A DNA stretch of 64,000 bases from Berberis thunbergii (Eukaryota > Streptophyta > Magnoliopsida > Ranunculales > Berberidaceae): NCBI GenBank assembly GCA_003290165.1, contig QNQO01000198.1, forward strand, positions 372,001-436,000, in the 5' to 3' direction. The notes beneath the pieces are model-generated. The model saw only the letters and a list, made by a program, of their open reading frames with translations. It made no database searches and was not told where the DNA came from. A program made the position numbers and the translations under genes. Numbering within the stretch: the first letter of the stretch is position 1; the number at the start of each line of letters is the position of its first letter. Below are positions 1 to 64,000 of this stretch, piece after piece.

Positions 1-264
1 TTCTTGTTCATTCCTTTTTTCTTTGGAGTGTGGTATATCCATGTACTTTTTGTCGCTTTCTGACATCTCCTTGTATATATAGGCAATTCCCAAGGATTAC
101 TAGATTCGGATGAAAAACAAAACAATTCAATATTTCCCAAGGGCGTTATTAATCTGCTCAAGTTGTTATTGCAGCTCTCAACATTTTCAAAAGAGCAACA
201 GGTCTCACGGTAAAATATTAACAAGAGAAATCTCTTTGCTTCAGGAATGTGATTAGAGAAAAAA

Positions 265-905
265 AAATGAGATAACAAATGTCCTTGGTTTTCCTTTGGG
301 AACTTTGCCAGTGAGATATTTGGGCCTTCCACTCATCTCTACCTGATTGAGATATATGATTGCTTTCAGTAGCATTGGAAAAAAAAATTTAAACTCATGG
401 AAAGGGTGTTTTTGATCCTACACACGGAGAGTACTTATTAGAGCGTGCAGTTCTTAACATTATGGTGTTTTAGACCTTATTATTCATGCTACCAGTGGAA
501 ATTCATGATAAAATTTAGTATATTTGAAGAAGACTTTTATGGAGCAATACTGGTGACAATAAGAAACAAGCGATGGTGGGTTGGAATCAAATTTGCAAAC
601 CATTCAAGGAAGGAGGGCTTGCAAACGGAAATCTTAGAATTTGCATTAAAGCTGCTAACCTGAGACATATTTGGAACCTATTTCACCATCCAGATAGCTT
701 ATGGTCGACATGGGTTACTAAAAACCCTAGGAAAAAGAATGATGTTCTATGGAGCTACCCCAAAATTGCTATTGGTGTTGGAGGAACATTTTTATGAGAT
801 AGGACTGACACTAGTATGGAAAAAATGTTAATTAGTAATGGAGCCGAGAAAACCAATTTTTGGCACGATTTATTTTTAATTAAACCTCCGGTGTTGAGGG
901 GCCAC
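265..905 (+). pseudogene. L1-type LINE reverse transcriptase C-terminal remnant
   Basis: Remnant of the C-terminal part of a plant non-LTR (L1-like) reverse transcriptase, the enzyme that copies LINE RNA into target DNA. Seen directly: split over frames, peptides of the type TLPVRYLGLPLIST (near 295-345), MVGWNQICKP with a following EGGLA (573-640), and NLRHIWNLF...SLWSTWV (650-710), which have the order found at the end of the RT domain before the zf-RVT zinc-binding region. At least three frame changes and several stops break it. No 5' ORF, endonuclease domain or poly(A) tail is visible, so it is a truncated, dead copy. The assignment to the L1 group is from conserved peptide order, not from a search. 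Confidence 0.75.
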
Positions 906-1947
906 TTTGGATACTAGACATTTATTACTTCTCCATAAAAATAATATATATAACGGAGGTACATTACGACTTAGCATCCACTTGGTATATTAAAATACAA
1001 ATTTTTGCAACACCTCACTTATAATTCCACCCATGATAAAGAAGCCAAGGTCTCAACCATTATTGATAATAGACAATGTCCCTCCGACAATTTAGCCTTA
1101 TATATAGTGAAGATATAGTTGCTAGGTTGTCAGAGGTGGAAATTGAGGTGGGTTAACACCATGCGTTGGATAGTTGAATGCACCTGTAAATACACAGTAA
1201 AAGCAAATTACAATGCTTTATATATGCCCTCAACTTCCATGCCTTGGTATTGGTTTTATATGGTTAATCATAATTTTTTTCTAATCTCTAGGATGGAGGC
1301 GCAACTATGGGATGTCAGACCTTTATTAATTGATCAAAAGATTTTACAAAAGTCGGGGGTACATTATGACTTTACCCGAAAGAAAGACAAAAACCTAGTA
1401 TCTAGGCTTAAATCACCAAAAAAACTAACAAAGAAATTCAAAGAAATCCTTCAAGAACCTTAGGAAAAAAAAACCAAGACCTTAGGCTTAATTCATCAAA
1501 GACATTAGGCCTAATTCACCAAAGGCCTTAGGCATCAAGAAACTACTCAGATAGACTACATGCTACTCAGCAAGAACCTACTTCACCAAAGCAAGACCTT
1601 ATTCACCAAGTGAATACATTCCCAAAACATACTCTGCCCAAGTCTTGCAAAACTCTTCCAAGCATCAAACATTGTCAAAAATAACATATAACAACACTGA
1701 AATAGAACTTGCAACCTGTCTGAGTTACCTATGCCACTACCAGCAGAAATAAAACCTGCTCCAAATCCCCTCCAGCTTCCAACACAATACAGCAGCAAGG
1801 TGCACGAACTGCAGCTAAGCATGCAACGTCCCCGTCTCCTGCAGTTGAATTCTACTCTGTCGGATGAAACAGAGCTGGAACAACCTGTATACCATCCCCT
1901 GCATAATATAGAACCAAAACTATCTGCATATGTAGCCCTGCAACCAC
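906..1947. other. Unassigned AT-rich stretch
   Basis: No recognisable gene. Open frames at 1119-1463 (+) and 1583-1981 (-) have no familiar motif. Around 1450-1590 a short motif with the core CCTTAGGC/TTCACCAA recurs about five times as an imperfect tandem repeat. The stretch probably consists of decayed repeat sequence between the LINE remnant and the first CACTA-type end. Confidence 0.4.
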
Positions 1948-2095
1948 CACTACAACACAAGTGCTTATTAATAGCACACACACATAGTGTTTTTTAGACT
2001 TGTGCTATCAAAAACCAAGTTTAATTTTGTTACCCTTTTAAAACGATAAGGAAAACAGTGAGCGGGATGAGCGGGAGAGTGATATTTATTTATTT
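1948..2095 (+). mobile_element. CACTA-type left terminus (fragment)
   Basis: Begins CACTACAACACAAGTGC and continues with TTATTAATAGCAC and a following tagtgttttttagacttgtgctat. This is the same arrangement as at 13533 and 44383: a CACTA start followed by short inverted motifs based on ATAGCA/TGCTAT. No transposase can be attached to it and no right end is seen, so it is a terminal fragment. Confidence 0.5.
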
Positions 2096-2234
2096 AGGCT
2101 CTGAAGCCAATTTTTGTACCTCACTAATTTATTTATGCAAACATACATACCATATTAACACTCTGAATTCAAAACAAACAACAAAACATGAAAATGGACA
2201 TATTAACACTCTGCAAGTGATCCTTTAAAGAAAA

Positions 2235-2262
2235 AAAAATGCACACACACACACACTCAGCA
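2235..2262. repeat. AC dinucleotide microsatellite
   Basis: A short run of alternating A and C near 2240-2260, preceded by a run of A. Confidence 0.7.
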
Positions 2263-2889
2263 AGTGAACACTAGGAGATAGGTGTAAATTGTTTTAGGTC
2301 AATTATAGATGCATGGAAATGATATTGCAAAGGGAATACTATTCAAAAGTTATGTAAATTGTGTTATTTGAGTAATACAATTTTTTTATTATTTGAAAGA
2401 TGGTGTTTTGATTCATTTTCTTGGTTGATCTAGTTATAGTTTTTAGGTTACTATCATGTATGCAAGGAAATGATGCCAAACGGGTATCATTTAAAGGTTT
2501 CTAACATATATTCTGAACTCATTATAATTACGATTTCTTTGAAAAGATGGCATTCACTACCACACAACAATTGTTCATTAATAGCATATGACAATAACAT
2601 TTTTTCACTTAGTGCTATGAAAAGGCCAAAATTTGTGCAATTTGTACCCCTTCATCACATTTATGCTGTAGCATTTTCTGAATTTAATTTCTATCTTTAC
2701 GTTTAACATTTATGCTGCCAGTTTGTAATGCTTTCAGAATTGATATGAATATCTATTTAGTATGAAATTGGACTTGCCTTCAAGTACTGCTTATATATAT
2801 ATATGAAACTTTCAACTACCCCATGAAGATTTAAGTAGTTATTTGTTTGAATTTTAGAATTTGTTGGGCTGAGTACTACAAGAATATAT

Positions 2890-5800
2890 GATGCTGGATA
2901 AAGGTTGGGTGGGTCTTCACAGGTACAAAATTAGTTGTGCGTAGTTAGATATTTATTATAGAATTAGAAATGTCAGAGGTCTTAGAGCAATAGATTTTTC
3001 ATGTCTTTCTTGTCATAGAGTTGATCCTGAGTACGAGAAAGGAGCATGAATTTTTGTGAAAATGGTTACAAACTTGGGAAATCCTAAAATGATCTTATCC
3101 CTTGCATAGATTGTCTCAATGTAGAGCATCAGTGTGGCAGTACTGTTGTTGAACATTTGGTTACAAGGGGAATGGATGCGAAGTACAAACAAAGTAAAGA
3201 ATGGTATGAGCATGGGGAGCAGATAATTATTGATGACAACTTTCCTGAAAAAAATGTGGAACGACGAGACATATAACTTATATAGAGTTGCTCACTTTTT
3301 TGGTGAAGAATATATGAAGCCTACTCAGTTGGTTATGAAGACTACATTGAGCCGACTAAATACATACATGCTGATGATTTTATAGCAAAACTAAAAGATA
3401 TAGCCATTGTAGCTTTATATCGACTTAAAACTCAAAGTGGATGGTATGATAAAAGTTTTAGTGAGCTTTTTGAGACATTGGCTGGCATGCTTCCACAGGA
3501 CAATGTACTTTTGAAGTCGTTTTACTCGGTTAAAAAGTTTTTCATGTCATTTGAGATTGGTTATAAAAAGATTCATGCTTCAAGATCGCAATCTAGTTAG
3601 AAAAGAGTACAAGGACTTGGACAATTGTCCTAAATGTGGTGCTTCAAGATGGAAGAAAAATAAGAGGACCAAAGAGATTAGAAAAGGTATTCCAGTTAAA
3701 GTTTTGAGGTACTTTCCTATAATTTTCAGATTCAAGATGATGTTTATGTCTGAAAAATAGCTGCAGAGTTAAGGTGGCATTTCAATAATAAAAGCAAAGA
3801 TGGAAAAAAGTGGCACCCTATTGATTCCGTAATATGGGAATTGGTTAATGATAAATGGGAATCATTTGCAACTGATCCACACAATCTCAAACTTGGTCTT
3901 TCTACTAATGGTTTTAATCCTTTTTCCATGATAAGTTCTAAATACAGTTGTTGGCCAGTGATGCTAGTTAACTACAATTTTCCTCCTGTGTTGTGCATGA
4001 AGAAAAAGAATATCATGTTAACGCTACTAATTCCAGGTCCAAAGCAACCTGAAAATGACATAGACGTCTACTTACAACCACTTATAGAAGACATGTAACA
4101 TTCGTGGCACAATGGAGTGGAGGCCTATGATGCGTTTGGTGGAAATATTTTAATCTCAGAGCAATTTTGCTATGGACTATAAGTGATTTTTCAGCATATG
4201 GAAACCTTCGCTGGATGTTATACAAAAGGTAAAAAGGCATGTCCTCTTTGTGGCAAAAATACGCACTACAGATGGTTAACGCACAGTAAGAAATTTGCAT
4301 ACATGGGTCATAGGAAATTTTTGTCACCTACACATGAATATCAAGGAAACAAGGTCTGCTTTGATAACAATGTGAAACATGGAAGGAAGCCTAGAATCTT
4401 GTCTGGTCGGAACATTTCTATTGCTCTTAAGAATTTTCCAAATGATTTAGGAAAATGTCATAACAAAAAAAAAATTGATAATGCTAAAGATGCTGATGCT
4501 GATGATAATGGTGATGAGGATGTTGATGGCAATGACGATGATGATGATCATGATGAGCTATCAAGGTGGAAGAAAAGGTCAATCTTTTTCGATTTACTAT
4601 ATTGGGAGGTTAGTTTTTATGACTTTAATCGCTTAGTTTTTTTTTATATTCAGTAATGGTCTACAAAAATAAGTATTAACGGTTACGTTCATGTTTTTGT
4701 AGGAACTTCCATTACGTCATAATTTAGACGTAATGTATGTCGAAAAAAATGTTTTTGAAAGCATTATAGGCACAATGTTGCACTATGGAAAGTCCAAAGA
4801 TGGGGTTAATGCTCGTAAGGACTTACATGATATGCAAATATGGAAGGACCTGCATCCACAACCTCATGGAAGAAGAACATACCTTCCACCTGCTCCATGG
4901 ATATTTTCAAGGTCTGAAAAGAAGAAATTTTGCAAGAGATTATTTGACTTCAAAGGAGCTGATGCTATTGTTCAAACATTGGGAGGTGTGTATCTTGTGA
5001 GAAAGCAAGGTCATTGGCCTAAAGTCCCATGATTATCATGTTCTAATGCAACAGTTGTTGCCGGTTGCTTTACGAGGATTACTTCAAAAAGGGCCTAGAA
5101 ATGCAATACTTCGGTTATGTGCATTCTTCAATAGGTTGTGTCAGCGTGTTATAAATAGAGAGAAATTAGAAATATTGGAGGAAGACGTCATTGAAACTAT
5201 GTGCATGCTTGAAATGTTTTTCCACCTTCTCTTTTTGATATTATGTGGACCTGTTTATTTTTGTTGGATGTATCCCTTTGACAGGTGAGGAATCATTCTT
5301 TTTTTTAGTCTGAATATTTCTGTTTGAAGCATAATATGTTGAATAACTTATAAGTTATTTATGTACAGATATATGAAAACACTAAAAGATTACATTAGGA
5401 ACCTTGCACGGCCAGAGGGGTGTATCGCTGAATCATATCTTGCAGAAGAGTGCATAAGTTTTTGTTTAGCAAATTTTTGAAAAAAAAATACAAGTGGAGG
5501 AAAAAGAAGTTCTCAATAATGATTTTGCAAATGAAGTTATTGTGGAAGGTCGTCCAATTTCTAGAGCCACATCGATCACACTAAGCGATAGAGAAAAAAA
5601 ACTTGCACATCAAGTGGTGTTGATGAATACAGCGGTGGTGGATCCATATTTAGAGTAAGTAAAATTAAATTCACAGATGTTAGATCTCTATCGTTACACC
5701 ATAACCATTTTACTTATTCAGTTTTCTTTCCTACTAGCATGCACTTGGAGGTTTTACAAGAATCAAACAAACGTCTTACACGCGATGCAACCTTACTTTG

Positions 5801-6535
5801 GAATAAACATACTGAAAAATTTGCAGAATGGATAAAAATAAGGTTCAATTAAATCTTCCAGGTTTTAATTACCTTAGTTTGTGTTTAATTTAATAACTAC
5901 TTACTTTGTATCTCTTCATTTAATTTATGCACTTTAACAAATTCCTATTGATTCAAAAGCTGACTCGGACACATTGAAATGGATTGCATATGGTCCACGG
6001 ATTAGTGCATTGTCTTTTTCTATTATCAATGGGCAGCGTTTTTACACAAAAGATGTTGACTGGGAAACCCAAAATAGTGGGATTATTTATGAGGCAACTA
6101 GCATGCGTAGGGCAAGCGCAAAAGATATTGCACAAGTGCTTGATTCGGTAACTTACTATGGAGTATTGATAGATATAATATTACTAGACTATCATGTATT
6201 CTACGTTTCGATTTTTAGGTGTCATTGGGCAAACAAAGGTAATGGTGTTATAGTTGAAGATGGATTAACCCTCGTGAACCTCCATCAAAGTCAAGTGTCA
6301 TTTGCAAGAGATCCATATATTTTAGCATCTCAATCAAAACAAGTATTTTATTCCAGAGAAGATTCTTCTAATTGGTATGTTGTAAAGAAGGCACCACCAA
6401 GAGGTTCCTATGAGTCAGAGGTCGATGACGAAAGTGCAGAAGCTTCAATACCACTAGAAGTTGACATGGACATTGACGAGTCTAGTGGTGAAGTTAGATA
6501 TGTGAGGGAGAATTGTGAGGGCATATTTGTGTAAT
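2890..6535 (+). pseudogene. TNP2-type CACTA transposase, degenerate
   Basis: Transposase that cuts and joins CACTA element ends. Peptides in conserved order: N-terminal part near 2890-3350 (MMLDKGWVG, then a region with CNVEHQCG-like spacing), a metal-binding stretch NCPKCGASRWKKNK (3623-3664) followed by GIPVKVLRYFPI, the core WHPIDSVIWELVND with DPHNLKLGLSTNGFNPF (3820-3925), CPLCGKNT and a downstream HRKFLS (4240-4325), an acidic Asp-rich linker (4480-4560), ELPLRHNLDVMYVEKNVF (4700-4755), a DUF4218-like part (5040-5470) and a DUF4216-like part (5975-6534). Introns are likely between the later blocks. Several frameshifts and stops occur, for example just after 3740 and in the N-terminal part, so it is a pseudogene. 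Confidence 0.85.
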
Positions 6536-6565
6536 ATATGTTCTAAACCTTCATCCTTATTTAGC

Positions 6566-6755
6566 TTGTGTTTTGGTTGCTTTATTAAAAGTGTCTTTGT
6601 TTTTATATATTAGTTACACATATTTCATATGTTGTCTCTTTTTTGTTTGCTTATTAATGCATTACATATACTGAAATGATCAACTTTTTTTTTCTTAAAC
6701 AGGTGAACAACAATGGTTGTTGAAGCCAAGAAGAACGACATATCTCACAAAAGGA
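6566..6755 (+). repeat. CACTA segment duplicated at 46008-46216
   Basis: The intergenic stretch and first codons of the second CACTA gene recur almost unchanged at 46008-46216 in element B, including the runs around ATATATTAGTTACACATAT and the ATG with the codons for KKNDISHK. This ties element B to the same transposon family. Confidence 0.85.
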
Positions 6756-7887
6756 AACGTGTTTTGATACCCACAAAAACATCCAAGGTCTCTGAAGGAA
6801 CGGATAAGAATGTATCAGAATGTCCAGAAGCATGTCAACAGACTTTGATCCAACAACATGAGAGTCATGAACCTAATCTCCAACATATACAACCATCGGC
6901 GACCAAAGAAGTGGTCGAAAAGATGCACCATAAGCACAAGAGTCAGTTGCAGACCCGATAGGAGTTAAGAAAGCTAGAGGTCCAACCAAAATGAGAGATA
7001 TTGTTGTAGAGGCTGCAAGTTGAGTTCGTGTTGAATTTACTGATAAAGGTGAACCATGTGGAGAGGGGTCAATTAGTTTGTCTTCTTTTTTAGGCCCACT
7101 TGTACGAGAGCACGTACCTATAACATTATGCGATTGGAGGAAGCTTTGTAATGACATAAAAGTAATCTTGTGGAGATCAATTCAGGTATTATGAACTCTT
7201 ACAATTCAATGATATGTACATTTCAGTTTACACAAGTTGTGATAGAACTCTTATAGTAAAATTACCAGTATTGAGTTAGTGATAATTTTATATAAATTTC
7301 AGGCAAGATTTGACTTGGATACAGAATGGCAAAAGCCTATCATATTTAAATCGATGAGATGTATATGGAGGGCCTCAAAATCACTGTTAGTCAGCCAAAT
7401 ACAAGAAGCAACTAATGAGGAAGAAAGACTTGAGCTTCAGCCTAAAACATTCAAAGTAGAGTAGAGTGGATAAAGTTCTTCAAGACAAAAACTAGTCTAG
7501 CATTTAAGGTATGTTTTAAAACTAGTTGTAATATTATAATATATGGTGAAGCATTATAATTCAGTTAAAGTCATGCTAAAGTAATACAATTTTAGGCTGT
7601 AAGTGATAAGTATAAAGCAATCAGGCGTAAGCAAATCCCACACACATGCAGTCGAAAAGGATTGGCTCGATTAGCAGAAGATATGGTGATACATATTTCA
7701 TATTCATATGCATTCTTATGTTGTGGTCAAAATAATTTTGTAGGTTCAATTACTAATTTTTCAGAACCTGATATCAATTTTTTTTTCTTATAGAAAAAAT
7801 AATAGTGTCGAGCCATCTTCTGTTTCTAGGGTTAAAGTATGGATTAAGTCGCGCACCAGAAAATACGGTAAACCAGTAAATACAAGA
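6713..7887 (+). pseudogene. TNPA-like / Transposase_24 (Ptta/En-Spm) gene, degenerate
   Basis: Second gene of CACTA element 1, of the plant Transposase_24 (Ptta/En-Spm) type; products of this class are thought to bind subterminal repeats and assist transposition. The ATG at 6713 opens a basic, Lys-rich N-terminus ([11 protein letters not shown]). After a frame change near 6955 comes KARGPTKMRDIV, then GEPCGEGSISLSSFLGPLV and LCDWRKLCNDIK (about 6965-7185), a typical block of this family. Further exon-like blocks are at 7300-7465, 7595-7690 (YKAIRRKQIPHTCSRKGLAR) and 7796-7886 (VKVWIKSRTRKYGKPVN). The final exon is cut by the gypsy junction. Frame breaks make it a pseudogene. Confidence 0.75.
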
Positions 7888-8322
7888 GTTTTTTACCTGT
7901 AGGCTAGGTCAAAAGGTGTTTCCCAAGTGGGGGTTCTTTTGGTGGTCCAGTACGCCCATAGTATTCCTGGAAGCGCTGAACCCACTTTCCCTTGGATGCA
8001 TCGAGTTTTCTATTGAGTGCTTCCAAGATCGTTATGTGGGTGACTTCCGCCAGACCATTGGCTTGCGGGTGCCTTGGCAAGGATAAGTGGTGCTTGATGC
8101 CAAGATCCTCACATAGTTTTTCAACCTTACTGCCTTCGAATTGTGTTTCGTTGTCACTGACTAGTGTCCTTGGGATGCCAAAGCTGTAGACGATGGAAAC
8201 CCATATGAATTTATTAATTTGGTTCTATCCTATTTGGACAGGGTTTCGACTTCGACCCATTTAGTGAAGTAGTCCACTGCTACAAGGAGGAACTTTGTTG
8301 TTCCCCACCGATGGCACCAAAC
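7888..8322 (-). pseudogene. Ty3/gypsy integrase core fragment (copy A), joined to an LTR
   Basis: Minus-strand integrase (DDE) core of a Tat-like Ty3/gypsy element. The clearest peptide is TTKFLLVAVDYFTKWVEVE (about 8235-8300), which carries the first Asp of the DDE triad; further downstream, in other frames, follow degenerate versions of the FGIP/SDNGTQF and HPQANG blocks. The reading frame runs directly into the primer-binding region and LTR A (8323-8974): gag, protease and RT are absent. The same fusion is found in copy B at 13330. It ends at the boundary with CACTA element 1. Confidence 0.75.
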
Positions 8323-8974
8323 TGATGTTTTGTCGAATCCTGCTCTCCTTGACCTTGACCTAGACCTGCACAGGGAACACACATGAGCCAAGGACCACCA
8401 TTGTTGTGATTGATGGCAGTCTGATGCTAATGTCAAACAAGGCTTGAGAAAGGCTTACAACTGTAAATTGAGTTCTTTAGTTTACATTTTCACATCAACT
8501 TTGTATCTTATCTATGATGCAAAAATCCTTGTTTGGCTAGGCCGTTGGTGTCGTAATTTAGGGAAAAAATCATGCTGGAGATCTTTTCCTAGTTGAGAGT
8601 CGTCCATGTAGCAGAGTTTCCCTACACGACCAGTGCTCCGAGATCTGTGGGAAATGTTTTTCTTTAGGAGTGTTGTACAAGCAAGGAAGTTTCCATGCAC
8701 GACTTATACTCCAATATATGTTTCCTAGTTGGAACCATTATATGTTGATGGCATGCCTATCTTAGGTGATCCCTAGATACTTGCCTGATTAGGCCTTACG
8801 GGTATTGGGTTTTACCATGTGACGTGTGGGCCTAATAGAGCGCTACAACTTGGATCCAACCTTTCGGATTCAGCTGAATTGGGCTTAATGTTGTCTGAGC
8901 CTTGCCAGATTTGCTGACAAGATGATCATGACAAGCGTATGACACAAATTTAATGACGGTTTGGTGCATCATCA
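8323..8974 (-). repeat. LTR A of Tat-like gypsy element
   Basis: Bounded by TGATG at 8323 and CATCA at 8974 (plus-strand reading), i.e. TGATG...CATCA on the minus strand. Similar in content and order to LTR C (18396-19080) and to the partial LTR B (13341-13532), including the Leu-Thr-rich tract near 8340-8400 and the CTTGTTTGGCTAGGC block near 8528. A primer-binding region with the core TTTGG(C/T)GCC follows on the minus strand at about 8303-8320. Confidence 0.7.
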
Positions 8975-10479
8975 GATACCATGGAATGACATGAATTCCC
9001 AAATAATTTCAGGAACAAGGAAGCCCAGGCCCATTCTAAACATGGATTTGTATAGAGCTTTGTACCCCTCCCTAGGGGTTTTTGGAGACACAACGTCACA
9101 CATGAGCGTTAACCTTAAAGTACCATGGATTTAATACTAGCTGTGAATGTGGATGAGATCCCTCTTTGTCATCAAAGAGGTTCAAAAAAACTCGGTATAG
9201 GCCACAAGATGATCAAGCAAAAATAGAGAAGTCATAATCAGAAAGAAGTTTGCACCTAACCTAACTGAATAGAATTGATGACAAGAAAATAGGAACTCAA
9301 GCAGGGGAAATGTCAGATTCTCTCGAAGGTCTATATAGCTTGAATTGCAGGTGAAGCAATCACAAAAAATCGTTGCACAAGCAATAAATGTAGCTTAGGA
9401 GCCGAAAAGGCACAAAATATATCATCATGACCTCACGTAGGCCCTTAAGCACCAACAGTTAATGGCCTACCAAGCAGACCCACTAACTAGGGGGAGTAGC
9501 TAATGAGATTTCAATCAGCTACATGATCACAGATGTACACGTGACCTGGGCTAACCGTAGCACGTAAAAGATTTCAGCATGGTCCCAAGCGCACCCATAC
9601 GCGAACTGTCGTTCGGCCCGTAAATAAGGTGCCCAGGCCCAAGACACGCTAGTCAAAGAGGCATGGTTCTTAGGGATTGTCCAAGGAAATAAGGACTAAA
9701 CAACGAATCTCAGAGTTGTCACAGGCCCGAGATTTGCTCGCACGGAATCAACTCTTAGCCCAATCAAGCATTAGATCCTAAACAGATCTAAGTGTCGAAG
9801 AGACTCAGTCATGCACATGTAAGATCTTACGCGAGATCTCCTTCCCCCACGCCCTCAATCACAAGGACAGTTAGGAGGGAACACTCACTATAAGAGATGA
9901 TTAAAGAGGAAGAAAGGTACGCATACACACTAAAATTTACAAATAGTCTCCACTCTTCCTTGCATTGATATCTTAAGCCTCGGAGTGCCTTCGGCCACCA
10001 TAAAAGTGGTAACGCTACTCAATTTTCCAAGTTCGATATCATTGGGATCAACGGGGAGAAATTTAAACACATCAATTACTAATACTAATATTGCTATACT
10101 AACCCACCTACTAAATATTATACATGCTAAATACAGCATCCTTCCCGGTTGCAAAGAACTCGACATAGAGTTTACGCACACATATATGGTTAATAATTTC
10201 GAATCCATAGAAGATACAAGCTGATAAGAAATCCATGAATTTTCAAAAGCAGGTCGTCACTTCTATTGAACAAAAAATCGGCTGGGCACATTGTCGAAAA
10301 GAATAACATCAGAGCTCTCAATAATGCTCTACACATGATCTGTCACATGAAGTGGAGGTAGGGAATGCACTACTTGTAACGAAATGGGAAGTGCAACATC
10401 ACCACGGAACGGAGTGAGATCAACAACATTAATTATAAAGTGCATCCGAAAACTCTATGGAAAATCGACTTCATAAGCA
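8975..10479. other. LTR-like or gypsy-derived sequence, unassigned
   Basis: Higher GC than its surroundings and without open frames that I can recognise. The stretch reads like decayed LTR or untranslated retrotransposon sequence (for example 9600-9900). Small open frames at 9930-10224 on both strands show no motif. Confidence 0.35.
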
Positions 10480-11410
10480 CTATCACCGATTCACCGCATA
10501 ATAAGGTAAGGGCCAATGCGCCTCATCTTGAGTTTTGAGCCCATCCCTTGTCTGTTGCTGACCCTTCTGAAAGACCATAACTAATAACCTGGTTTAAATG
10601 TAAAAAAAAGCACTTGTGGCGATCCACAACACCGTTTTGTTTATCATATACTTCAGTCAGACGACTACGAACCTGATGGTGAATCAAACTTCTCGGCCCA
10701 GCCTTAGCAGTTATCGCTACTCACTGGACCCATATTAGTTAAAGGTGCCAAATTAATAGAAAAATGAGAAAAACCCTGTACAATCTTAAAAGGTGAATAC
10801 CCCGTACTTTTGTCAAATGTATTATTATACAAAAATCTACATGAGGCAAAATAGAAGGTAAAAAATCACCATGTTCTGCCACTAAACAAGGCAATAGGTC
10901 ATCCAAGCTTCTGTTAGCAACATTTGTCCGTCCATCTGTCTGCGGATGAAATGCAGTGAAAAACTTCAAAGAACAATTTAAACGCTGCCACAAAGTCTTT
11001 CAAAACTGCCCTGTAAACTTCTTATCATGATCATACGCACTGATCAGAACAACATGAATGCAAACCACTTCCCAAAAATATAAATTAGCAACATATGGAG
11101 CATCATTAGTTTTTTGACAAGGAATAAAATGAACCATTTTCCAAAATGGTTACCACAACAAAAATTGAATAGAAACTTGTGATGCCGAAAAACCTAAAAT
11201 AAAATCCATGGAAACATCCAACCATGGTCTCTCTATAATGGGTAAAGGTGAATAAAACCAACGTTTTTTTACCCCCCCCCCCCTTAATAGTCTGGCACAT
11301 ATAACACTTTTACAAAACGGTATTAACATCAGATCATGTGGTGGGTCAAAATTAGTGTTCCCATAAAAAACACAACATCTTGCTAACAGCAGAGTGACCA
11401 CCCAAACCCC
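10480..11410 (-). pseudogene. Ty3/gypsy (chromovirus-like) integrase remnant
   Basis: Minus-strand remnant of a second gypsy lineage. Reading down the minus strand: a region in the position of the integrase zinc-finger (11401-11290), PLPIIERPWLDVSMDFILGF (about 11200-11250), VHFIPCQKTNDA (11105-11140), and SLKFFTAFHPQTDGRTNVAN (10925-10985), which match the order PLPI..PW..DVSMDF, MAHFIPC, STAFHPQTDGQTE of chromovirus-type integrases. Frameshifts separate the blocks, a poly-C/poly-G tract interrupts near 11272, and no LTR or chromodomain is visible. It is distinct from the Tat-like copies on either side, so it may be nested in them. Confidence 0.75.
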
Positions 11411-11577
11411 ATTATGAATCTCAACATCACCTTATCACTCAAAAAATAGGCAAGAGTACAAAGCACCTTACTATGAAATAAGAAACTACTCGCAAAAGAA
11501 AATCACAGTGATGGAGCATAGCTTGACAAGCAAGATATACATGACCAAATAAAGGATTTCATATAATGGCCACTAAT

Positions 11578-11960
11578 TAAGCTTTGGTCGGGTTCGACGA
11601 TCATTGTCTGTAACTAAACGTGATCCCTGGCAAACCATCATCATCAGGCATCGAGAGCGCTGACTAAACTGCAACTTTCTAAGTCGTTGTAATCCATTAT
11701 TTGTGGAACAGGCTTCAAGCGGACCAAAAACTATCGTAATCAGTGGTAATTGATTAAGCTTTGATCAGGTTTGGTGATTATTAACCGTGGTAGAACATTG
11801 ATCCCTGGTGAGTTGTCTCGATCAGGCCTTAAAACACTGACTAAGCTCCCACTTTCTAACCCATCGTCATCTGTCTGGCAGACTAGGAGTTAGAGCAAAC
11901 CAAAAGCCATCATCATCAGTAGAATTTGAATAAGCTTTGGTCGAGTTTGATAAGTCTTAC
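11578..11960. repeat. 177-bp tandem repeat (about 2.1 copies)
   Basis: The motif TAAGCTTTG(G/A)TC followed by GGTTYG..GAT recurs at about 11579, 11756 and 11931, giving a period of 176-177 bp. Between the anchors, the blocks GATCCCTGG, CATCAGGC/GATCAGGC, CTGACTAA and ACTTTCTAA recur in order. On the minus strand it lies just downstream of the integrase end, where Tat-lineage gypsy elements commonly carry tandem repeats. Confidence 0.75.
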
Positions 11961-12071
11961 TCTTGCGTTCGATCTTATGCACTTCATTGAGTGGATGGGA
12001 GTCAGACAGTGAAGATTGATTGGTTGTTCATCTAGACAACAGTGGAAGTTTTAGGAAAAACAAATACCCTT

Positions 12072-13330
12072 TTATTGATAATACTTTTTAAGGTGTTCTA
12101 CATTCCATGGCCGCATAAAGCTTCTTCCATCAATGTCTTCCAACCAATATGTCATTGGCTTGTTGATCGTGGTCACTTTGTAGGGCCCCTCAAAATTGGG
12201 GCTCAGCTTGCCTGCGCCTGGTTCTTCAGTGTTTTGTTGAGTCTTTCTAAGTACCCAGTCCCCGACTTTGAATTCACGTGGCCTGGCTTTTTTATGGTGG
12301 TATTGAGCCATCTTTTGTTGGTAGGCGGCTATCTTGGCAAAGGCCCAATCTCTCCTTTCTTCGAGGATATCTAACCCATCACGTAAAGCTTCGTCGTTTT
12401 CTTCTAGCCTAAACTCCTATGTCCTAAAGATAAGTCAGGCCTTTGAACCAACCATTTCTTTCTCTCTTCTGGCTGCTAGCACCAACTGGCCAGAACATAC
12501 TGTTTTCACACTAGGGGAACAACTTTTGAGGCCCCGCAACAACCCCAATAGTTTGGAAGATATCTGAAACGAGCTTTAGTTGGCCGACCACTACATAAGT
12601 CGCTGGTGGAGAAAGCTCTTCGAGCTTCCTACTACCAGGGCCATTGCAGGCTTTGTTCCATTCCCTCCGGTGCGTTTCGAGCTTAAGTTGGGTTTGACGG
12701 TGTGTTTATTTTTTCTTGACTCGGTTCTGACCTAGTGAACCAGATAGGGGTGATCAACCACCTCAACCACTTATCCCTTTATCGTCCAGGTTTTTTTTTC
12801 CTATCTACGTGTCTCCCCTAATCAAGAAATGGCTCTTAGGCATATAGATGCGTCAGAACACATAAGGCTTCAATCGGTATTTCAAGCTCCACTGGGGCCA
12901 TCATTTCTGACCCGTAGGCTTAGGCAAAAGGTGTTTCCTCAATGGGGGTTCTTTTGGGGGTCTTGTATGCCTAGAGTATTCCTAGAAATGATGAAACCCA
13001 CTTTCTCTTAGCTGCATTGAGTTTTCTTTCGAGTGCTTCCAAAATCATTCTGTTGGTGACTTCCACTAGACCATTGCCTTGCGGGTGCCTTGACAAGGAG
13101 AAGTGGTGGTTGAAGCCAAGATCCTCACATAGTTTTTCAACCTTACTACCTTCGAATTGTGTTCCGTTGTCACTGACTAGTGTCCATGGGATGTCAAAAC
13201 TGCAAACGATGGAAGCCCATATGAATATATAATTTTGGTTCTAGCCTATCTTGGACAGGGTTTCGACTTTGGACCCATTTAGTGAAGTAGTCCACTACTA
13301 CAAGGAGGAACTTCGTCGTTCCCCATGGAT
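12072..13330 (-). pseudogene. Tat-like Ty3/gypsy integrase (copy B), broken
   Basis: Minus strand. The N-terminal side has GTTKFLLVVVDYFTKW (about 13270-13322), the integrase core with its first catalytic Asp. Degenerate core blocks follow between 13230 and 12900. The C-terminal region is well kept in one frame at 12311-12072: FKVGDWVLRK, GKLSPNFEGPYKV and a final PWNVEHLKKYYQ, a typical end of Tat-lineage polyproteins. As in copy A, the frame starts immediately beside a primer-binding site and LTR (13341 onwards), with gag-protease-RT missing. Frameshifts and stops lie between core and C-terminus. Confidence 0.8.
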
Positions 13331-13340
13331 GGCGCCAAAC

Positions 13341-13532
13341 TGATGTTTTGTTGAATTCTACTCTCATTGACCTTGACTTGGACTTGCATAGGGAACACAC
13401 ATGAGCCAAGGACCACCTTGGTGGTGGCCGACGACACTCTGATGCTAATGTCAGACAAGGCTTGAGAAAGGCTTAAAGCTATAAATTGGGTGTGAAAGTC
13501 CTCGTTTGGCTAGGCTTTTGGTAGCGTAGTTT
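13341..13532 (-). repeat. LTR B (partial), cut by a CACTA-type end
   Basis: Starts TGATGTTTTG at 13341 like LTR A (8323) and LTR C (18396). A primer-binding core TTTGGCGCC lies next to it at about 13330-13340 on the minus strand. It is aligned with LTR A up to GGCTAGGC...GTAGTTT and then stops where CACTACACC begins at 13533. Confidence 0.75.
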
Positions 13533-13690
13533 CACTACACCATAATTGTTCATAGCATTTTTTAAACTTGTGCTATGAAAAACCCAAGTTTTAATCACAT
13601 GACTACATTAAAATGCTATGGAAAAAATGAGCAGGACAGTGAAAATTTTAGACTGCATTTTTTGCCACTAAAATTATAGAATCATGCATA
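13533..13690 (+). mobile_element. CACTA-type left terminus inserted in LTR B
   Basis: CACTACACCATAATTG, then TTCATAGCA and inverted TGCTATG motifs. The three bases before it are TTT. The homologous LTR A continues past this point, so this is an insertion breakpoint. I could not find the matching right end, so the extent is unknown. The termini at 1948, 2555 and 44383 have the same design. Confidence 0.6.
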
Positions 13691-14520
13691 AGTCTCTAAC
13701 CTAAAACATAAACCCGTCTCCCTCGCCACAAAGCACTACCCTAGCCTCGCCTCTCCACTTTTCTCCTATCGCTGTCGCTCTCACTCTCGATTCAGCTCTC
13801 TGTCGTTCTCGATTCGCCTCTCGCTCAATCGATGAGAGAGATAGATCGAGGGAGAGAGCAAGAGAGACAAAAAGATCAAGACACGGAGAGGTCGAAAGAG
13901 TGAATAACAACAACAATAGGGCAGGAGCTCGTAGATCCTTCCTCCTTCAGCTGCCCTTACAACTTTGATGAAGCCATCTCTCGAATCAAACATAATCTTG
14001 CTTATACTCTTCTTGAGTCTCTTATGGCACCTATTTTACTCATGAGGTTGAATGTTCTCATTTCCATTTTGATTAGGGTTTTTTTGTTTGCTTACATGGG
14101 CCATTTAGGAACATTGAGGATTTGTTTCTTCATGAAGATGAAGTCAATCAAGGGGGTTTGCTTTCTGTTGTTGGGTCACTTGTGAGTGCCACCTTTGGGC
14201 GAACTTGAGTGGAGCATTCAAGTGGTTTCTTGCCTCGTATAGATGGCGATTCAAGTCAAAGGTTTGTGTTTTGTATACCTTTTATTGTTTTCTTCTACAA
14301 TTCTTCTTTTGCTTTGAATTTGATGAAATTATTCATTTTGCAATGAGATTTTGCTTGTTTATGATATTGTTTGTGTGTTTGGGTATCTGTAAAACGTGTT
14401 CAACTATTGGAGTTTACATGTCTACATTTTGATTTCGAGAGGAGTTTATTCGAAGTTTAATGTAAGGAAGAGATTATACTTGTTTGTGTTTAGTGTTTAA
14501 AGGTTAATTGTCATTCTTAC
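13691..14520. other. CT-rich stretch with weak coding character
   Basis: A pyrimidine-rich, 5'-UTR-like stretch (13720-13900) is followed by a plus-strand open stretch near 13960-14200 containing DEAISRIKHNLAYTLLESL and HEDEVNQGGLLSVVGSLVSA. These look like exon pieces but I do not recognise them. They may be host sequence carried by the CACTA-type element that starts at 13533. Confidence 0.3.
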
Positions 14521-14521
14521 A

Positions 14522-14760
14522 GGGGGGGGGGGTATTCAATCATGGATTTTAATAGAGTCTGAAAGATTTTAAACTCCATTTAAATATAGGGGTATTCAAT
14601 TAAGGATTTTAAACAATACAATGAAATCTAGGGGTATTCAAATAAAGATTTTAAATGATTGTTTTATAATCCATTAAAATCATGGGGTATTCAATTCATG
14701 ATTTTCAAAAGTCCACCAAAATTAGGGGGTATTCAAAAAAAGTGAATTTTGATGGATTTG
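14522..14760. repeat. Tandem GGGGTATTCAA(T) repeats
   Basis: The motif GGGGTATTCAAT followed by a GATTTTAA-type block recurs about five times, near 14530, 14588, 14632, 14684 and 14726, with spacings of about 42-58 bp. It resembles terminal or subterminal repeats of a DNA transposon. The Myb-like gene at 16690 could belong to the same element, but this link is an inference. Confidence 0.65.
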
Positions 14761-16200
14761 TTGACTTGATAGACTTTGAAGGATTTATGTGTGAAAGGTA
14801 TAAATATCAAAACCCTTTTCAAATCCAGCCTCTTCCCCTCAGATTTCAATTTTTCTTCTTCCTCTCTTCCACCAACACTGTGCGTTTTCTTCTTCAACTC
14901 CAAGGTATGTTTCCAACCTTTTCTCCTTTTTTTTATTTGTTTTTGTCATGTTATTCAAAACAATAAAGTTTTGCTTTGTCGTGTTGCCATATATATTTTT
15001 TTCACGCTCTTGAACACAAACAAACAATCACAACTTTTTCATTGAAAATGTCTCTTTGCTATCAACCAATAAACACTCACAATCACAATCACGAAGCTTT
15101 TCCATTGAATAGCAAGGGAAACCACAATCACAAATCTATACTCCAAAAAGCAACTCGATACCCATCTCCCTGTTCTCATACAGAGATGATGAGATACAAA
15201 GATGATGATGAGATACAGAGATGATGAGGTTTCCTTGCTCTTGTCGGCATATAGAGATGATGAGGTTTCCTGCTCTTGTCTCCTCGTCTCCTCTCTACCA
15301 CCTCCTCCTTTAAACAACCCCAATCTTGAAGACTGTTGTTGTTGGAGTGTTTCCCCCATTTTCTCCCAAAATCTTGCATACTCTGGGAAGTAAGATATTT
15401 TCTTTGGTATTTGAGGTTCAGTTAGAGTTTGGGTTTGGGTTTGTAATCCTTGTTCTTGAGTATCTAAAGTCCCTAAAGAAGTACCCTCTCCACCACCACT
15501 ACCTCCTCTTCCATAAAGCAAGTGATGATGTTGGTGAAATTGCTGGTGAAGTCCATGAAACCCTTGCTACTCTTCTTGATGGAGATGGAGTTGTTGGTGG
15601 TGGTGATGATGGTGGGGGTTCTGATTCCTCTGAGGATCCAGGCTCAGACCCTTCTTCTTTTCCTCTTCCAGCTTTTGATTTCTTACCACACTTTATCTTC
15701 TTGTTATAGCAACAAGTAGTTTGCACTTCAATAACACTCCACAAAATACACCTCCTCTCCTTGTTCTACTTCTTCTTCCTCTGCTGTTGCTTCCACCACT
15801 CTGATACTTGAAACTCCTACTGCTTCTGCTTATCCCAAATGACCTTATTTCCATTCAAATGATCCATACACCAAAAAAGTACATAAAAATCATAAATTGT
15901 TTACCTTCTTGGGTGCACAGAATCATGGGGGAGTAACTAGTGATGACACTGATGCACAAGTCTCTCCTTTTGACCCATGAATGTGGACTGTATGCTGGTT
16001 GATCATTGTGAAGATTGAAGGTCATTACAGTTTGAGAAACACTCATTTTTTTTTCTATTGAGATCTCTCTCTCTCTCTCTTCTGTATCTTCACATGACTC
16101 CAAATAATAGATGACGACTATATAGCTCTTTTTCTTCTTTGTTTCAGATCTAGCTGTCTGATTGATTGGTTTCTGCAATTCTTAGAAGTCAGTGTAAAGT
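14761..16200. other. Composite stretch with GAT-rich repeats and acidic open frame
   Basis: A plus-strand open stretch near 15520-15680 reads GEIAGEVHETLATLLDGDG followed by Gly/Asp/Ser-rich residues; it looks coding but I cannot assign it. Short GATGATGAGATACA repeats lie at 15185-15265, and a CT dinucleotide run at 16065-16082. Opposite-strand open frames here are low complexity. Confidence 0.3.
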
Positions 16201-16204
16201 GACT

Positions 16205-16310
16205 TTACAATGACAATGGGACAATGTGACTTATAATGGGAAATGTGACAATGTGATTTTATAATGGGAAATGGGACAATGTGACTTTACAATGGGATGT
16301 GTTTTTAGTG
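16205..16310. repeat. Short tandem repeat, GGACAATGTGACTT type
   Basis: The block (A)CAATGTGA(C/T)TT..ATAATGGGAAATG recurs about three times between 16205 and 16300 with small length changes. Confidence 0.6.
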
Positions 16311-16689
16311 TGTCTGAGTGGGGTAGTGTGGATGTCATTATAGTGTTACAACTTTACAATTTTAGCTGATATATTTCATAATGAAAGAACATAAACAATA
16401 GTTTATAATGAAAGAACAGTGATATTAATAGTGTATTGTTGATAAATTACTTTTTATAAACTTTAGTTGAGATATTAGTAGCCTGCTGTTTATAATGAAA
16501 CAACATAAATTAGCTACATTTTTTTATTGTATATGTTGATATTATTTATTAACAATTTAATGTTTATAAATAGTTATTTGTCATACTATTTTATATAGAT
16601 GGTATTATCTACTTTGTGATAATATTGAAATTACCTACTTTGTGCTTTATGTTAAAATCTTTGAAACTTGTTATCTGGGAGCATCACAA

Positions 16690-17383
16690 ATGGGAGATTC
16701 AAAACAAGGAAAGGGGCAATATAACTAGTGGACCTTGCAAGAGAGCAAGATGTTGTTAGGATTACTTGTTGAAGGCATCAAACATGGTTGGCGTGATGCT
16801 AGTGGTGCGATAAGCAAGCAGACAGTAGAAACAAAGATACTTCTAATTCTCAATGAAAAGCTAGGGTGCCAAAAAACCTATAAACACTATCAGAACCGAA
16901 TGAAATGGTTTAAGAACCAATATCAAACTTTTGCTGACCTTTTGCACTATAGTTCTGGATTTGGATGGGACGTTGTCTCAAAGAAGTACACGGTTGATAA
17001 TGAAATATGGGAAGATTACTTTAAGGTGATATTTTATTTATGTTTAATTTTATATTATATTGATAAATTACACCTTCATAATATTAATAATATATTTTTT
17101 GTTCTTATTTTTAACAGTCCCACCCAAACATGAAAAATCTTCGCAATGGATCATTTGAAGATTACGAGGATTTGTAAATTATTTTTGGCAATGGAACAGC
17201 CATTTGGAAAAATGCACTTGGATTGGGTGATGGTACTGATGCTAGAACATATGGACTTGAAGAAAATGAGAACATGTTTGATGATAACAATGATGTTTAC
17301 GAAAACTCATACCAAACTCTGTCACTTAGATATTATACTTCACCACCTTTCCTAGATACAAATTTGGAGGCTCCAAGGTAATG
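16690..17383 (+). pseudogene. Myb/SANT-like (Myb_DNA-bind_3) protein, PIF/Harbinger-associated type, broken
   Basis: Plant Myb/SANT-like protein of the type often paired with PIF/Harbinger transposases, where it helps bind element DNA. The ATG at 16690 gives MGDSKQGKGQYN and then a stop (TAG at 16726) immediately before WTLQESKMLLGLLVEGI, the first helix of the Myb-like domain. The domain continues through NRMKWFKNQYQTFADL and GFGWDVV (to 17025). A canonical intron (GT at 17026, AG at 17116-17117) leads to exon 2, SHPNMKNLRNGSFEDYEDL, where a second stop (TAA at 17176) occurs, followed by still-readable acidic sequence. At 17384 the gene is cut by gypsy gag sequence. No Harbinger transposase is visible. 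Confidence 0.75.
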
Positions 17384-18300
17384 TGTGTTTGAACACTTGA
17401 GGAGCTCTACCATGTCCAGAGGGGCTCAAAAGTGAGGTCTTCGAAATCTTTCCCTTTTTTAGGCTCGCAGTAAAGGCCGTCACGACTGTATCATTGTTGC
17501 ACCCGTCAATGAGGGTCAGCTCATTGTTAAAGCGCTTGACATACTCTCGGAGCATCTCGTCGGATCTCTGCCTTAGAGAAAGTATGTAGTGAGGACCTTT
17601 TCTGAAACACTGGCTTCAGATGAAACGTGTCAGGAATTCCTTCTCCAGTGTTTCAAAGGAGTCGATTGGCTTCAGTGAAAGGTTGTGAAACCATGTAAGC
17701 ACGGCGCTTTTAGATTGGTGGGAAAGGTTTTGCACATGACGGACTTGTATCCTTCTTTAAGGGCCATTACGTACTGGTAATGGCGCAGATAATCGAAAGG
17801 ATATTTGGTCCCGTCGTAGGAATCGAGCATCGAGGGAGTAATCTTCCTCAGAAGGGCCTCGATCATTATCCGTTCTACAAATGGTGGGACGAATAGGCGA
17901 TATAGTACGTCCGGATCATGCGCCCCTCTGCGGAGGGGTTCCCAGGGCCGAGCCTGTCTATCCTGGCGGTGAGCACAACGTTAGCCGCACAGCCTCCCTT
18001 AGTCCAATGAAAACTAGCGGGGGGCTGACTCTCATGTGTTTGCTCCCTATCATCTTTTGGAAGCGAAAGTTCATGCTGCTTCTGGTCTTTGTTAGCAGGT
18101 GGTGGATTTTGTTGTGTAAGAGTCTCCACCGCCTTAGCGATCTGTGGTACTTGAGATGCCAGCCCACCGCTTTTGGGGTCCATCGTTACTGCCGTTGGTG
18201 CGGGTACGTGAGTTGGTTGTCTGTGCACGACAGGGAATGCTGAATGAGGCGGTATAGGGACAGCCTAAGTGTTGGATGTGTCCCCTGGTTCTCCATTGTT
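17384..18300 (-). pseudogene. Tat-like Ty3/gypsy gag fragment
   Basis: Minus-strand gag (retrotransposon_gag type), structural protein of the virus-like particle. Blocks in order: a Pro/Gln-rich N-terminal part (18228-17960), MLDSYDGTKYPFDYLRHYQY and MALKEG (17866-17740), and LREYVKRFNNEL with DTVVTAFTASL (17555-17460), matching the ..YDGT.DP..HL..F and ESLR.YV.RF..E order of plant gypsy gag. Frames are broken between the blocks. It lies directly downstream of LTR C and the primer-binding site, so this is the 5' part of an element whose pol and 3' LTR are missing. Confidence 0.8.
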
Positions 18301-18395
18301 GCGTGACCTGGTGGTCACAATCTCTATGAGTTTTGATAGAAGATGACGATTAATGTGAAGTTAAGAACTATGTCGTCCCCATGGACGCGCCAAAC

Positions 18396-19080
18396 TGATG
18401 TTGTCATTTTTTGCTCTCTACTTTGACCTGGTTCTTGCTGACCTGTTGACCTACCCAAGTAGCACATGTGAGCCACAGACCACCATGAGGTGGTCGATAG
18501 CACTCCGATGCTATAGTCAGATAGGGCTCTGAGGAAGGTGTAATGATGTAATAGGAAATTTATAGCGCACCTTAGCTTACCAACCTCATGTCTTATTTAT
18601 AGTTCAACGAGTCCTGGTTCTACCAGGCCATCGTATGCGTAGTTTAGGAAAGAGATCTTCGTGGAGATCCCTCCCTAATTAGGAGTCGTGTTATAGGAGG
18701 GAAGTTATTTGTTAGCTCTGTGCTCCTAGATACGCGGAAGATAGTTCTCAATCCAAGAGCAATCCGTAGAATGGAGTTTCCATCTGTGGAAGATACTCTG
18801 ATGTTTGCTTTCTAGTTGGAAGTAGAGAGCATCTGTAGTTGCCCGTCCGAAGCTGATCCTCGAAATACTTGCCTAAAGGGGCTCACCGGTATTGAGGATA
18901 GTTATGAGACGTGTGAGCCTAGCATGTTGTGAGAGTTCAGGTCTGCCTGGCGGACTGCATTGAGTGGGCTTAGAACCGCTTGGGACTTTTCGGTGTTGGG
19001 CTGATGCTGGGGCCCGTATTTCCTCGAAATCATCATGCATGTGTGTGGCTTAGGGGTGTGACCGTTTTTATGTATCATCA
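18396..19080 (-). repeat. LTR C of Tat-like gypsy element (complete)
   Basis: 685 bp bounded by TGATGTTGTC (18396) and TATCATCA (19080). On the minus strand it therefore runs TGATGATA...CATCA and is followed by TTTGGCGCG, the expected place of the primer-binding site. Its internal blocks match LTR A and B. No partner LTR was found on the far side of the gag fragment. Confidence 0.8.
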
Positions 19081-19528
19081 TTATTCATGGTGATACAATT
19101 ATTGTATCACTTTGTTTGTGAAATGTGGAAAATTGATTTGTAGATTGTTATAGCTCAAAATTGTTACTGTTTTGGGGATTGATACAAAAATGCCAATTTG
19201 ATATACTCGTTTGTCTTGCATATGTCGGGTATTCATGCATGTATAAATATTACTCGTTTGTCAGAGATCGGTGTTATGTGAATCTCATATAGTATAGTGG
19301 TAGAAGTGCGAGAACCCCATCACCCCATAATTGATATAAACTATTAAGAAAAACAAAACAAATAATAATACAGATAAAACTTGAAGCCGCAATCATACCA
19401 ATTTAAATATTTAAGAAAATAAAATACATTGTTATCTAACACCTTAACGAAAACTCCTCTTGTCTGCAGTAGATACAATGTTTTTGTCCCTCCATGTTCG
19501 TGATGGACCAAATTTTTGAAGAATAAAT
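19081..19528. other. Unassigned sequence downstream of the MATE exons
   Basis: AT-rich, with no open frame of note. It would be the 3' flank of the MATE gene fragment on the minus strand. A tRNA-like phrase near 19285 was examined and rejected. Confidence 0.4.
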
Positions 19529-19752
19529 TTATCTGTCATTGGGATCGTCTATCCATTTTTCTACTCTAGAGCCTGCTTTCTCGGCCTGCAATAACAGATA
19601 CGTTGGGATATTAACGACCAGTAAAGACAATGATGATCCATGGAAAGCTCTTGTTGTTGTTTTACCTGTTTCTTCCAATCACTGCGGATCGTGATGGTAG
19701 CCAATATTATTGTTTGAATTGTTGTTCCTCCAATCATCCCTCCCCATATACC
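19529..19752 (-). pseudogene. MATE efflux transporter, last two exons only
   Basis: C-terminal end of a plant MATE/DETOXIFICATION transporter, a membrane antiporter that exports metabolites and xenobiotics. The penultimate exon, 19752-19666 (29 codons), reads [20 protein letters not shown] then TIRSDWKKQ; a hydrophobic helix with the GIW.GM..GT..QT pattern is typical of the last transmembrane helices of this family. Splice sites are canonical (AG before 19752, GT after 19666). The final exon, 19585-19529, reads [18 protein letters not shown] and ends at TAA. No upstream exons exist: the inverted pararetrovirus-like fragment starts about 50 bp upstream, at about 19800, so the gene has been truncated. 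The two exons themselves show no lesion. Confidence 0.8.
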
Positions 19753-19799
19753 CTATAGAAAACCATTTCACTTTTACATCATAAGTTGTAAAGCAAATC

Positions 19800-20640
19800 A
19801 TAAAAATTTTATGCATGTTGCGAATAAATGCAAGAAAATTTACCCTTTTTAGATTGGTTTTTTCTTATTATCTTCCTAGCATAAATGCTATCAAAACTAA
19901 TTCAAAATTTTTGCATACAACTGAAACTAATTCCGCCAAAGAATCCATCTTATCACCTTTAGAAGAAATTAAATTTTCAACTTTAGGTTGTGATGTTTTG
20001 ACATCACTTTTCAAAGATACCCAGATAGATAATACATTTAAAGGTCTTGATAAATTATTCAACAGAATAATTACACCAATATCTTGCTTCATGAGATTGG
20101 AGATAAATTAAACCAAGATCAAGTCCACCAAGATCAATTGGCTCATACCCAATTGGCTCAAAAGCAAGCCTTTAATGTATCAAAACTAGCAACGTACTTT
20201 ACACCTACGTTTGTTGAACAAAATGTGTTTACCACACCAAACCAATTAATTAAATAAATTGATCTTAAATTGGCTGCTCGAAATTTAAAATCAAATCTTC
20301 AAATCAATAGGTTGTCTTCCCTAGCAATGAATTCAGATAGTGATTTTGATCCTATGACTGCACTAGATAATTTAAACTACATCCAATACCAAACCAATCC
20401 CATTAAGTTTGCTAAATCTTATGGGAAAACTCAAAATCCCCTTCCCACAACTAGAAATTTTTATCCACGACCATCACTCCCTGACATGCAATTTGAATAG
20501 AAATCTCTTCAGGTCTATGGGTCATTTTCTACAGATAACCTCTATACTTGGAATATAGATGGTCTATCTGAAGAAAATATTATTGAATTAACCCAGAAAA
20601 TGGTTATGATTGCTTCGACTCATCGTAGCGAAGGCAATAA
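19800..20640 (+). pseudogene. Inverted fragment of the pararetrovirus-like gag region
   Basis: Plus-strand copy of a segment that is on the minus strand in all other units: it corresponds to about 25,880 down to 25,060 of unit U2. Readable pieces are TNSKFLHTTETNSAKESIL (about 19900-19950) and MNSDSDFDPMTALDNLNYIQ (about 20326-20385). It is more divergent than the central units and carries its own stops (for example after DMQFE near 20500) and indels. It ends near 20640 in the segment encoding SEGNND. Its orientation forms a head-to-head arrangement with the array. Confidence 0.85.
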
Positions 20641-20989
20641 TGATAAACAAATGATATGCAGAAATCAAAACAAAAACGAACTACAAATCATGAAGTACAA
20701 GTACAAGAAATTCTCTAAACTATTTTAGAGATCGATGCAGCCTCAAGCCAATTTCTTGGTTTACACTTGGGGATTGACTTTAAGATCAAGCTAGGTAGTT
20801 TATTGAATTATTTAAAGATCGAAATAAAATATAGATATGATTTATTGAAATATACAAAAGATAAAAGATAGAAGCTTCACCTGAGGAGCAAGAAAATGAT
20901 TTTTGCCTGAGAAGAAGAGAACAATTCCTTCTTTTTGTAACTCTGAAGTGGTCAAATTGTGCCCACCATTTAACTTTAAAATGAAGCCA
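20641..20989 (-). other. Sequence unique to the array's left edge
   Basis: This segment is not present in the other units. On the minus strand, the part next to the array (about 20885-20989) continues the reading frame of unit U1 with Trp- and Lys-rich sequence (WLHFKVKWWAQFDHF). In the other units the frame is instead interrupted by the junction to the gag region. It may therefore be original element sequence lost from the tandem units. Confidence 0.55.
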
Positions 20990-21892
20990 GAACCACATGG
21001 GAGCATTCTTGGATTGATAAGGTTTGCTCAATGCTGAGCAGGTATAATCCCAGCATAAAATCCATGATAAATCGAACCTGATGAAGAACCAAAGTGACAA
21101 AACCTACTCTGTAACAGGAATTGGAGGTTGGTATTTTTCTTAGAAAATCTTCCATCCTTCTTGAACAGCAGGAGGAAGGATATCTTGGATCGGACCAAAA
21201 TGGCTACATCAAATATGTTGGAACCAAAGAGGAACAAATTTCTGTTTGAACTTTTAACAGAATAAAAAGAACCATGAATGGCCACAATTCTGCGATTGTA
21301 TGTAGAAGGCTAGTTTGCAGTCAAGATAATTGTATGTCTGAGGAGCATAGTTCAATGAAAACATATTGTGGTAGTGAGATGTCTGAGGAACATAGTTCAA
21401 CGATAATTGTATGTAAGCTTCTGAAAGAACTTTCAGGATCTGACACTTGGAATGTGTGGTCCTTTCTTGGTGGTCTTTGTCATGATGGTGGGTGATGATC
21501 ACAAAATCAGAATCTCCGAGGATGAACTCATAGATCTCGTGTGATTTTGTACTGTCTGCTTCTTCAAACTGTTATTTTTTAGGAAACAGATTCTTGGCGA
21601 TGAGCTGAGGCTATTTGACTAAAGCATACATGGATGGCTCAATCATAGTGATATAATCAAGGCAAGCTTTAGAAATGTAAGGATTTGCTGTCGAAGTTTG
21701 CGGCTTTATAAGGTCATGGTAGAATCGGTTGTTTTTTCTTGGTTCAATGGAGTGAACTTTTGTGAAAGGGAAAGGGCATAAGAAAAAGGGGCTTGATGTT
21801 GTGAGGCAAAAGATGCCATAGCATATTGGGATTTTGATTTGGGTTTGGAAAAAGGAGGAGGGCGAGAGGAAGATGAGTTAGAAGAACTCGTC
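20990..21892 (-). pseudogene. Unit U1 (partial): Ser/Pro-rich ORF and Trp-rich region
   Basis: Only the 5' part of a unit. The start codon seen in U2-U4 is ACG here (about 21890). The Ser/Pro-rich N-terminus is followed without the stop found in U2-U4. Several indels and an internal deletion (about 21300-21500) differ from the others. The Trp-rich frame (WFFIRFDLSWILCW, about 21040-21085) runs on leftwards into sequence absent from the other units. This makes U1 the most divergent and, at this point, probably the most ancestral copy. Confidence 0.75.
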
Positions 21893-22445
21893 TTTGCAGG
21901 AACTCACTTGTTAGAAAATCTGCAAGAGAGTTATCAACTCCTTTTATAAACTTTATTTCAAAATCAAAAGCTGAAAGAAGGCCTTGCCATCTGGCAAAGA
22001 TCTGTTTGGAAACAAGATTTAAAACATGTTTAGTTAAAATCTCTTTGGCAGATTGACAATCAACTTGTAAAAAAAACTTTTTGATTTATTAAATCATCTT
22101 GAAATTTCATGATGCACAAGAAAATTGACAAAACCTCCTTTTTTACTGTGGAATAATTGAATTGGACAGAGTTCCAAATACCCGAGTGGTATCAGACCAT
22201 TTGGATAGAGGTAGAATCAGGAAGACGTTGTTTGAGAATATCACCATATCCTAAATTGGAAGCATTTGTTTCTACAATCTTGAAGGCTTCTGGATTGGAA
22301 ATCCCTAGACAAGGAAGATGTTTGACTCTGGACTTGACTTGATGGACAACCTGGGATTGGGCTAAAGTCCATGGGTTGGATTTTTCTTAAGCCTGGTAAA
22401 CAGGGGTTTTAATAAAATTCAAAGGCCTTTGTAAAAGTCTGCAGC

Positions 22446-23182
22446 TTAGTTAAGAGTTCCTAAAAACCGTTGTAACTGGTTTGTATTTTTTAACAAATCT
22501 AAAAATTTGTTTGCAAAATCAAATGCTTTAGATATGGGAGTGAGAGTCCCATGAAAAATCTTATGTCCAAGAAATCGGACGTTGGTTTGAAAAAGATTGA
22601 TTTTTGTTGGAGAAAGAACTAAACCATTTTCTTTGATAATTCTTTCATATTGATACAAATGTTTCTAGTGGGCTAGAATCGATTCTGAGAAAACAAGTAT
22701 ATCATCGATATACACGATTGTAAAGGTTGATAAAGGGGAGAAAATATCATTCATGATATTTTGAAACTCACTAGGAGCATTCTTGAGGACAAATGGCATA
22801 ACATTCCATTAAAATGACCAAATCGAACATTAAATGTTGTCTTGTAACGATCAAATGGATGAATTTGAATTTTCCAAAATCCAGATTTGAGATCAAACTT
22901 TGAGAAAACGCAGGCTGAATGTAATCTTTTAAGAAGATCTATTTTGTTAGGTATAGGATATTTGATCCATTGCAAAGCCTGGTTTAAAGGCTTATAATTG
23001 ATAACAAGACGAGGACTTCCTTTTTCTAACTCAGCAGCTTTATTAACATACAAGGCTACACAACTCCAGGGAGATTTGGAATGACTAATAAGTTTCTTTG
23101 AAAGCAAAGCTTTGATTTCTTTTTTGCAATGTTCCATGAGCTCAGAATTCATTTGAATTGGTCGAACTTTAGTTGGAATCAT
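22446..23182 (-). pseudogene. Reverse transcriptase (U2 copy), broken
   Basis: Shared frameshift (near 22795) and TAG (near 22665), but motif A keeps Asp (FSKFDLKSGFW). YIDD box near 22695-22720. The end is degenerate (NTNQLQRFLGTLN). Confidence 0.85.
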
Positions 23183-24517
23183 TGAATCTTTGAAAGAAGT
23201 ATCATTTCTGAATTTGTTGATTTCTATAATTTCAGGTTTCTACAAAAATGAAACTCTATATTTGTTCCAAGAATTTGGGTTTTGATGCCCAATGTTGTAA
23301 CAGAGAACGAATAAATTGCAGCAAAAAATGGTGTTCCAAGAATCATCTTGTGGACCATGTTTTGAACAAGAAAAAATATTGTTTGATACAAACCATATCT
23401 TGGCAGATATGGGCTTTTGTTAATTTATATTGTATAGCCAACTTTGAATTGGTAGTTATATGCAATTTTTGTTTAATAAGTTCAAAATATTTGGTAGGTA
23501 TTAATCCTTCCGCAACACAGTTAAAATCAGTTCCGGAATCAATAAGAGATTTACATTGGATAGTAAACTCTTTATTGATAACGAGGTTAACTTTGCAAAA
23601 CCATCCCTGATGTGTAACTTTGTTGATTTGATTAAGAAAAAGAGGAGTAATCTTTACAGGAGTTTCAAAAGAAGAGGGTATATAAGGTAAAGACGTATTT
23701 TGAAGTCCATTGATACGAAGATCAAGGAGAAAATGATTTTGTTTTAAAATCAAAATGTCTTTTTTTGATATGATTGACTTCTTGCTGAAGATCAGATAAA
23801 TTGACAAGGATAGAAGATGTGGATCTTCTAAATTTGTCAATAATCTATTTGTGATCATTGGATTTATAACCTCTGGGGTTGGTTTTGTGGTTAAATTTGT
23901 TTTGATATGTTGAAGATATTCTGTTTTAAGTTTAGGATCTTGAATGCGATCAACAAAATCTAAAAGAATATTGGATTCTTTTGTTTTGAAATCATGTTGA
24001 TACTTTGAAGGTTATGACAATGACATGCCTTAGCGCATTCTCCGTCACTGACCTTTTCAGATTGATCAGAATCAGAAGAATAATTCAAATTATGAATTTG
24101 AAGATCTTCATCTGAATTATCTGATTAAGAGTTCATTAAAACTTGAAGAAACAAGTTCTTGATATCTTCAGGAGCTTGAAGCTCTTGAATCTTTTGGGTT
24201 GTTCTGAAATTCTTTGCATAATGACCAGGACAACCACGTTTGAAGCAAACTGGCCTTGAATGGGTATGGGCTGGATACTTCTTGAATGATTTGGTAGGCT
24301 TGGGTTTATGTGTACCATGCTTCTTGGGCTGACTATAATATTGATTATAGTTTTTGGCGGGAGTTATTTTGGTCCATATGGTCTTTTGGATTTGAATTGT
24401 CTAGTAAGATGAGACCTGTATTGTAATTTTTATTGAAAAGGCTTTTGATGAGGGAGGTTAAAATCATCATAGCCATATTGTTGACAGAAATCGCCAAGTT
24501 CTCTTGGACCATTGATA

Positions 24518-25383
24518 TTATGTTTCTTTAATTGGCCTTTTAAGTCTTAAATCATTATAATTACGCAAAACACATTTGTTAATGAAAATAATGATATCTC
24601 CAAAGGTAAGACGTCCATAAGGAATATCTTTTGGATAGATTTCTTGTAATTTTTCTCTAACATTTTCAGCAAAGATTGGTGGAAGACCAGAAATTAACAT
24701 TCTCTTCCAAAAAGGGTTATTTGCATTAGATTGAAACATAACCTTTTTGAGGAATATGTCTTTGTACCACCGAAAGTGGCTCAAAGTCGAACATTTGTGA
24801 ATCATCAACAAATCCTTGGAATTGTTCTGTAATTCACTAGGATCTCCCATAAAATGCTTAAGAATACAAAAGATTAGAGTATTAATTGAATCAAGGATCT
24901 CTTAACCGTGTTCTGTTTTGATAGGATTACCTAATAAATTAATTTTTACTGTATTAAAAATTGATTGTTGTTCACCAACTGTTAGGTAGTTATCCCAACA
25001 TTTTTGAGTAGTCTAGAAAAGCCAACAATGATAAGAGATGCAATTGTCCTATCATTCTTGCCTTCGCTACAATGAGCTGAAGCCATCATAACCATTTCCT
25101 GGGTTAATTCAACAAAAGTTTCTTCAGTTAGACCATCTATATTCCAAGTATAGAGGTTATTTGTAGAAAATGACCCATAGACCTGAAGTGATTTCTCTTA
25201 AAATTGCATGTCGGAGAGTGATGATCGTGGATAAAAATTTCTAGTTGGGGGAAGGGGATTTTGAGTTTTCCCATAAGATTTAGCAAACTTAATGGGATTG
25301 GCTTGGTATTGGATGTAGTTTAAGTTATCTAGTGCAGTCATAAGATCTAAATCACTATCTGAATTCATTGCTTGGGAAGACAA
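24518..25383 (-). pseudogene. Gag/coat-like region, U2 copy
   Basis: Broken by a TAA at about 25198 after DMQF, by a one-base loss near 25003 and by the TAA near 24904; the 110-codon end is intact (24850-24518). Confidence 0.65.
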
Positions 25384-27353
25384 TGTATTGATTCAAAGAT
25401 TTTATTTTAAATTGAAAGCAGCCAATTTAAGATCAATTTCTTTAATTAATAGGTTTGGTGTGGTTAACACATTTTGTTCAACAGACGTAGGTGTAAAGTA
25501 CGTTGTTGGTTTTGATACATTAAAGGCTTGCTTTTGAGCCAATTGGGTATGAGCCAATTGATATTGGTGGACTTGATCTTGGATTAATTTATCATCAATC
25601 TAATGAAGCAAGATATTGGTGTAATTATCCTGTTGAATAATTTTACCAAGACCTTCAAATGTTTTATCTATCCGGGGATCTTTGAAAGGTGATGCCAAAA
25701 CATCTAAAGTTGAAAATTTTCCTTCTTCTAAAGGTGGTAAGATGGATTCTTTGGCGGAATTAGTTTCAGTTGTATGCCAGAATTTTGAATTAGTTTTGAT
25801 AAATTTTATGCTAGGAAGATAATCAGAAAAATACCAATCTAAAAAGGGTAAATTTTCTTGCATTTCTTCAAAACATGCATAAAATTGTTTTCCTAATTCA
25901 ATTCTTTGTTCTTCTTTAGTTTGTACATGCAGAACCACATGGGAGCATTCTTGGATTGATATGGTTTGCTCAATGCTGAGCGGGTATAATTCCAGCATAA
26001 AATTCAGGATAAACCGAACCTGATGAAGAACCAAAGTGAAAAAACCTGCTCTGAAACAGGAATTGGAGGTTGGTACTTTTCTATAAAAATCTTCCATCCT
26101 TCTTGAACAACAAGAGGAAGGATATCTTGGATTGGACCAAAATGGCTCCACCAAATGTGTTGGAACCAAAGAGGAACAAATTTCTATTTGAACTTTTGAC
26201 AGAATAAAAAGAACAATGAATGGAGACAATTTTGCGATTGTATGTAGAAGGCTCTTGACCAAGTTAGTTTCTAGTCAAGATAATTGTATGTCTGAGGAAC
26301 ATAGTTCACTAAGAACTTATTGTGGTAGTGAGGGAGCCGATGCCAGTCAGCTTATGAGATAACTTTGTGGATCTGACACTTGGAATGTGTGATCCTTTCT
26401 TAGTGGTTTTTGTCATTATGGTGGGTGATGATCACAAAATCAAAATCTACGAGGATGAACTCATAGAACTTCTATGATTTTGTACTATCCGCTTCTTCAA
26501 ACTGTTGTTGTTGAGGAAACAGATTCTTGGCGATGAGCTGGGGCTCTTTGACTAAAGTATACATGGATGGCTCGATCATAGTGATATAATCAAGGCATGC
26601 TTTAGGAATGTATGGATTTGGTGCCGATGTTTGCGGCTTTGTAAAACTGGTCATGGTAGAACCAGTTGCTTCTTCTTGGTTCAATGGAGTAAACTTTTGT
26701 GAAAGGGAAAGGGCGTAAGAAAGAGGGGCTTGATGCTGTGACGTAGAATGCGCCATTGCATATTAGGATTTTGATTTGGGTTTGGAAAAAGGAGGAGGGC
26801 GAGAGGAAGATGAGTTAGAAGAACTCATCTTTGCAGGAACTCTCTTGTTAGAAAATCTGCAAGAGAGTTATCAGCTCCTTTTATAAACTTTATTTCAAAA
26901 TCAAAGGCTAAAAGAAAACCTTGCCATCTGGCAAAGATCTGTTTGGAAACGAGATTTAAAACATGTTTAGTTAAAATCTCTTTGGCAGATTGACAATCAA
27001 CTTGTAATAAAAACTTTTGATTTATTAAATCATCTTAAAATTTCATGATGCAAAAGACAATTGACAAAACCTCCTTTTTTACTGTGGAATAATTGAATTG
27101 GACAGAGTTCCAAATACCCGAGTGGTATCGAACTAATTGGATAGAGGTAGAATCGGGAAGGCGTTGTTTGAGAATACCACCGTATCCTAAATTTGAAGCA
27201 TTTGTTTCTACAATCTTGAAGGCTTCTGGATTGGAAATCCCTAAACAAGGAAGATGTTTGACTCTGGACTTGACTTGATAGACAACCTGGGATTGGGCTA
27301 AAGTCCATGGGTTGGATTTTTCTTAAGCCTGGTAAACAGGGTTTTAATAAAAT

Positions 27354-28326
27354 TCAAAGGCCTTTGTAAAAGTCTGCAGCATAGTTAAGAGATCCTAAAA
27401 ACCATTGTAATTGGTTTGTATCTTTTAACTCATCTGGAAATTTGTTTGCAAAATCAATTGCTCTAGATATGGGAGTGAGAGTCCCATGAAAAATCTTATG
27501 TCCAAGAAATCGGACATTGGTTTCAAAAAGATTGATTTTTGTTGGAGAAAGACCTAAACCATTTTCTTTGATAATTCTTTCAAATTGATACAAATGTTTC
27601 TAGTGGGCTAGAATCGATTCTGAGAAAACAAGTATATCATCGATATACACGATTGTAAAGGTTGATAAAGGGGAGAAAATATCATTCATGATATTTTGAA
27701 ACTCACTAGGAGCATTCTTGAGGACAAATGGCATAACATTCCATTAAAATGACCAAATGGAACATTAAATGTTGTCTTGTAACGATCAAATGGATGAATT
27801 TGAATTTTCCAAATCCAGATTTGAGATTGAACTTTGAGAAAACGCAGGCTGAATGTAATCTTCTAAGAAGATCTCTTTTGTTAGGTATAGGATATCTGAT
27901 CCATTGCAAAGCCTGGTTTAAAGGCTTATAATTGATAACAAGACGAGGACTTCCTTTTTCTAATTCAGCTGCTTTATTAACATACAAGGCTACACAACTC
28001 CAGGGAGATTTGGAATGCCTAATAAGTTTCTTTGAAAGCAAAGCTTTGATTTCTTTTTTGCAATGTTCCATGAGCTCAGAATTCATTTGAATTGGTCGAA
28101 CTTTAGTTGGAATCATTGAATCTTTGAAAGAAGTATCATTTCTGAATTTGTTGATTTCTATAATTTCAGGTTTGTACAAAAATGAAACTCTATATCTGTT
28201 CCAAGAATTTGGGTTTTGATGCCCAATGTTGTAACAGAGAACGAATAAATTGCAGCAAAAAATGATGTTCCAAGAATCATCTTGTGGACCATGTTTTGAA
28301 CAAGAAAAAAATATTTTTTGATACAA
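27354..28326 (-). pseudogene. Reverse transcriptase (U3 copy), broken
   Basis: Same order and shared lesions as the U5 copy, with a private one-base loss near 27810 that changes the frame after SGFG. YIDD box near 27635-27660. Confidence 0.85.
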
Positions 28327-29453
28327 ACCTTATCTTGGCAGATATGGGCATTTGTTAATTTATATTGTATAGCCAACTTTGAATTGGTAGTTATATGCAA
28401 TTTTGTTTTGTAAGTTCAAAATATTTGGTAGGTATTAATCCTTCCGCAACACAGTTAAGATCAGTTCCGGAATCAATAAGTGCTTTACATGGGATAGTAA
28501 ACTCTTTATTGATAACGAGGTTAACTTTGCAAAACCATCCCTGATGTGTAACTTTGTTGATTTGATTAAGAAAAAAAGGAGTAATTTTTACAGGAGTTTC
28601 GAAAGAAGAGGGTATATAAGGTAAAGACGTATTTTGAAGTCCATTGATACGAAGATCAAGGAGAGAATGATTTTGTTTTAAAATCAAAATGTCTTTTTTT
28701 GATATGATTGACTTCTTGCTGAAGATCATATAAATTGACAGGGATAGAAGATGTGGATCTTCTAAATTTGTCAATAATCTGTTTGTGATCATTGGATTTA
28801 TAACCTCTGGGGTTGGTTTTGTGGTTAAATTTGTTTTGATATGTTGAAGATATTCTGTTTTAAGTTTAGGATCTTGAATGCGATCAACAAAATCTAAAAG
28901 AATATTGGATTCTTTTGTTTTTGAAATCATGTTGATACTTTGAAGGTTATGACAATGACATGCCTTAGCGCATTCTCCGTCACTGACCTTTTCAGATTGA
29001 TCAGAATCAGAAGAATAATTCAAATTATGAATTTGAAGATCTTCATCTGAATTATCTGATTAAGAGTTCATTAAAACTTGAAGAAACATGTTCTTGATAT
29101 CTTCAGGAGCTTGAAGCTCTTGAATCTTTTGGGTTGTTCTGAAGTTATTTGCATAATGACCAGGACAACCACGTTTGAAGCAAACTGGCCTTGAATGGGT
29201 ATGGGCTGGATACTTCTTGAATGATTTGGTAGGCTTGGGTTTATGTGTACCATGCTTCTTGGGCTGACTATAATATTGATTATAGTTTTTGGCGGGAGTT
29301 GTTTTGGTCCATATGGTTTTTTTGGATTTAAATTGTCTAGCAGGATGAGACCTGTATTGTAATTTTGATTGAAAAGGCTTTTGATGAGGGAGGTTAAAAT
29401 CATCATAGCCATATTGTTGACAGAAATCGCCAAGTTCTCTTGGACCATTGATA

Positions 29454-30320
29454 TTATGTTTCTTTAATTGGCCTTTTAAGTCTTAAATCATTATAATTAC
29501 GCGAAGCACATTTGTTAATGAAAATAATGATATCTCCAAAGGTAAGACGTCCATAAGGAATATCTTTTGGATAGATTTCTTGTAATTTTTCTCTAACATT
29601 TTCAGCAAAGATTGGTGGAAGACCAGAAATTAACATTCTCTTCCAAAAAGGGTTATTTGCATTAGATTGAAACATAACCTTTTTGAGGAATATGTCTTTG
29701 TACCACCGAAAGTGGCTCAAAGTCGAACATTTGTGAATCATCAACAAATCCTTGGAATTGTTCTGTAATTCACTAGGATCTCCCATAAAATGCTTAAGAA
29801 TACAAAAGATTAGAGTATTAATTGAATCAAGGATCTCTTAACCGTGTTCTGTTTTGATAGGATTACCTAATAAATTAATTTTTACTGTATTAAAAATTGA
29901 TTGTTGTTCACCAACTGTTAGGTAGTTATCCCAACATCCTTTGAGTAGTCTAGAAAAGCCAACAATGATAAGAGATGCAATTGTCCTATCATTCTTGCCT
30001 TCGCTACAATGAGCCGAAGCCATCATAACCATTTCCTGGGTTAATTCAACAAAAGTTTCTTCAGTTAGACCATCTATATTCCAAGTATAGAGGTTATTTG
30101 TAGAAAATGACCCATAGACCTGAAGTGATTTCTCTTCAAATTGCATGTCGGAGAGTGATGATCGTGGATAAAAATTTCTAGTTGGGGGAAGGGGATTTTG
30201 AGTTTTCCCATAAGATTTAGCAAACTTAATGGGATTGGCTTGGTATTGGATGTAGTTTAAGTTATCTAGTGCAGTCATAAGATCTAAATCACTATCTGAA
30301 TTCATTGCTTGGGAAGACAA
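29454..30320 (-). pseudogene. Gag/coat-like region, U3 copy
   Basis: Same as the U4 copy but split by TAA at about 29840 into 160- and 110-codon pieces. Confidence 0.65.
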
Positions 30321-32290
30321 TGTATTGATTCAAAGATTTTATTTTAAATTGAAAGCAGCCAATTTAAGATCAATTTCTTTAATTAATAGGTTTGGTGTGG
30401 TTAACACATTTTGTTCAACGGACGTAGGTGTAAAGTACGTTGTTGGTTTTGATACATTAAAGGCTTGCTTTTGAGCCAATTGGGTATGAGCCAGTTGATA
30501 TTGGTGGACTTGATCTTGGATTAATTTATCACCAATCTAATGAAGCAAGATATTGGTGTAATTATCCTGTTGAATAATTTTACCAAGACCTTCAAATGTT
30601 TTATCTATCCGGGGATCTTTGAAAGGTGATGCCAAAACATCTAAAGTTGAAAATTTTCTTTCTTCTAAAGGTGGTAAGATGGATTCTTTGGCGGAATTAG
30701 TTTCAGTTGTATGCCAGAATTTTGAATTAGTTTTGATAAATTTTATGCTAGGAAGATAATCAGAAAAATACCAATCTAAAAAGGGTAAATTTTCTTGCAT
30801 TTCTTCAAAACATGCATAAAATTGTTTTCCTAATTCAATTCTTTGTTCTTCTTTAGTTTGTACATGCAGAACCACATGGGAGCATTCTTGGATTGATATG
30901 GTTTGCTCAATGCTGAGCGGGTATAATTCCAGCATAAAATTCAGGATAAACCGAACCTGATGAAGAACCAAAGTGACAAAACCTGCTCTGAAACAGGAAT
31001 TGGAGGTTGGTACTTTTCTAGAAAAATCTTCCATCCTTCTTGAACAACAAGAGGAAGGATATCTTGGATTGGACCAAAATGGCTCCACCAAATGTGTTGG
31101 AACCAAAGAGGAACAAATTTCTATTTGAACTTTTGACAGAATAAAAAGAACAATGAATGGAGACAATTTTGCGATTGTATGTAGAAGGCTCTTGACCAAG
31201 TTAGTTTCTAGTCAAGATAATTGTATGTCTGAGGAACATAGTTCACTAAGAACTTATTGTGGTAGTGAGGGAGCCGATGCCAGTCAGCTTATGAGATAAC
31301 TTTGTGGATCTGACACTTGGAATGTGTGATCCTTTCTTAGTGGTTTTTGTCATTATGGTGGGTGATGATCACAAAATCAAAATCTACGAGGATGAACTCA
31401 TAGAACTTCTATGATTTTGTACTATCTGCTTCTTCAAACTGTTGTTGTTGAGGAAACAGATTCTTGGCGATGAGCTGGGGCTCTTTGACTAAAGTATACA
31501 TGGATGGCTCGATCATAGTGATATAATCAAGGCATGCTTTAGGAATGTATGGATTTGGTGCCGATGTTTGCGGCTTTGTAAAACTGGTCATGGTAGAACC
31601 AGTTGCTTCTTCTTGGTTCAATGGAGTAAACTTTTGTGAAAGGGAAAGGGCGTAAGAAAGAGGGGCTTGATGCTGTGACGCAGAATGCGCCATTGCATAT
31701 TAGGATTTTGATTTGGGTTTGGAAAAAGGAGGAGGGCGAGAGGAAGATGAGTTAGAAGAACTCATCTTTGCAGGAACTCTCTTGTTAGAAAATCTGCAAG
31801 AGAGTTATCAGCTCCTTTTATAAACTTTATTTCAAAATCAAAGGCTAAAAGAAAACCTTGCCATCTGGCAAAGATCTGTTTGGAAACGAGATTTAAAACA
31901 TGTTTAGTTAAAATCTCTTTGGCAGATTGACAATCAACTTGTAATAAAAACTTTTGATTTATTAAATCATCTTAAAATTTCATGATGCAAAAGACAATTG
32001 ACAAAACCTCCTTTTTTACTGTGGAATAATTGAATTGGACAGAGTTCCAAATACCCGAGTGGTATCGAACTAATTGGATAGAGGTAGAATCGGGAAGGCG
32101 TTGTTTGAGAATACCACCGTATCCTAAATTTGAAGCATTTGTTTCTACAATCTTGAAGGCTTCTGGATTGGAAATCCCTAAACAAGGAAGATGTTTGACT
32201 CTGGACTTGACTTGATAGACAACCTGGGATTGGGCTAAAGTCCATGGGTTGGATTTTTCTTAAGTCTGGTAAACAGGGTTTTAATAAAAT

Positions 32291-33264
32291 TCAAAGGCCT
32301 TTGTAAAAGTCTGCAGCATAGTTAAGAGATCCTAAAAACCATTGTAATTGGTTTGTATCTTTTAACTCATCTGGAAATTTGTTTGCAAAATCAATTGCTC
32401 TAGATATGGGAGTGAGAGTCCCATGAAAAATCTTATGTCCAAGAAATCGGACATTGGTTTCAAAAAGATTGATTTTTGTTGGAGAAAGACCTAAACCATT
32501 TTCTTTGATAATTCTTTCAAATTGATACAAATGTTTCTAGTGGGCTAGAATCGATTCTGAGAAAACAAGTATATCATCGATATACACGATTGTAAAGGTT
32601 GATAAAGGGGAGAAAATATCATTCATGATATTTTGAAACTCACTAGGAGCATTCTTGAGGACAAATGGCATAACATTCCATTAAAATGACCAAATGGAAC
32701 ATTAAATGTTGTCTTGTAACGATCAAATGGATGAATTTGAATTTTCCAAAATCCAGATTTGAGATTGAACTTTGAGAAAACGCAGGCTGAATGTAATCTT
32801 CTAAGAAGATCTCTTTTGTTAGGTATAGGATATCTGATCCATTGCAAAGCCTGGTTTAAAGGCTTATAATTGATAACAAGACGAGGACTTCCTTTTTCTA
32901 ATTCAGCTGCTTTATTAACATACAAGGCTACACAACTCCAGGGAGATTTGGAATGCCTAATAAGTTTCTTTGAAAGCAAAGCTTTGATTTCTTTTTTGCA
33001 ATGTTCCATGAGCTCAGAATTCATTTGAATTGGTCGAACTTTAGTTGGAATCATTGAATCTTTGAAAGAAGTATCATTTCTGAATTTGTTGATTTCTATA
33101 ATTTCAGGTTTGTACAAAAATGAAACTCTATATCTGTTCCAAGAATTTGGGTTTTGATGCCCAATGTTGTAACAGAGAACGAATAAATTGCAGCAAAAAA
33201 TGATGTTCCAAGAATCATCTTGTGGACCATGTTTTGAACAAGAAAAAAATATTTTTTGATACAA
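32291..33264 (-). pseudogene. Reverse transcriptase (U4 copy), broken
   Basis: Same domain order and same lesions as the U5 copy (frameshift near 32680, TAG near 32538, motif A Asn). YIDD box near 32570-32595. Confidence 0.85.
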
Positions 33265-34392
33265 ACCTTATCTTGGCAGATATGGGCATTTGTTAATTTA
33301 TATTGTATAGCCAACTTTGAATTGGTAGTTATATGCAATTTTTGTTTTGTAAGTTCAAAATATTTGGTAGGTATTAATCCTTCCGCAACACAGTTAAGAT
33401 CAGTTCCGGAATCAATAAGTGTTTTACATGGGATAGTAAACTCTTTATTGATAACGAGGTTAACTTTGCAAAACCATCCCTGATGTGTAACTTTGTTGAT
33501 TTGATTAAGAAAAAAAGGAGTAATTTTTACAGGAGTTTCGAAAGAAGAGGGTATATAAGGTAAAGACGTATTTTGAAGTCCATTGATACGAAGATCAAGG
33601 AGAGAATGATTTTGTTTTAAAATCAAAATGTCTTTTTTTGATATGATTGACTTCTTGCTGAAGATCATATAAATTGACAGGGATAGAAGATGTGGATCTT
33701 CTAAATTTGTCAATAATCTGTTTGTGATCATTGGATTTATAACCTCTGGGGTTGGTTTTGTGGTTAAATTTGTTTTGATATGTTGAAGATATTCTGTTTT
33801 AAGTTTAGGATCTTGAATGCGATCAACAAAATCTAAAAGAATATTGGATTCTTTTGTTTTTGAAATCATGTTGATACTTTGAAGGTTATGACAATGACAT
33901 GCCTTAGCGCATTCTCCGTCACTGACCTTTTCAGATTGATCAGAATCAGAAGAATAATTCAAATTATGAATTTGAAGATCTTCATCTGAATTATCTGATT
34001 AAGAGTTCATTAAAACTTGAAGAAACATGTTCTTGATATCTTCAGGAGCTTGAAGCTCTTGAATCTTTTGGGTTGTTCTGAAGTTATTTGCATAATGACC
34101 AGGACAACCACGTTTGAAGCAAACTGGCCTTGAATGGGTATGGGCTGGATACTTCTTGAATGATTTGGTAGGCTTGGGTTTATGTGTACCATGCTTCTTG
34201 GGCTGACTATAATATTGATTATAGTTTTTGGCGGGAGTTGTTTTGGTCCATATGGTTTTTTTGGATTTAAATTGTCTAGCAGGATGAGACCAGTATTGTA
34301 ATTTTGATTGAAAAGGCTTTTGATGAGGGAGGTTAAAATCATCATAGCCATATTGTTGACAGAAATCGCCAAGTTCTCTTGGACCATTGATA

Positions 34393-35259
34393 TTATGTTT
34401 CTTTAATTGGCCTTTTAAGTCTTAAATCATTATAATTATGCAAAGCACATTTGTTAATGAAAATAATGATATCTCCAAAGGTAAGACGTCCATAAGGAAT
34501 ATCTTTTGGATAGATTTCTTGTAATTTTTCTCTAACATTTTCAGCAAAGATTGGTGGAAGACCAGAAATTAACATTCTCTTCCAAAAAGGGTTATTTGCA
34601 TTAGATTGAAACATAACCTTTTTGAGGAATATGTCTTTGTACCACCGAAAGTGGCTCAAAGTCGAACATTTGTGAATCATCAACAAATCCTTGGAATTGT
34701 TCTGTAATTCACTAGGATCTCCCATAAAATGCTTAAGAATACAGAAGATTAGAGTATTAATTGAATCAAGGATCTTTAAACCGTGTTCTGTTTTGATAGG
34801 ATTACCTAATAAATTAATTTTTACTGTATTAAAAATTGATTGTTGTTCACCAACTGTTAGGTAGTTATCCCAACATCCTTTGAGTAGTCTAGAAAAGCCA
34901 ACAATGATAAGAGATGCAATTGTCCTATCATTCTTGCCTTCGCTACAATGAGCCGAAGCCATCATAACCATTTCCTGGGTTAATTCAACAAAAGTTTCTT
35001 CAGTTAGACCATCTATATTCCAAGTATAGAGGTTATTTGTAGAAAATGACCCATAGACCTGAAGTGATTTCTCTTCAAATTGCATGTCGGAGAGTGATGA
35101 TCGTGGATAAAAATTTCTAGTTGGGGGAAGGGGATTTTGAGTTTTCCCATAAGATTTAGCAAACTTAATGGGATTGGCTTGGTATTGGATGTAGTTTAAG
35201 TTATCTAGTGCAGTCATAAGATCTAAATCACTATCTGAATTCATTGCTTGGGAAGACAA
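34393..35259 (-). pseudogene. Gag/coat-like protein ORF (U4 copy, unbroken 288 codons)
   Basis: Probable coat/gag-type structural protein. It starts MSSQAMNSDSDLDLMTALDN, an acidic N-terminus, and ends in a basic helix-rich part (YNDLRLKRPIKET). Central segments WDNYLTVGEQQ and PFWKRMLISGLPPIFAENV have the look of retroelement coat/gag domains. It lies directly upstream of the zinc knuckle and protease. The coding stretch probably extends upstream (TNSAKESIL, near 35650), so the true protein start is uncertain. U2, U3 and U5 carry a stop at the matching place (about 24904, 29840 and 39715). Confidence 0.65.
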
Positions 35260-36739
35260 TGTATTGATTCAAAGATTTTATTTTAAATTGAAAGCAGCCA
35301 ATTTAAGATCAATTTCTTTAATTAATAGGTTTGGTGTGGTTAACACATTTTGTTCAACAGACGTAGGTGTAAAGTACGTTGTTGGTTTTGATACATTAAA
35401 GGCTTGCTTTTGAGCCAATTGGGTATGAGCCAATTGATATTGGTGGACTTGATCTTGGATTAATTTATCACCAATCTAATGAAGCAAGATATTGGTGTAA
35501 TTATCCTGTTGAATAATTTTACCAAGACCTTCAAATGTTTTATCTATCCGGGGATCTTTGAAAGGTGATGCCAAAACATCTAAAGTTGAAAATTTTCTTT
35601 CTTCTAAAGGTGGTAAGATGGATTCTTTGGCGGAATTAGTTTCAGTTGTATGCCAGAATTTTGAATTAGTTTTGATAAATTTTATGCTAGGAAGATAATC
35701 AGAAAATACCAATCTAAAAAGGGTAAATTTTCTTGCATTTCTTCAAAACATGCATAAAATTGTTTTCCTAATTCAATTCTTTGTTCTTCTTTAGTTTGTA
35801 CATGCAGAACCACATGGGAGCATTCTTGGATTGATATGGTTTGCTCAATGCTGAGCGGGTATAATTCCAGCATAAAATTCAGGATAAACCGAACCTGATG
35901 AAGAACCAAAGTGACAAAACTTGCTCTGAAACAGGAATTGGAGGTTGGTACTTTTCTAGAAAAATCTTCCATCCTTCTTGAACAACAAGAGGAAGGATAT
36001 CTTGGATTGGACCAAAATGGCTCCACCAAATGTGTTGGAACCAAAGAGGAACAAATTTCTATTTGAACTTTTGACAGAATAAAAAGAACAATGAATGGAG
36101 ACAATTTTGCGATTGTATGTAGAAGGCTCTTGACCAAGTTAGTTTCTAGTCAAGATAATTGTATGTCTGAGGAACATAGTTCACTAAGAACTTATTGTGG
36201 TAGTGAGGGAGCCGATGCCAGTCAGCTTATGAGATAACTTTGTGGATCTGACACTTGGAATGTGTGATCCTTTCTTAGTGGTTTTTGTCATTATGGTGGG
36301 TGATGATCACAAAATCAAAATCTACGAGGATGAACTCATAGAACTTCTATGATTATGTACTATCTGCTTCTTCAAACTGTTGTTGTTGAGGAAACAGATT
36401 CTTGGCGATGAGCTGGGGCTCTTTGACTAAAGTATACATGGATGGCTCGATCATAGTGATATAATCAAGGCATGCTTTAGGAATGTATGGATTTGGTGCC
36501 GATGTTTGCGGCTTTGTAAAACTGGTCATGGTAGAACCAGTTGCTTCTTCTTGGTTCAATGGAGTAAACTTTTGTGAAAGGGAAAGGGCGTAAGAAAGAG
36601 GGGCTTGATGCTGTGACGCAGAATGCGCCATTGCATATTAGGATTTTGATTTGGGTTTGGAAAAAGGAGGAGGGCGAGAGGAAGATGAGTTAGAAGAACT
36701 CATCTTTGCAGGAACTCTCTTGTTAGAAAATCTGCAAGA

Positions 36740-37200
36740 GAGTTATCAGCTCCTTTTATAAACTTTATTTCAAAATCAAAGGCTAAAAGAAAACCTTGCC
36801 ATCTGGCAAAGATCTGTTTGGAAACGAGATTTAAAACATGTTTAGTTAAAATCTCTTTGGCAGATTGACAATCAACTTGTAATAAAAACTTTTGATTTAT
36901 TAAATCATCTTAAAATTTCATGATGCAAAAGACAATTGACAAAACCTCCTTTTTTACTGTGGAATAATTGAATTGGACAGAGTTCCAAATACCCGAGTGG
37001 TATCGAACTAATTGGATAGAGGTAGAATCGGGAAGGCGTTGTTTGAGAATACCACCGTATCCTAAATTTGAAGCATTTGTTTCTACAATCTTGAAGGCTT
37101 CTGGATTGGAAATCCCTAAACAAGGAAGATGTTTGACTCTGGACTTGACTTGATAGACAACCTGGGATTGGGCTAAAGTCCATGGGTTGGATTTTTCTTA
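36740..37200 (-). pseudogene. RNase H domain (U5 copy), catalytic Asp replaced
   Basis: RNase H that removes RNA from RNA:DNA hybrids. On the minus strand: FKIVETNASNLGYGGILKQ (about 37050-37100), where the first catalytic Asp of the family is Asn; then VKKEVLSIVFCIMKF, a stop, LLQVDCQSAKEIL (second Asp present) and NSLADFLTREF (C-terminal Asp region). The same Asn is present in all five copies. Equivalent regions: 22380-21900, 27290-26840, 32230-31775 and 42120-41660. Confidence 0.75.
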
Positions 37201-37218
37201 AGTCTGGTAAACAGGGTT

Positions 37219-38201
37219 TTAATAAAATTCAAAGGCCTTTGTAAAGTCTGCAGCATAGTTAAGAGATCCTAAAAACCATTGTAATTGGTTTGTATCTTTT
37301 AACTCATCTGGAAATTTGTTTGCAAAATCAATTGCTCTAGATATGGGAGTGAGAGTCCCATGAAAAATCTTATGTCCAAGAAATCGGACATTGGTTTCAA
37401 AAAGATTGATTTTTGTTGGAGAAAGACCTAAACCATTTTCTTTGATAATTCTTTCAAATTGATACAAATGTTTCTAGTGGGCTAGAATCGATTCTGAGAA
37501 AACAAGTATATCATCGATATACACGATTGTAAAGGTTGATAAAGGGGAGAAAATATCATTCATGATATTTTGAAACTCACTAGGAGCATTCTTGAGGACA
37601 AATGGCATAACATTCCATTAAAATGACCAAATGGAACATTAAATGTTGTCTTGTAACGATCAAATGGATGAATTTGAATTTTCCAAAATCCAGATTTGAG
37701 ATTGAACTTTGAGAAAACGCAGGCTGAATGTAATCTTCTAAGAAGATCTCTTTTGTTAGGTATAGGATATCTGATCCATTGCAAAGCCTGGTTTAAAGGC
37801 TTATAATTGATAACAAGACGAGGACTTCCTTTTTCTAATTCAGCTGCTTTATTAACATACAAGGCTACACAACTCCAGGGAGATTTGGAATGCCTAATAA
37901 GTTTCTTTGAAAGCAAAGCTTTGATTTCTTTTTTGCAATGTTCCATGAGCTCAGAATTCATTTGAATTGGTCGAACTTTAGTTGGAATCATTGAATCTTT
38001 GAAAGAAGTATCATTTCTGAATTTGTTGATTTCTATAATTTCAGGTTTGTACAAAAATGAAACTCTATATCTGTTCCAAGAATTTGGGTTTTGATGCCCA
38101 ATGTTGTAACAGAGAACGAATAAATTGCAGCAAAAAATGATGTTCCAAGAATCATCTTGTGGACCATGTTTTGAACAAGAAAAAAATATTTTTTGATACA
38201 A
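37219..38201 (-). pseudogene. Reverse transcriptase (U5 copy), broken
   Basis: RNA-dependent DNA polymerase. Order: SPRLVINYKPLN and YPIPNKRDLLRRL (motif 1/2 region, about 37750-37830), FSKFNLKSGFW (motif A with Asn in place of the catalytic Asp, about 37700), PFGHFNG and then a frame change near 37615, followed by MPFVLKNAP and the YIDD box ([11 protein letters not shown], about 37500-37530). A TAG precedes KHLYQFERIIKENG, and the thumb-like end with LGHKIFHGTLTP and a final LGSLNYAADF follows to 37219. The frameshift and TAG occur in all five RT copies, so none is functional. Confidence 0.85.
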
Positions 38202-38965
38202 ACCTTATCTTGGCAGATATGGGCATTTGTTAATTTATATTGTATAGCCAACTTTGAATTGGTAGTTATATGCAATTTTTGTTTTGTAAGTTCAAAATAT
38301 TTGGTAGGTATTAATCCTTCCGCAACACAGTTAAGATCAGTTCCGGAATCAATAAGTGCTTTACATGGGATAGTAAACTCTTTATTGATAACGAGGTTAA
38401 CTTTGCAAAACCATCCCTGATGTGTAACTTTGTTGATTTGATTAAGAAAAAAAGGAGTAATTTTTACAGGAGTTTCGAAAGAAGAGGGTATATAAGGTAA
38501 AGACGTATTTTGAAGTCCATTGATACGAAGATCAAGGAGAGAATGATTTTGTTTTAAAATCAAAATGTCTTTTTTTGATATGATTGACTTCTTGCTGAAG
38601 ATCATATAAATTGACAGGGATAGAAGATGTGGATCTTCTAAATTTGTCAATAATCTGTTTGTGATCATTGGATTTATAACCTCTGGGGTTGGTTTTGTGG
38701 TTAAATTTGTTTTGATATGTTGAAGATATTCTGTTTTAAGTTTAGGATCTTGAATGCGATCAACAAAATCTAAAAGAATATTGGATTCTTTTGTTTTTGA
38801 AATCATGTTGATACTTTGAAGGTTATGACAATGACATGCCTTAGCGCATTCTCCGTCACTGACCTTTTCAGATTGATCAGAATCAGAAGAATAATTCAAA
38901 TTATGAATTTGAAGATCTTCATCTGAATTATCTGATTCAGAGTTCATTAAAACTTGAAGAAACAT
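38033..38965 (-). pseudogene. Aspartic protease region (U5 copy, 310 codons)
   Basis: Retropepsin-like aspartic protease, which cleaves the polyprotein. The active-site motif ALIDSGTDLNCV lies near 38340-38365, preceded by the substrate-flap region TIPCKALI. The frame carries an N-terminal linker (LLDFVDRIQDPKLKTEYLQ) and continues past the protease to 38033, overlapping the RT ORF that begins at 38201 in another frame. Equivalent ORFs: 23858-23343 (U2), 29023-28391 (U3), 33962-33096 (U4). U6 has lost the active-site Gly and gained a stop. Confidence 0.8.
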
Positions 38966-39329
38966 GTTCTTGATATCTTCAGGAGCTTGAAGCTCTTGAA
39001 TCTTTTGGGTTGTTCTGAAGTTCTTTGCATAATGACCAGGACAACCACGTTTGAAGCAAACTGGCCTTGAATGGGTATGGGCTGGATACTTCTTGAATGA
39101 TTTGGTAGGCTTGGGTTTATGTGTACCATGCTTCTTGGGCTGACTATAATATTGATTATAGTTTTTGGCGGGAGTTGTTTTGGTCCATATGGTTTTTTTG
39201 GATTTAAATTGTCTAGCAGGATGAGACCAGTATTGTAATTTTGATTGAAAAGGCTTTTGATGAGGGAGGTTAAAATCATCATAGCCATATTGTTGACAGA
39301 AATCGCCAAGTTCTCTTGGACCATTGATA

Positions 39330-40196
39330 TTATGTTTCTTTAATTGGCCTTTTAAGTCTTAAATCATTATAATTATGCAAAGCACATTTGTTAATGAAAA
39401 TAATGATATCTCCAAAGGTAAGACGTCCATAAGGAATATCTTTTGGATAGATTTCTTGTAATTTTTCTCTAACATTTTCAGCAAAGATTGGTGGAAGACC
39501 AGAAATTAACATTCTCTTCCAAAAAGGGTTATTTGCATTAGATTGAAACATAACCTTTTTGAGGAATATGTCTTTGTACCACCGAAAGTGGCTCAAAGTC
39601 GAACATTTGTGAATCATCAACAAATCTTTGGAATTGTTCTGTAATTCACTAGGATCTCCCATAAAATGCTTAAGAATACAAAAGATTAGATTATTAATTG
39701 AATCAAGGATCTATTAACCGTGTTCTGTTTTGATAGGATTACCTAATAAATTAATTTTTACTGTATTAAAAATTGATTGTTGTTCACCAACTGTTAGGTA
39801 GTTATCCCAACATCCTTTGAGTAGTCTAGAAAAGCCAACAATGATAAGAGATGCAATTGTCCTATCATTCTTGCCTTCGCTACAATGAGCCGAAGCCATC
39901 ATAACCATTTCCTGGGTTAATTCAACAAAAGTTTCTTTAGTTAGACCATCTATATTCCAAGTATAGAGGTTATTTGTAGAAAATGACCCATAGACCTGAA
40001 GTGATTTCTCTTCAAATTGCATGTCGGAGAGTGATGATCGTGGATAAAAATTTCTAGTTGTGGGAAGGGGATTTTGAGTTTTCCCATAAGATTTAGCAAA
40101 CTTAATGGGATTGGCTTGGTATTGGATGTAGTTTAAGTTATCTAGTGCAGTCATAAGATCTAAATCACTATCTGAATTCATTGCGTGGGAAGACAA
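39330..40196 (-). pseudogene. Gag/coat-like region, U5 copy
   Basis: Split by TAA at about 39715. Otherwise close to the U4 copy, with a few substitutions (SSHAMNSD, GLTKETF). Confidence 0.65.
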
Positions 40197-40649
40197 TGTA
40201 TTGATACGAAGATTTTATTTTAAATTGATAGCAGCCAATTAAAGATCAATTTCTTTAATTAATAGGTTAGGTGTGGTTAACACATTTTGTTCAACAGACG
40301 TAGGTGTAAAGTACGTTGTTGGTTTTGATACATTAAAGGCTTGCTTTTGAGCCAATTGGGTATGAGCCAATTGATATTGGTGGACTTGATCTTGGATTAA
40401 TTTATCACCAATCTCATGAAGCAAGATATTGGTGTAATTATCCTGTTGAATAATTTTACCAAGACCTTTAAATGTATTATCTATCCGGGGATCTTTTAAA
40501 GGTGATGCCAAAACATCTAAAGTTGAAAATTTTATTTCTTCTAAAGGTGGTAAGATGGATTCTTTGGCGGAATTAGTTTCAGTTGTATGCCAGAATTTTG
40601 AATTAGTTTTGATAACTTTTATGCTAGGAAGATAATTAGAAAAATACCA

Positions 40650-41030
40650 ATCTAAAAAGGGTAAATTTTCTTACATTTCTTCAAAACATGCATAAAATGT
40701 TTTCCTAATTCAATTCTTTGTTCTTCTGTACTTTGTACATGCAGAACCACATGGGAGCATTCTTGGATTGATATGGCTTGCTCAATGCTGAGCAGGTATA
40801 ATTCCAGCATAAAATTCAGGATAAACCGAACCTGATGAAGAACCAAAGTGACAAAACCTGCTCAGAAACAGGAATTGGAGGTTGGTACTTTTCTTGAAAA
40901 ATCTTCCATCCTTCTTGAACAACAGGAGGAAGGATATCTTGGATTGGACCAAAATGGCTCCACCAAATGTGTTGGAACCAAAGAGGAACAAATTTCTATT
41001 TGAACTTTTGACAGAATAAAAAAGACCATG
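40650..41030 (-). pseudogene. Trp-rich region of the pararetrovirus-like unit (U5 copy)
   Basis: In the frame FVPLWFQHIWWSHFGPIQDI (about 40980 downward) this region is Trp/Phe/Pro-rich and ends at KNAPMWF near 40750, where the frame runs into a different, charged sequence. Its function is unknown to me; by position it could be the movement-protein or structural part of the polyprotein, but I see no diagnostic motif. Equivalent regions: 26200-25930, 31140-30870, 36075-35800 and 21250-20990. Confidence 0.5.
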
Positions 41031-41283
41031 AATGGAGACAATTATGCGATTGTATGTAGAAGGCTCTTGATCAACTTAGTTTCTAGTCAAGATAATTGTA
41101 TGTCTGAGGAACATAGTTCACTAAGAACTTATTGTGGTAGTGAGGGAGCCGATGCCAGTCAGCTTATGAGATAACTTTGTGGATCTGACACTTGGAATGT
41201 GTGATCCTTTCTTAGTGGTTTTTGTCATTATGGTGGGTGATGATCACAAAATCAAAATCTACGAGGATGAACTCATAGAACTT

Positions 41284-41655
41284 CTATGATTTTGTACTGT
41301 CTGCTTCTTCAAACTGTTGTGTTTCAAACTGTTGTTGTTGAGGAAACAGATTCTTGGCGATGAGCTGGGGCTCTTTGACTAAAGTATACATGGATGGCTC
41401 GATCATAGTGATATAATCAAGGCATGCTTTAGGAATGTATGGATTTGGTGCCGATGTTTGCGGCTTTGTAAAATTGGTCATGGTAGAACCAGTTGCTTCT
41501 TCTTGGTTCAATGGAGTAAACTTTTGTGAAAGGGAAAGGGCGTAAGAAAGAGGGGCTTGATGCTGTGACGCAGAATGCGCCATTGCATATTTGGATTTTG
41601 ATTTGGGTTTGGAAAAAGGAGGAGGGCGAGAGAAAGATGAGTTAGAAGAACTCCT
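41284..41655 (-). pseudogene. Ser/Pro-rich leader ORF of the pararetrovirus-like unit (U5 copy)
   Basis: Best-preserved copy of the leader reading frame: Ser- and Pro-rich start (SSSNSSSSRPPPFSKPK), then SQHQAPLSYALSLSQKFTPL and a Gln-rich end. No known domain is recognised. The equivalent ORFs are at 26828-26472 (U2), 31765-31409 (U3) and 36703-36353 (U4), each with a TAA 22 codons after the ATG that the U5 copy lacks; in the U5 copy the ATG itself is AGG. It begins right after the RNase H end of the preceding unit. Confidence 0.7.
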
Positions 41656-42180
41656 CTTTGCAGGAACTCTCTTGTTAGAAAATCTGCAAGAGAGTTATCA
41701 GCCCCTTTAATAAACTTTATTTCAAAATCAAAGGCTGAAAGAAGACCTTGACATCTGGCAAAGATATGTTGGGAAACGAGATTTAAAACATGTTTAGTTA
41801 AAATCTCTTTGGCAGATTGACAATCAACTTGTAATAAAAACTTTTGATTTATTAAATCATCTTAAAATTTCATGATGCACAAGACAATTGACAAAACCTC
41901 TTTTTTTACTGTGGAATAATTGAATTGGACAGAGTTCCAAATACCCGAGTGGTATCGAACTAATTGGATAGAGGTAGAATCGGGAAGACGTTGTTTGAGA
42001 ATACCACCGTATCCTAAATTTGAAGCATTTGTTTCTACAATCTTGAAGGCTTCTGGATTGGAAATCCCTAAACAAGGAAGATGTTTGACTCTGGACTTGA
42101 CTTGATAGACAACCTGGGATTGGGCTAAAGTCCATGGGTTGGATTTTTCTTAAGTCTGGTAAACAGGGTTTTAATAAAAT

Positions 42181-43154
42181 TCAAAGGCCTTTGTAAAAGT
42201 CTGCAGCATAGTTAAGAGATCCTAAAAACCATTGTAATTGGTTTGTATCTTTTAACTCATCTGGAAATTTGTTTGCAAAATCAATTGCTCTAGATATGGG
42301 AGTGAGAGTCCCATGAAAAATCTTATGTCCAAGAAATCGGACATTGGTTTCAAAAAGATTGATTTTTGTTGGAGAAAGAACTAAACCATTTTCTTTGATA
42401 ATTCTTTCAAATTGATACAAATGTTTCTAGTGGGCTGGAATCGATTCTGAGAAAACAAGTATATCATCGATATACACGATTGTAAAGGTTGATAAAGGGG
42501 AGAAAATATCATTCATGATATTTTGAAACTCACTATGAGCATTCTTGAGGCCAAATGGCATAATATTCCATTAAAATGACCAAATGGAACATTAAATGTT
42601 GTCTTGTAACGATCATATGGATGAATCTGAATTTTCCAAAATCCAGATTTGAGATCGATCTTTGACAAAACGCAGGTTGAATGTAATCTTTTAAGAAGAT
42701 CTCTTTTGTTAGGTATAGGATATCTGATCCATTGCAAAGCCTGGTTTAAAGGCTTATAATTGATAACAAGACGAGGACTTCCTTTTTCTAATTCAGCTGC
42801 TTTATTAACATACACGGATACACAACTCCAGGGAGATTTGGAATGCCTAATAAGTTTCTTTGAAAGCAAAGCTTTGATTTCTTTTTTGCAATGTTCCATG
42901 AGCTCAGAATTCATTTGAATTAGTCGAGCTTTTGTTGAAATCATTGAATCTTTGAAAGAAGTATCATTTCTGAATTTGTTGATTTCTATAATTTCAGGTT
43001 TGTACAAAAATGAAACTCTACATCTGTTCCAAGAATTTGGGTTTTTATGCCCGATGTTGTAACAGAGAACGAATAAATTGCCGCAAAAATTGGTGTTCCA
43101 AGAATCATCTTGTGGACCATGTTTTGTACAAGAAAAAAATCTTGTTTGATACAA
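42181..43154 (-). pseudogene. Reverse transcriptase (U6 copy), broken
   Basis: Most divergent RT copy. Motif A is SKIDLKSGFW with Asp retained. The shared frameshift near 42570 and TAG near 42428 are present. YIDD box near 42460-42485. Confidence 0.85.
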
Positions 43155-43624
43155 ACCTTATCTTGGCAGATATGAGCATTTGTTAATTTATATTGTATAG
43201 CCAACTTGGAATTGGTAGTTATATACAATTTTTGTTTTGTAAGTTCAAAATATTTGGTAGGTATTAATCTTTCCGCAACCTAGTTAAGATCAGCGTCGGA
43301 ATCAATAAGAGCTTTACATGGGATAGTAAACTCTTTATTGATAACGAGGTTAACTTTGCAAAATCATCCCTGATGTGTAACTTTGTTGATTTCATTAAGA
43401 AAAAAAGAGTAATCTATACAGGAGTTTCAAAAGAAGAGGGTATATCAGATAAAGACGTATTTTGAAGTCCATTGATACGAAGATCAAGGAGAGAATGATT
43501 TTGTTTTAAAATCAAAATGGTTGTTTTGATATGATTGACTTCTTGCTGAAGATCAAATAAATTGACAAGGATAGAAGATGTGGATCTTTTAAATTTGTCA
43601 ATAATCTGTTTGTGATCATTGGAT

Positions 43625-44275
43625 TTATAACCTCTGGGTTGGTTTTGTGTTTAAATTTGTTTTGATATGTTGAAGATATTCTATTTTAAGTTTAGGGTCT
43701 AGAATGCGATCAACAAAATCTAAAAGAATACAAGATTCTTTTGTTTTTGAAATCATATTGTTACTTTGAAGGTTATGACAATGAAATGCCTTAGCGCATT
43801 CTCCGTCACTGACCTTTTCAGATTGATCAGAATCAGAAGAATAATTCAAATTAAGAATTTGAAGATCTTCGTCAGAATTATCTGATTCAGAGTTCATTAA
43901 AACTTGAAGAAACATGTTCTTGATATCTTCAGGAGCTTGAAGTTCTTGAATCTTTTGGGTTGTTCTGAAATTCTTTCCATAATGACCACGACGACCACAT
44001 TTGAAGCAAACTGGCCTTGAACGGGTATGGGCTGGATACTTCTTGAATGATTTGGTAGGCTTGGGTTTATGCGTACCATGCTTCTTGGGCTGACTAAAAT
44101 ATTGATTATAGTTTTTGGGCGGGAGTTGTTTTTGTCCATATGGTTTTTTGGACTTAAACTGTCTAGCAGGATGAGACCTGTATTGTAATTTTGATTGAAA
44201 AGGCTTTTGATGAGGGAAACTTAAAATCATCATAGCCATATTGTTGACAGAAATCGCCAAGTTCTCTTGGACCAT
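43625..44275 (-). pseudogene. Zinc-knuckle and acidic linker region (U6 copy)
   Basis: 216-codon ORF. A basic, Lys/Pro/Gln-rich stretch leads to a CCHC-type zinc knuckle, CFKCGRRGHYGKN, in which the expected fourth ligand is Phe. It continues into an acidic linker with SESDNSDEDLQ and on towards the protease. CCHC knuckles bind nucleic acid and are usual at the coat/pol border of reverse-transcribing elements. In U2-U5 the same region is frameshifted upstream of the knuckle, and the second Cys is Arg. Confidence 0.75.
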
Positions 44276-44383
44276 TGATATTATGTTTCATTAATTGGGC
44301 TTTAAGTCTTAAATCATTATAATTACGCAAAGCACATTTGTTAATGAAAATAATGATATCTCCAAAGGTAAGACATTCATAAC

Positions 44384-46007
44384 ACTACAAGAAAAATGCT
44401 TATTCATAGCATTTGTTAATAGCGCTTTTTACCATTCTGCTATGAAAAGTCAATTTAAATGACTTTGAAATTGAGAAACCCTGTGTAAAGTTGGCGTGCA
44501 TTTAGGCGCTCCCCAAAAATTTTCAATTAGCGCGACTTCTCTCTTCGTCTCCTCCAAATATTTCAACCTCAAAGCATAACCACGCCATGCTTGCCTCTCT
44601 CTCCCATGCGCTGATCTTTTTCTCCTTCTTGATCGCATCTCTCTCCCTCTCCCTCTCTCTCCATAAAAGAAAAACCCCTCTCTACCAAGCACCACAACCC
44701 CCTTTCTTCTTATCGCCTACCATGGTCGACCTCTCACCATCTAAAGCCCTCAAATCCTTCTCTCCCTAATCTACAACCTAAAGCAAGGGCTACGATGTGC
44801 CCAGCCTGTCACTCCTCCAACTTCAACACCCAAGGATTACATAGCTCGATTCATCCTCTCAAGCAAGATCTGAAGTCCAAGTGATGGTTGGTGAGACCAC
44901 TGATGTTGGAATTTTTGGTCCTGTTAAGGTATATACTCTTCTACATCTTCTTTTTCAGTAGATCTGGTTTTGTAAATCAAATTTTAATCCTAAAATTTAC
45001 AATTATTCCATCATTCTCTCATTTCTTTCATCTTATTTGAGTGTCCTTCTGGATAGACCTAGATGCTGGATAAGCTTAAATGTATCTCTGGATTTCAAGA
45101 AACAGGGAAACCTAAAATTGATATCAAGATTCAACACAAACGAGATGAAGTTTGGTTTGCTCTTAGGTTTCTGTTTCACTTACCATACTTCCTATCGGGT
45201 TTTAGGGAAAACCACCCTCTGACTATCTTGCGAAACCAACATATTATCTTTACTTGATTCAAGATTGTGAATTAAAATATATAACGTTCATTTTTAGTAT
45301 GTTTTTTTTGGAAGGCATTTTCAGTATATAACGTTGCCTTTTTCAGTGTATAACGTTGCCTTAGGCATTTTTTTTGGAAGGCATTTTCAGTATATAACAT
45401 TCATTTTCAGTATGTTGCCTTAGGCATTCAGGATATATCTTGGATTTTGGGAGCAGTCGACTTTTCTTAAGTTTGTTATCTCAGTCATTTGGGATTTGAG
45501 TTTCGAGGATTTTGGGTGCACTGGCCTTGATAAGAAAAGGCAATTGGTTTCTTATTTGTTTATTTATTTAGTTTCATAGCCTTGCTTGTTATGCTATCTA
45601 TGCCCTTGTTTGTTTATTATTTGGGTTCATATCCTTTTACCTCAAACTATTGTAGGACAATGAGGTCAATGCTTTAAGGAATGTTGATGATGCATCCAAT
45701 CGTATTTCCAAGAACCTGATGCCTAGGGCTTTAAGTGCCTTTTGGACGTCTTCATTGTTTGCCCAATAGTGGGAGAGATAATAACCATAGGCCTGTTGAG
45801 AATTCAAAAGATAAAACCTTTGTCACTGAAAGTTACATATTAAATCTCGCATAAACAATGTCATTTTCAATTGAATGTGCATACCCTAGTCTGAAAATCA
45901 GGAACTTCGGACATTGAAATTATAAGTTTGCTTGAATTTTCATGAAGTGCTCCTCTCCTTGGTAATTTGTTGTGGCTTGGGAACTAGCATTGGATTGATG
46001 GGTTCCA
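44384..46007. other. Element B left part: subterminal motifs, CT-rich tract, unknown exons
   Basis: After the subterminal motifs (to about 44460), a CT-rich tract (44540-44680) resembles that after the 13533 terminus. Weakly coding plus-strand stretches at 45063-45257 (GKPKIDIKIQHKRDEVWFAL) and 45655-45760 (DNEVNALRNVDDASNRISKN, preceded by an AG) are not recognised. A GGCATTTTCAGTATATAACGTT-type short repeat occurs about four times at 45265-45430. Confidence 0.4.
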
Positions 46008-46216
46008 AGCTTGTGTTTTGGCTGCTTTATCAAAAGTGTCTTTGTTTTTATATATTAGTTACACATATGTCATATGTTGTCTTTTTTTTTTTTTTTTCAT
46101 TATATGAATAAGGTTATTAATGCATTACATATACTGAAATGATCAACTTTTTTTTTCTTAAACATGTGAGCAACAATGGTTGCTAAAGCCAAGAAGAACG
46201 ACATATCTCACAAAAT
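46008..46216 (+). repeat. Copy of CACTA element 1 segment (6566-6755)
   Basis: Near-identical to 6566-6755, with a small insertion near 46080-46120. It contains the start codon (46176) and first 13 codons of the TNPA-like gene, then switches at about 46214 to PDR transporter sequence. Confidence 0.85.
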
Positions 46217-46355
46217 AAAAGTTGGAGGATATCCCAAGGTCCAAGAGACATTTGCAAGGATATCAAGTTACTGCGAGCAGACAAACATACATTCTCCACA
46301 AATTAGTGTAGAAGAATCACTAGTGTTCTCAGCTTGGCTGCGGTTGCCACGTTAG
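46176..46355 (+). CDS. In-frame fusion ORF: CACTA gene start joined to PDR ABC exon (59 codons)
   Basis: The ATG equivalent to that of the TNPA-like gene of CACTA element 1 (6713) begins [13 protein letters not shown]; at the breakpoint the frame passes without interruption into PDR-type ABC transporter sequence ([19 protein letters not shown], then [20 protein letters not shown]) and ends at TAG (46353-46355). The PDR exon itself continues to a canonical GT donor at 46377, but the TAG lies before it. The short length means ordinary ORF cut-offs miss it. Whether it is expressed is unknown; the fusion may be chance, since one in three junctions would be in frame. Confidence 0.5.
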
Positions 46356-46776
46356 ATTGATCGGAAAACAAAATCAGTAAGATGTCCTCTTGAATACATT
46401 ACTTTAATAACATTCCACTATGAAGAAAAGGAATAAAATTGATGCACAATCTTCCGTAATAGCTTAAAAAGGAGAACTATAATTAGGAATAACTATTTCT
46501 AAAAGTGTTAATAAAATTTCTAACAACAATAGTAATTTCATGCTGAAATTTGTTTGTGGTTTGTCTATTGAGCAGCATTAATACAATTCCAAATGTAAGT
46601 GGTCAGTCTACTGAGCAGCGTAAGAGGCTAACCATCGCAGCAGAGCTTGTCTCCAATCCGTCGATAATATTCATGGATGAATAAACCTGCTTGAGCGGCA
46701 GCTATTGTTATGTTGCAGTAAAGAATGTTGTTGGCACAGGAAGGACAACAATTTGCACTATCCATCAACCAAGTAT
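46217..46776 (+). pseudogene. PDR-type (full-size ABCG) transporter fragment, NBD2 exons, part 1
   Basis: Captured or relict part of a pleiotropic drug resistance ABC transporter, an ATP-driven plasma-membrane exporter. Exon 1 (to 46376, GT at 46377): [19 protein letters not shown]...[15 protein letters not shown], part of the second nucleotide-binding domain. Exon 2 (about 46574-46776): [19 protein letters not shown], the ABC signature region, then SIIFMDE (Walker B). A stop and small deletion directly follow the Walker B Glu; then GRTTICTIHQPS. The exon is interrupted at 46776 by element C and resumes at 59301. The Walker A exon, all other exons and membrane domains are absent. Confidence 0.85.
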
Positions 46777-46796
46777 CACTACACCAAAAACCCCCA

Positions 46797-47530
46797 TTAG
46801 CAACGGTTCTATACCGTGGGCGTAACCAATTGTCACGGCTAAGAGCCGTGGGCTACAGAGGCGTCGCGAAATTTGTTGTAACGGCTATAAACCGTTGCTA
46901 AACATGGTAGCAATGGTTTTATGCTTGAGTAGGGGTGGTGATTTTCAGCATTTAGCCACGGTTTTAAACCGTTGCAAGAACAATAGCAACGATTTTTAGC
47001 CGTGGCAACAATAGCCACGGTTCTAAGCCGTGTTAAAGTGTGGATATTAACAACGGTTTTAAATCGTGGTTAACAAGGTAGCAACGGTTTTAAACCGTGG
47101 TTAACAAGGTAGCAACGGTTTTAAGCCGTGGCTAACTCTGGCCACGGTTTGAAGCCGTGGCTAAACAGTGAGAAATAAACTGTAGCTAACAAGGTTGCAA
47201 CGGTTTTCAGCCGTGGCTAAACAGTGAGAAATAAACTGTAGCTAACAAGGTTGCAACGGTTTTCAACCGTGGCTAACCCTGGCCACGGTTTAAAGCCGTG
47301 GTTAAACAGTGAGAAATAAACTGTAGCTAACAAGGTAGCAACGGTTTTCAGCCGTGGCTAACCCTGGCCACGGTTTAAAGTCGTGGCTAAACAATGAGAA
47401 ATAAACTGTAGCTAACAAGGTAGCAACGGTTTTAAGCTGTGGCTAACCCTGGCCACGGTTTGAAACCGTGGCTAAACAGTGAGAAATAAACTATAGCTAA
47501 CAAGGTAGCAACGGTTTTTAGCCATTGGCA
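46797..47530. repeat. Left subterminal repeats of element C with 85-bp higher-order unit
   Basis: Dense copies of a short, mostly palindromic motif of the type CAACGGTTTTAAACCGTGGCTAA in both orientations. From about 47125 they are organised in a higher-order tandem unit containing AGTGAGAAATAAACTGTAGC: anchors at 47167, 47223, 47308, 47393 and 47478 give spacings of 56, 85, 85 and 85 bp. Subterminal repeats in this family of transposons are the binding sites of the TNPA-type protein; here the base motif is specific to element C. Confidence 0.9.
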
Positions 47531-47890
47531 GGTAAAAAAAATTAAAAAAAAAAGAAATCTGGTTTGTTGCAACGGTTTCAAAAAGAAATTATATTTTTTT
47601 TTGCTGCTGCAGCAAAATCACAGCCGTCGCACCAGCAAAATCAGTCCGTACTATGGTTTGTGTCATGCCTCCGGCACGAATAAGATTCCACAAACCATAT
47701 GCTAAATAAATACAAAATCAACCGTAAAAAGGAACTTGTCAAGTTTTGACGCCAAACAAAAACATGTAAACAAATAGCACTAATGTACAATAATAGGATT
47801 AACCTGAACAAATGGAACCTTGTTATATCATGTTTCCCTCGCATCTAAAACAAAAGAATTTCTCTATGTTTTCTCCAACAATACAAATCC
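47531..47890. other. Unassigned segment between subterminal repeats and captured exons
   Basis: AT-rich with A-runs; nothing recognisable on either strand. Confidence 0.4.
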
Positions 47891-47959
47891 ACCTACTTAT
47901 ATAATGTAAGAAAATACATTGATGCCCTTAGGAACATGCCCCATTTCTTTCGGTAGTTG

Positions 47960-48128
47960 CTTGTTCAATAAACTGAAAATGATGAGAATGCAGCACCTGG
48001 TAGTTGCTTGTATATGGCACCGGTGATGGTTGATACAACGACACACTTTGCACCCCAGAAACAAGCAATGTATGCGCATTCTCCTGTCCAACATACTGCT
48101 GCCCGTACTGGCTCAGACCTTCAGAGCC
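47960..48128 (-). pseudogene. Unidentified captured exon, Gln/Tyr/Ser-rich
   Basis: Minus-strand open stretch after a good acceptor (CTGCAG, exon from 48128): GSEGLSQYGQQYVGQENAHT, then SVSLYQPSPVPYTSN. It has strong coding character but does not continue the LOL frame: joined to the preceding LOL exon in phase it would read a stop within a few codons. It probably comes from another host gene. I do not recognise the family. Confidence 0.45.
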
Positions 48129-48456
48129 CTGCAGTATAAAAATTAGTCAGTACTCAATGACAGACAAACATGACCTATAAAGATTGCTAATAAACCAAAG
48201 CTGATGATGAAAATGATGAAAACACTGTGTGGCAACTTTTACGAAACAACTTTTATCTCCATGAATACATACACAAAGAACAACATCAAATGTCTAAGTT
48301 TCACACAAGTAGAAGAAACAAGAGATAACAACAAAAATGATCACATTAAATTTGACTCTTCCACAAAGATACTTGTCATTCACAAAAGTCTTTCAATTCA
48401 TTAATTAAAATGGAGAAAGGCATATAAGTAAAGTTTATTTATGATGATAGGTCTAC

Positions 48457-49180
48457 CTTCCATGGCCAAATTAACTGTGTGGCAACAAGAACATTGTACG
48501 CTTGTTGCTCCACGAATGTACATCAATAAAGTGTGGCATCCTCCACAAACCAGCTGAGCCATTTCAGTTCCTACTTGGTATCCAACAAACATAAAATCAA
48601 ATAGAAAATCAAGTGTAGAAACATATACGTTAACTCAATCGATCCATAAGGTACGTAGCATATGCAAGATATGTAGAAAAGAAAGTACCAGGAGGTGGAA
48701 CAGGTGTTACTGCATTGCAAACAGCACAACAGACTGAGGTGGCTCCAACAGGATAGAGAAGAAGGTTTCAGCAGCCAGAACAAATAAGTTGGCTCTGTGC
48801 ACCTGAGAAACGAGATACCAGTGACAGAAAAAATTGAACTAAGAATCTACCTGTCCGGCATTTAGAGTTCCAGGGAATTTAATTAACCAATGACATTAAA
48901 TTTGTTCAACATTTCTCAATGTTGTTAAACCAAAGAATCTCAATTATATCACATTGTATGAATCAAGATTTTGATTCAAACACAATCATTCCTCAATAAT
49001 AACCTATGCATGTGGCATAGAAAACATTTGATTCAACGAAATATAGGCATTGCTTTGGAGCTAGAAAACTTGAAAATTTTTAAAAAATAAAAATAGAGAG
49101 ACAATACCATTTGGTTGCGGTGGCAGGGGCAGGGTATATGGAGCTGGAGGAGTTGGATATGGAGCAAGAGGAACTGGCAT
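48457..49180 (-). pseudogene. LSD1/LOL-type zinc-finger gene fragment (three exons)
   Basis: Fragment of a plant LSD1-family gene (LSD ONE LIKE type), zinc-finger regulators of programmed cell death. Exon 1, 49180-49108: MPVPLAPYPTPPAPYTLPLP, the usual LOL start. Exon 2, 48802-48689: first zf-LSD1 finger, QLICSGC then a TGA in place of a codon, then [18 protein letters not shown]. Exon 3, 48570-48457: second finger, [20 protein letters not shown] then [10 protein letters not shown]. All splice sites are GT/AG and the phases join correctly. The third finger expected in this family is missing. The only lesion seen is the in-frame TGA in exon 2. Captured inside CACTA element C, minus strand. Confidence 0.85.
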
Positions 49181-50900
49181 TGCTTATCTACAAAGGTGTT
49201 TTTTGTTCCCCCCCCCCCCAAGCTCTTCAAAGGCTTGCAGCCTCAAGCAGAGGAAAAGAAAACCCTCTTTCCCATCTTCACTACTTCTACAAAAGCAAAA
49301 GTACAGATGAGATAAGCCAGAAAACAAAAAGGATCTTAGAAATCATTACAAATAAACAAATTGACCAATACCCATTAACAGAAGCGCGTAAAATATTTGA
49401 ACAGATATGAATCATTAACAGTTATTGTAACTTCAGAAGGCAACAATATTTTAGTGAAGCTTTACCAATTACCAAAGGCAACCAAGTTTAGTAAGAAATA
49501 TTATAAACAACTTATCAAAGCATTTCAAACACCTTTTATAATTAATCAGGCTCACTGTATTATCTTTATAAATTCTCATTCATATACATTAACTATATGA
49601 TAATGCCTTAATAATCAATCTTTTTTAAGTAGAATAACAAATTTCACAAATATATTTGTAACCACGCACAAAATTACATGGTTAGCATGAAACATTGCAA
49701 ATGGTGATATTTTCTAATATGCACTCAAACCTGCTCAACGCGCAGCCTCGCTCTTGCAGCGCCAACGGCACCGTGCAAACAACGACATGCACTAGCAGCT
49801 CCCTGCTCGACGCGTCTCCTCGCTCCTGCAGTGCCAAGGGCACCGTGTAAAATAGGGGAGAACCCATGCTGAAAGCTCCTATCGGCTTCTATGTGCTCAG
49901 TGCACATGCAGTCCAGCCAGCCTCGCAAATGGAAACTGACAGAAACCAGGCTGAGTGCACCTCGTTCCTGCGCGCATTGTGATCCTCGTAGCTGAACCGC
50001 CTACACCGCCCCTGCAGACCAAATAGAACACAAACAAACAACATCAAAGTTAGTAAAGTGCTATACGATGTATTTTGCAAAATCTCTACTAGCAGTCCAA
50101 GTAAAAACCTTTAAAACTGAAAATAATGTGATGTGAAAATGACAAAATAATGAGAGCAAAGTGTGGATTTGTTTAGGCAACAGGTTCTTACAATATCATG
50201 ATTAATCAATTCACAAAGTTATATGTGCTGGGATTTTATATCACTAATATTTTTGAATATTTAATGTAAAAAAAAAAAAAAAACTCCATCGTCAATGAAA
50301 CTTCAAAAGAAAGATTAAACAAAACAAGGTGCAATCTAAACTTTCACAAATTAAACTACTAAACATGGATGAAGCCTAACATATAACATCGCGACACACA
50401 ACATTGCTTCAATTACCTCAACTTAGAATCCAAAACTGGTCCTACTACTCTCTTCCAACAAAAGAAATTGCCATAGTCATTTTCTCTGTCACAAAGTTGT
50501 GTTGTAAATCTTATCAATGTGGTTGACATTGGCACTGTTAAAAGCTCACTAGCAGTTTTCTTCCAACAGACATTATTTTCATTATCCCTCATATTTTCAT
50601 TATCAATGCTATATAATTGGACTGCTATTTTATTTTAACTAATTTTGGAATGCATCACAGTTGTGTGTTGTGGAAATCTATGGAAAAAGTAATATGTTAT
50701 TTCTTCTAAGCTGGACTTCAAAGAGAAACTCAAAAGTGAGAGATGAGAGAAACTCAAAAGTGTCCTGGGAATGGTTCAGGATTTTGAGCTTTATCAAAGA
50801 GTAGTAAGGATTTTGAAGATAACGTTATTGCAATGAAACTCAGAAAATCACAGAAAATATTGTCGGACACAAAATTGATAATGAAGAGAGAATGTGGACT
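49181..50900. other. Unassigned interior of element C
   Basis: A poly-C run near 49210-49221 and an A run at 50270-50283. GC-rich repeats CCTCGCTC(C/T)TGCAG(C/T)GCCAA at 49748 and 49812 form a short duplicated block of about 64 bp. No gene recognised. Confidence 0.4.
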
Positions 50901-52400
50901 TTCCTGCAAAAATCATGTCATCACTCCACTCACTCAGTTATGCACATTCCCGTTCCAATATGAAGAGAGAATGTGGTGTTCAAAGACTAAAAACTAAGAC
51001 GTAAAATACTGCAAAAAAAAAGTAAACAATAGCAGATTTTGGGACTTACTGCAAGGGACGATCTGCTGATGATGCAAGGTACGCACTGCTGCTGCTGCTG
51101 CGAGGGATGAACTGCTGCTCTACGAGGGACCCACTGATGCGAGCTTGCTGCTTGTCGCAAACCAGAGTGCGCTCTGTTTCACTGCAGAGTACCCACTGTC
51201 CTGTAGAGTACCCACTGTCCTGGCAGTTATGATAACTTTTCTGGCACAGGTCTTGTTAGAACTCGTAGCCCAATCTTGACCTATGCAATTAAAAGTCACA
51301 CAAAGTAATTATGATAGGAGAAAGGCGAAACAAAACATTAGTCATTAAGAATGTCATCCCAGCTGAACACGAATCTATAAAAAGCCACATGCTGGACTGA
51401 TTTTTAGGCTAATCCTTATTGCCAAATATCCTCTTTAATTGAAATGAGGCATTCCTGCATCCATACAATTGCTTAAGAAGCCAACAAAGAGAAATTACTA
51501 ACTAAAGTTGTCCAGACATAACCCCTGAGCATCTATTGGAATTGCCTATTACATTTCAAACATTACTATGTTCAAAACAACCCTTGTGGTACCATGGGAG
51601 ATCACTACGAGAAAAATGTAACTGCTGTGTTCCAGTGGAAAATAATTTAATGACAAACATTCCTACGAATGGATTTTGGTGGTCTACAAATGAACTTCTG
51701 TCTATGTTTCTGTTTCTCAAGTTCTGAAACTTCTAATTGACAGTTTGGTTTTGGGATCTAACACAGGGTTTCCTTAAAAGAGACTCTTACTTTGGTACAA
51801 GAATCTTCTCGAGTGTAAATATTATCGCAATGAATGTAGATTTCTTATTTAGTATCTATAAATTGCACCCCAGTCCTGTTCTTATATAGCTGACACACTT
51901 ATAATCTGAAAAAAATTAATCATATTTGTAAGTTTTTCAATTGAATCCTTCACAGGTTCTGGTTAGAATGACAAAACCAGACATGACTGCAAAACACCAT
52001 TTCAAGTTTTTGATGAGGAAAAGTATAACATTTCCATTAGAAACTCATTGTCCATAACAGACACAAACCATACCATCAGCCTTGTAGTGCTGAAGTACCA
52101 TACCATGGCCAAGGCCGAGGCAACCAATGGGCTGAAGACACCCTATGTGCTTTATTGAAATGTCAACTTAAAATAAAGTGAAAACACATGAAGAGAAAAC
52201 ACCCCCTCTTGAGATGACCGTCAATCAGACATACCTTTTTGTTAAGTAGAAAAGTTCCTTTTACTGCCAGACCATTGTAAAACAAACGACTTTGGATAAG
52301 CAAAGGCTATAAGACACGGAGAAAAAAACCATCATCATGTTGTGATATGTGTAAAGGTTACAAAAAAGTAAAATAAAAAACGTAAGGCATCAGCTAATAG
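50901..52400. other. Unassigned interior of element C, GCTGCT-rich patch
   Basis: A CTGCTG-rich patch lies at 51055-51170 with repeated GAGGGA(T/C)..ACTG blocks, and an imperfect duplication GTAGAGTACCCACTGTCCTG occurs near 51185-51220. The rest is AT-rich without recognisable coding sequence. Confidence 0.4.
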
Positions 52401-52410
52401 GTGTCCCTAC

Positions 52411-52895
52411 CGATTCAAGCATGCGAGAGTCTGCATTTGTCAACCCAGATGATCTTCCCACATTTTCAATACGATCAAGCTTCCTCTAAAGACACCATTA
52501 AATCACAAGCATTGAATATCACACAAGTTTGGAAGGCACCAAACCATAACACATTATCAATTATCAAATATGAAAAACATCACAATGCAATTGTAGTGTG
52601 ACATGTACAAGTGGCATGAACCAAAAAGGAAATGTTTTAAGGCTGGGCATGAAGAGCTGTGTTGATCCATGGAAAGAGTTCTCTTTACTACTAACTTTCT
52701 GTCTAATTCATATATCCAATACGAGCCGTGAGCTTACAATATCACTATATATATATAACAAATAAAATAGGAAACATACAAAAATAGAAACTTTGGAACT
52801 AAAGATAAGAATGGATACCTCTTCCTTTTGGCCAGACAATGCCTTCGCCAAGGCGTTAACTTCAACAACCTTCTGTGCAGCAAATGCAAGCCATG
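52411..52895 (-). pseudogene. Unidentified two-exon captured gene fragment
   Basis: Two minus-strand blocks that splice in phase: exon 1 (about 52895-52819) reads [20 protein letters not shown] then QKEE up to GT at 52818; exon 2 (52485-52411, 25 codons) starts RKLDRIENVGRSSGLTNADS and ends at a GT donor. The heptad-like, charged sequence suggests a coiled coil. The phase agreement and conserved splice signals argue that this is a genuine host gene fragment. I cannot name the gene. It abuts the SEUSS fragment, in a different frame. Confidence 0.55.
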
Positions 52896-52899
52896 ATTT

Positions 52900-53209
52900 G
52901 ATAGGATTGCTTTACTGCAGATGCCGGTTGAATTCCCTGTTGCTGCACTTGCTGTCTCAGCTGTTGTTGTTGTTGCTGCTGCTGCTGCAATTGATGTTGC
53001 AACTGGGCCCGTTGCATTGGTGGCAAAGATTGCATGAAATGTTGCGGTTGTTGATGTCGTTGTAGGAGTCTCTGCTGTTGAATTAAGGCTTGCATTTGCG
53101 GATTGTGTCCCTGTAATTGACCACAGTCTGATCTATGGAGCAACTGTTGGATAACCTGATGCTGCAAAACATCTTCTTGCCTGATGTCTAGTCTAGGTTT
53201 CTTCTGCAT
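52900..53209 (-). pseudogene. SEU: SEUSS-type transcriptional adaptor fragment
   Basis: Fragment of a SEUSS-like gene, a plant LIM-domain-binding-type transcriptional co-regulator that pairs with LEUNIG. Minus strand: KKPRLDIRQEDVLQHQVIQQ, then a Gln-rich part with NPQMQALIQQQRLLQRHQQ, LPPMQRAQLQHQLQQQQQ and [12 protein letters not shown], the region immediately before the conserved LIM-binding domain. The sequence stops matching just after ASAVKQSY (near 52905) and the Ldb-type domain is absent. The CTG/TTG-rich polyglutamine tract is at 52950-53000. Carried inside CACTA element C. One exon only is visible. Confidence 0.8.
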
Positions 53210-54165
53210 CTATGTGTGTCATTTGCAGATTACACATGGGTTAGATGGCCACCACATGTAATTGAAGAGAACAAAAGAACAAAAAAAAACATTTCAAATA
53301 TCACTTTGCAAGTCAATATAGATACATAAAGAATTCACAATATAAACGGATGCTGATAAACAAAATAAACATGAATATATGAGACTTACGCGGTGCTTAA
53401 TACGTCTGGGTGTAGGTTATACTCCCTTGGCACTGTTGTTCTTTGAAGTTCCAGGGAGAACTTTCATACTGCTGCTTCAGTCGGCATTGCTACGTGTGTC
53501 ATCGTGACTAAGACTCCTCCTCCATTGTGTCCTTCTTGGATGCACATTATATGTAGCATGAGAGGGAGAGATAATGAAATTGAATCTCTGAAACTGAAAC
53601 ACCCACAAACTACATGAGAATATCAAATGATGGCATAGCATGGCATGGCATGGCCTGGCAGAGAGAATGTCTCTCCCCCTTCCCTGCATTCTGTAGATAG
53701 GTTCATGATTGTGTACTTAAAAGATGACCAAGTGTGAGTCCTTTTGTTTGAGTTGGGGTACAACAGCCATTGACAGCCATGCAGACAATTTAGATGAAGT
53801 CATTAAGGTACATTAATGAACATTTTGGATAGAATTGCACTAGACATTTTACGATTATGTACTATACATGTTTTTGATCAGTGGAAACATGAATTCACAT
53901 TCATTGAGATAATTGAAGAGAACAAAAGAACAAAATAGATATAATACTTGAACTAGGTTAGATGGCCACCACATGTAAGGAGAATACCTCAACCACAGCT
54001 CAAAACCAGTGTGCTAACTGCGCACGCTGAAACCCGCTGCGACCAGAAATAGCACGTACAACAATAAACATTAAAAGAAAGACATCATAATAAAAAGTAA
54101 ACATAAATAAACATTAAAAAGTAAATATAGTCAGAAAATTCACCATTAGACTCTTGGTTTTTGTA
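53210..54165. other. Unassigned interior of element C
   Basis: A GGCATGGCATGGC-type short repeat at 53632-53660; the phrase GAGAACAAAAGAACAAAA with flanking TAGATGGCCACCACATGTAA occurs at both 53240-53290 and 53910-53980, an imperfect local duplication. No gene recognised. Confidence 0.4.
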
Positions 54166-54167
54166 AC

Positions 54168-55782
54168 TATCAATCATCAAGTTCCACATGAGTTCTACAC
54201 CATATGAAGAAATCACCAACATCCAAATCCCCCATCTTGTCTCCTTTTGGATCACTTTTGTAAAGTTTCACTCCAGTCTTGTATTTGAAGCATAAGGAAA
54301 GTCTGATCTCTGTTGCAGGGTTCAATGATCCATGACGAGCGCAAGAGAATTGATGGATAGCATCTACAACCTCTAATGCTATCGCAATGACATTCCTTTC
54401 CCAATCACAAACTTTGTATCTCCTTGACACTGAAGGAACAGGATTGCTTGGAGAAGGAAACCTCGCAACACCTTGAGAAGATGATGGTAATGGAGATGGT
54501 CGTAATGGAGATGGAGGTAATGGATTATCCGGTTGCCTTGTCGATTGTGCACCGGATGACGGTGTATCTTCAGTTCTTTGAACAACTCTTTGTATTCCCT
54601 CACTTGTTGATGGTCTTACATAAGTTCCACTTTCAAGTCTCTCTCGTATCCATCTAACATTTTCTTCCAATCTATCATATTTTTCACTACATTTTTTACT
54701 TCCAATGTTTTTTCCAAAAACAATGAACGAGCGGGAAGTGCAGCATCATACTTCCTTTTAGAGACAGTGGTTCCAACACAACGAGTACGTCCCCTCGCTT
54801 CTTGGCCAAACACTTGGCTTAGAGGATCATCATCAATAGTGAGGTCAATGTTACCCTGAGTTGAAGATTCTTGCAATGCAGCTTTTTTTGCTTTAACTTG
54901 TTCCTTCAAAAGAATGAAAAAATAAAATAAATCAGGACACAAATAATATTCAAACAACTACAAAGTAAATTAAGAATTGGATATAAAAGACATCATTGGG
55001 CACATACCATATATTGTTCAGAACCATGCGTAGGTTTTCCATCCTTTCCCGTGTGACAAGCAATCCATATGTCAGTGCGTGTGACTGGTTCCCCATCAGG
55101 GTTCTTCTCAACCTATATACTTGAAAGATTAGTCTCAGCCTATAAAATTAAATGGTATATAATATTGTACTAGTAGCTACAAACTCAATTACCATTTCAT
55201 ACTCTACTTCTGCAGCACTCTTTTGGCCACCCCCCCATACATACTTTGAAGCCTTTTTGTTTTTTGCATTTTGGTCTCTAATTGCCTTCGCTTCAGGGGT
55301 GCTCTCATAGCGAACAAACTCCTTCCAATCCTCCTCTCTTACACCATTTGGAACATGCTTCTCTTGTTCCTCAATGGAAGGATACTTATCCAAATAATTC
55401 TTCCTAAGATGTGCCTTGAACCTTTTATAATATTCAGGCATTTTCAAATGCACACTCTTTTTCACATAATTTGGGATGTCGTATTCACGCTGCAAATAAG
55501 CCATTGAGATATAAGTTGAAAATAAAATAAGACATTATGAAAATCAATGATGTAAAATCTCACCTTGAGGTCATTCCACACATCCTCTTTGTAGTTGTCA
55601 GTAACATGGTGCCAACCCTTGAATTTGATGGGCACAAGGGTTTCAACAAGCTTTCCAATATTTTTATTGAAATTTCTAGCACCAGGTCCAACTGCTAAAC
55701 CGTGGAGGTTGAACTGTATGGTCTGTTTAACTTCAATGGTGGAGAGATTGCCGTGAGTCCTATCCATCTCTATCAATGACAT
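54168..55782 (-). pseudogene. TNPA-like / Transposase_24 gene of element C
   Basis: Minus-strand gene of the plant Transposase_24 (Ptta/En-Spm) type, the accessory DNA-binding protein of CACTA elements. Exon 1 (to about 55563, GT at 55562): NLHGLAVGPGARNF and GWHHVTDNYKEDVWNDLK. Exon 2, 55489-55193: YDIPNYVKKSVHLKM, KHVPNGVREEDWKEFVRYES and KYVWGGGQKSAAEVEYEM. Exon 3, 55112-55008: VEKNPDGEPVTRTDIWIACH and KPTHGSEQYM. The last part (about 54910-54168) has ALQESSTQGNIDLTIDDDPL and ends VGDFFIWCRTHVELDD. Splice sites are good, but a frame change lies near 54690. The gene is the only transposon-encoded one I see in element C. Confidence 0.75.
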
Positions 55783-55799
55783 TATAGATATTAACCATT

Positions 55800-56560
55800 A
55801 TCAAACAAAAAGAAATAAGAATCAACTGTATACACCACATTTATAGATAATTTCCTTCCACAACATATCACCACAAATAGATTTTTATAAAGCATTTGAA
55901 AATCTAATCTGAATACATCGCTACAAAGCTTCCCTTTCCCAACTCAAAAGTCTAAATAAGAAACAAAGACAAATATTTGGTCTCAACCAAAGAGGATGAC
56001 TAAAATAGCATTAGAAATGCATCAAAAAATATTGTAGCATAGTCAATTAAAATTCCAGTAAGCTCTTCAGGTTGGGGTTGTCTTTCAAGATGCTTTGATA
56101 CACAGTGGGAATTTCTTTTTTATCGACAAAATAAAAATATATAAGGACAAACTAACAAAGTACAAAACTACAACTGATCTTAGATAATGGATTGGAGCAG
56201 AGAAGTTCCCTACTAAAGGTAAACAATGCATGGTAAGCAATGGCAATCTGTTGAGCATGGAGATCAATGTTTTCTTTTCTATAAATGATTTGATGAATAA
56301 GTAAGAGTTGATATGAGGATCAGAAGAGCTAGTACAATATAATCAACTTTGTCAGTTAAGTAGCTTTAGATCATACTTAATATCATTATTTTATAATATC
56401 ATCTCCTAACTCAGTTAACTAAGTTAAGCAACCTAGCTACCAATCTTGAAGAAGAAAATAATAACAATAATAATAATTGATGATCACACACATCTCCTGA
56501 TGAGTACAAACCTAGCTAATTACATTCTGTTATGAACTGACCTTTTTGTGATGAAGTTTC
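55800..56560. other. Unassigned interior of element C
   Basis: AT-rich, contains an ATA-type trinucleotide run near 56455-56480. No gene recognised. Confidence 0.4.
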
Positions 56561-56639
56561 TGCAGAATTGGAGAATCAAGCAGTGCACTCTCAGTACCAA
56601 GGTCAGAGTGGATGAATTTCTGGATGTTTTGTAACCTGG

Positions 56640-57100
56640 AAAGACACATTCAAGTCAAGAACAACCAAAGAAAGTCGAACAAATCAATGAAGACTGATTC
56701 TGCAAACTTGATTATTTGTATTGAATGCTTCTGTAAAAATTACAATGGAATGATTGAAATGTAAAGGCAGTATTCGAGATTGCCACTCTCCTCAATGAGC
56801 AAAGATCAATTGTACTCAGTTATTACAGAAATGAATGAATGCTATTTCCCTTGCTAGTCTATTATTTATAGCAACAGAACTAACACTAACATTGACTAAC
56901 AGTAAGTATAACAAAGCACTCTGAGTTAACAGAGCACCTAACAGAACTGCTTTACAGACTGCTAACAGCATATAAACTTGCCCAACAATAGTGAAAACGT
57001 TATTGCTTCCGCTATCAATTTGCATCAACTCCCAATCAAAACAATGTTTGCATTAGGAGATCTGTGCACATGAGCAACATTATATTTATTACTGAAATGG
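56640..57100 (-). repeat. Possible solo LTR (Ty1/copia-like) in element C
   Basis: On the minus strand the stretch has an LTR-like profile: a TATAAATAATAG box (near 56870), a downstream CAATTGATC...TTGTACTC region and no coding sequence. It is similar in character to the segment at 63101-63541. The ends could not be fixed. Confidence 0.3.
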
Positions 57101-58440
57101 GATCCTTAACTGTGGATTAATCATATCATACTCCTTAATTTCCACCCTCCCCACTGGGAAGCATTTTTCAGATTTTCCAGCATTTAAAAACAAATTAGTA
57201 AAGTTGACAAGTGCAAAAATACACCTCCATTCACAAATAGTCTGAACATGATGAGCATTAATCCACCATTCATATCCTTTAATTAAACATGCTGCGAAGA
57301 AAAATAAATAACCCCAAACACATGGATATTGCGACGTGGGAGACCAAATTTCTCTCTACAACCCAAATTTCTTTGCACTAAAACCAAATGAATGGTACGT
57401 CAAAGAAGAAGCCCAAACCCTACTAATAATTCTTGTTGTTTCGTTCATAGCGCATATTGGTGTTTAGTACTTTACAATACATGTTTGGCATTCAAGTGAA
57501 GAGCACCCCTCTAATATTCATTCAAACATGCAACATGTCTTGGTGACTTGTGAATTGGGCATTTGTGGCTGCAAAACAGAGTCCCAAACTTGCGGTTGCT
57601 ACCACCAAATGGTACAATCCGTAGTGACTTGTCCCTTGGAAAACAAGGGGTACTCTCAAAAATTTGTTAGGGCATCAGGTAGGGATGTTCAATTTTACTA
57701 CAACTACTCAATATAAAACTGTTCATCCAAAGATAATCAACAAAGATTGACTTTTTTACTATGCAATTATTTTCTCTAGTCAAACAAAAATTGGAAAAAG
57801 AGTAAATTATTTTCTTTCCTGATTATAGGATCAACCCACTGGCATTCTCCTAATTGGATTTGGTGAAGACATCAGGGCATCTGGAGTATTTGAGGCGAAA
57901 GGGTTAAGGAAAAAAAAGTGTATACACTATTAGTGTAAAATCTCATGACCAGTTGTTCGAGACTACTTTTAGAATTGACTGGTGTAAGTGAATAGCTCAA
58001 ATCCGACCTGTTGCCAGCCCTATAACATGTTGTCAACCCTACTACAAAAGTTGGTGCACTTTATTGATCTATATCAAGGGATCCATCGACTTCAAACTTT
58101 AACAAAAATGTAGACCCTAAGTGGTCATCTTCATCGGTACATCTACTATTCATCAATCTACTTATTGATACATCGATCATGTGATACAAAAGTGAATTTC
58201 TACATAATGTACAAAACTTCGCACATGTATTGGTTGAGATTTCTATCCAACTAATTTATACAAACAAAAGACATTGTATAAAATCACTATCTATTATGCC
58301 AAATATACTCGAAAACTTACAAAAACTGCGAAAAATCTATTGAACACCATGGAGACATACATAACTGCTTGTGTGAAGTCTACAAAAACTGCGAAAAATC
58401 TATTGAAAACCCTAATTTCATCCTAAATAAAAGAGAACCC
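57101..58440. other. Unassigned interior of element C
   Basis: No convincing gene. A 62-codon plus-strand open frame at 57528-57716 is Cys-rich at its start but has no recognised motif. The phrase ACAAAAACTGCGAAAAATCTATTGAA is duplicated at 58318 and 58382 (about 64 bp apart), and ACCCTAATTTCATC is duplicated at 58410 and 58447. Confidence 0.4.
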
Positions 58441-58509
58441 TGATGAACCCTAATTTCATCATAAATAAAAGAGAGAGAGAGATAGTACCTGTTCGGTTGC
58501 AGTGGCTGA

Positions 58510-58770
58510 TCGATTTTGAAGTTGAGGGAAGTCGATTGAAGTCCAGGGATGAGCAGGGAAGTCGAGGGAAGAGCAGGGAAGTCGAGGGCGCAGGGAAGGA
58601 GGGGAGGAGGGAAGTCGAGGGAGGGAGCAGGGAAGGAGAAGGAGCAGGGGGAAGTCGAGTCGAGGGAGGGAGCATGTCGATGAAAGTCGAATGGAGGGAA
58701 GCAGGTCGAGGGAGGGAGCTTCGATTTTGTGAAATTGTCGATGGAAGTCGAATGGAGGGAAGGTCGAGCG
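58510..58770. repeat. Purine-rich GTCGAGGGA tandem repeats
   Basis: A low-complexity block built from GTCGAGGGA(A/G)G and GAGCAGGGAA(G) units, strongly purine-biased on the plus strand. It lies just inside the right subterminal repeats of element C. Long open frames on both strands here (58418-58823) come from the repeat, not from a gene. Confidence 0.8.
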
Positions 58771-58799
58771 CCAAAAATAGCACGCCCAATTTTTTTAGC

Positions 58800-59285
58800 T
58801 TTTCATGTAGCCACGGTTTTTAGCCATTGCTAGAGCTAGCCACGGTTTAAAACCGTTGCTAAATTTTTTTTTGCAACGGTTTTGGGCCGTTGTTAGATCT
58901 AGCCACGGTTTAGAACCGTTGCTAAAAAATTTTGTTGCAACGGTTTTGAGCCGTTGCTAGATCTAGCCACGGTTTAAAACCGTTGCTAAATTTGTTTGTT
59001 GTAACGGTTTTGAGCTGTTTCTAGATTTAGCCACGGTTCAGAACCGTTGCTAAATTTTTTGTTGCAACAATTTTAAGCCGTTGCGAATAATTCCCATGGT
59101 GTGGAGCCGTTGCTACTATTAGCCACGGTTTGTAGCCGTGCCAACTATACCAACGGTTTTAAACCGTGGCCAGGTTGTTTATTACCCACGATTTTAAGCC
59201 GTAGGTAATTATAGCCACGGTTTTTTGGCCGTGGCAAATACACCAACGGTTTTAAACCGTGGGCAGCTTGGCGTAGCTAAATGGC
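58800..59285. repeat. Right subterminal repeats of element C
   Basis: About 18 copies of the AGCCACGGTTTNAAACCGTTGC-type motif in alternating orientation; the spacers often contain CTAGATCTAG or CTAAATTTTTTTG. Same core as the left end, but without the 85-bp higher-order organisation. Confidence 0.9.
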
Positions 59286-59300
59286 CCTTTTGGTGTAGTG

Positions 59301-59328
59301 TATCGACATATTTGAGGCATTTGATGAG
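59301..59328 (+). pseudogene. PDR-type ABC transporter fragment, part 2 (after element C)
   Basis: Continues the exon interrupted at 46776: after the TAT duplication it reads IDIFEAFDE and ends at a canonical donor (GT at 59329). The H-loop region HQPS is on the left side of the insertion and IDIFEAFDE on the right, so element C landed directly after the switch-His motif. No later PDR exon was found. Confidence 0.85.
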
Positions 59329-59329
59329 G

Positions 59330-59656
59330 TAATTGCAACACTAACCAGTGAATTATATTCATGGCAACACTTTTCGAATGTTATGATACATATCAAGTGT
59401 TATTACATCTTCAGATGGATGGCATGAGATCCATTAGCTTGGGGTTGAAAAGCTGGAGAGTAGGAATATTTGACAATACCACCTTTGAGTAATGACATGG
59501 TATGTTTTTCTCTCCATTGGAACAATAGGAGAGTTATGCTCATTATTTGTTCGGGTACTAATATATAAACACCGATGGCAACTAGGTAAACTCTTGTTTT
59601 ATCTTATTCTTGTTCTAATTTAACTATCTAATTTGCCACAACGTTGTTTCTTGTAG
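59330..59656. other. Unassigned, between PDR and HCF101 fragments
   Basis: Probably PDR intron sequence followed by the capture junction. No conserved peptide was found. Confidence 0.4.
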
Positions 59657-59913
59657 CCGACACTTCTACAACATCACTCACATCTTAAACAGATGTACTG
59701 GCAGCCTTGTCCCAGATCATTGATCTGATTTCGGAACATACATTGTTTCATACGGGTTTGTGAAAGATATGAATATTGATGATGCCTTGGGAGAGGTAAG
59801 TAATGACAATCATGAATTTTTTTCCCTCAGTTATATTGAAAAGATTACATACTTTGCCTCAGGTCTCATTCCGGTTGGAACTCACTACACCAGCATGTCC
59901 AGTCAAAGACATG
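59657..59913 (+). pseudogene. HCF101: HCF101-type (Mrp/NBP35 family) gene fragment, DUF59 exons
   Basis: Fragment of a gene for HCF101, the chloroplast P-loop ATPase that acts as a scaffold for 4Fe-4S cluster delivery to photosystem I. Exon 1 (59657-59795, acceptor TTGTAG, donor GT at 59796): TDVLAALSQIID, then after a one-base change DFGTYIVSYGFVKDMNIDDA and LGE. Exon 2 (59863-59913): VSFRLELTTPACPVKDM, followed by GT at 59914. Together these are the start of the N-terminal MIP18/DUF59 domain. A stop (TAA in the first exon) and the frame change make it a pseudogene. The P-loop domain is absent. Plus strand, like the PDR and RING-CH fragments. Confidence 0.85.
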
Positions 59914-61230
59914 GTAAATGAAAACCTGATCCCCTGTTTGATAAGCAAGAGCTGTGTTTTCCTTACAAGTCTTGCTAGGTTGTTGTTGGGAACTTAAATG
60001 GTTCAAGGTTGTATCAGTAAGTTTGTGTTGCCTTTTTAAGCTTGTCAACTCAACTCCTTTTGTGATATTTTGGGTCATTGAAGGATTGTTGTAGCTTAAT
60101 CTTAATGGAAATTTTGTTATTTTTCCTCTTTTTGGGAACTCAGATGGTCAAAATTCATTTTCTTTGTTTGATGTCTAGGCTTTTAATTTCAGGGATGTAA
60201 GTGGTAGTAGCCTAGTAGGTGTCTTAAAGTGGGTTTCTTTTTAATCAATATAAACTCAATTTTGTGTGTAATTTATAGATTAATGCAGGAGATGCATGAC
60301 AATGGTTCATATTTTTATTGAGTTTCTTTGGAAATCACTTGTTTATACCTAGATACTGTCGGTAAGCATTACTAGACGAAGGAGATTGATATCTGTAATA
60401 CTTAATGCTTGGATTCTAGAAGTTCTATGTCATGTTATTTGTTGTCTCTTTTCTGGTTTTGGTCTTTGTCTTCTTCATTTTGAATCTGGGTAGTTAGTGC
60501 ATGTTTTTGAAGTCTTTTTTGTATCCATATGAAGTGTCTTCTTTATGAAAATCACCTGGATGGTTTTCTAAACTTCTGGTAGTTCTATTGTCTGAACAAG
60601 TTTTTTTATTTTGATTTTCTTAGTGCAGAGCTTTCATGATTTTCTTTGTATGATTTGATAGTATTATAACTTGGATGGAATCTAACATCTTACAAATTGT
60701 CATATGGTGTTTGATTTACATTTGACGCTGACTCAAAAATGATGTAAATCTTCAACCTTCAACCTCAAAATTGGAAATAAAATATGTTATCTTTCGAACT
60801 TAACTATGAGTAATTTTTCTTGTTGGAGTCTCCGACACAACCAATTTATGAAGTTACCTGCAGTGAAATTGACAATCAACTATTATTGGTTTCTCAGTTT
60901 TGACAAATCACATTAATTAGCATTCAGATCCAAAGCAGCACCGTTATCATTTATATTATACTCTTGGATGAGCTAAAGCTATGTGAATTTTCATGTAGGG
61001 TCCATCTGTTTTGATAGGAAATATTTGCCTCATGAACAGGGTTTCCTTGTCTCAATCGGTTGAAGGAATGGAATCTAATGAACTGCTGTGGACAAGCAGC
61101 TTGAGGTTGCCAGCTTGAACCAGAGCGCAAATCAATAAAAGTTATATGCTGGAGCTAGTGGCTATGAAGGTTCATCCTTTACCATTTGGATCATGTAAGT
61201 GGTAAATTTCATTTGTTGGTTTTATACTGT
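59914..61230. other. Unassigned, probably captured intron sequence
   Basis: T-rich plus strand, with the base composition of a plant intron. No conserved exon was found, although 60990-61190 is slightly more GC-rich. It may be HCF101 intron and further captured sequence. Confidence 0.4.
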
Positions 61231-61394
61231 TAGATTCTAGATGAAAGAAAAATTCCAGCCATCCGATACATGTCATAGTTTTATATTATATAGAATAGTC
61301 AGGCCTGTGCAGGTACAATGTTGTTTTGGATTGTTGTATACTAGCAAAGATTCCACACAACACAACCCCTTTGATGCATGCTTTTACTCTTTAT

Positions 61395-61461
61395 GTACCT
61401 CTATAAGTACAATTTCCTTTGTAAGTGTCAATACACAAGAAGCCCAACCATTTCAACAAGG
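61395..61461 (+). promoter_or_regulatory. Possible TATA region before the 61462 ORF
   Basis: CTCTATAAGTAC at about 61400-61411 lies some 50-60 bp upstream of the ATG at 61462, a spacing usual for a plant TATA box with a short leader. Inference from spacing only. Confidence 0.3.
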
Positions 61462-61572
61462 ATGAAAACATCAAAAGTCCTCTGTCTTATCTTCCTTCAT
61501 TATCTCTTCATCTCTCTGCTATCAACACAAGCAGCTCCCACAAATTCAAATGTTAGAACTTTCAGATGTTAG
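61462..61572 (+). CDS. 36-codon ORF with signal peptide, possible captured first exon
   Basis: MKTSKVLCLIFLHYLFISLL followed by STQAAPTNSNVRTFRC and TAG. It shows a Lys-containing n-region, a 15-residue hydrophobic core and an Ala-X-Ala-like cleavage site (TQA/AP), a textbook secretory signal. The mature part is only about 12 residues, so this is likely the first exon of a small secreted protein, cut off where RING-CH sequence begins (61584). The phrase ATGTTAGAACTTT is duplicated at the junction (61549-61577). The family was not recognised. Confidence 0.45.
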   Translation: MKTSKVLCLIFLHYLFISLLSTQAAPTNSNVRTFRC

Positions 61573-61583
61573 AACTTTTTAAG

Positions 61584-62615
61584 TTCAGCCATACCAGCTT
61601 GGTTATACTGATCTACCTCCACCTCAAGAGACCATCATTGATATCAGGCAGGTTTTTTTTGTGCATATTATTTGTCCACTTTTATTCCTACCTAATGGGC
61701 TGTTTTAACATTCTTCTTTTTCAATTTTAAAGTTTAATTTTCACTTGATGTTGATTGTCTTTGACGTCTTGAAATTTTTGTCGGGGGACTAACTTATCAG
61801 TAACTCTGACGTTCTTGTAGTGAAGGTTGGACTATCTCCGGTACTCCTCTGACTTTGCACGATCCCAGGCTCTTGGCAATGGCAGCAGCTGAGCGCCATT
61901 TTCTCAATGCTGAATATGATGAGTATGCAGCTACAAATGCCAGTGGAGCAACATTTTGTCGTTCTGCTGCCTTAATTGTAAGCCTCTAGTTTCAGCTAGT
62001 AGTCTTTATGTTAATCAAGAGACTTACAAAACTATCATATGGTGCTTTGATTTATAGTTTTGTCCGCATAAAAGAAATCTTTAACCAAAACATATATAAC
62101 CCTGCAATACTTTTGCAGAATTGTGGTTTAGTGCAACATGTAGCCTCTCATATATCATTGTGCATGTTTTTTCTCTCATTAACATAGATACTATCATTAG
62201 GATCCTGACTTTGCCAGGCATCAAGTCCTCTTTTTCCTACATTTTATGTGCACTGATGTTCTGTTATAGTATTTAATTTGTTTTGTTTCTTGATCGGACA
62301 TATTTAGTTATAGGTTAATTGTTCCTTCTGGTGCAGTTAATGGCACTTCTGCTGTTAAGGCATGCACTGAGCATTACTAATGTTGATGGTGGCGATGATG
62401 ACACATCTGTTTTTTTCTCTGTAAGTGCAAATGGAACAATCACTTATTGAATTTGCTTAAGTTGTCAGAAGTTTCTATTTTGATCTAAGGTTGTAGCACA
62501 TCACTGACAGTTTGATGTTTAATAGCTTTTTTTGTTACGTGTTGCCGGATTTCTTTTACCATGATACATCATGGCATGGGCAATAAGTATTTTGCAACGC
62601 TGAAGACAGAGGCAG
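61584..62615 (+). pseudogene. RING-CH (RINGv) E3 ligase fragment, C-terminal exons with DUF3675
   Basis: Fragment of a plant membrane-associated RING-CH-type E3 ubiquitin ligase. Exon 61584-61651: GYTDLPPPQETIIDIR. Exon 61821-61977: EGWTISGTPLTLHDPRLLAM then FLNAEYDEYAATNASGATFC, the DUF3675 region. Exon 62337-62420: LMALLLLRHALSITNVDGGD, a membrane helix. Exon 62526-62615: LFLLRVAGFLLP, a TGA, YIMAWAISILQR, a second TGA, RQRQ, the second helix. All splice sites are GT/AG. The N-terminal C4HC3 RING-CH finger is absent, so no ligase activity is possible. Two TGA codons, both CGA/TGT-to-TGA-like changes, are the main lesions. Confidence 0.85.
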
Positions 62616-63100
62616 GTTAGTCTTTGTAATGTTATTAGTTTAATTTTCCTTTATGGCCACCCTGCTTGTCCAATCCAATCTGATGCTTAAGACAGCCCTG
62701 TGCCAATTTTTGTGTAGTAGGGCATAGTAGGTGCTATTCTAAGAGTTGCTTTTTGTATTGTAGCCATAGTTATTAAATATCAGTGTACGGTCGTATACTT
62801 ATCGGTATTTACTGTACCGATTGCTAACTGGTACATGTTGGACCAAAAAATTGTTTTTGCATGTATTAGGGTGTACCGACCGGTTTACTGGGTGTACCGA
62901 CCAGTATATCCCATGAACCGTGTACCGGTCGGGACCCAATTTTTAAAAAATTCAAATAAATTATTATAAATTTTTTTATAAGATTATTCTAGTAGTATAA
63001 CAACTGGGCATTTGGTTAGTAGTATTATTCTAAGATTGTTTTGGTTTAACAAATTGTAACTGATGTTAAGGACTTTCATGGAGTGATTAACATAATGTGA
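62616..63100. other. Repeat-like sequence with CGGT/ACCG palindromes
   Basis: At 62760-62945 the motif GTACCGACCGGT and its partial copies (GTGTACCGACC, ACCGGTCGG) recur, resembling a short interspersed or miniature element; an AT-rich tail follows. No gene. Confidence 0.4.
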
Positions 63101-63541
63101 ATGTTCCAGTTGTTGCTGATATAGAATGTGAATGTTTCAGTTGTGAATGCTCCAGTTGTTACTGAGGTAATATGCTGCAGATGGTGGAGAATGCAAGTGC
63201 TTAAGTGTTGCAGAGTGCTCTGTCAGATGGTGGATGAGAAGGGTTCTTCAGTATTCTGTTAGTGGTTAGAAGAATGTTTGTTAGAAGAGTAATCCTCTGT
63301 TAGAAGAATAATGCTATGTTAGTTGCTCTGACCTCTGTGAGGTATGAGTATAAATAGGAGAATGGCAATAACATTGGGATTCATGATTGCACACATTGTA
63401 CAATTGAGCAAATGCTTGTTAGGATATTAAGGCATCTCGAACAGCCTACATCATTCAGTTCATATTACATTGTAATTCACTCTTTGAGTTGTATCTTGTA
63501 ATTCCAATTTCAGCATTGTCAATACAATTTCTGTTCCAACA
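63101..63541 (+). repeat. Probable solo LTR (Ty1/copia-like)
   Basis: Begins TGTTCCAGTTG and ends TGTTCCAACA. It contains GAGTATAAATAGGAG (TATA box, near 63350) followed by GCACACATTGTACAATTGAG and TTGTAATTC blocks, typical of a plant LTR promoter and polyadenylation region. No internal retrotransposon domain follows. Ends are approximate. Confidence 0.45.
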
Positions 63542-63607
63542 ATTGATTGTTGAAATCTTCTAGTCTTCCAAATAAGATGTAATGAAAAGTCATTTGATAG
63601 AAAAAAA

Positions 63608-63826
63608 AATGCTATGTATACTCTACCATAGCGTTTTTGTTTCAGAAACGCTATGAAAGGCTCTCTATCATAGCGTTTTTAAACCGCTATAAAAATCTCT
63701 ACCATAGCGTTTTAAAAACGTTATAAAAGCCAAACTTACCATAGCGTTTTAAAACCGCTATAATAGCCCCTGGGTCTATTATAGCGCCGGCTGTCATAGT
63801 GTTTACTAAAACGCTATGGTATCTGA
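63608..63826. repeat. Inverted CATAGCGTTTT/AAAACGCTATG repeats
   Basis: About ten copies of CATAGCGTTTTNAAA and its reverse, arranged as palindromes of about 25-30 bp separated by CTCTACC/CTATTAT spacers. The core ATAGC matches the subterminal motifs after the CACTA ends at 13533 and 44383, so this could be the right subterminal region of element B. Confidence 0.75.
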
Positions 63827-63830
63827 TTAC

Positions 63831-64000
63831 GCCCACACAGTACACGCGGTCAATTACAGTAAAGAATGGGGTGTCGATCCCACGAGGAAAAATGATCTAC
63901 AAAATAAGGTTAAGGAAGACAAACTATGTGAAACTAAAGTTAATAAATTCTAACAAATTTAAAATACGAAATTGAATTTAATTTAATGAAAATTAAGTTT
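63831..64000. other. Unassigned right edge
   Basis: Contains GGGTGTCGATCCCACGAGG, a phrase of retrotransposon-like type, and AT-rich sequence. No gene in the visible part. Confidence 0.3.

Follow-up and report, generated by a model that had tools for sequence, protein, structure and literature searches.

Two nested CACTA transposons in Berberis thunbergii belong to families whose recognizable host gene fragments point in a single direction

Results

Structure of the nested elements

The window analyzed here is a stretch of 64,000 nt from contig QNQO01000198.1 of Berberis thunbergii (372,001–436,000), and all positions below are counted within it. It contains two CACTA elements, designated as B and C, one inside the other. 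The left part of B occupies 44383–46776 and the right part within the window 59301–63823, on the plus strand. The initial annotation placed the start of B at 44383, and indeed a CACTACAAGAAAAATG terminal inverted repeat (TIR) is found there, next to the target site duplication (TSD) TAA at 44380–44382. The right end was placed at 63830, which proved incorrect. The right subterminal repeats of B (63600–63823, plus strand) are followed by a nested solo LTR of 1,825 nt with TG..CA ends and the TSD GTATC (63824–65648, crossing the window edge at 64000), and the sequence read beyond the window revealed the right TIR (..CATTTTTCTTGTAGTG, then TAA) at 65702, 1,702 nt past the window. Thus, the TSD of B is TAA on both sides, and a CACTA-type TIR start is present at both ends, the right one outside the window. 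The TTCTTGTAGTG at 61822 was considered as the end of B and rejected because its flank, AAG, differs from TAA. Four neighboring tandem units without B represent its natural empty site. Among the 950 first-look candidates for the left-end family of B, 40 were scored, and all 40 match at 90–100%.

Element C (46777–59300, minus strand) is inserted in an exon of B derived from a PDR-type ABC transporter gene. Its nesting in B, claimed initially, was confirmed: C is an intact CACTA element with inverted CACTACACCAAAA-type TIRs and subterminal repeats at both ends, and with the TSD TAT at 46774–46776 and 59301–59303, identical in contig C6659. The right end is taken as the 5′ end, based on the transposase direction. 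The B copy L030 has the same exon uninterrupted, representing the empty site for C, and C was inserted into B after B acquired the PDR fragment. The first look for the left-end family of C yielded 6,720 candidates, of which 40 were scored.

A remnant of a TNPA-type transposase gene, Transposase_24, is found in C at 54170–55797 on the minus strand (PF03004, 5.2e-5 and 1e-5, below the curated cut-off). This stretch (about 54.2–55.8 kb) had been counted as an unidentified host fragment; that assignment was rejected, as it is the CACTA's own gene. Within the window, C has short frames only, and its similarity to Transposase_24 is split over pieces. The C-family copy C454 encodes Transposase_21 (5.6e-33), Transpos_assoc, and DUF4218, and also has a stretch with Transposase_24. 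A protein search with the transposase ORF yielded one match only, an unnamed metagenome protein. No transposase was found in the B family, for which the plus strand of B was scanned in part. Both B and C show the CACTA TIRs, 3-bp TSDs, and subterminal repeats of the CACTA superfamily, and the C family additionally has TNPD/TNPA-type genes.

Captured fragments in B and C

Three fragments on the plus strand had been attributed to B: PDR, HCF101, and RING-CH, all with introns. The PDR and RING-CH fragments were supported by searches, and the HCF101 fragment was recognized by eye only. The PDR fragment (46182–46776, resuming at 59301) contains a GT..AG intron and is similar to a pleiotropic ABC pump (PDB phmmer, 1.2e-5; ABC_tran, 0.025). 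The domain scan misses short exons such as this one: Pfam on the full plus frames of 44383–53984 detected 0 families. C39 contains a longer PDR relic aligning to the B fragment at 85–93%, intron included; it was rejected as the intact PDR parent, since its frame is broken. In C39, the relic is followed by a frame in the same direction, which by eye resembles a mechanosensitive channel. The fragment at 59541–61562, with VSFRLELTTPACPVKDM at 59863, is presumed by eye to be HCF101-like; a 25-aa piece had no match in the Pfam or PDB search. This stretch is found also at C1034 and C9648, and C1034, likewise not intact, was rejected as the HCF101 parent. The RING-CH fragment (DUF3675, 61583–62447) matches PF12428 with 1e-14 and 5.9e-5, and the profile runs 20–73 and then 71–100 across the GT..AG gap of a retained intron (61978–62336). 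Domain searches of other B-family members revealed IMS/REV1-like, WD40, PWI, and G6PD_N fragments, all on the plus strand.

A probable fusion junction lies in B at about 61583 (61583–61585), and the two halves occur separately elsewhere. Among the 40 places scored, C83, C232, C6880, and C6111 stop matching B at 61585, and the first three carry B-type left ends. Another 25 places, counted by where they begin to match and with their ends left unread, start at 61580–61583. B is thus probably composed of two joined elements, as judged from these alignments. B and C each contain several fragments, as was emphasized initially for this multi-gene capture, but the number in B would be partly explained by such a fusion.

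For C, LSD1/LOL, SEUSS, and two unnamed fragments had been listed, all on the minus strand. Besides the unnamed one reassigned to Transposase_24, they stand as follows. The LSD1/LOL-like fragment (47620–50100) contains zf-LSD1 at 48473–48547 and 48708–48782 (PF06943, 6.7e-12 and 7.4e-9). This LOL module forms a constant 3′ part of C-family elements, present in all 8 copies compared, only partially in C230; the 8 include C6659, which is another assembled copy of the window site. The exon at 52862–53209 is taken by eye to be SEUSS-like; the Pfam search gave no match for it. The SEUSS-like exon is repeated elsewhere, and the copy C3389 holds more of the SEUSS gene, also by eye. The further fragment, at about 56.5–57.4 kb, has no assigned name. 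RdRP, ABCB, sulfate transporter, and WD40 fragments were found on the minus strand by domain searches of other C-family members, as were PPR, Meth_synt_2, and GBBH-like_N, each below curated cut-offs, with the peptides read. GBBH-like_N in the C family and HCF101 in B may derive from one host gene family. A LINE (DUF4283) in L033 and a gypsy element in L037 were counted as non-cargo. An intact parent gene was sought and obtained for none of the fragments.

Copies at other loci

Other loci, with different flanks and TSDs, have shared cargo enclosed by the same ends, and the interiors of both families vary from copy to copy. The TSDs of these further copies are TAT (C5931/C105 and C5476), ATT (C1, C230, and L035), GGT (C454), and AGG (L030). 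Copies with the same cargo, which the initial annotation proposed to look for, therefore exist. Each of the two elements belongs to its own multi-copy CACTA family, whose members contain host gene pieces with introns and move as units. Because B and C belong to multi-copy families, the fragments are cargo and not local relics. Capture at the DNA level, proposed initially, is supported by the retained introns.

Direction of the cargo

It had been suggested that the uniform direction within each element reflects selection or a directional mechanism. In the window alone, the uniformity is not significant: B has three co-directed fragments and C two or three, with a chance of 1 in 4 to 1 in 2 for each element. 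As this is weak evidence, parts of other members were scanned on both strands, and the directional inference gains weight only from them. In the parts scanned, all 16 captured fragments (7 in the B family and 9 in the C family) are on one strand per family, and so are 11 of the 11 better-supported ones; 0 host domains were found on the opposite strand in the stretches scanned. Naive chance, with the direction free per family, is about 6e-5 for 16 and 0.002 for 11, and these values are too strong if the fragments are not independent, as some may be co-captured. Few elements contributed these 16 fragments: B and C of the window, C5476, C1, C230, L033, L035, and L038. In the C family, the cargo direction is the direction of the transposase (TNPA/TNPD-type) genes, Transposase_24 and, in C454, Transposase_21, Transpos_assoc, and DUF4218. 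Selection or a directional mechanism may be responsible.

The count excludes PI_PP_C in C60 (E 0.022, also element-minus), Zn_ribbon_RPB9 (overlapping LSD1), YozE_SAM_like, DUF4646, the LINE, gypsy, and transposase matches, and the copy C3389, whose right end was not found. The plus strand of C3389 contains a LINE and an ORF resembling, by eye, the N-terminus of a CACTA transposase. The window scan left out the minus strand of 44383–46776 and 56001–58800, and covered the plus strand of 59304–63600 as ORF pieces only. The copies were scanned in part: L022 (600–9999 minus, 3300–9999 plus), L020 (2082–6632), L027 (6794–10000), L028 (201–2455), L013 (1500–9999, PDB only), L033 (1040–5900), L035 (970–5900), L037 (2568–6000), and L038 (2850–5800).

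Both families have a CT-rich 5′ leader. The conserved leader of the B family (44383–45250, plus strand), on which the polarity of B rests, contains a donor-like site AAG/GTATATAC with the GT at 44929–44930, kept in 5 of 5 aligned copies. The leader of the C family (58489–58800, minus strand) has a donor-like AACAG/GTAC with the GT at 58488–58487; AG/GT is kept in four of the five aligned copies and the GT in all five.

Base composition offers homology-free support for the direction. Plant introns are T-rich. When 500-nt windows drawn from related copies were read on the predicted sense strand, T exceeded A in 40 of 44 for the B family and in 114 of 130 for the C family (154/174 together). The same strand of control DNA shows T > A in 39 of 74 windows flanking C copies and, for B, in 23 of 45 windows from other DNA (62/119). 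The excess is weaker in L033 (6/9) and C454 (21/29), and a skew is seen outside the elements too, in the flank of C1 (17/20).

Discussion

Interpretation of the one-way cargo

It is likely that each family behaves as one transcription unit, in which sense cargo is retained by a silencing or splicing filter, while DNA-level capture and fusion build the arrays. The predicted unit would open at its 5′ side with a conserved leader that provides a splice donor, continue with the captured exons, and close at its 3′ side with the end of a captured gene, which would be LOL in C and perhaps the RING-CH part in B. Capture would take place at the DNA level, probably through aberrant repair or excision between neighboring elements, as in the Pack-CACTA model. 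Sense cargo could persist because the gene-like RNA spliced from it would be harmless. Antisense cargo, by contrast, would produce RNA complementary to host mRNA, leading to small-RNA silencing and loss. Fusion of co-oriented elements would then generate long one-direction arrays. A more far-reaching version, which is conceivable but tentative, is that two CACTA families with different ends converged on an exon trap: a promoter-like leader with a donor on one side, the end of a captured gene that brings its own 3′ end on the other, and sense-only exons and introns between them, repeatedly gained and shuffled by fusion. With antisense captures purged, such elements would be strand-selective assemblers of chimeric genes.

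The direction could instead arise at capture, if elements inserted in sense into genes or introns and aberrant gap repair then took the adjacent gene. Retained introns fit DNA-level capture of this kind, and local insertion pairs of Pack-TYPE elements are mostly in the same orientation (12/15 for hAT and 12/13 for PIF; PMC8903248); of the two insertions in the window, however, one sits in a repeat array and the other within a transposon, and a strand-selective mechanism is considered rather unlikely. Ordinary Pack-CACTA transduplication without any directional rule, the one-way cargo reflecting chance and the shared descent of few lineages, is unlikely as well, slightly more so. The window contributes only about 6 fragments, modules are common to several copies, and CACTA capture, also from multiple loci per element, is common (PMC8903248; PMC4290129). 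Against this stand the uniform direction of all 16 fragments within each of the two families, the lack of antisense fragments in the both-strand scans, and the T excess over controls.

The cargo could also serve near-autonomous elements, for example through a LOL-derived protein under selection. The constancy of the LOL module and the coexistence of TNPD-type genes with a Transposase_24 stretch in C454 would agree with this, but the short frames and the fragmented Transposase_24 match in the window make it improbable. That local relict host genes lie between chance CACTA-like ends, which the initial annotation named as the finding that would overturn its reading, is extremely improbable within this genome: introns and a gene-like direction are kept, but the same cargo and ends recur at loci with other TSDs, and the natural empty sites of B and C refute it. 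The transcription-unit reading with a sense filter is thus preferred. If antisense cargo is truly absent, this would point to a silencing or splicing filter that makes transposons builders of gene-like units. The families appear large and place varied genes behind a constant leader, so that strand ratio, chimeric transcripts, and small-RNA targeting are measurable in one genome.

Comparison with known CACTA captures

CACTA gene capture is already known from Tgm-Express1, Tpn1, and Pack-CACTA, and what is new here is the sense-only cargo in two families. No strand rule for CACTA cargo is stated in the titles or abstract openings of the literature searched. A sense-only rule is not general for CACTA, since the PPR fragment carried by grapevine Cactavine-5 is oriented the opposite way (PMC2528002). 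In wheat chromosome 3B, 145 genes were found in 140 CACTA capture events, thus mostly one gene per event, and the portions of that report consulted include no strand analysis (PMC4290129).

Pack-CACTA and other Pack-TYPE elements can combine several source loci in one element, acquired by joint mobilization of neighboring elements (PMC8903248; PMC13317346); the composition of B from two parts agrees with this. Both B and C contain host gene fragments, as Pack-CACTA elements do. The Pack-TYPE pipeline, as outlined in these reports, excludes transposase matches, and C, with its Transposase_24 remnant, is therefore Pack-like rather than strictly Pack-TYPE.

The Tpn1 family of Ipomoea nil comprises hundreds of non-autonomous CACTA elements with conserved termini, interiors replaced by genic captures, and chimeric transcripts; the accessible portions of that report state no cargo orientation (PMC5105172). 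Compared with Tpn1 as described there, B and C add a constant leader with a donor-like site, and C also a constant captured 3′ module. Tgm-Express1 at the soybean wp locus is a single 5.7-kb CACTA element that contains exon and intron sequence from five unrelated host genes, and these pieces are spliced as exons into chimeric RNAs (PMC1947982); its cargo would therefore be sense to the host transcript. B and C likewise are CACTA elements with intron-containing pieces of several unrelated host genes. Unlike Tgm-Express1, they represent two multi-copy families, are nested, include transposase remnants, and have cargo of one direction in several different members.

Structure and Insertion Order of the Nested Elements

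Element C (46777-59300) is bounded by inverted CACTACACCAAAA-type ends with strong subterminal repeats, and the target site duplication (TSD) TAT is present at both sides. Its insertion point lies within a PDR-type ABC exon of element B, and the same exon is uninterrupted in another B copy, L030, which represents a natural empty site for C. These features confirm the proposed nesting of C within B. The nest was assembled again in the contigs C6659 (flanks 99% identical) and C6662, which are probably haplotigs; pairs of nearly identical contigs suggest that the source assembly (2.24 Gb; the window is C198:372001-436000) holds both haplotypes in part. Between the window and C6659, the K2P distance is 0.011 for element C, greater than the 0.002 for the adjoining B sequence.

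Element B extends from 44383 to 65702. Its right end, ..CATTTTTCTTGTAGTG followed by TAA, was read in the fetched stretch L029 past the window edge, and the triplet preceding 44383 is likewise TAA. The initial annotation placed this end at 63830, a position that falls at a solo LTR (63824-65648; 1,825 nt, TG..CA, TSD GTATC). The host site of B is a tandem array of ~4.94-kb units, which by eye resemble pararetroviruses. In four neighbouring units, the left-flank and right-flank matches overlap by 3 nt, and thus four natural empty sites of B adjoin. The array came first and received B, which later received C and the solo LTR. The array covers ~20000-44382 of the window and L029 from 1703, with minus-strand CCHC and reverse transcriptase-like frames recognized by eye. 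A 949-nt array probe revealed three further copies (98.4-98.6%).

Captured Gene Fragments

Three host gene fragments had been reported in B. The PDR-type ABC fragment (PDB phmmer 1.2e-5; ABC_tran 0.025) and the RING-CH fragment (DUF3675; 1e-14 and 5.9e-5) were supported, while the HCF101-like fragment was recognized by eye and a 25-aa piece of it had no match in Pfam or PDB searches. The DUF3675 profile match runs on across a GT..AG gap at 61978-62336, indicating a retained intron. Because introns are retained, the capture, as read from the sequence, took place at the DNA level, as originally proposed.

Element C contains two LSD1 zinc fingers (domain matches), a SEUSS-like exon recognized by eye (without a match in the Pfam search), and one further, unnamed fragment. 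The other of the two fragments first left unnamed is a Transposase_24 remnant (profile match), a gene of the element proper.

The segment 45799-46489 is present, whole or partial, at 27 of 40 scored places that lack the remainder of B (94-97% alike), and is a module common to B and another repeat family. Other C copies have ~0.5 kb extra between the two SEUSS-region halves, corresponding to 52739-52766, where the window copy probably carries a deletion. On contig C3389 (L024/L025), a C-family left end is accompanied by more of the SEUSS gene, interrupted by a LINE, and by a plus-strand frame resembling a CACTA transposase N-terminus by eye; its right end was not found.

Family Size and Shared Modules

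The left 601 bp of C yielded 6,720 first-look candidates and the left 600 bp of B yielded 950, with 40 scored for each. Both families are multi-copy, and complete members have their own TSDs: C5931/C105 (TAT), C1 (ATT), C5476 (TAT), C454 (GGT), C230 (ATT), L030 (AGG), and L035 (ATT). The interiors vary. The LSD1/LOL-like (LOL) module near the left end was found in 8/8 compared C-family copies (only partially in C230), including C6659, another copy of the window site itself; outside this module the copies differ. B-family copies have the first ~870 bp in common and a variable remainder.

B as a Probable Fusion of Two Elements

Using 59301-63600 as a query, 40 places were scored. Both halves were covered at seven: C198, C6662, C6354, and C155, and, gapped or cut, C6659, C397, and C7713. 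Four places end at 61585 (C83, C232, C6880, and C6111), the first three of which bear B-type left ends, while 25 begin at 61580-61583 and would correspond to elements with CACTA ends. At four places (C1034, C9648, C2356, and C2366), the HCF101 stretch alone is common. The occurrence of the two halves apart is the pattern expected from joint mobilisation of two neighbouring elements, and B is probably a fusion product. Such a model is described for Pack-CACTA in two reports (PMC8903248; PMC13317346). L039 (C39:65600-68599) contains a PDR relic with a broken frame, then a same-direction frame that by eye looks like part of a mechanosensitive channel gene, and is perhaps another fused element.

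Direction of Captured Genes

The uniform direction within the window alone is not significant, and therefore additional members were scanned in part on both strands. In the B family, PDR, HCF101, and DUF3675 (window), IMS and WD40 (L035), PWI (L033), and G6PD_N (L038) are on the element plus strand. In the C family, the element minus strand carries LSD1 and SEUSS (window); RdRP (9.3e-25 in C5476; 2.3e-21 in C1); PPR (1.4e-3), Meth_synt_2 (6.5e-3), and GBBH-like_N (9.6e-3) in C5476, all three below Pfam cut-offs but with peptides clear to read; and ABCB (4.3e-62), a sulfate transporter (3.1e-20), and a WD40 protein (9.4e-20) in C230. The single orientation initially claimed for each element thus extends, in the parts scanned, to 16/16 captured fragments of both families together, and the opposite strand of these stretches contained zero host domains. 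If the rows recognized by eye and these three weaker C5476 matches are dropped, the count is 11/11, with PDR kept on its PDB match and the L035 WD40 (3.6e-5) kept though below its model's cut-off. If each family may take either direction, a naive probability of 0.5^14 (~6e-5) results for 16 rows and of 0.5^9 (~0.002) for 11, assuming independent captures; HCF101 and GBBH-like_N may belong to one host gene family. The C-family transposases are co-oriented with the cargo (Transposase_24; in C454, Transposase_21, Transpos_assoc, and DUF4218).

Plant introns are rich in T on their sense strand. The predicted sense strand had more T than A in 40/44 B-family and 114/130 C-family windows of 500 nt, against 39/74 (flanks of five C copies) and 23/45 (three stretches for B) in same-strand controls, although the windows are non-independent, with modules common to several copies, and the C1 flank is itself skewed (17/20). 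This homology-free count agrees with the predicted direction.

Putative Transcription Units and Comparison with Known CACTA Elements

The B leader, the conserved CT-rich 5' end, keeps the donor-like site AAG/GTATATAC in 5/5 copies. The C leader, which reads along the minus strand starting at the right end, is also CT-rich, with AG/GTAC in 4/5 and GT in 5/5, and the LOL fragment lies at the opposite end. Whether the B family has a constant 3' module is less certain: near the right end, L035 and L030 have only a few hundred bases in common. Each element may be one transcription unit, in which a leader exon would come first, a captured gene end last, and sense captured exons in between. In Tgm-Express1, splicing of captured pieces is demonstrated by cDNAs (PMC1947982), whereas here it is predicted.

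The sense-only cargo could reflect capture biased by insertion direction, or loss of antisense cargo, since its RNA would complement host mRNA. In searches of open-licence literature, the titles and abstract beginnings listed state no strand rule for CACTA cargo. Grapevine Cactavine-5 carries a PPR fragment opposite to the transposase (PMC2528002), and thus the direction seen in the B and C families is not a general rule for CACTA.
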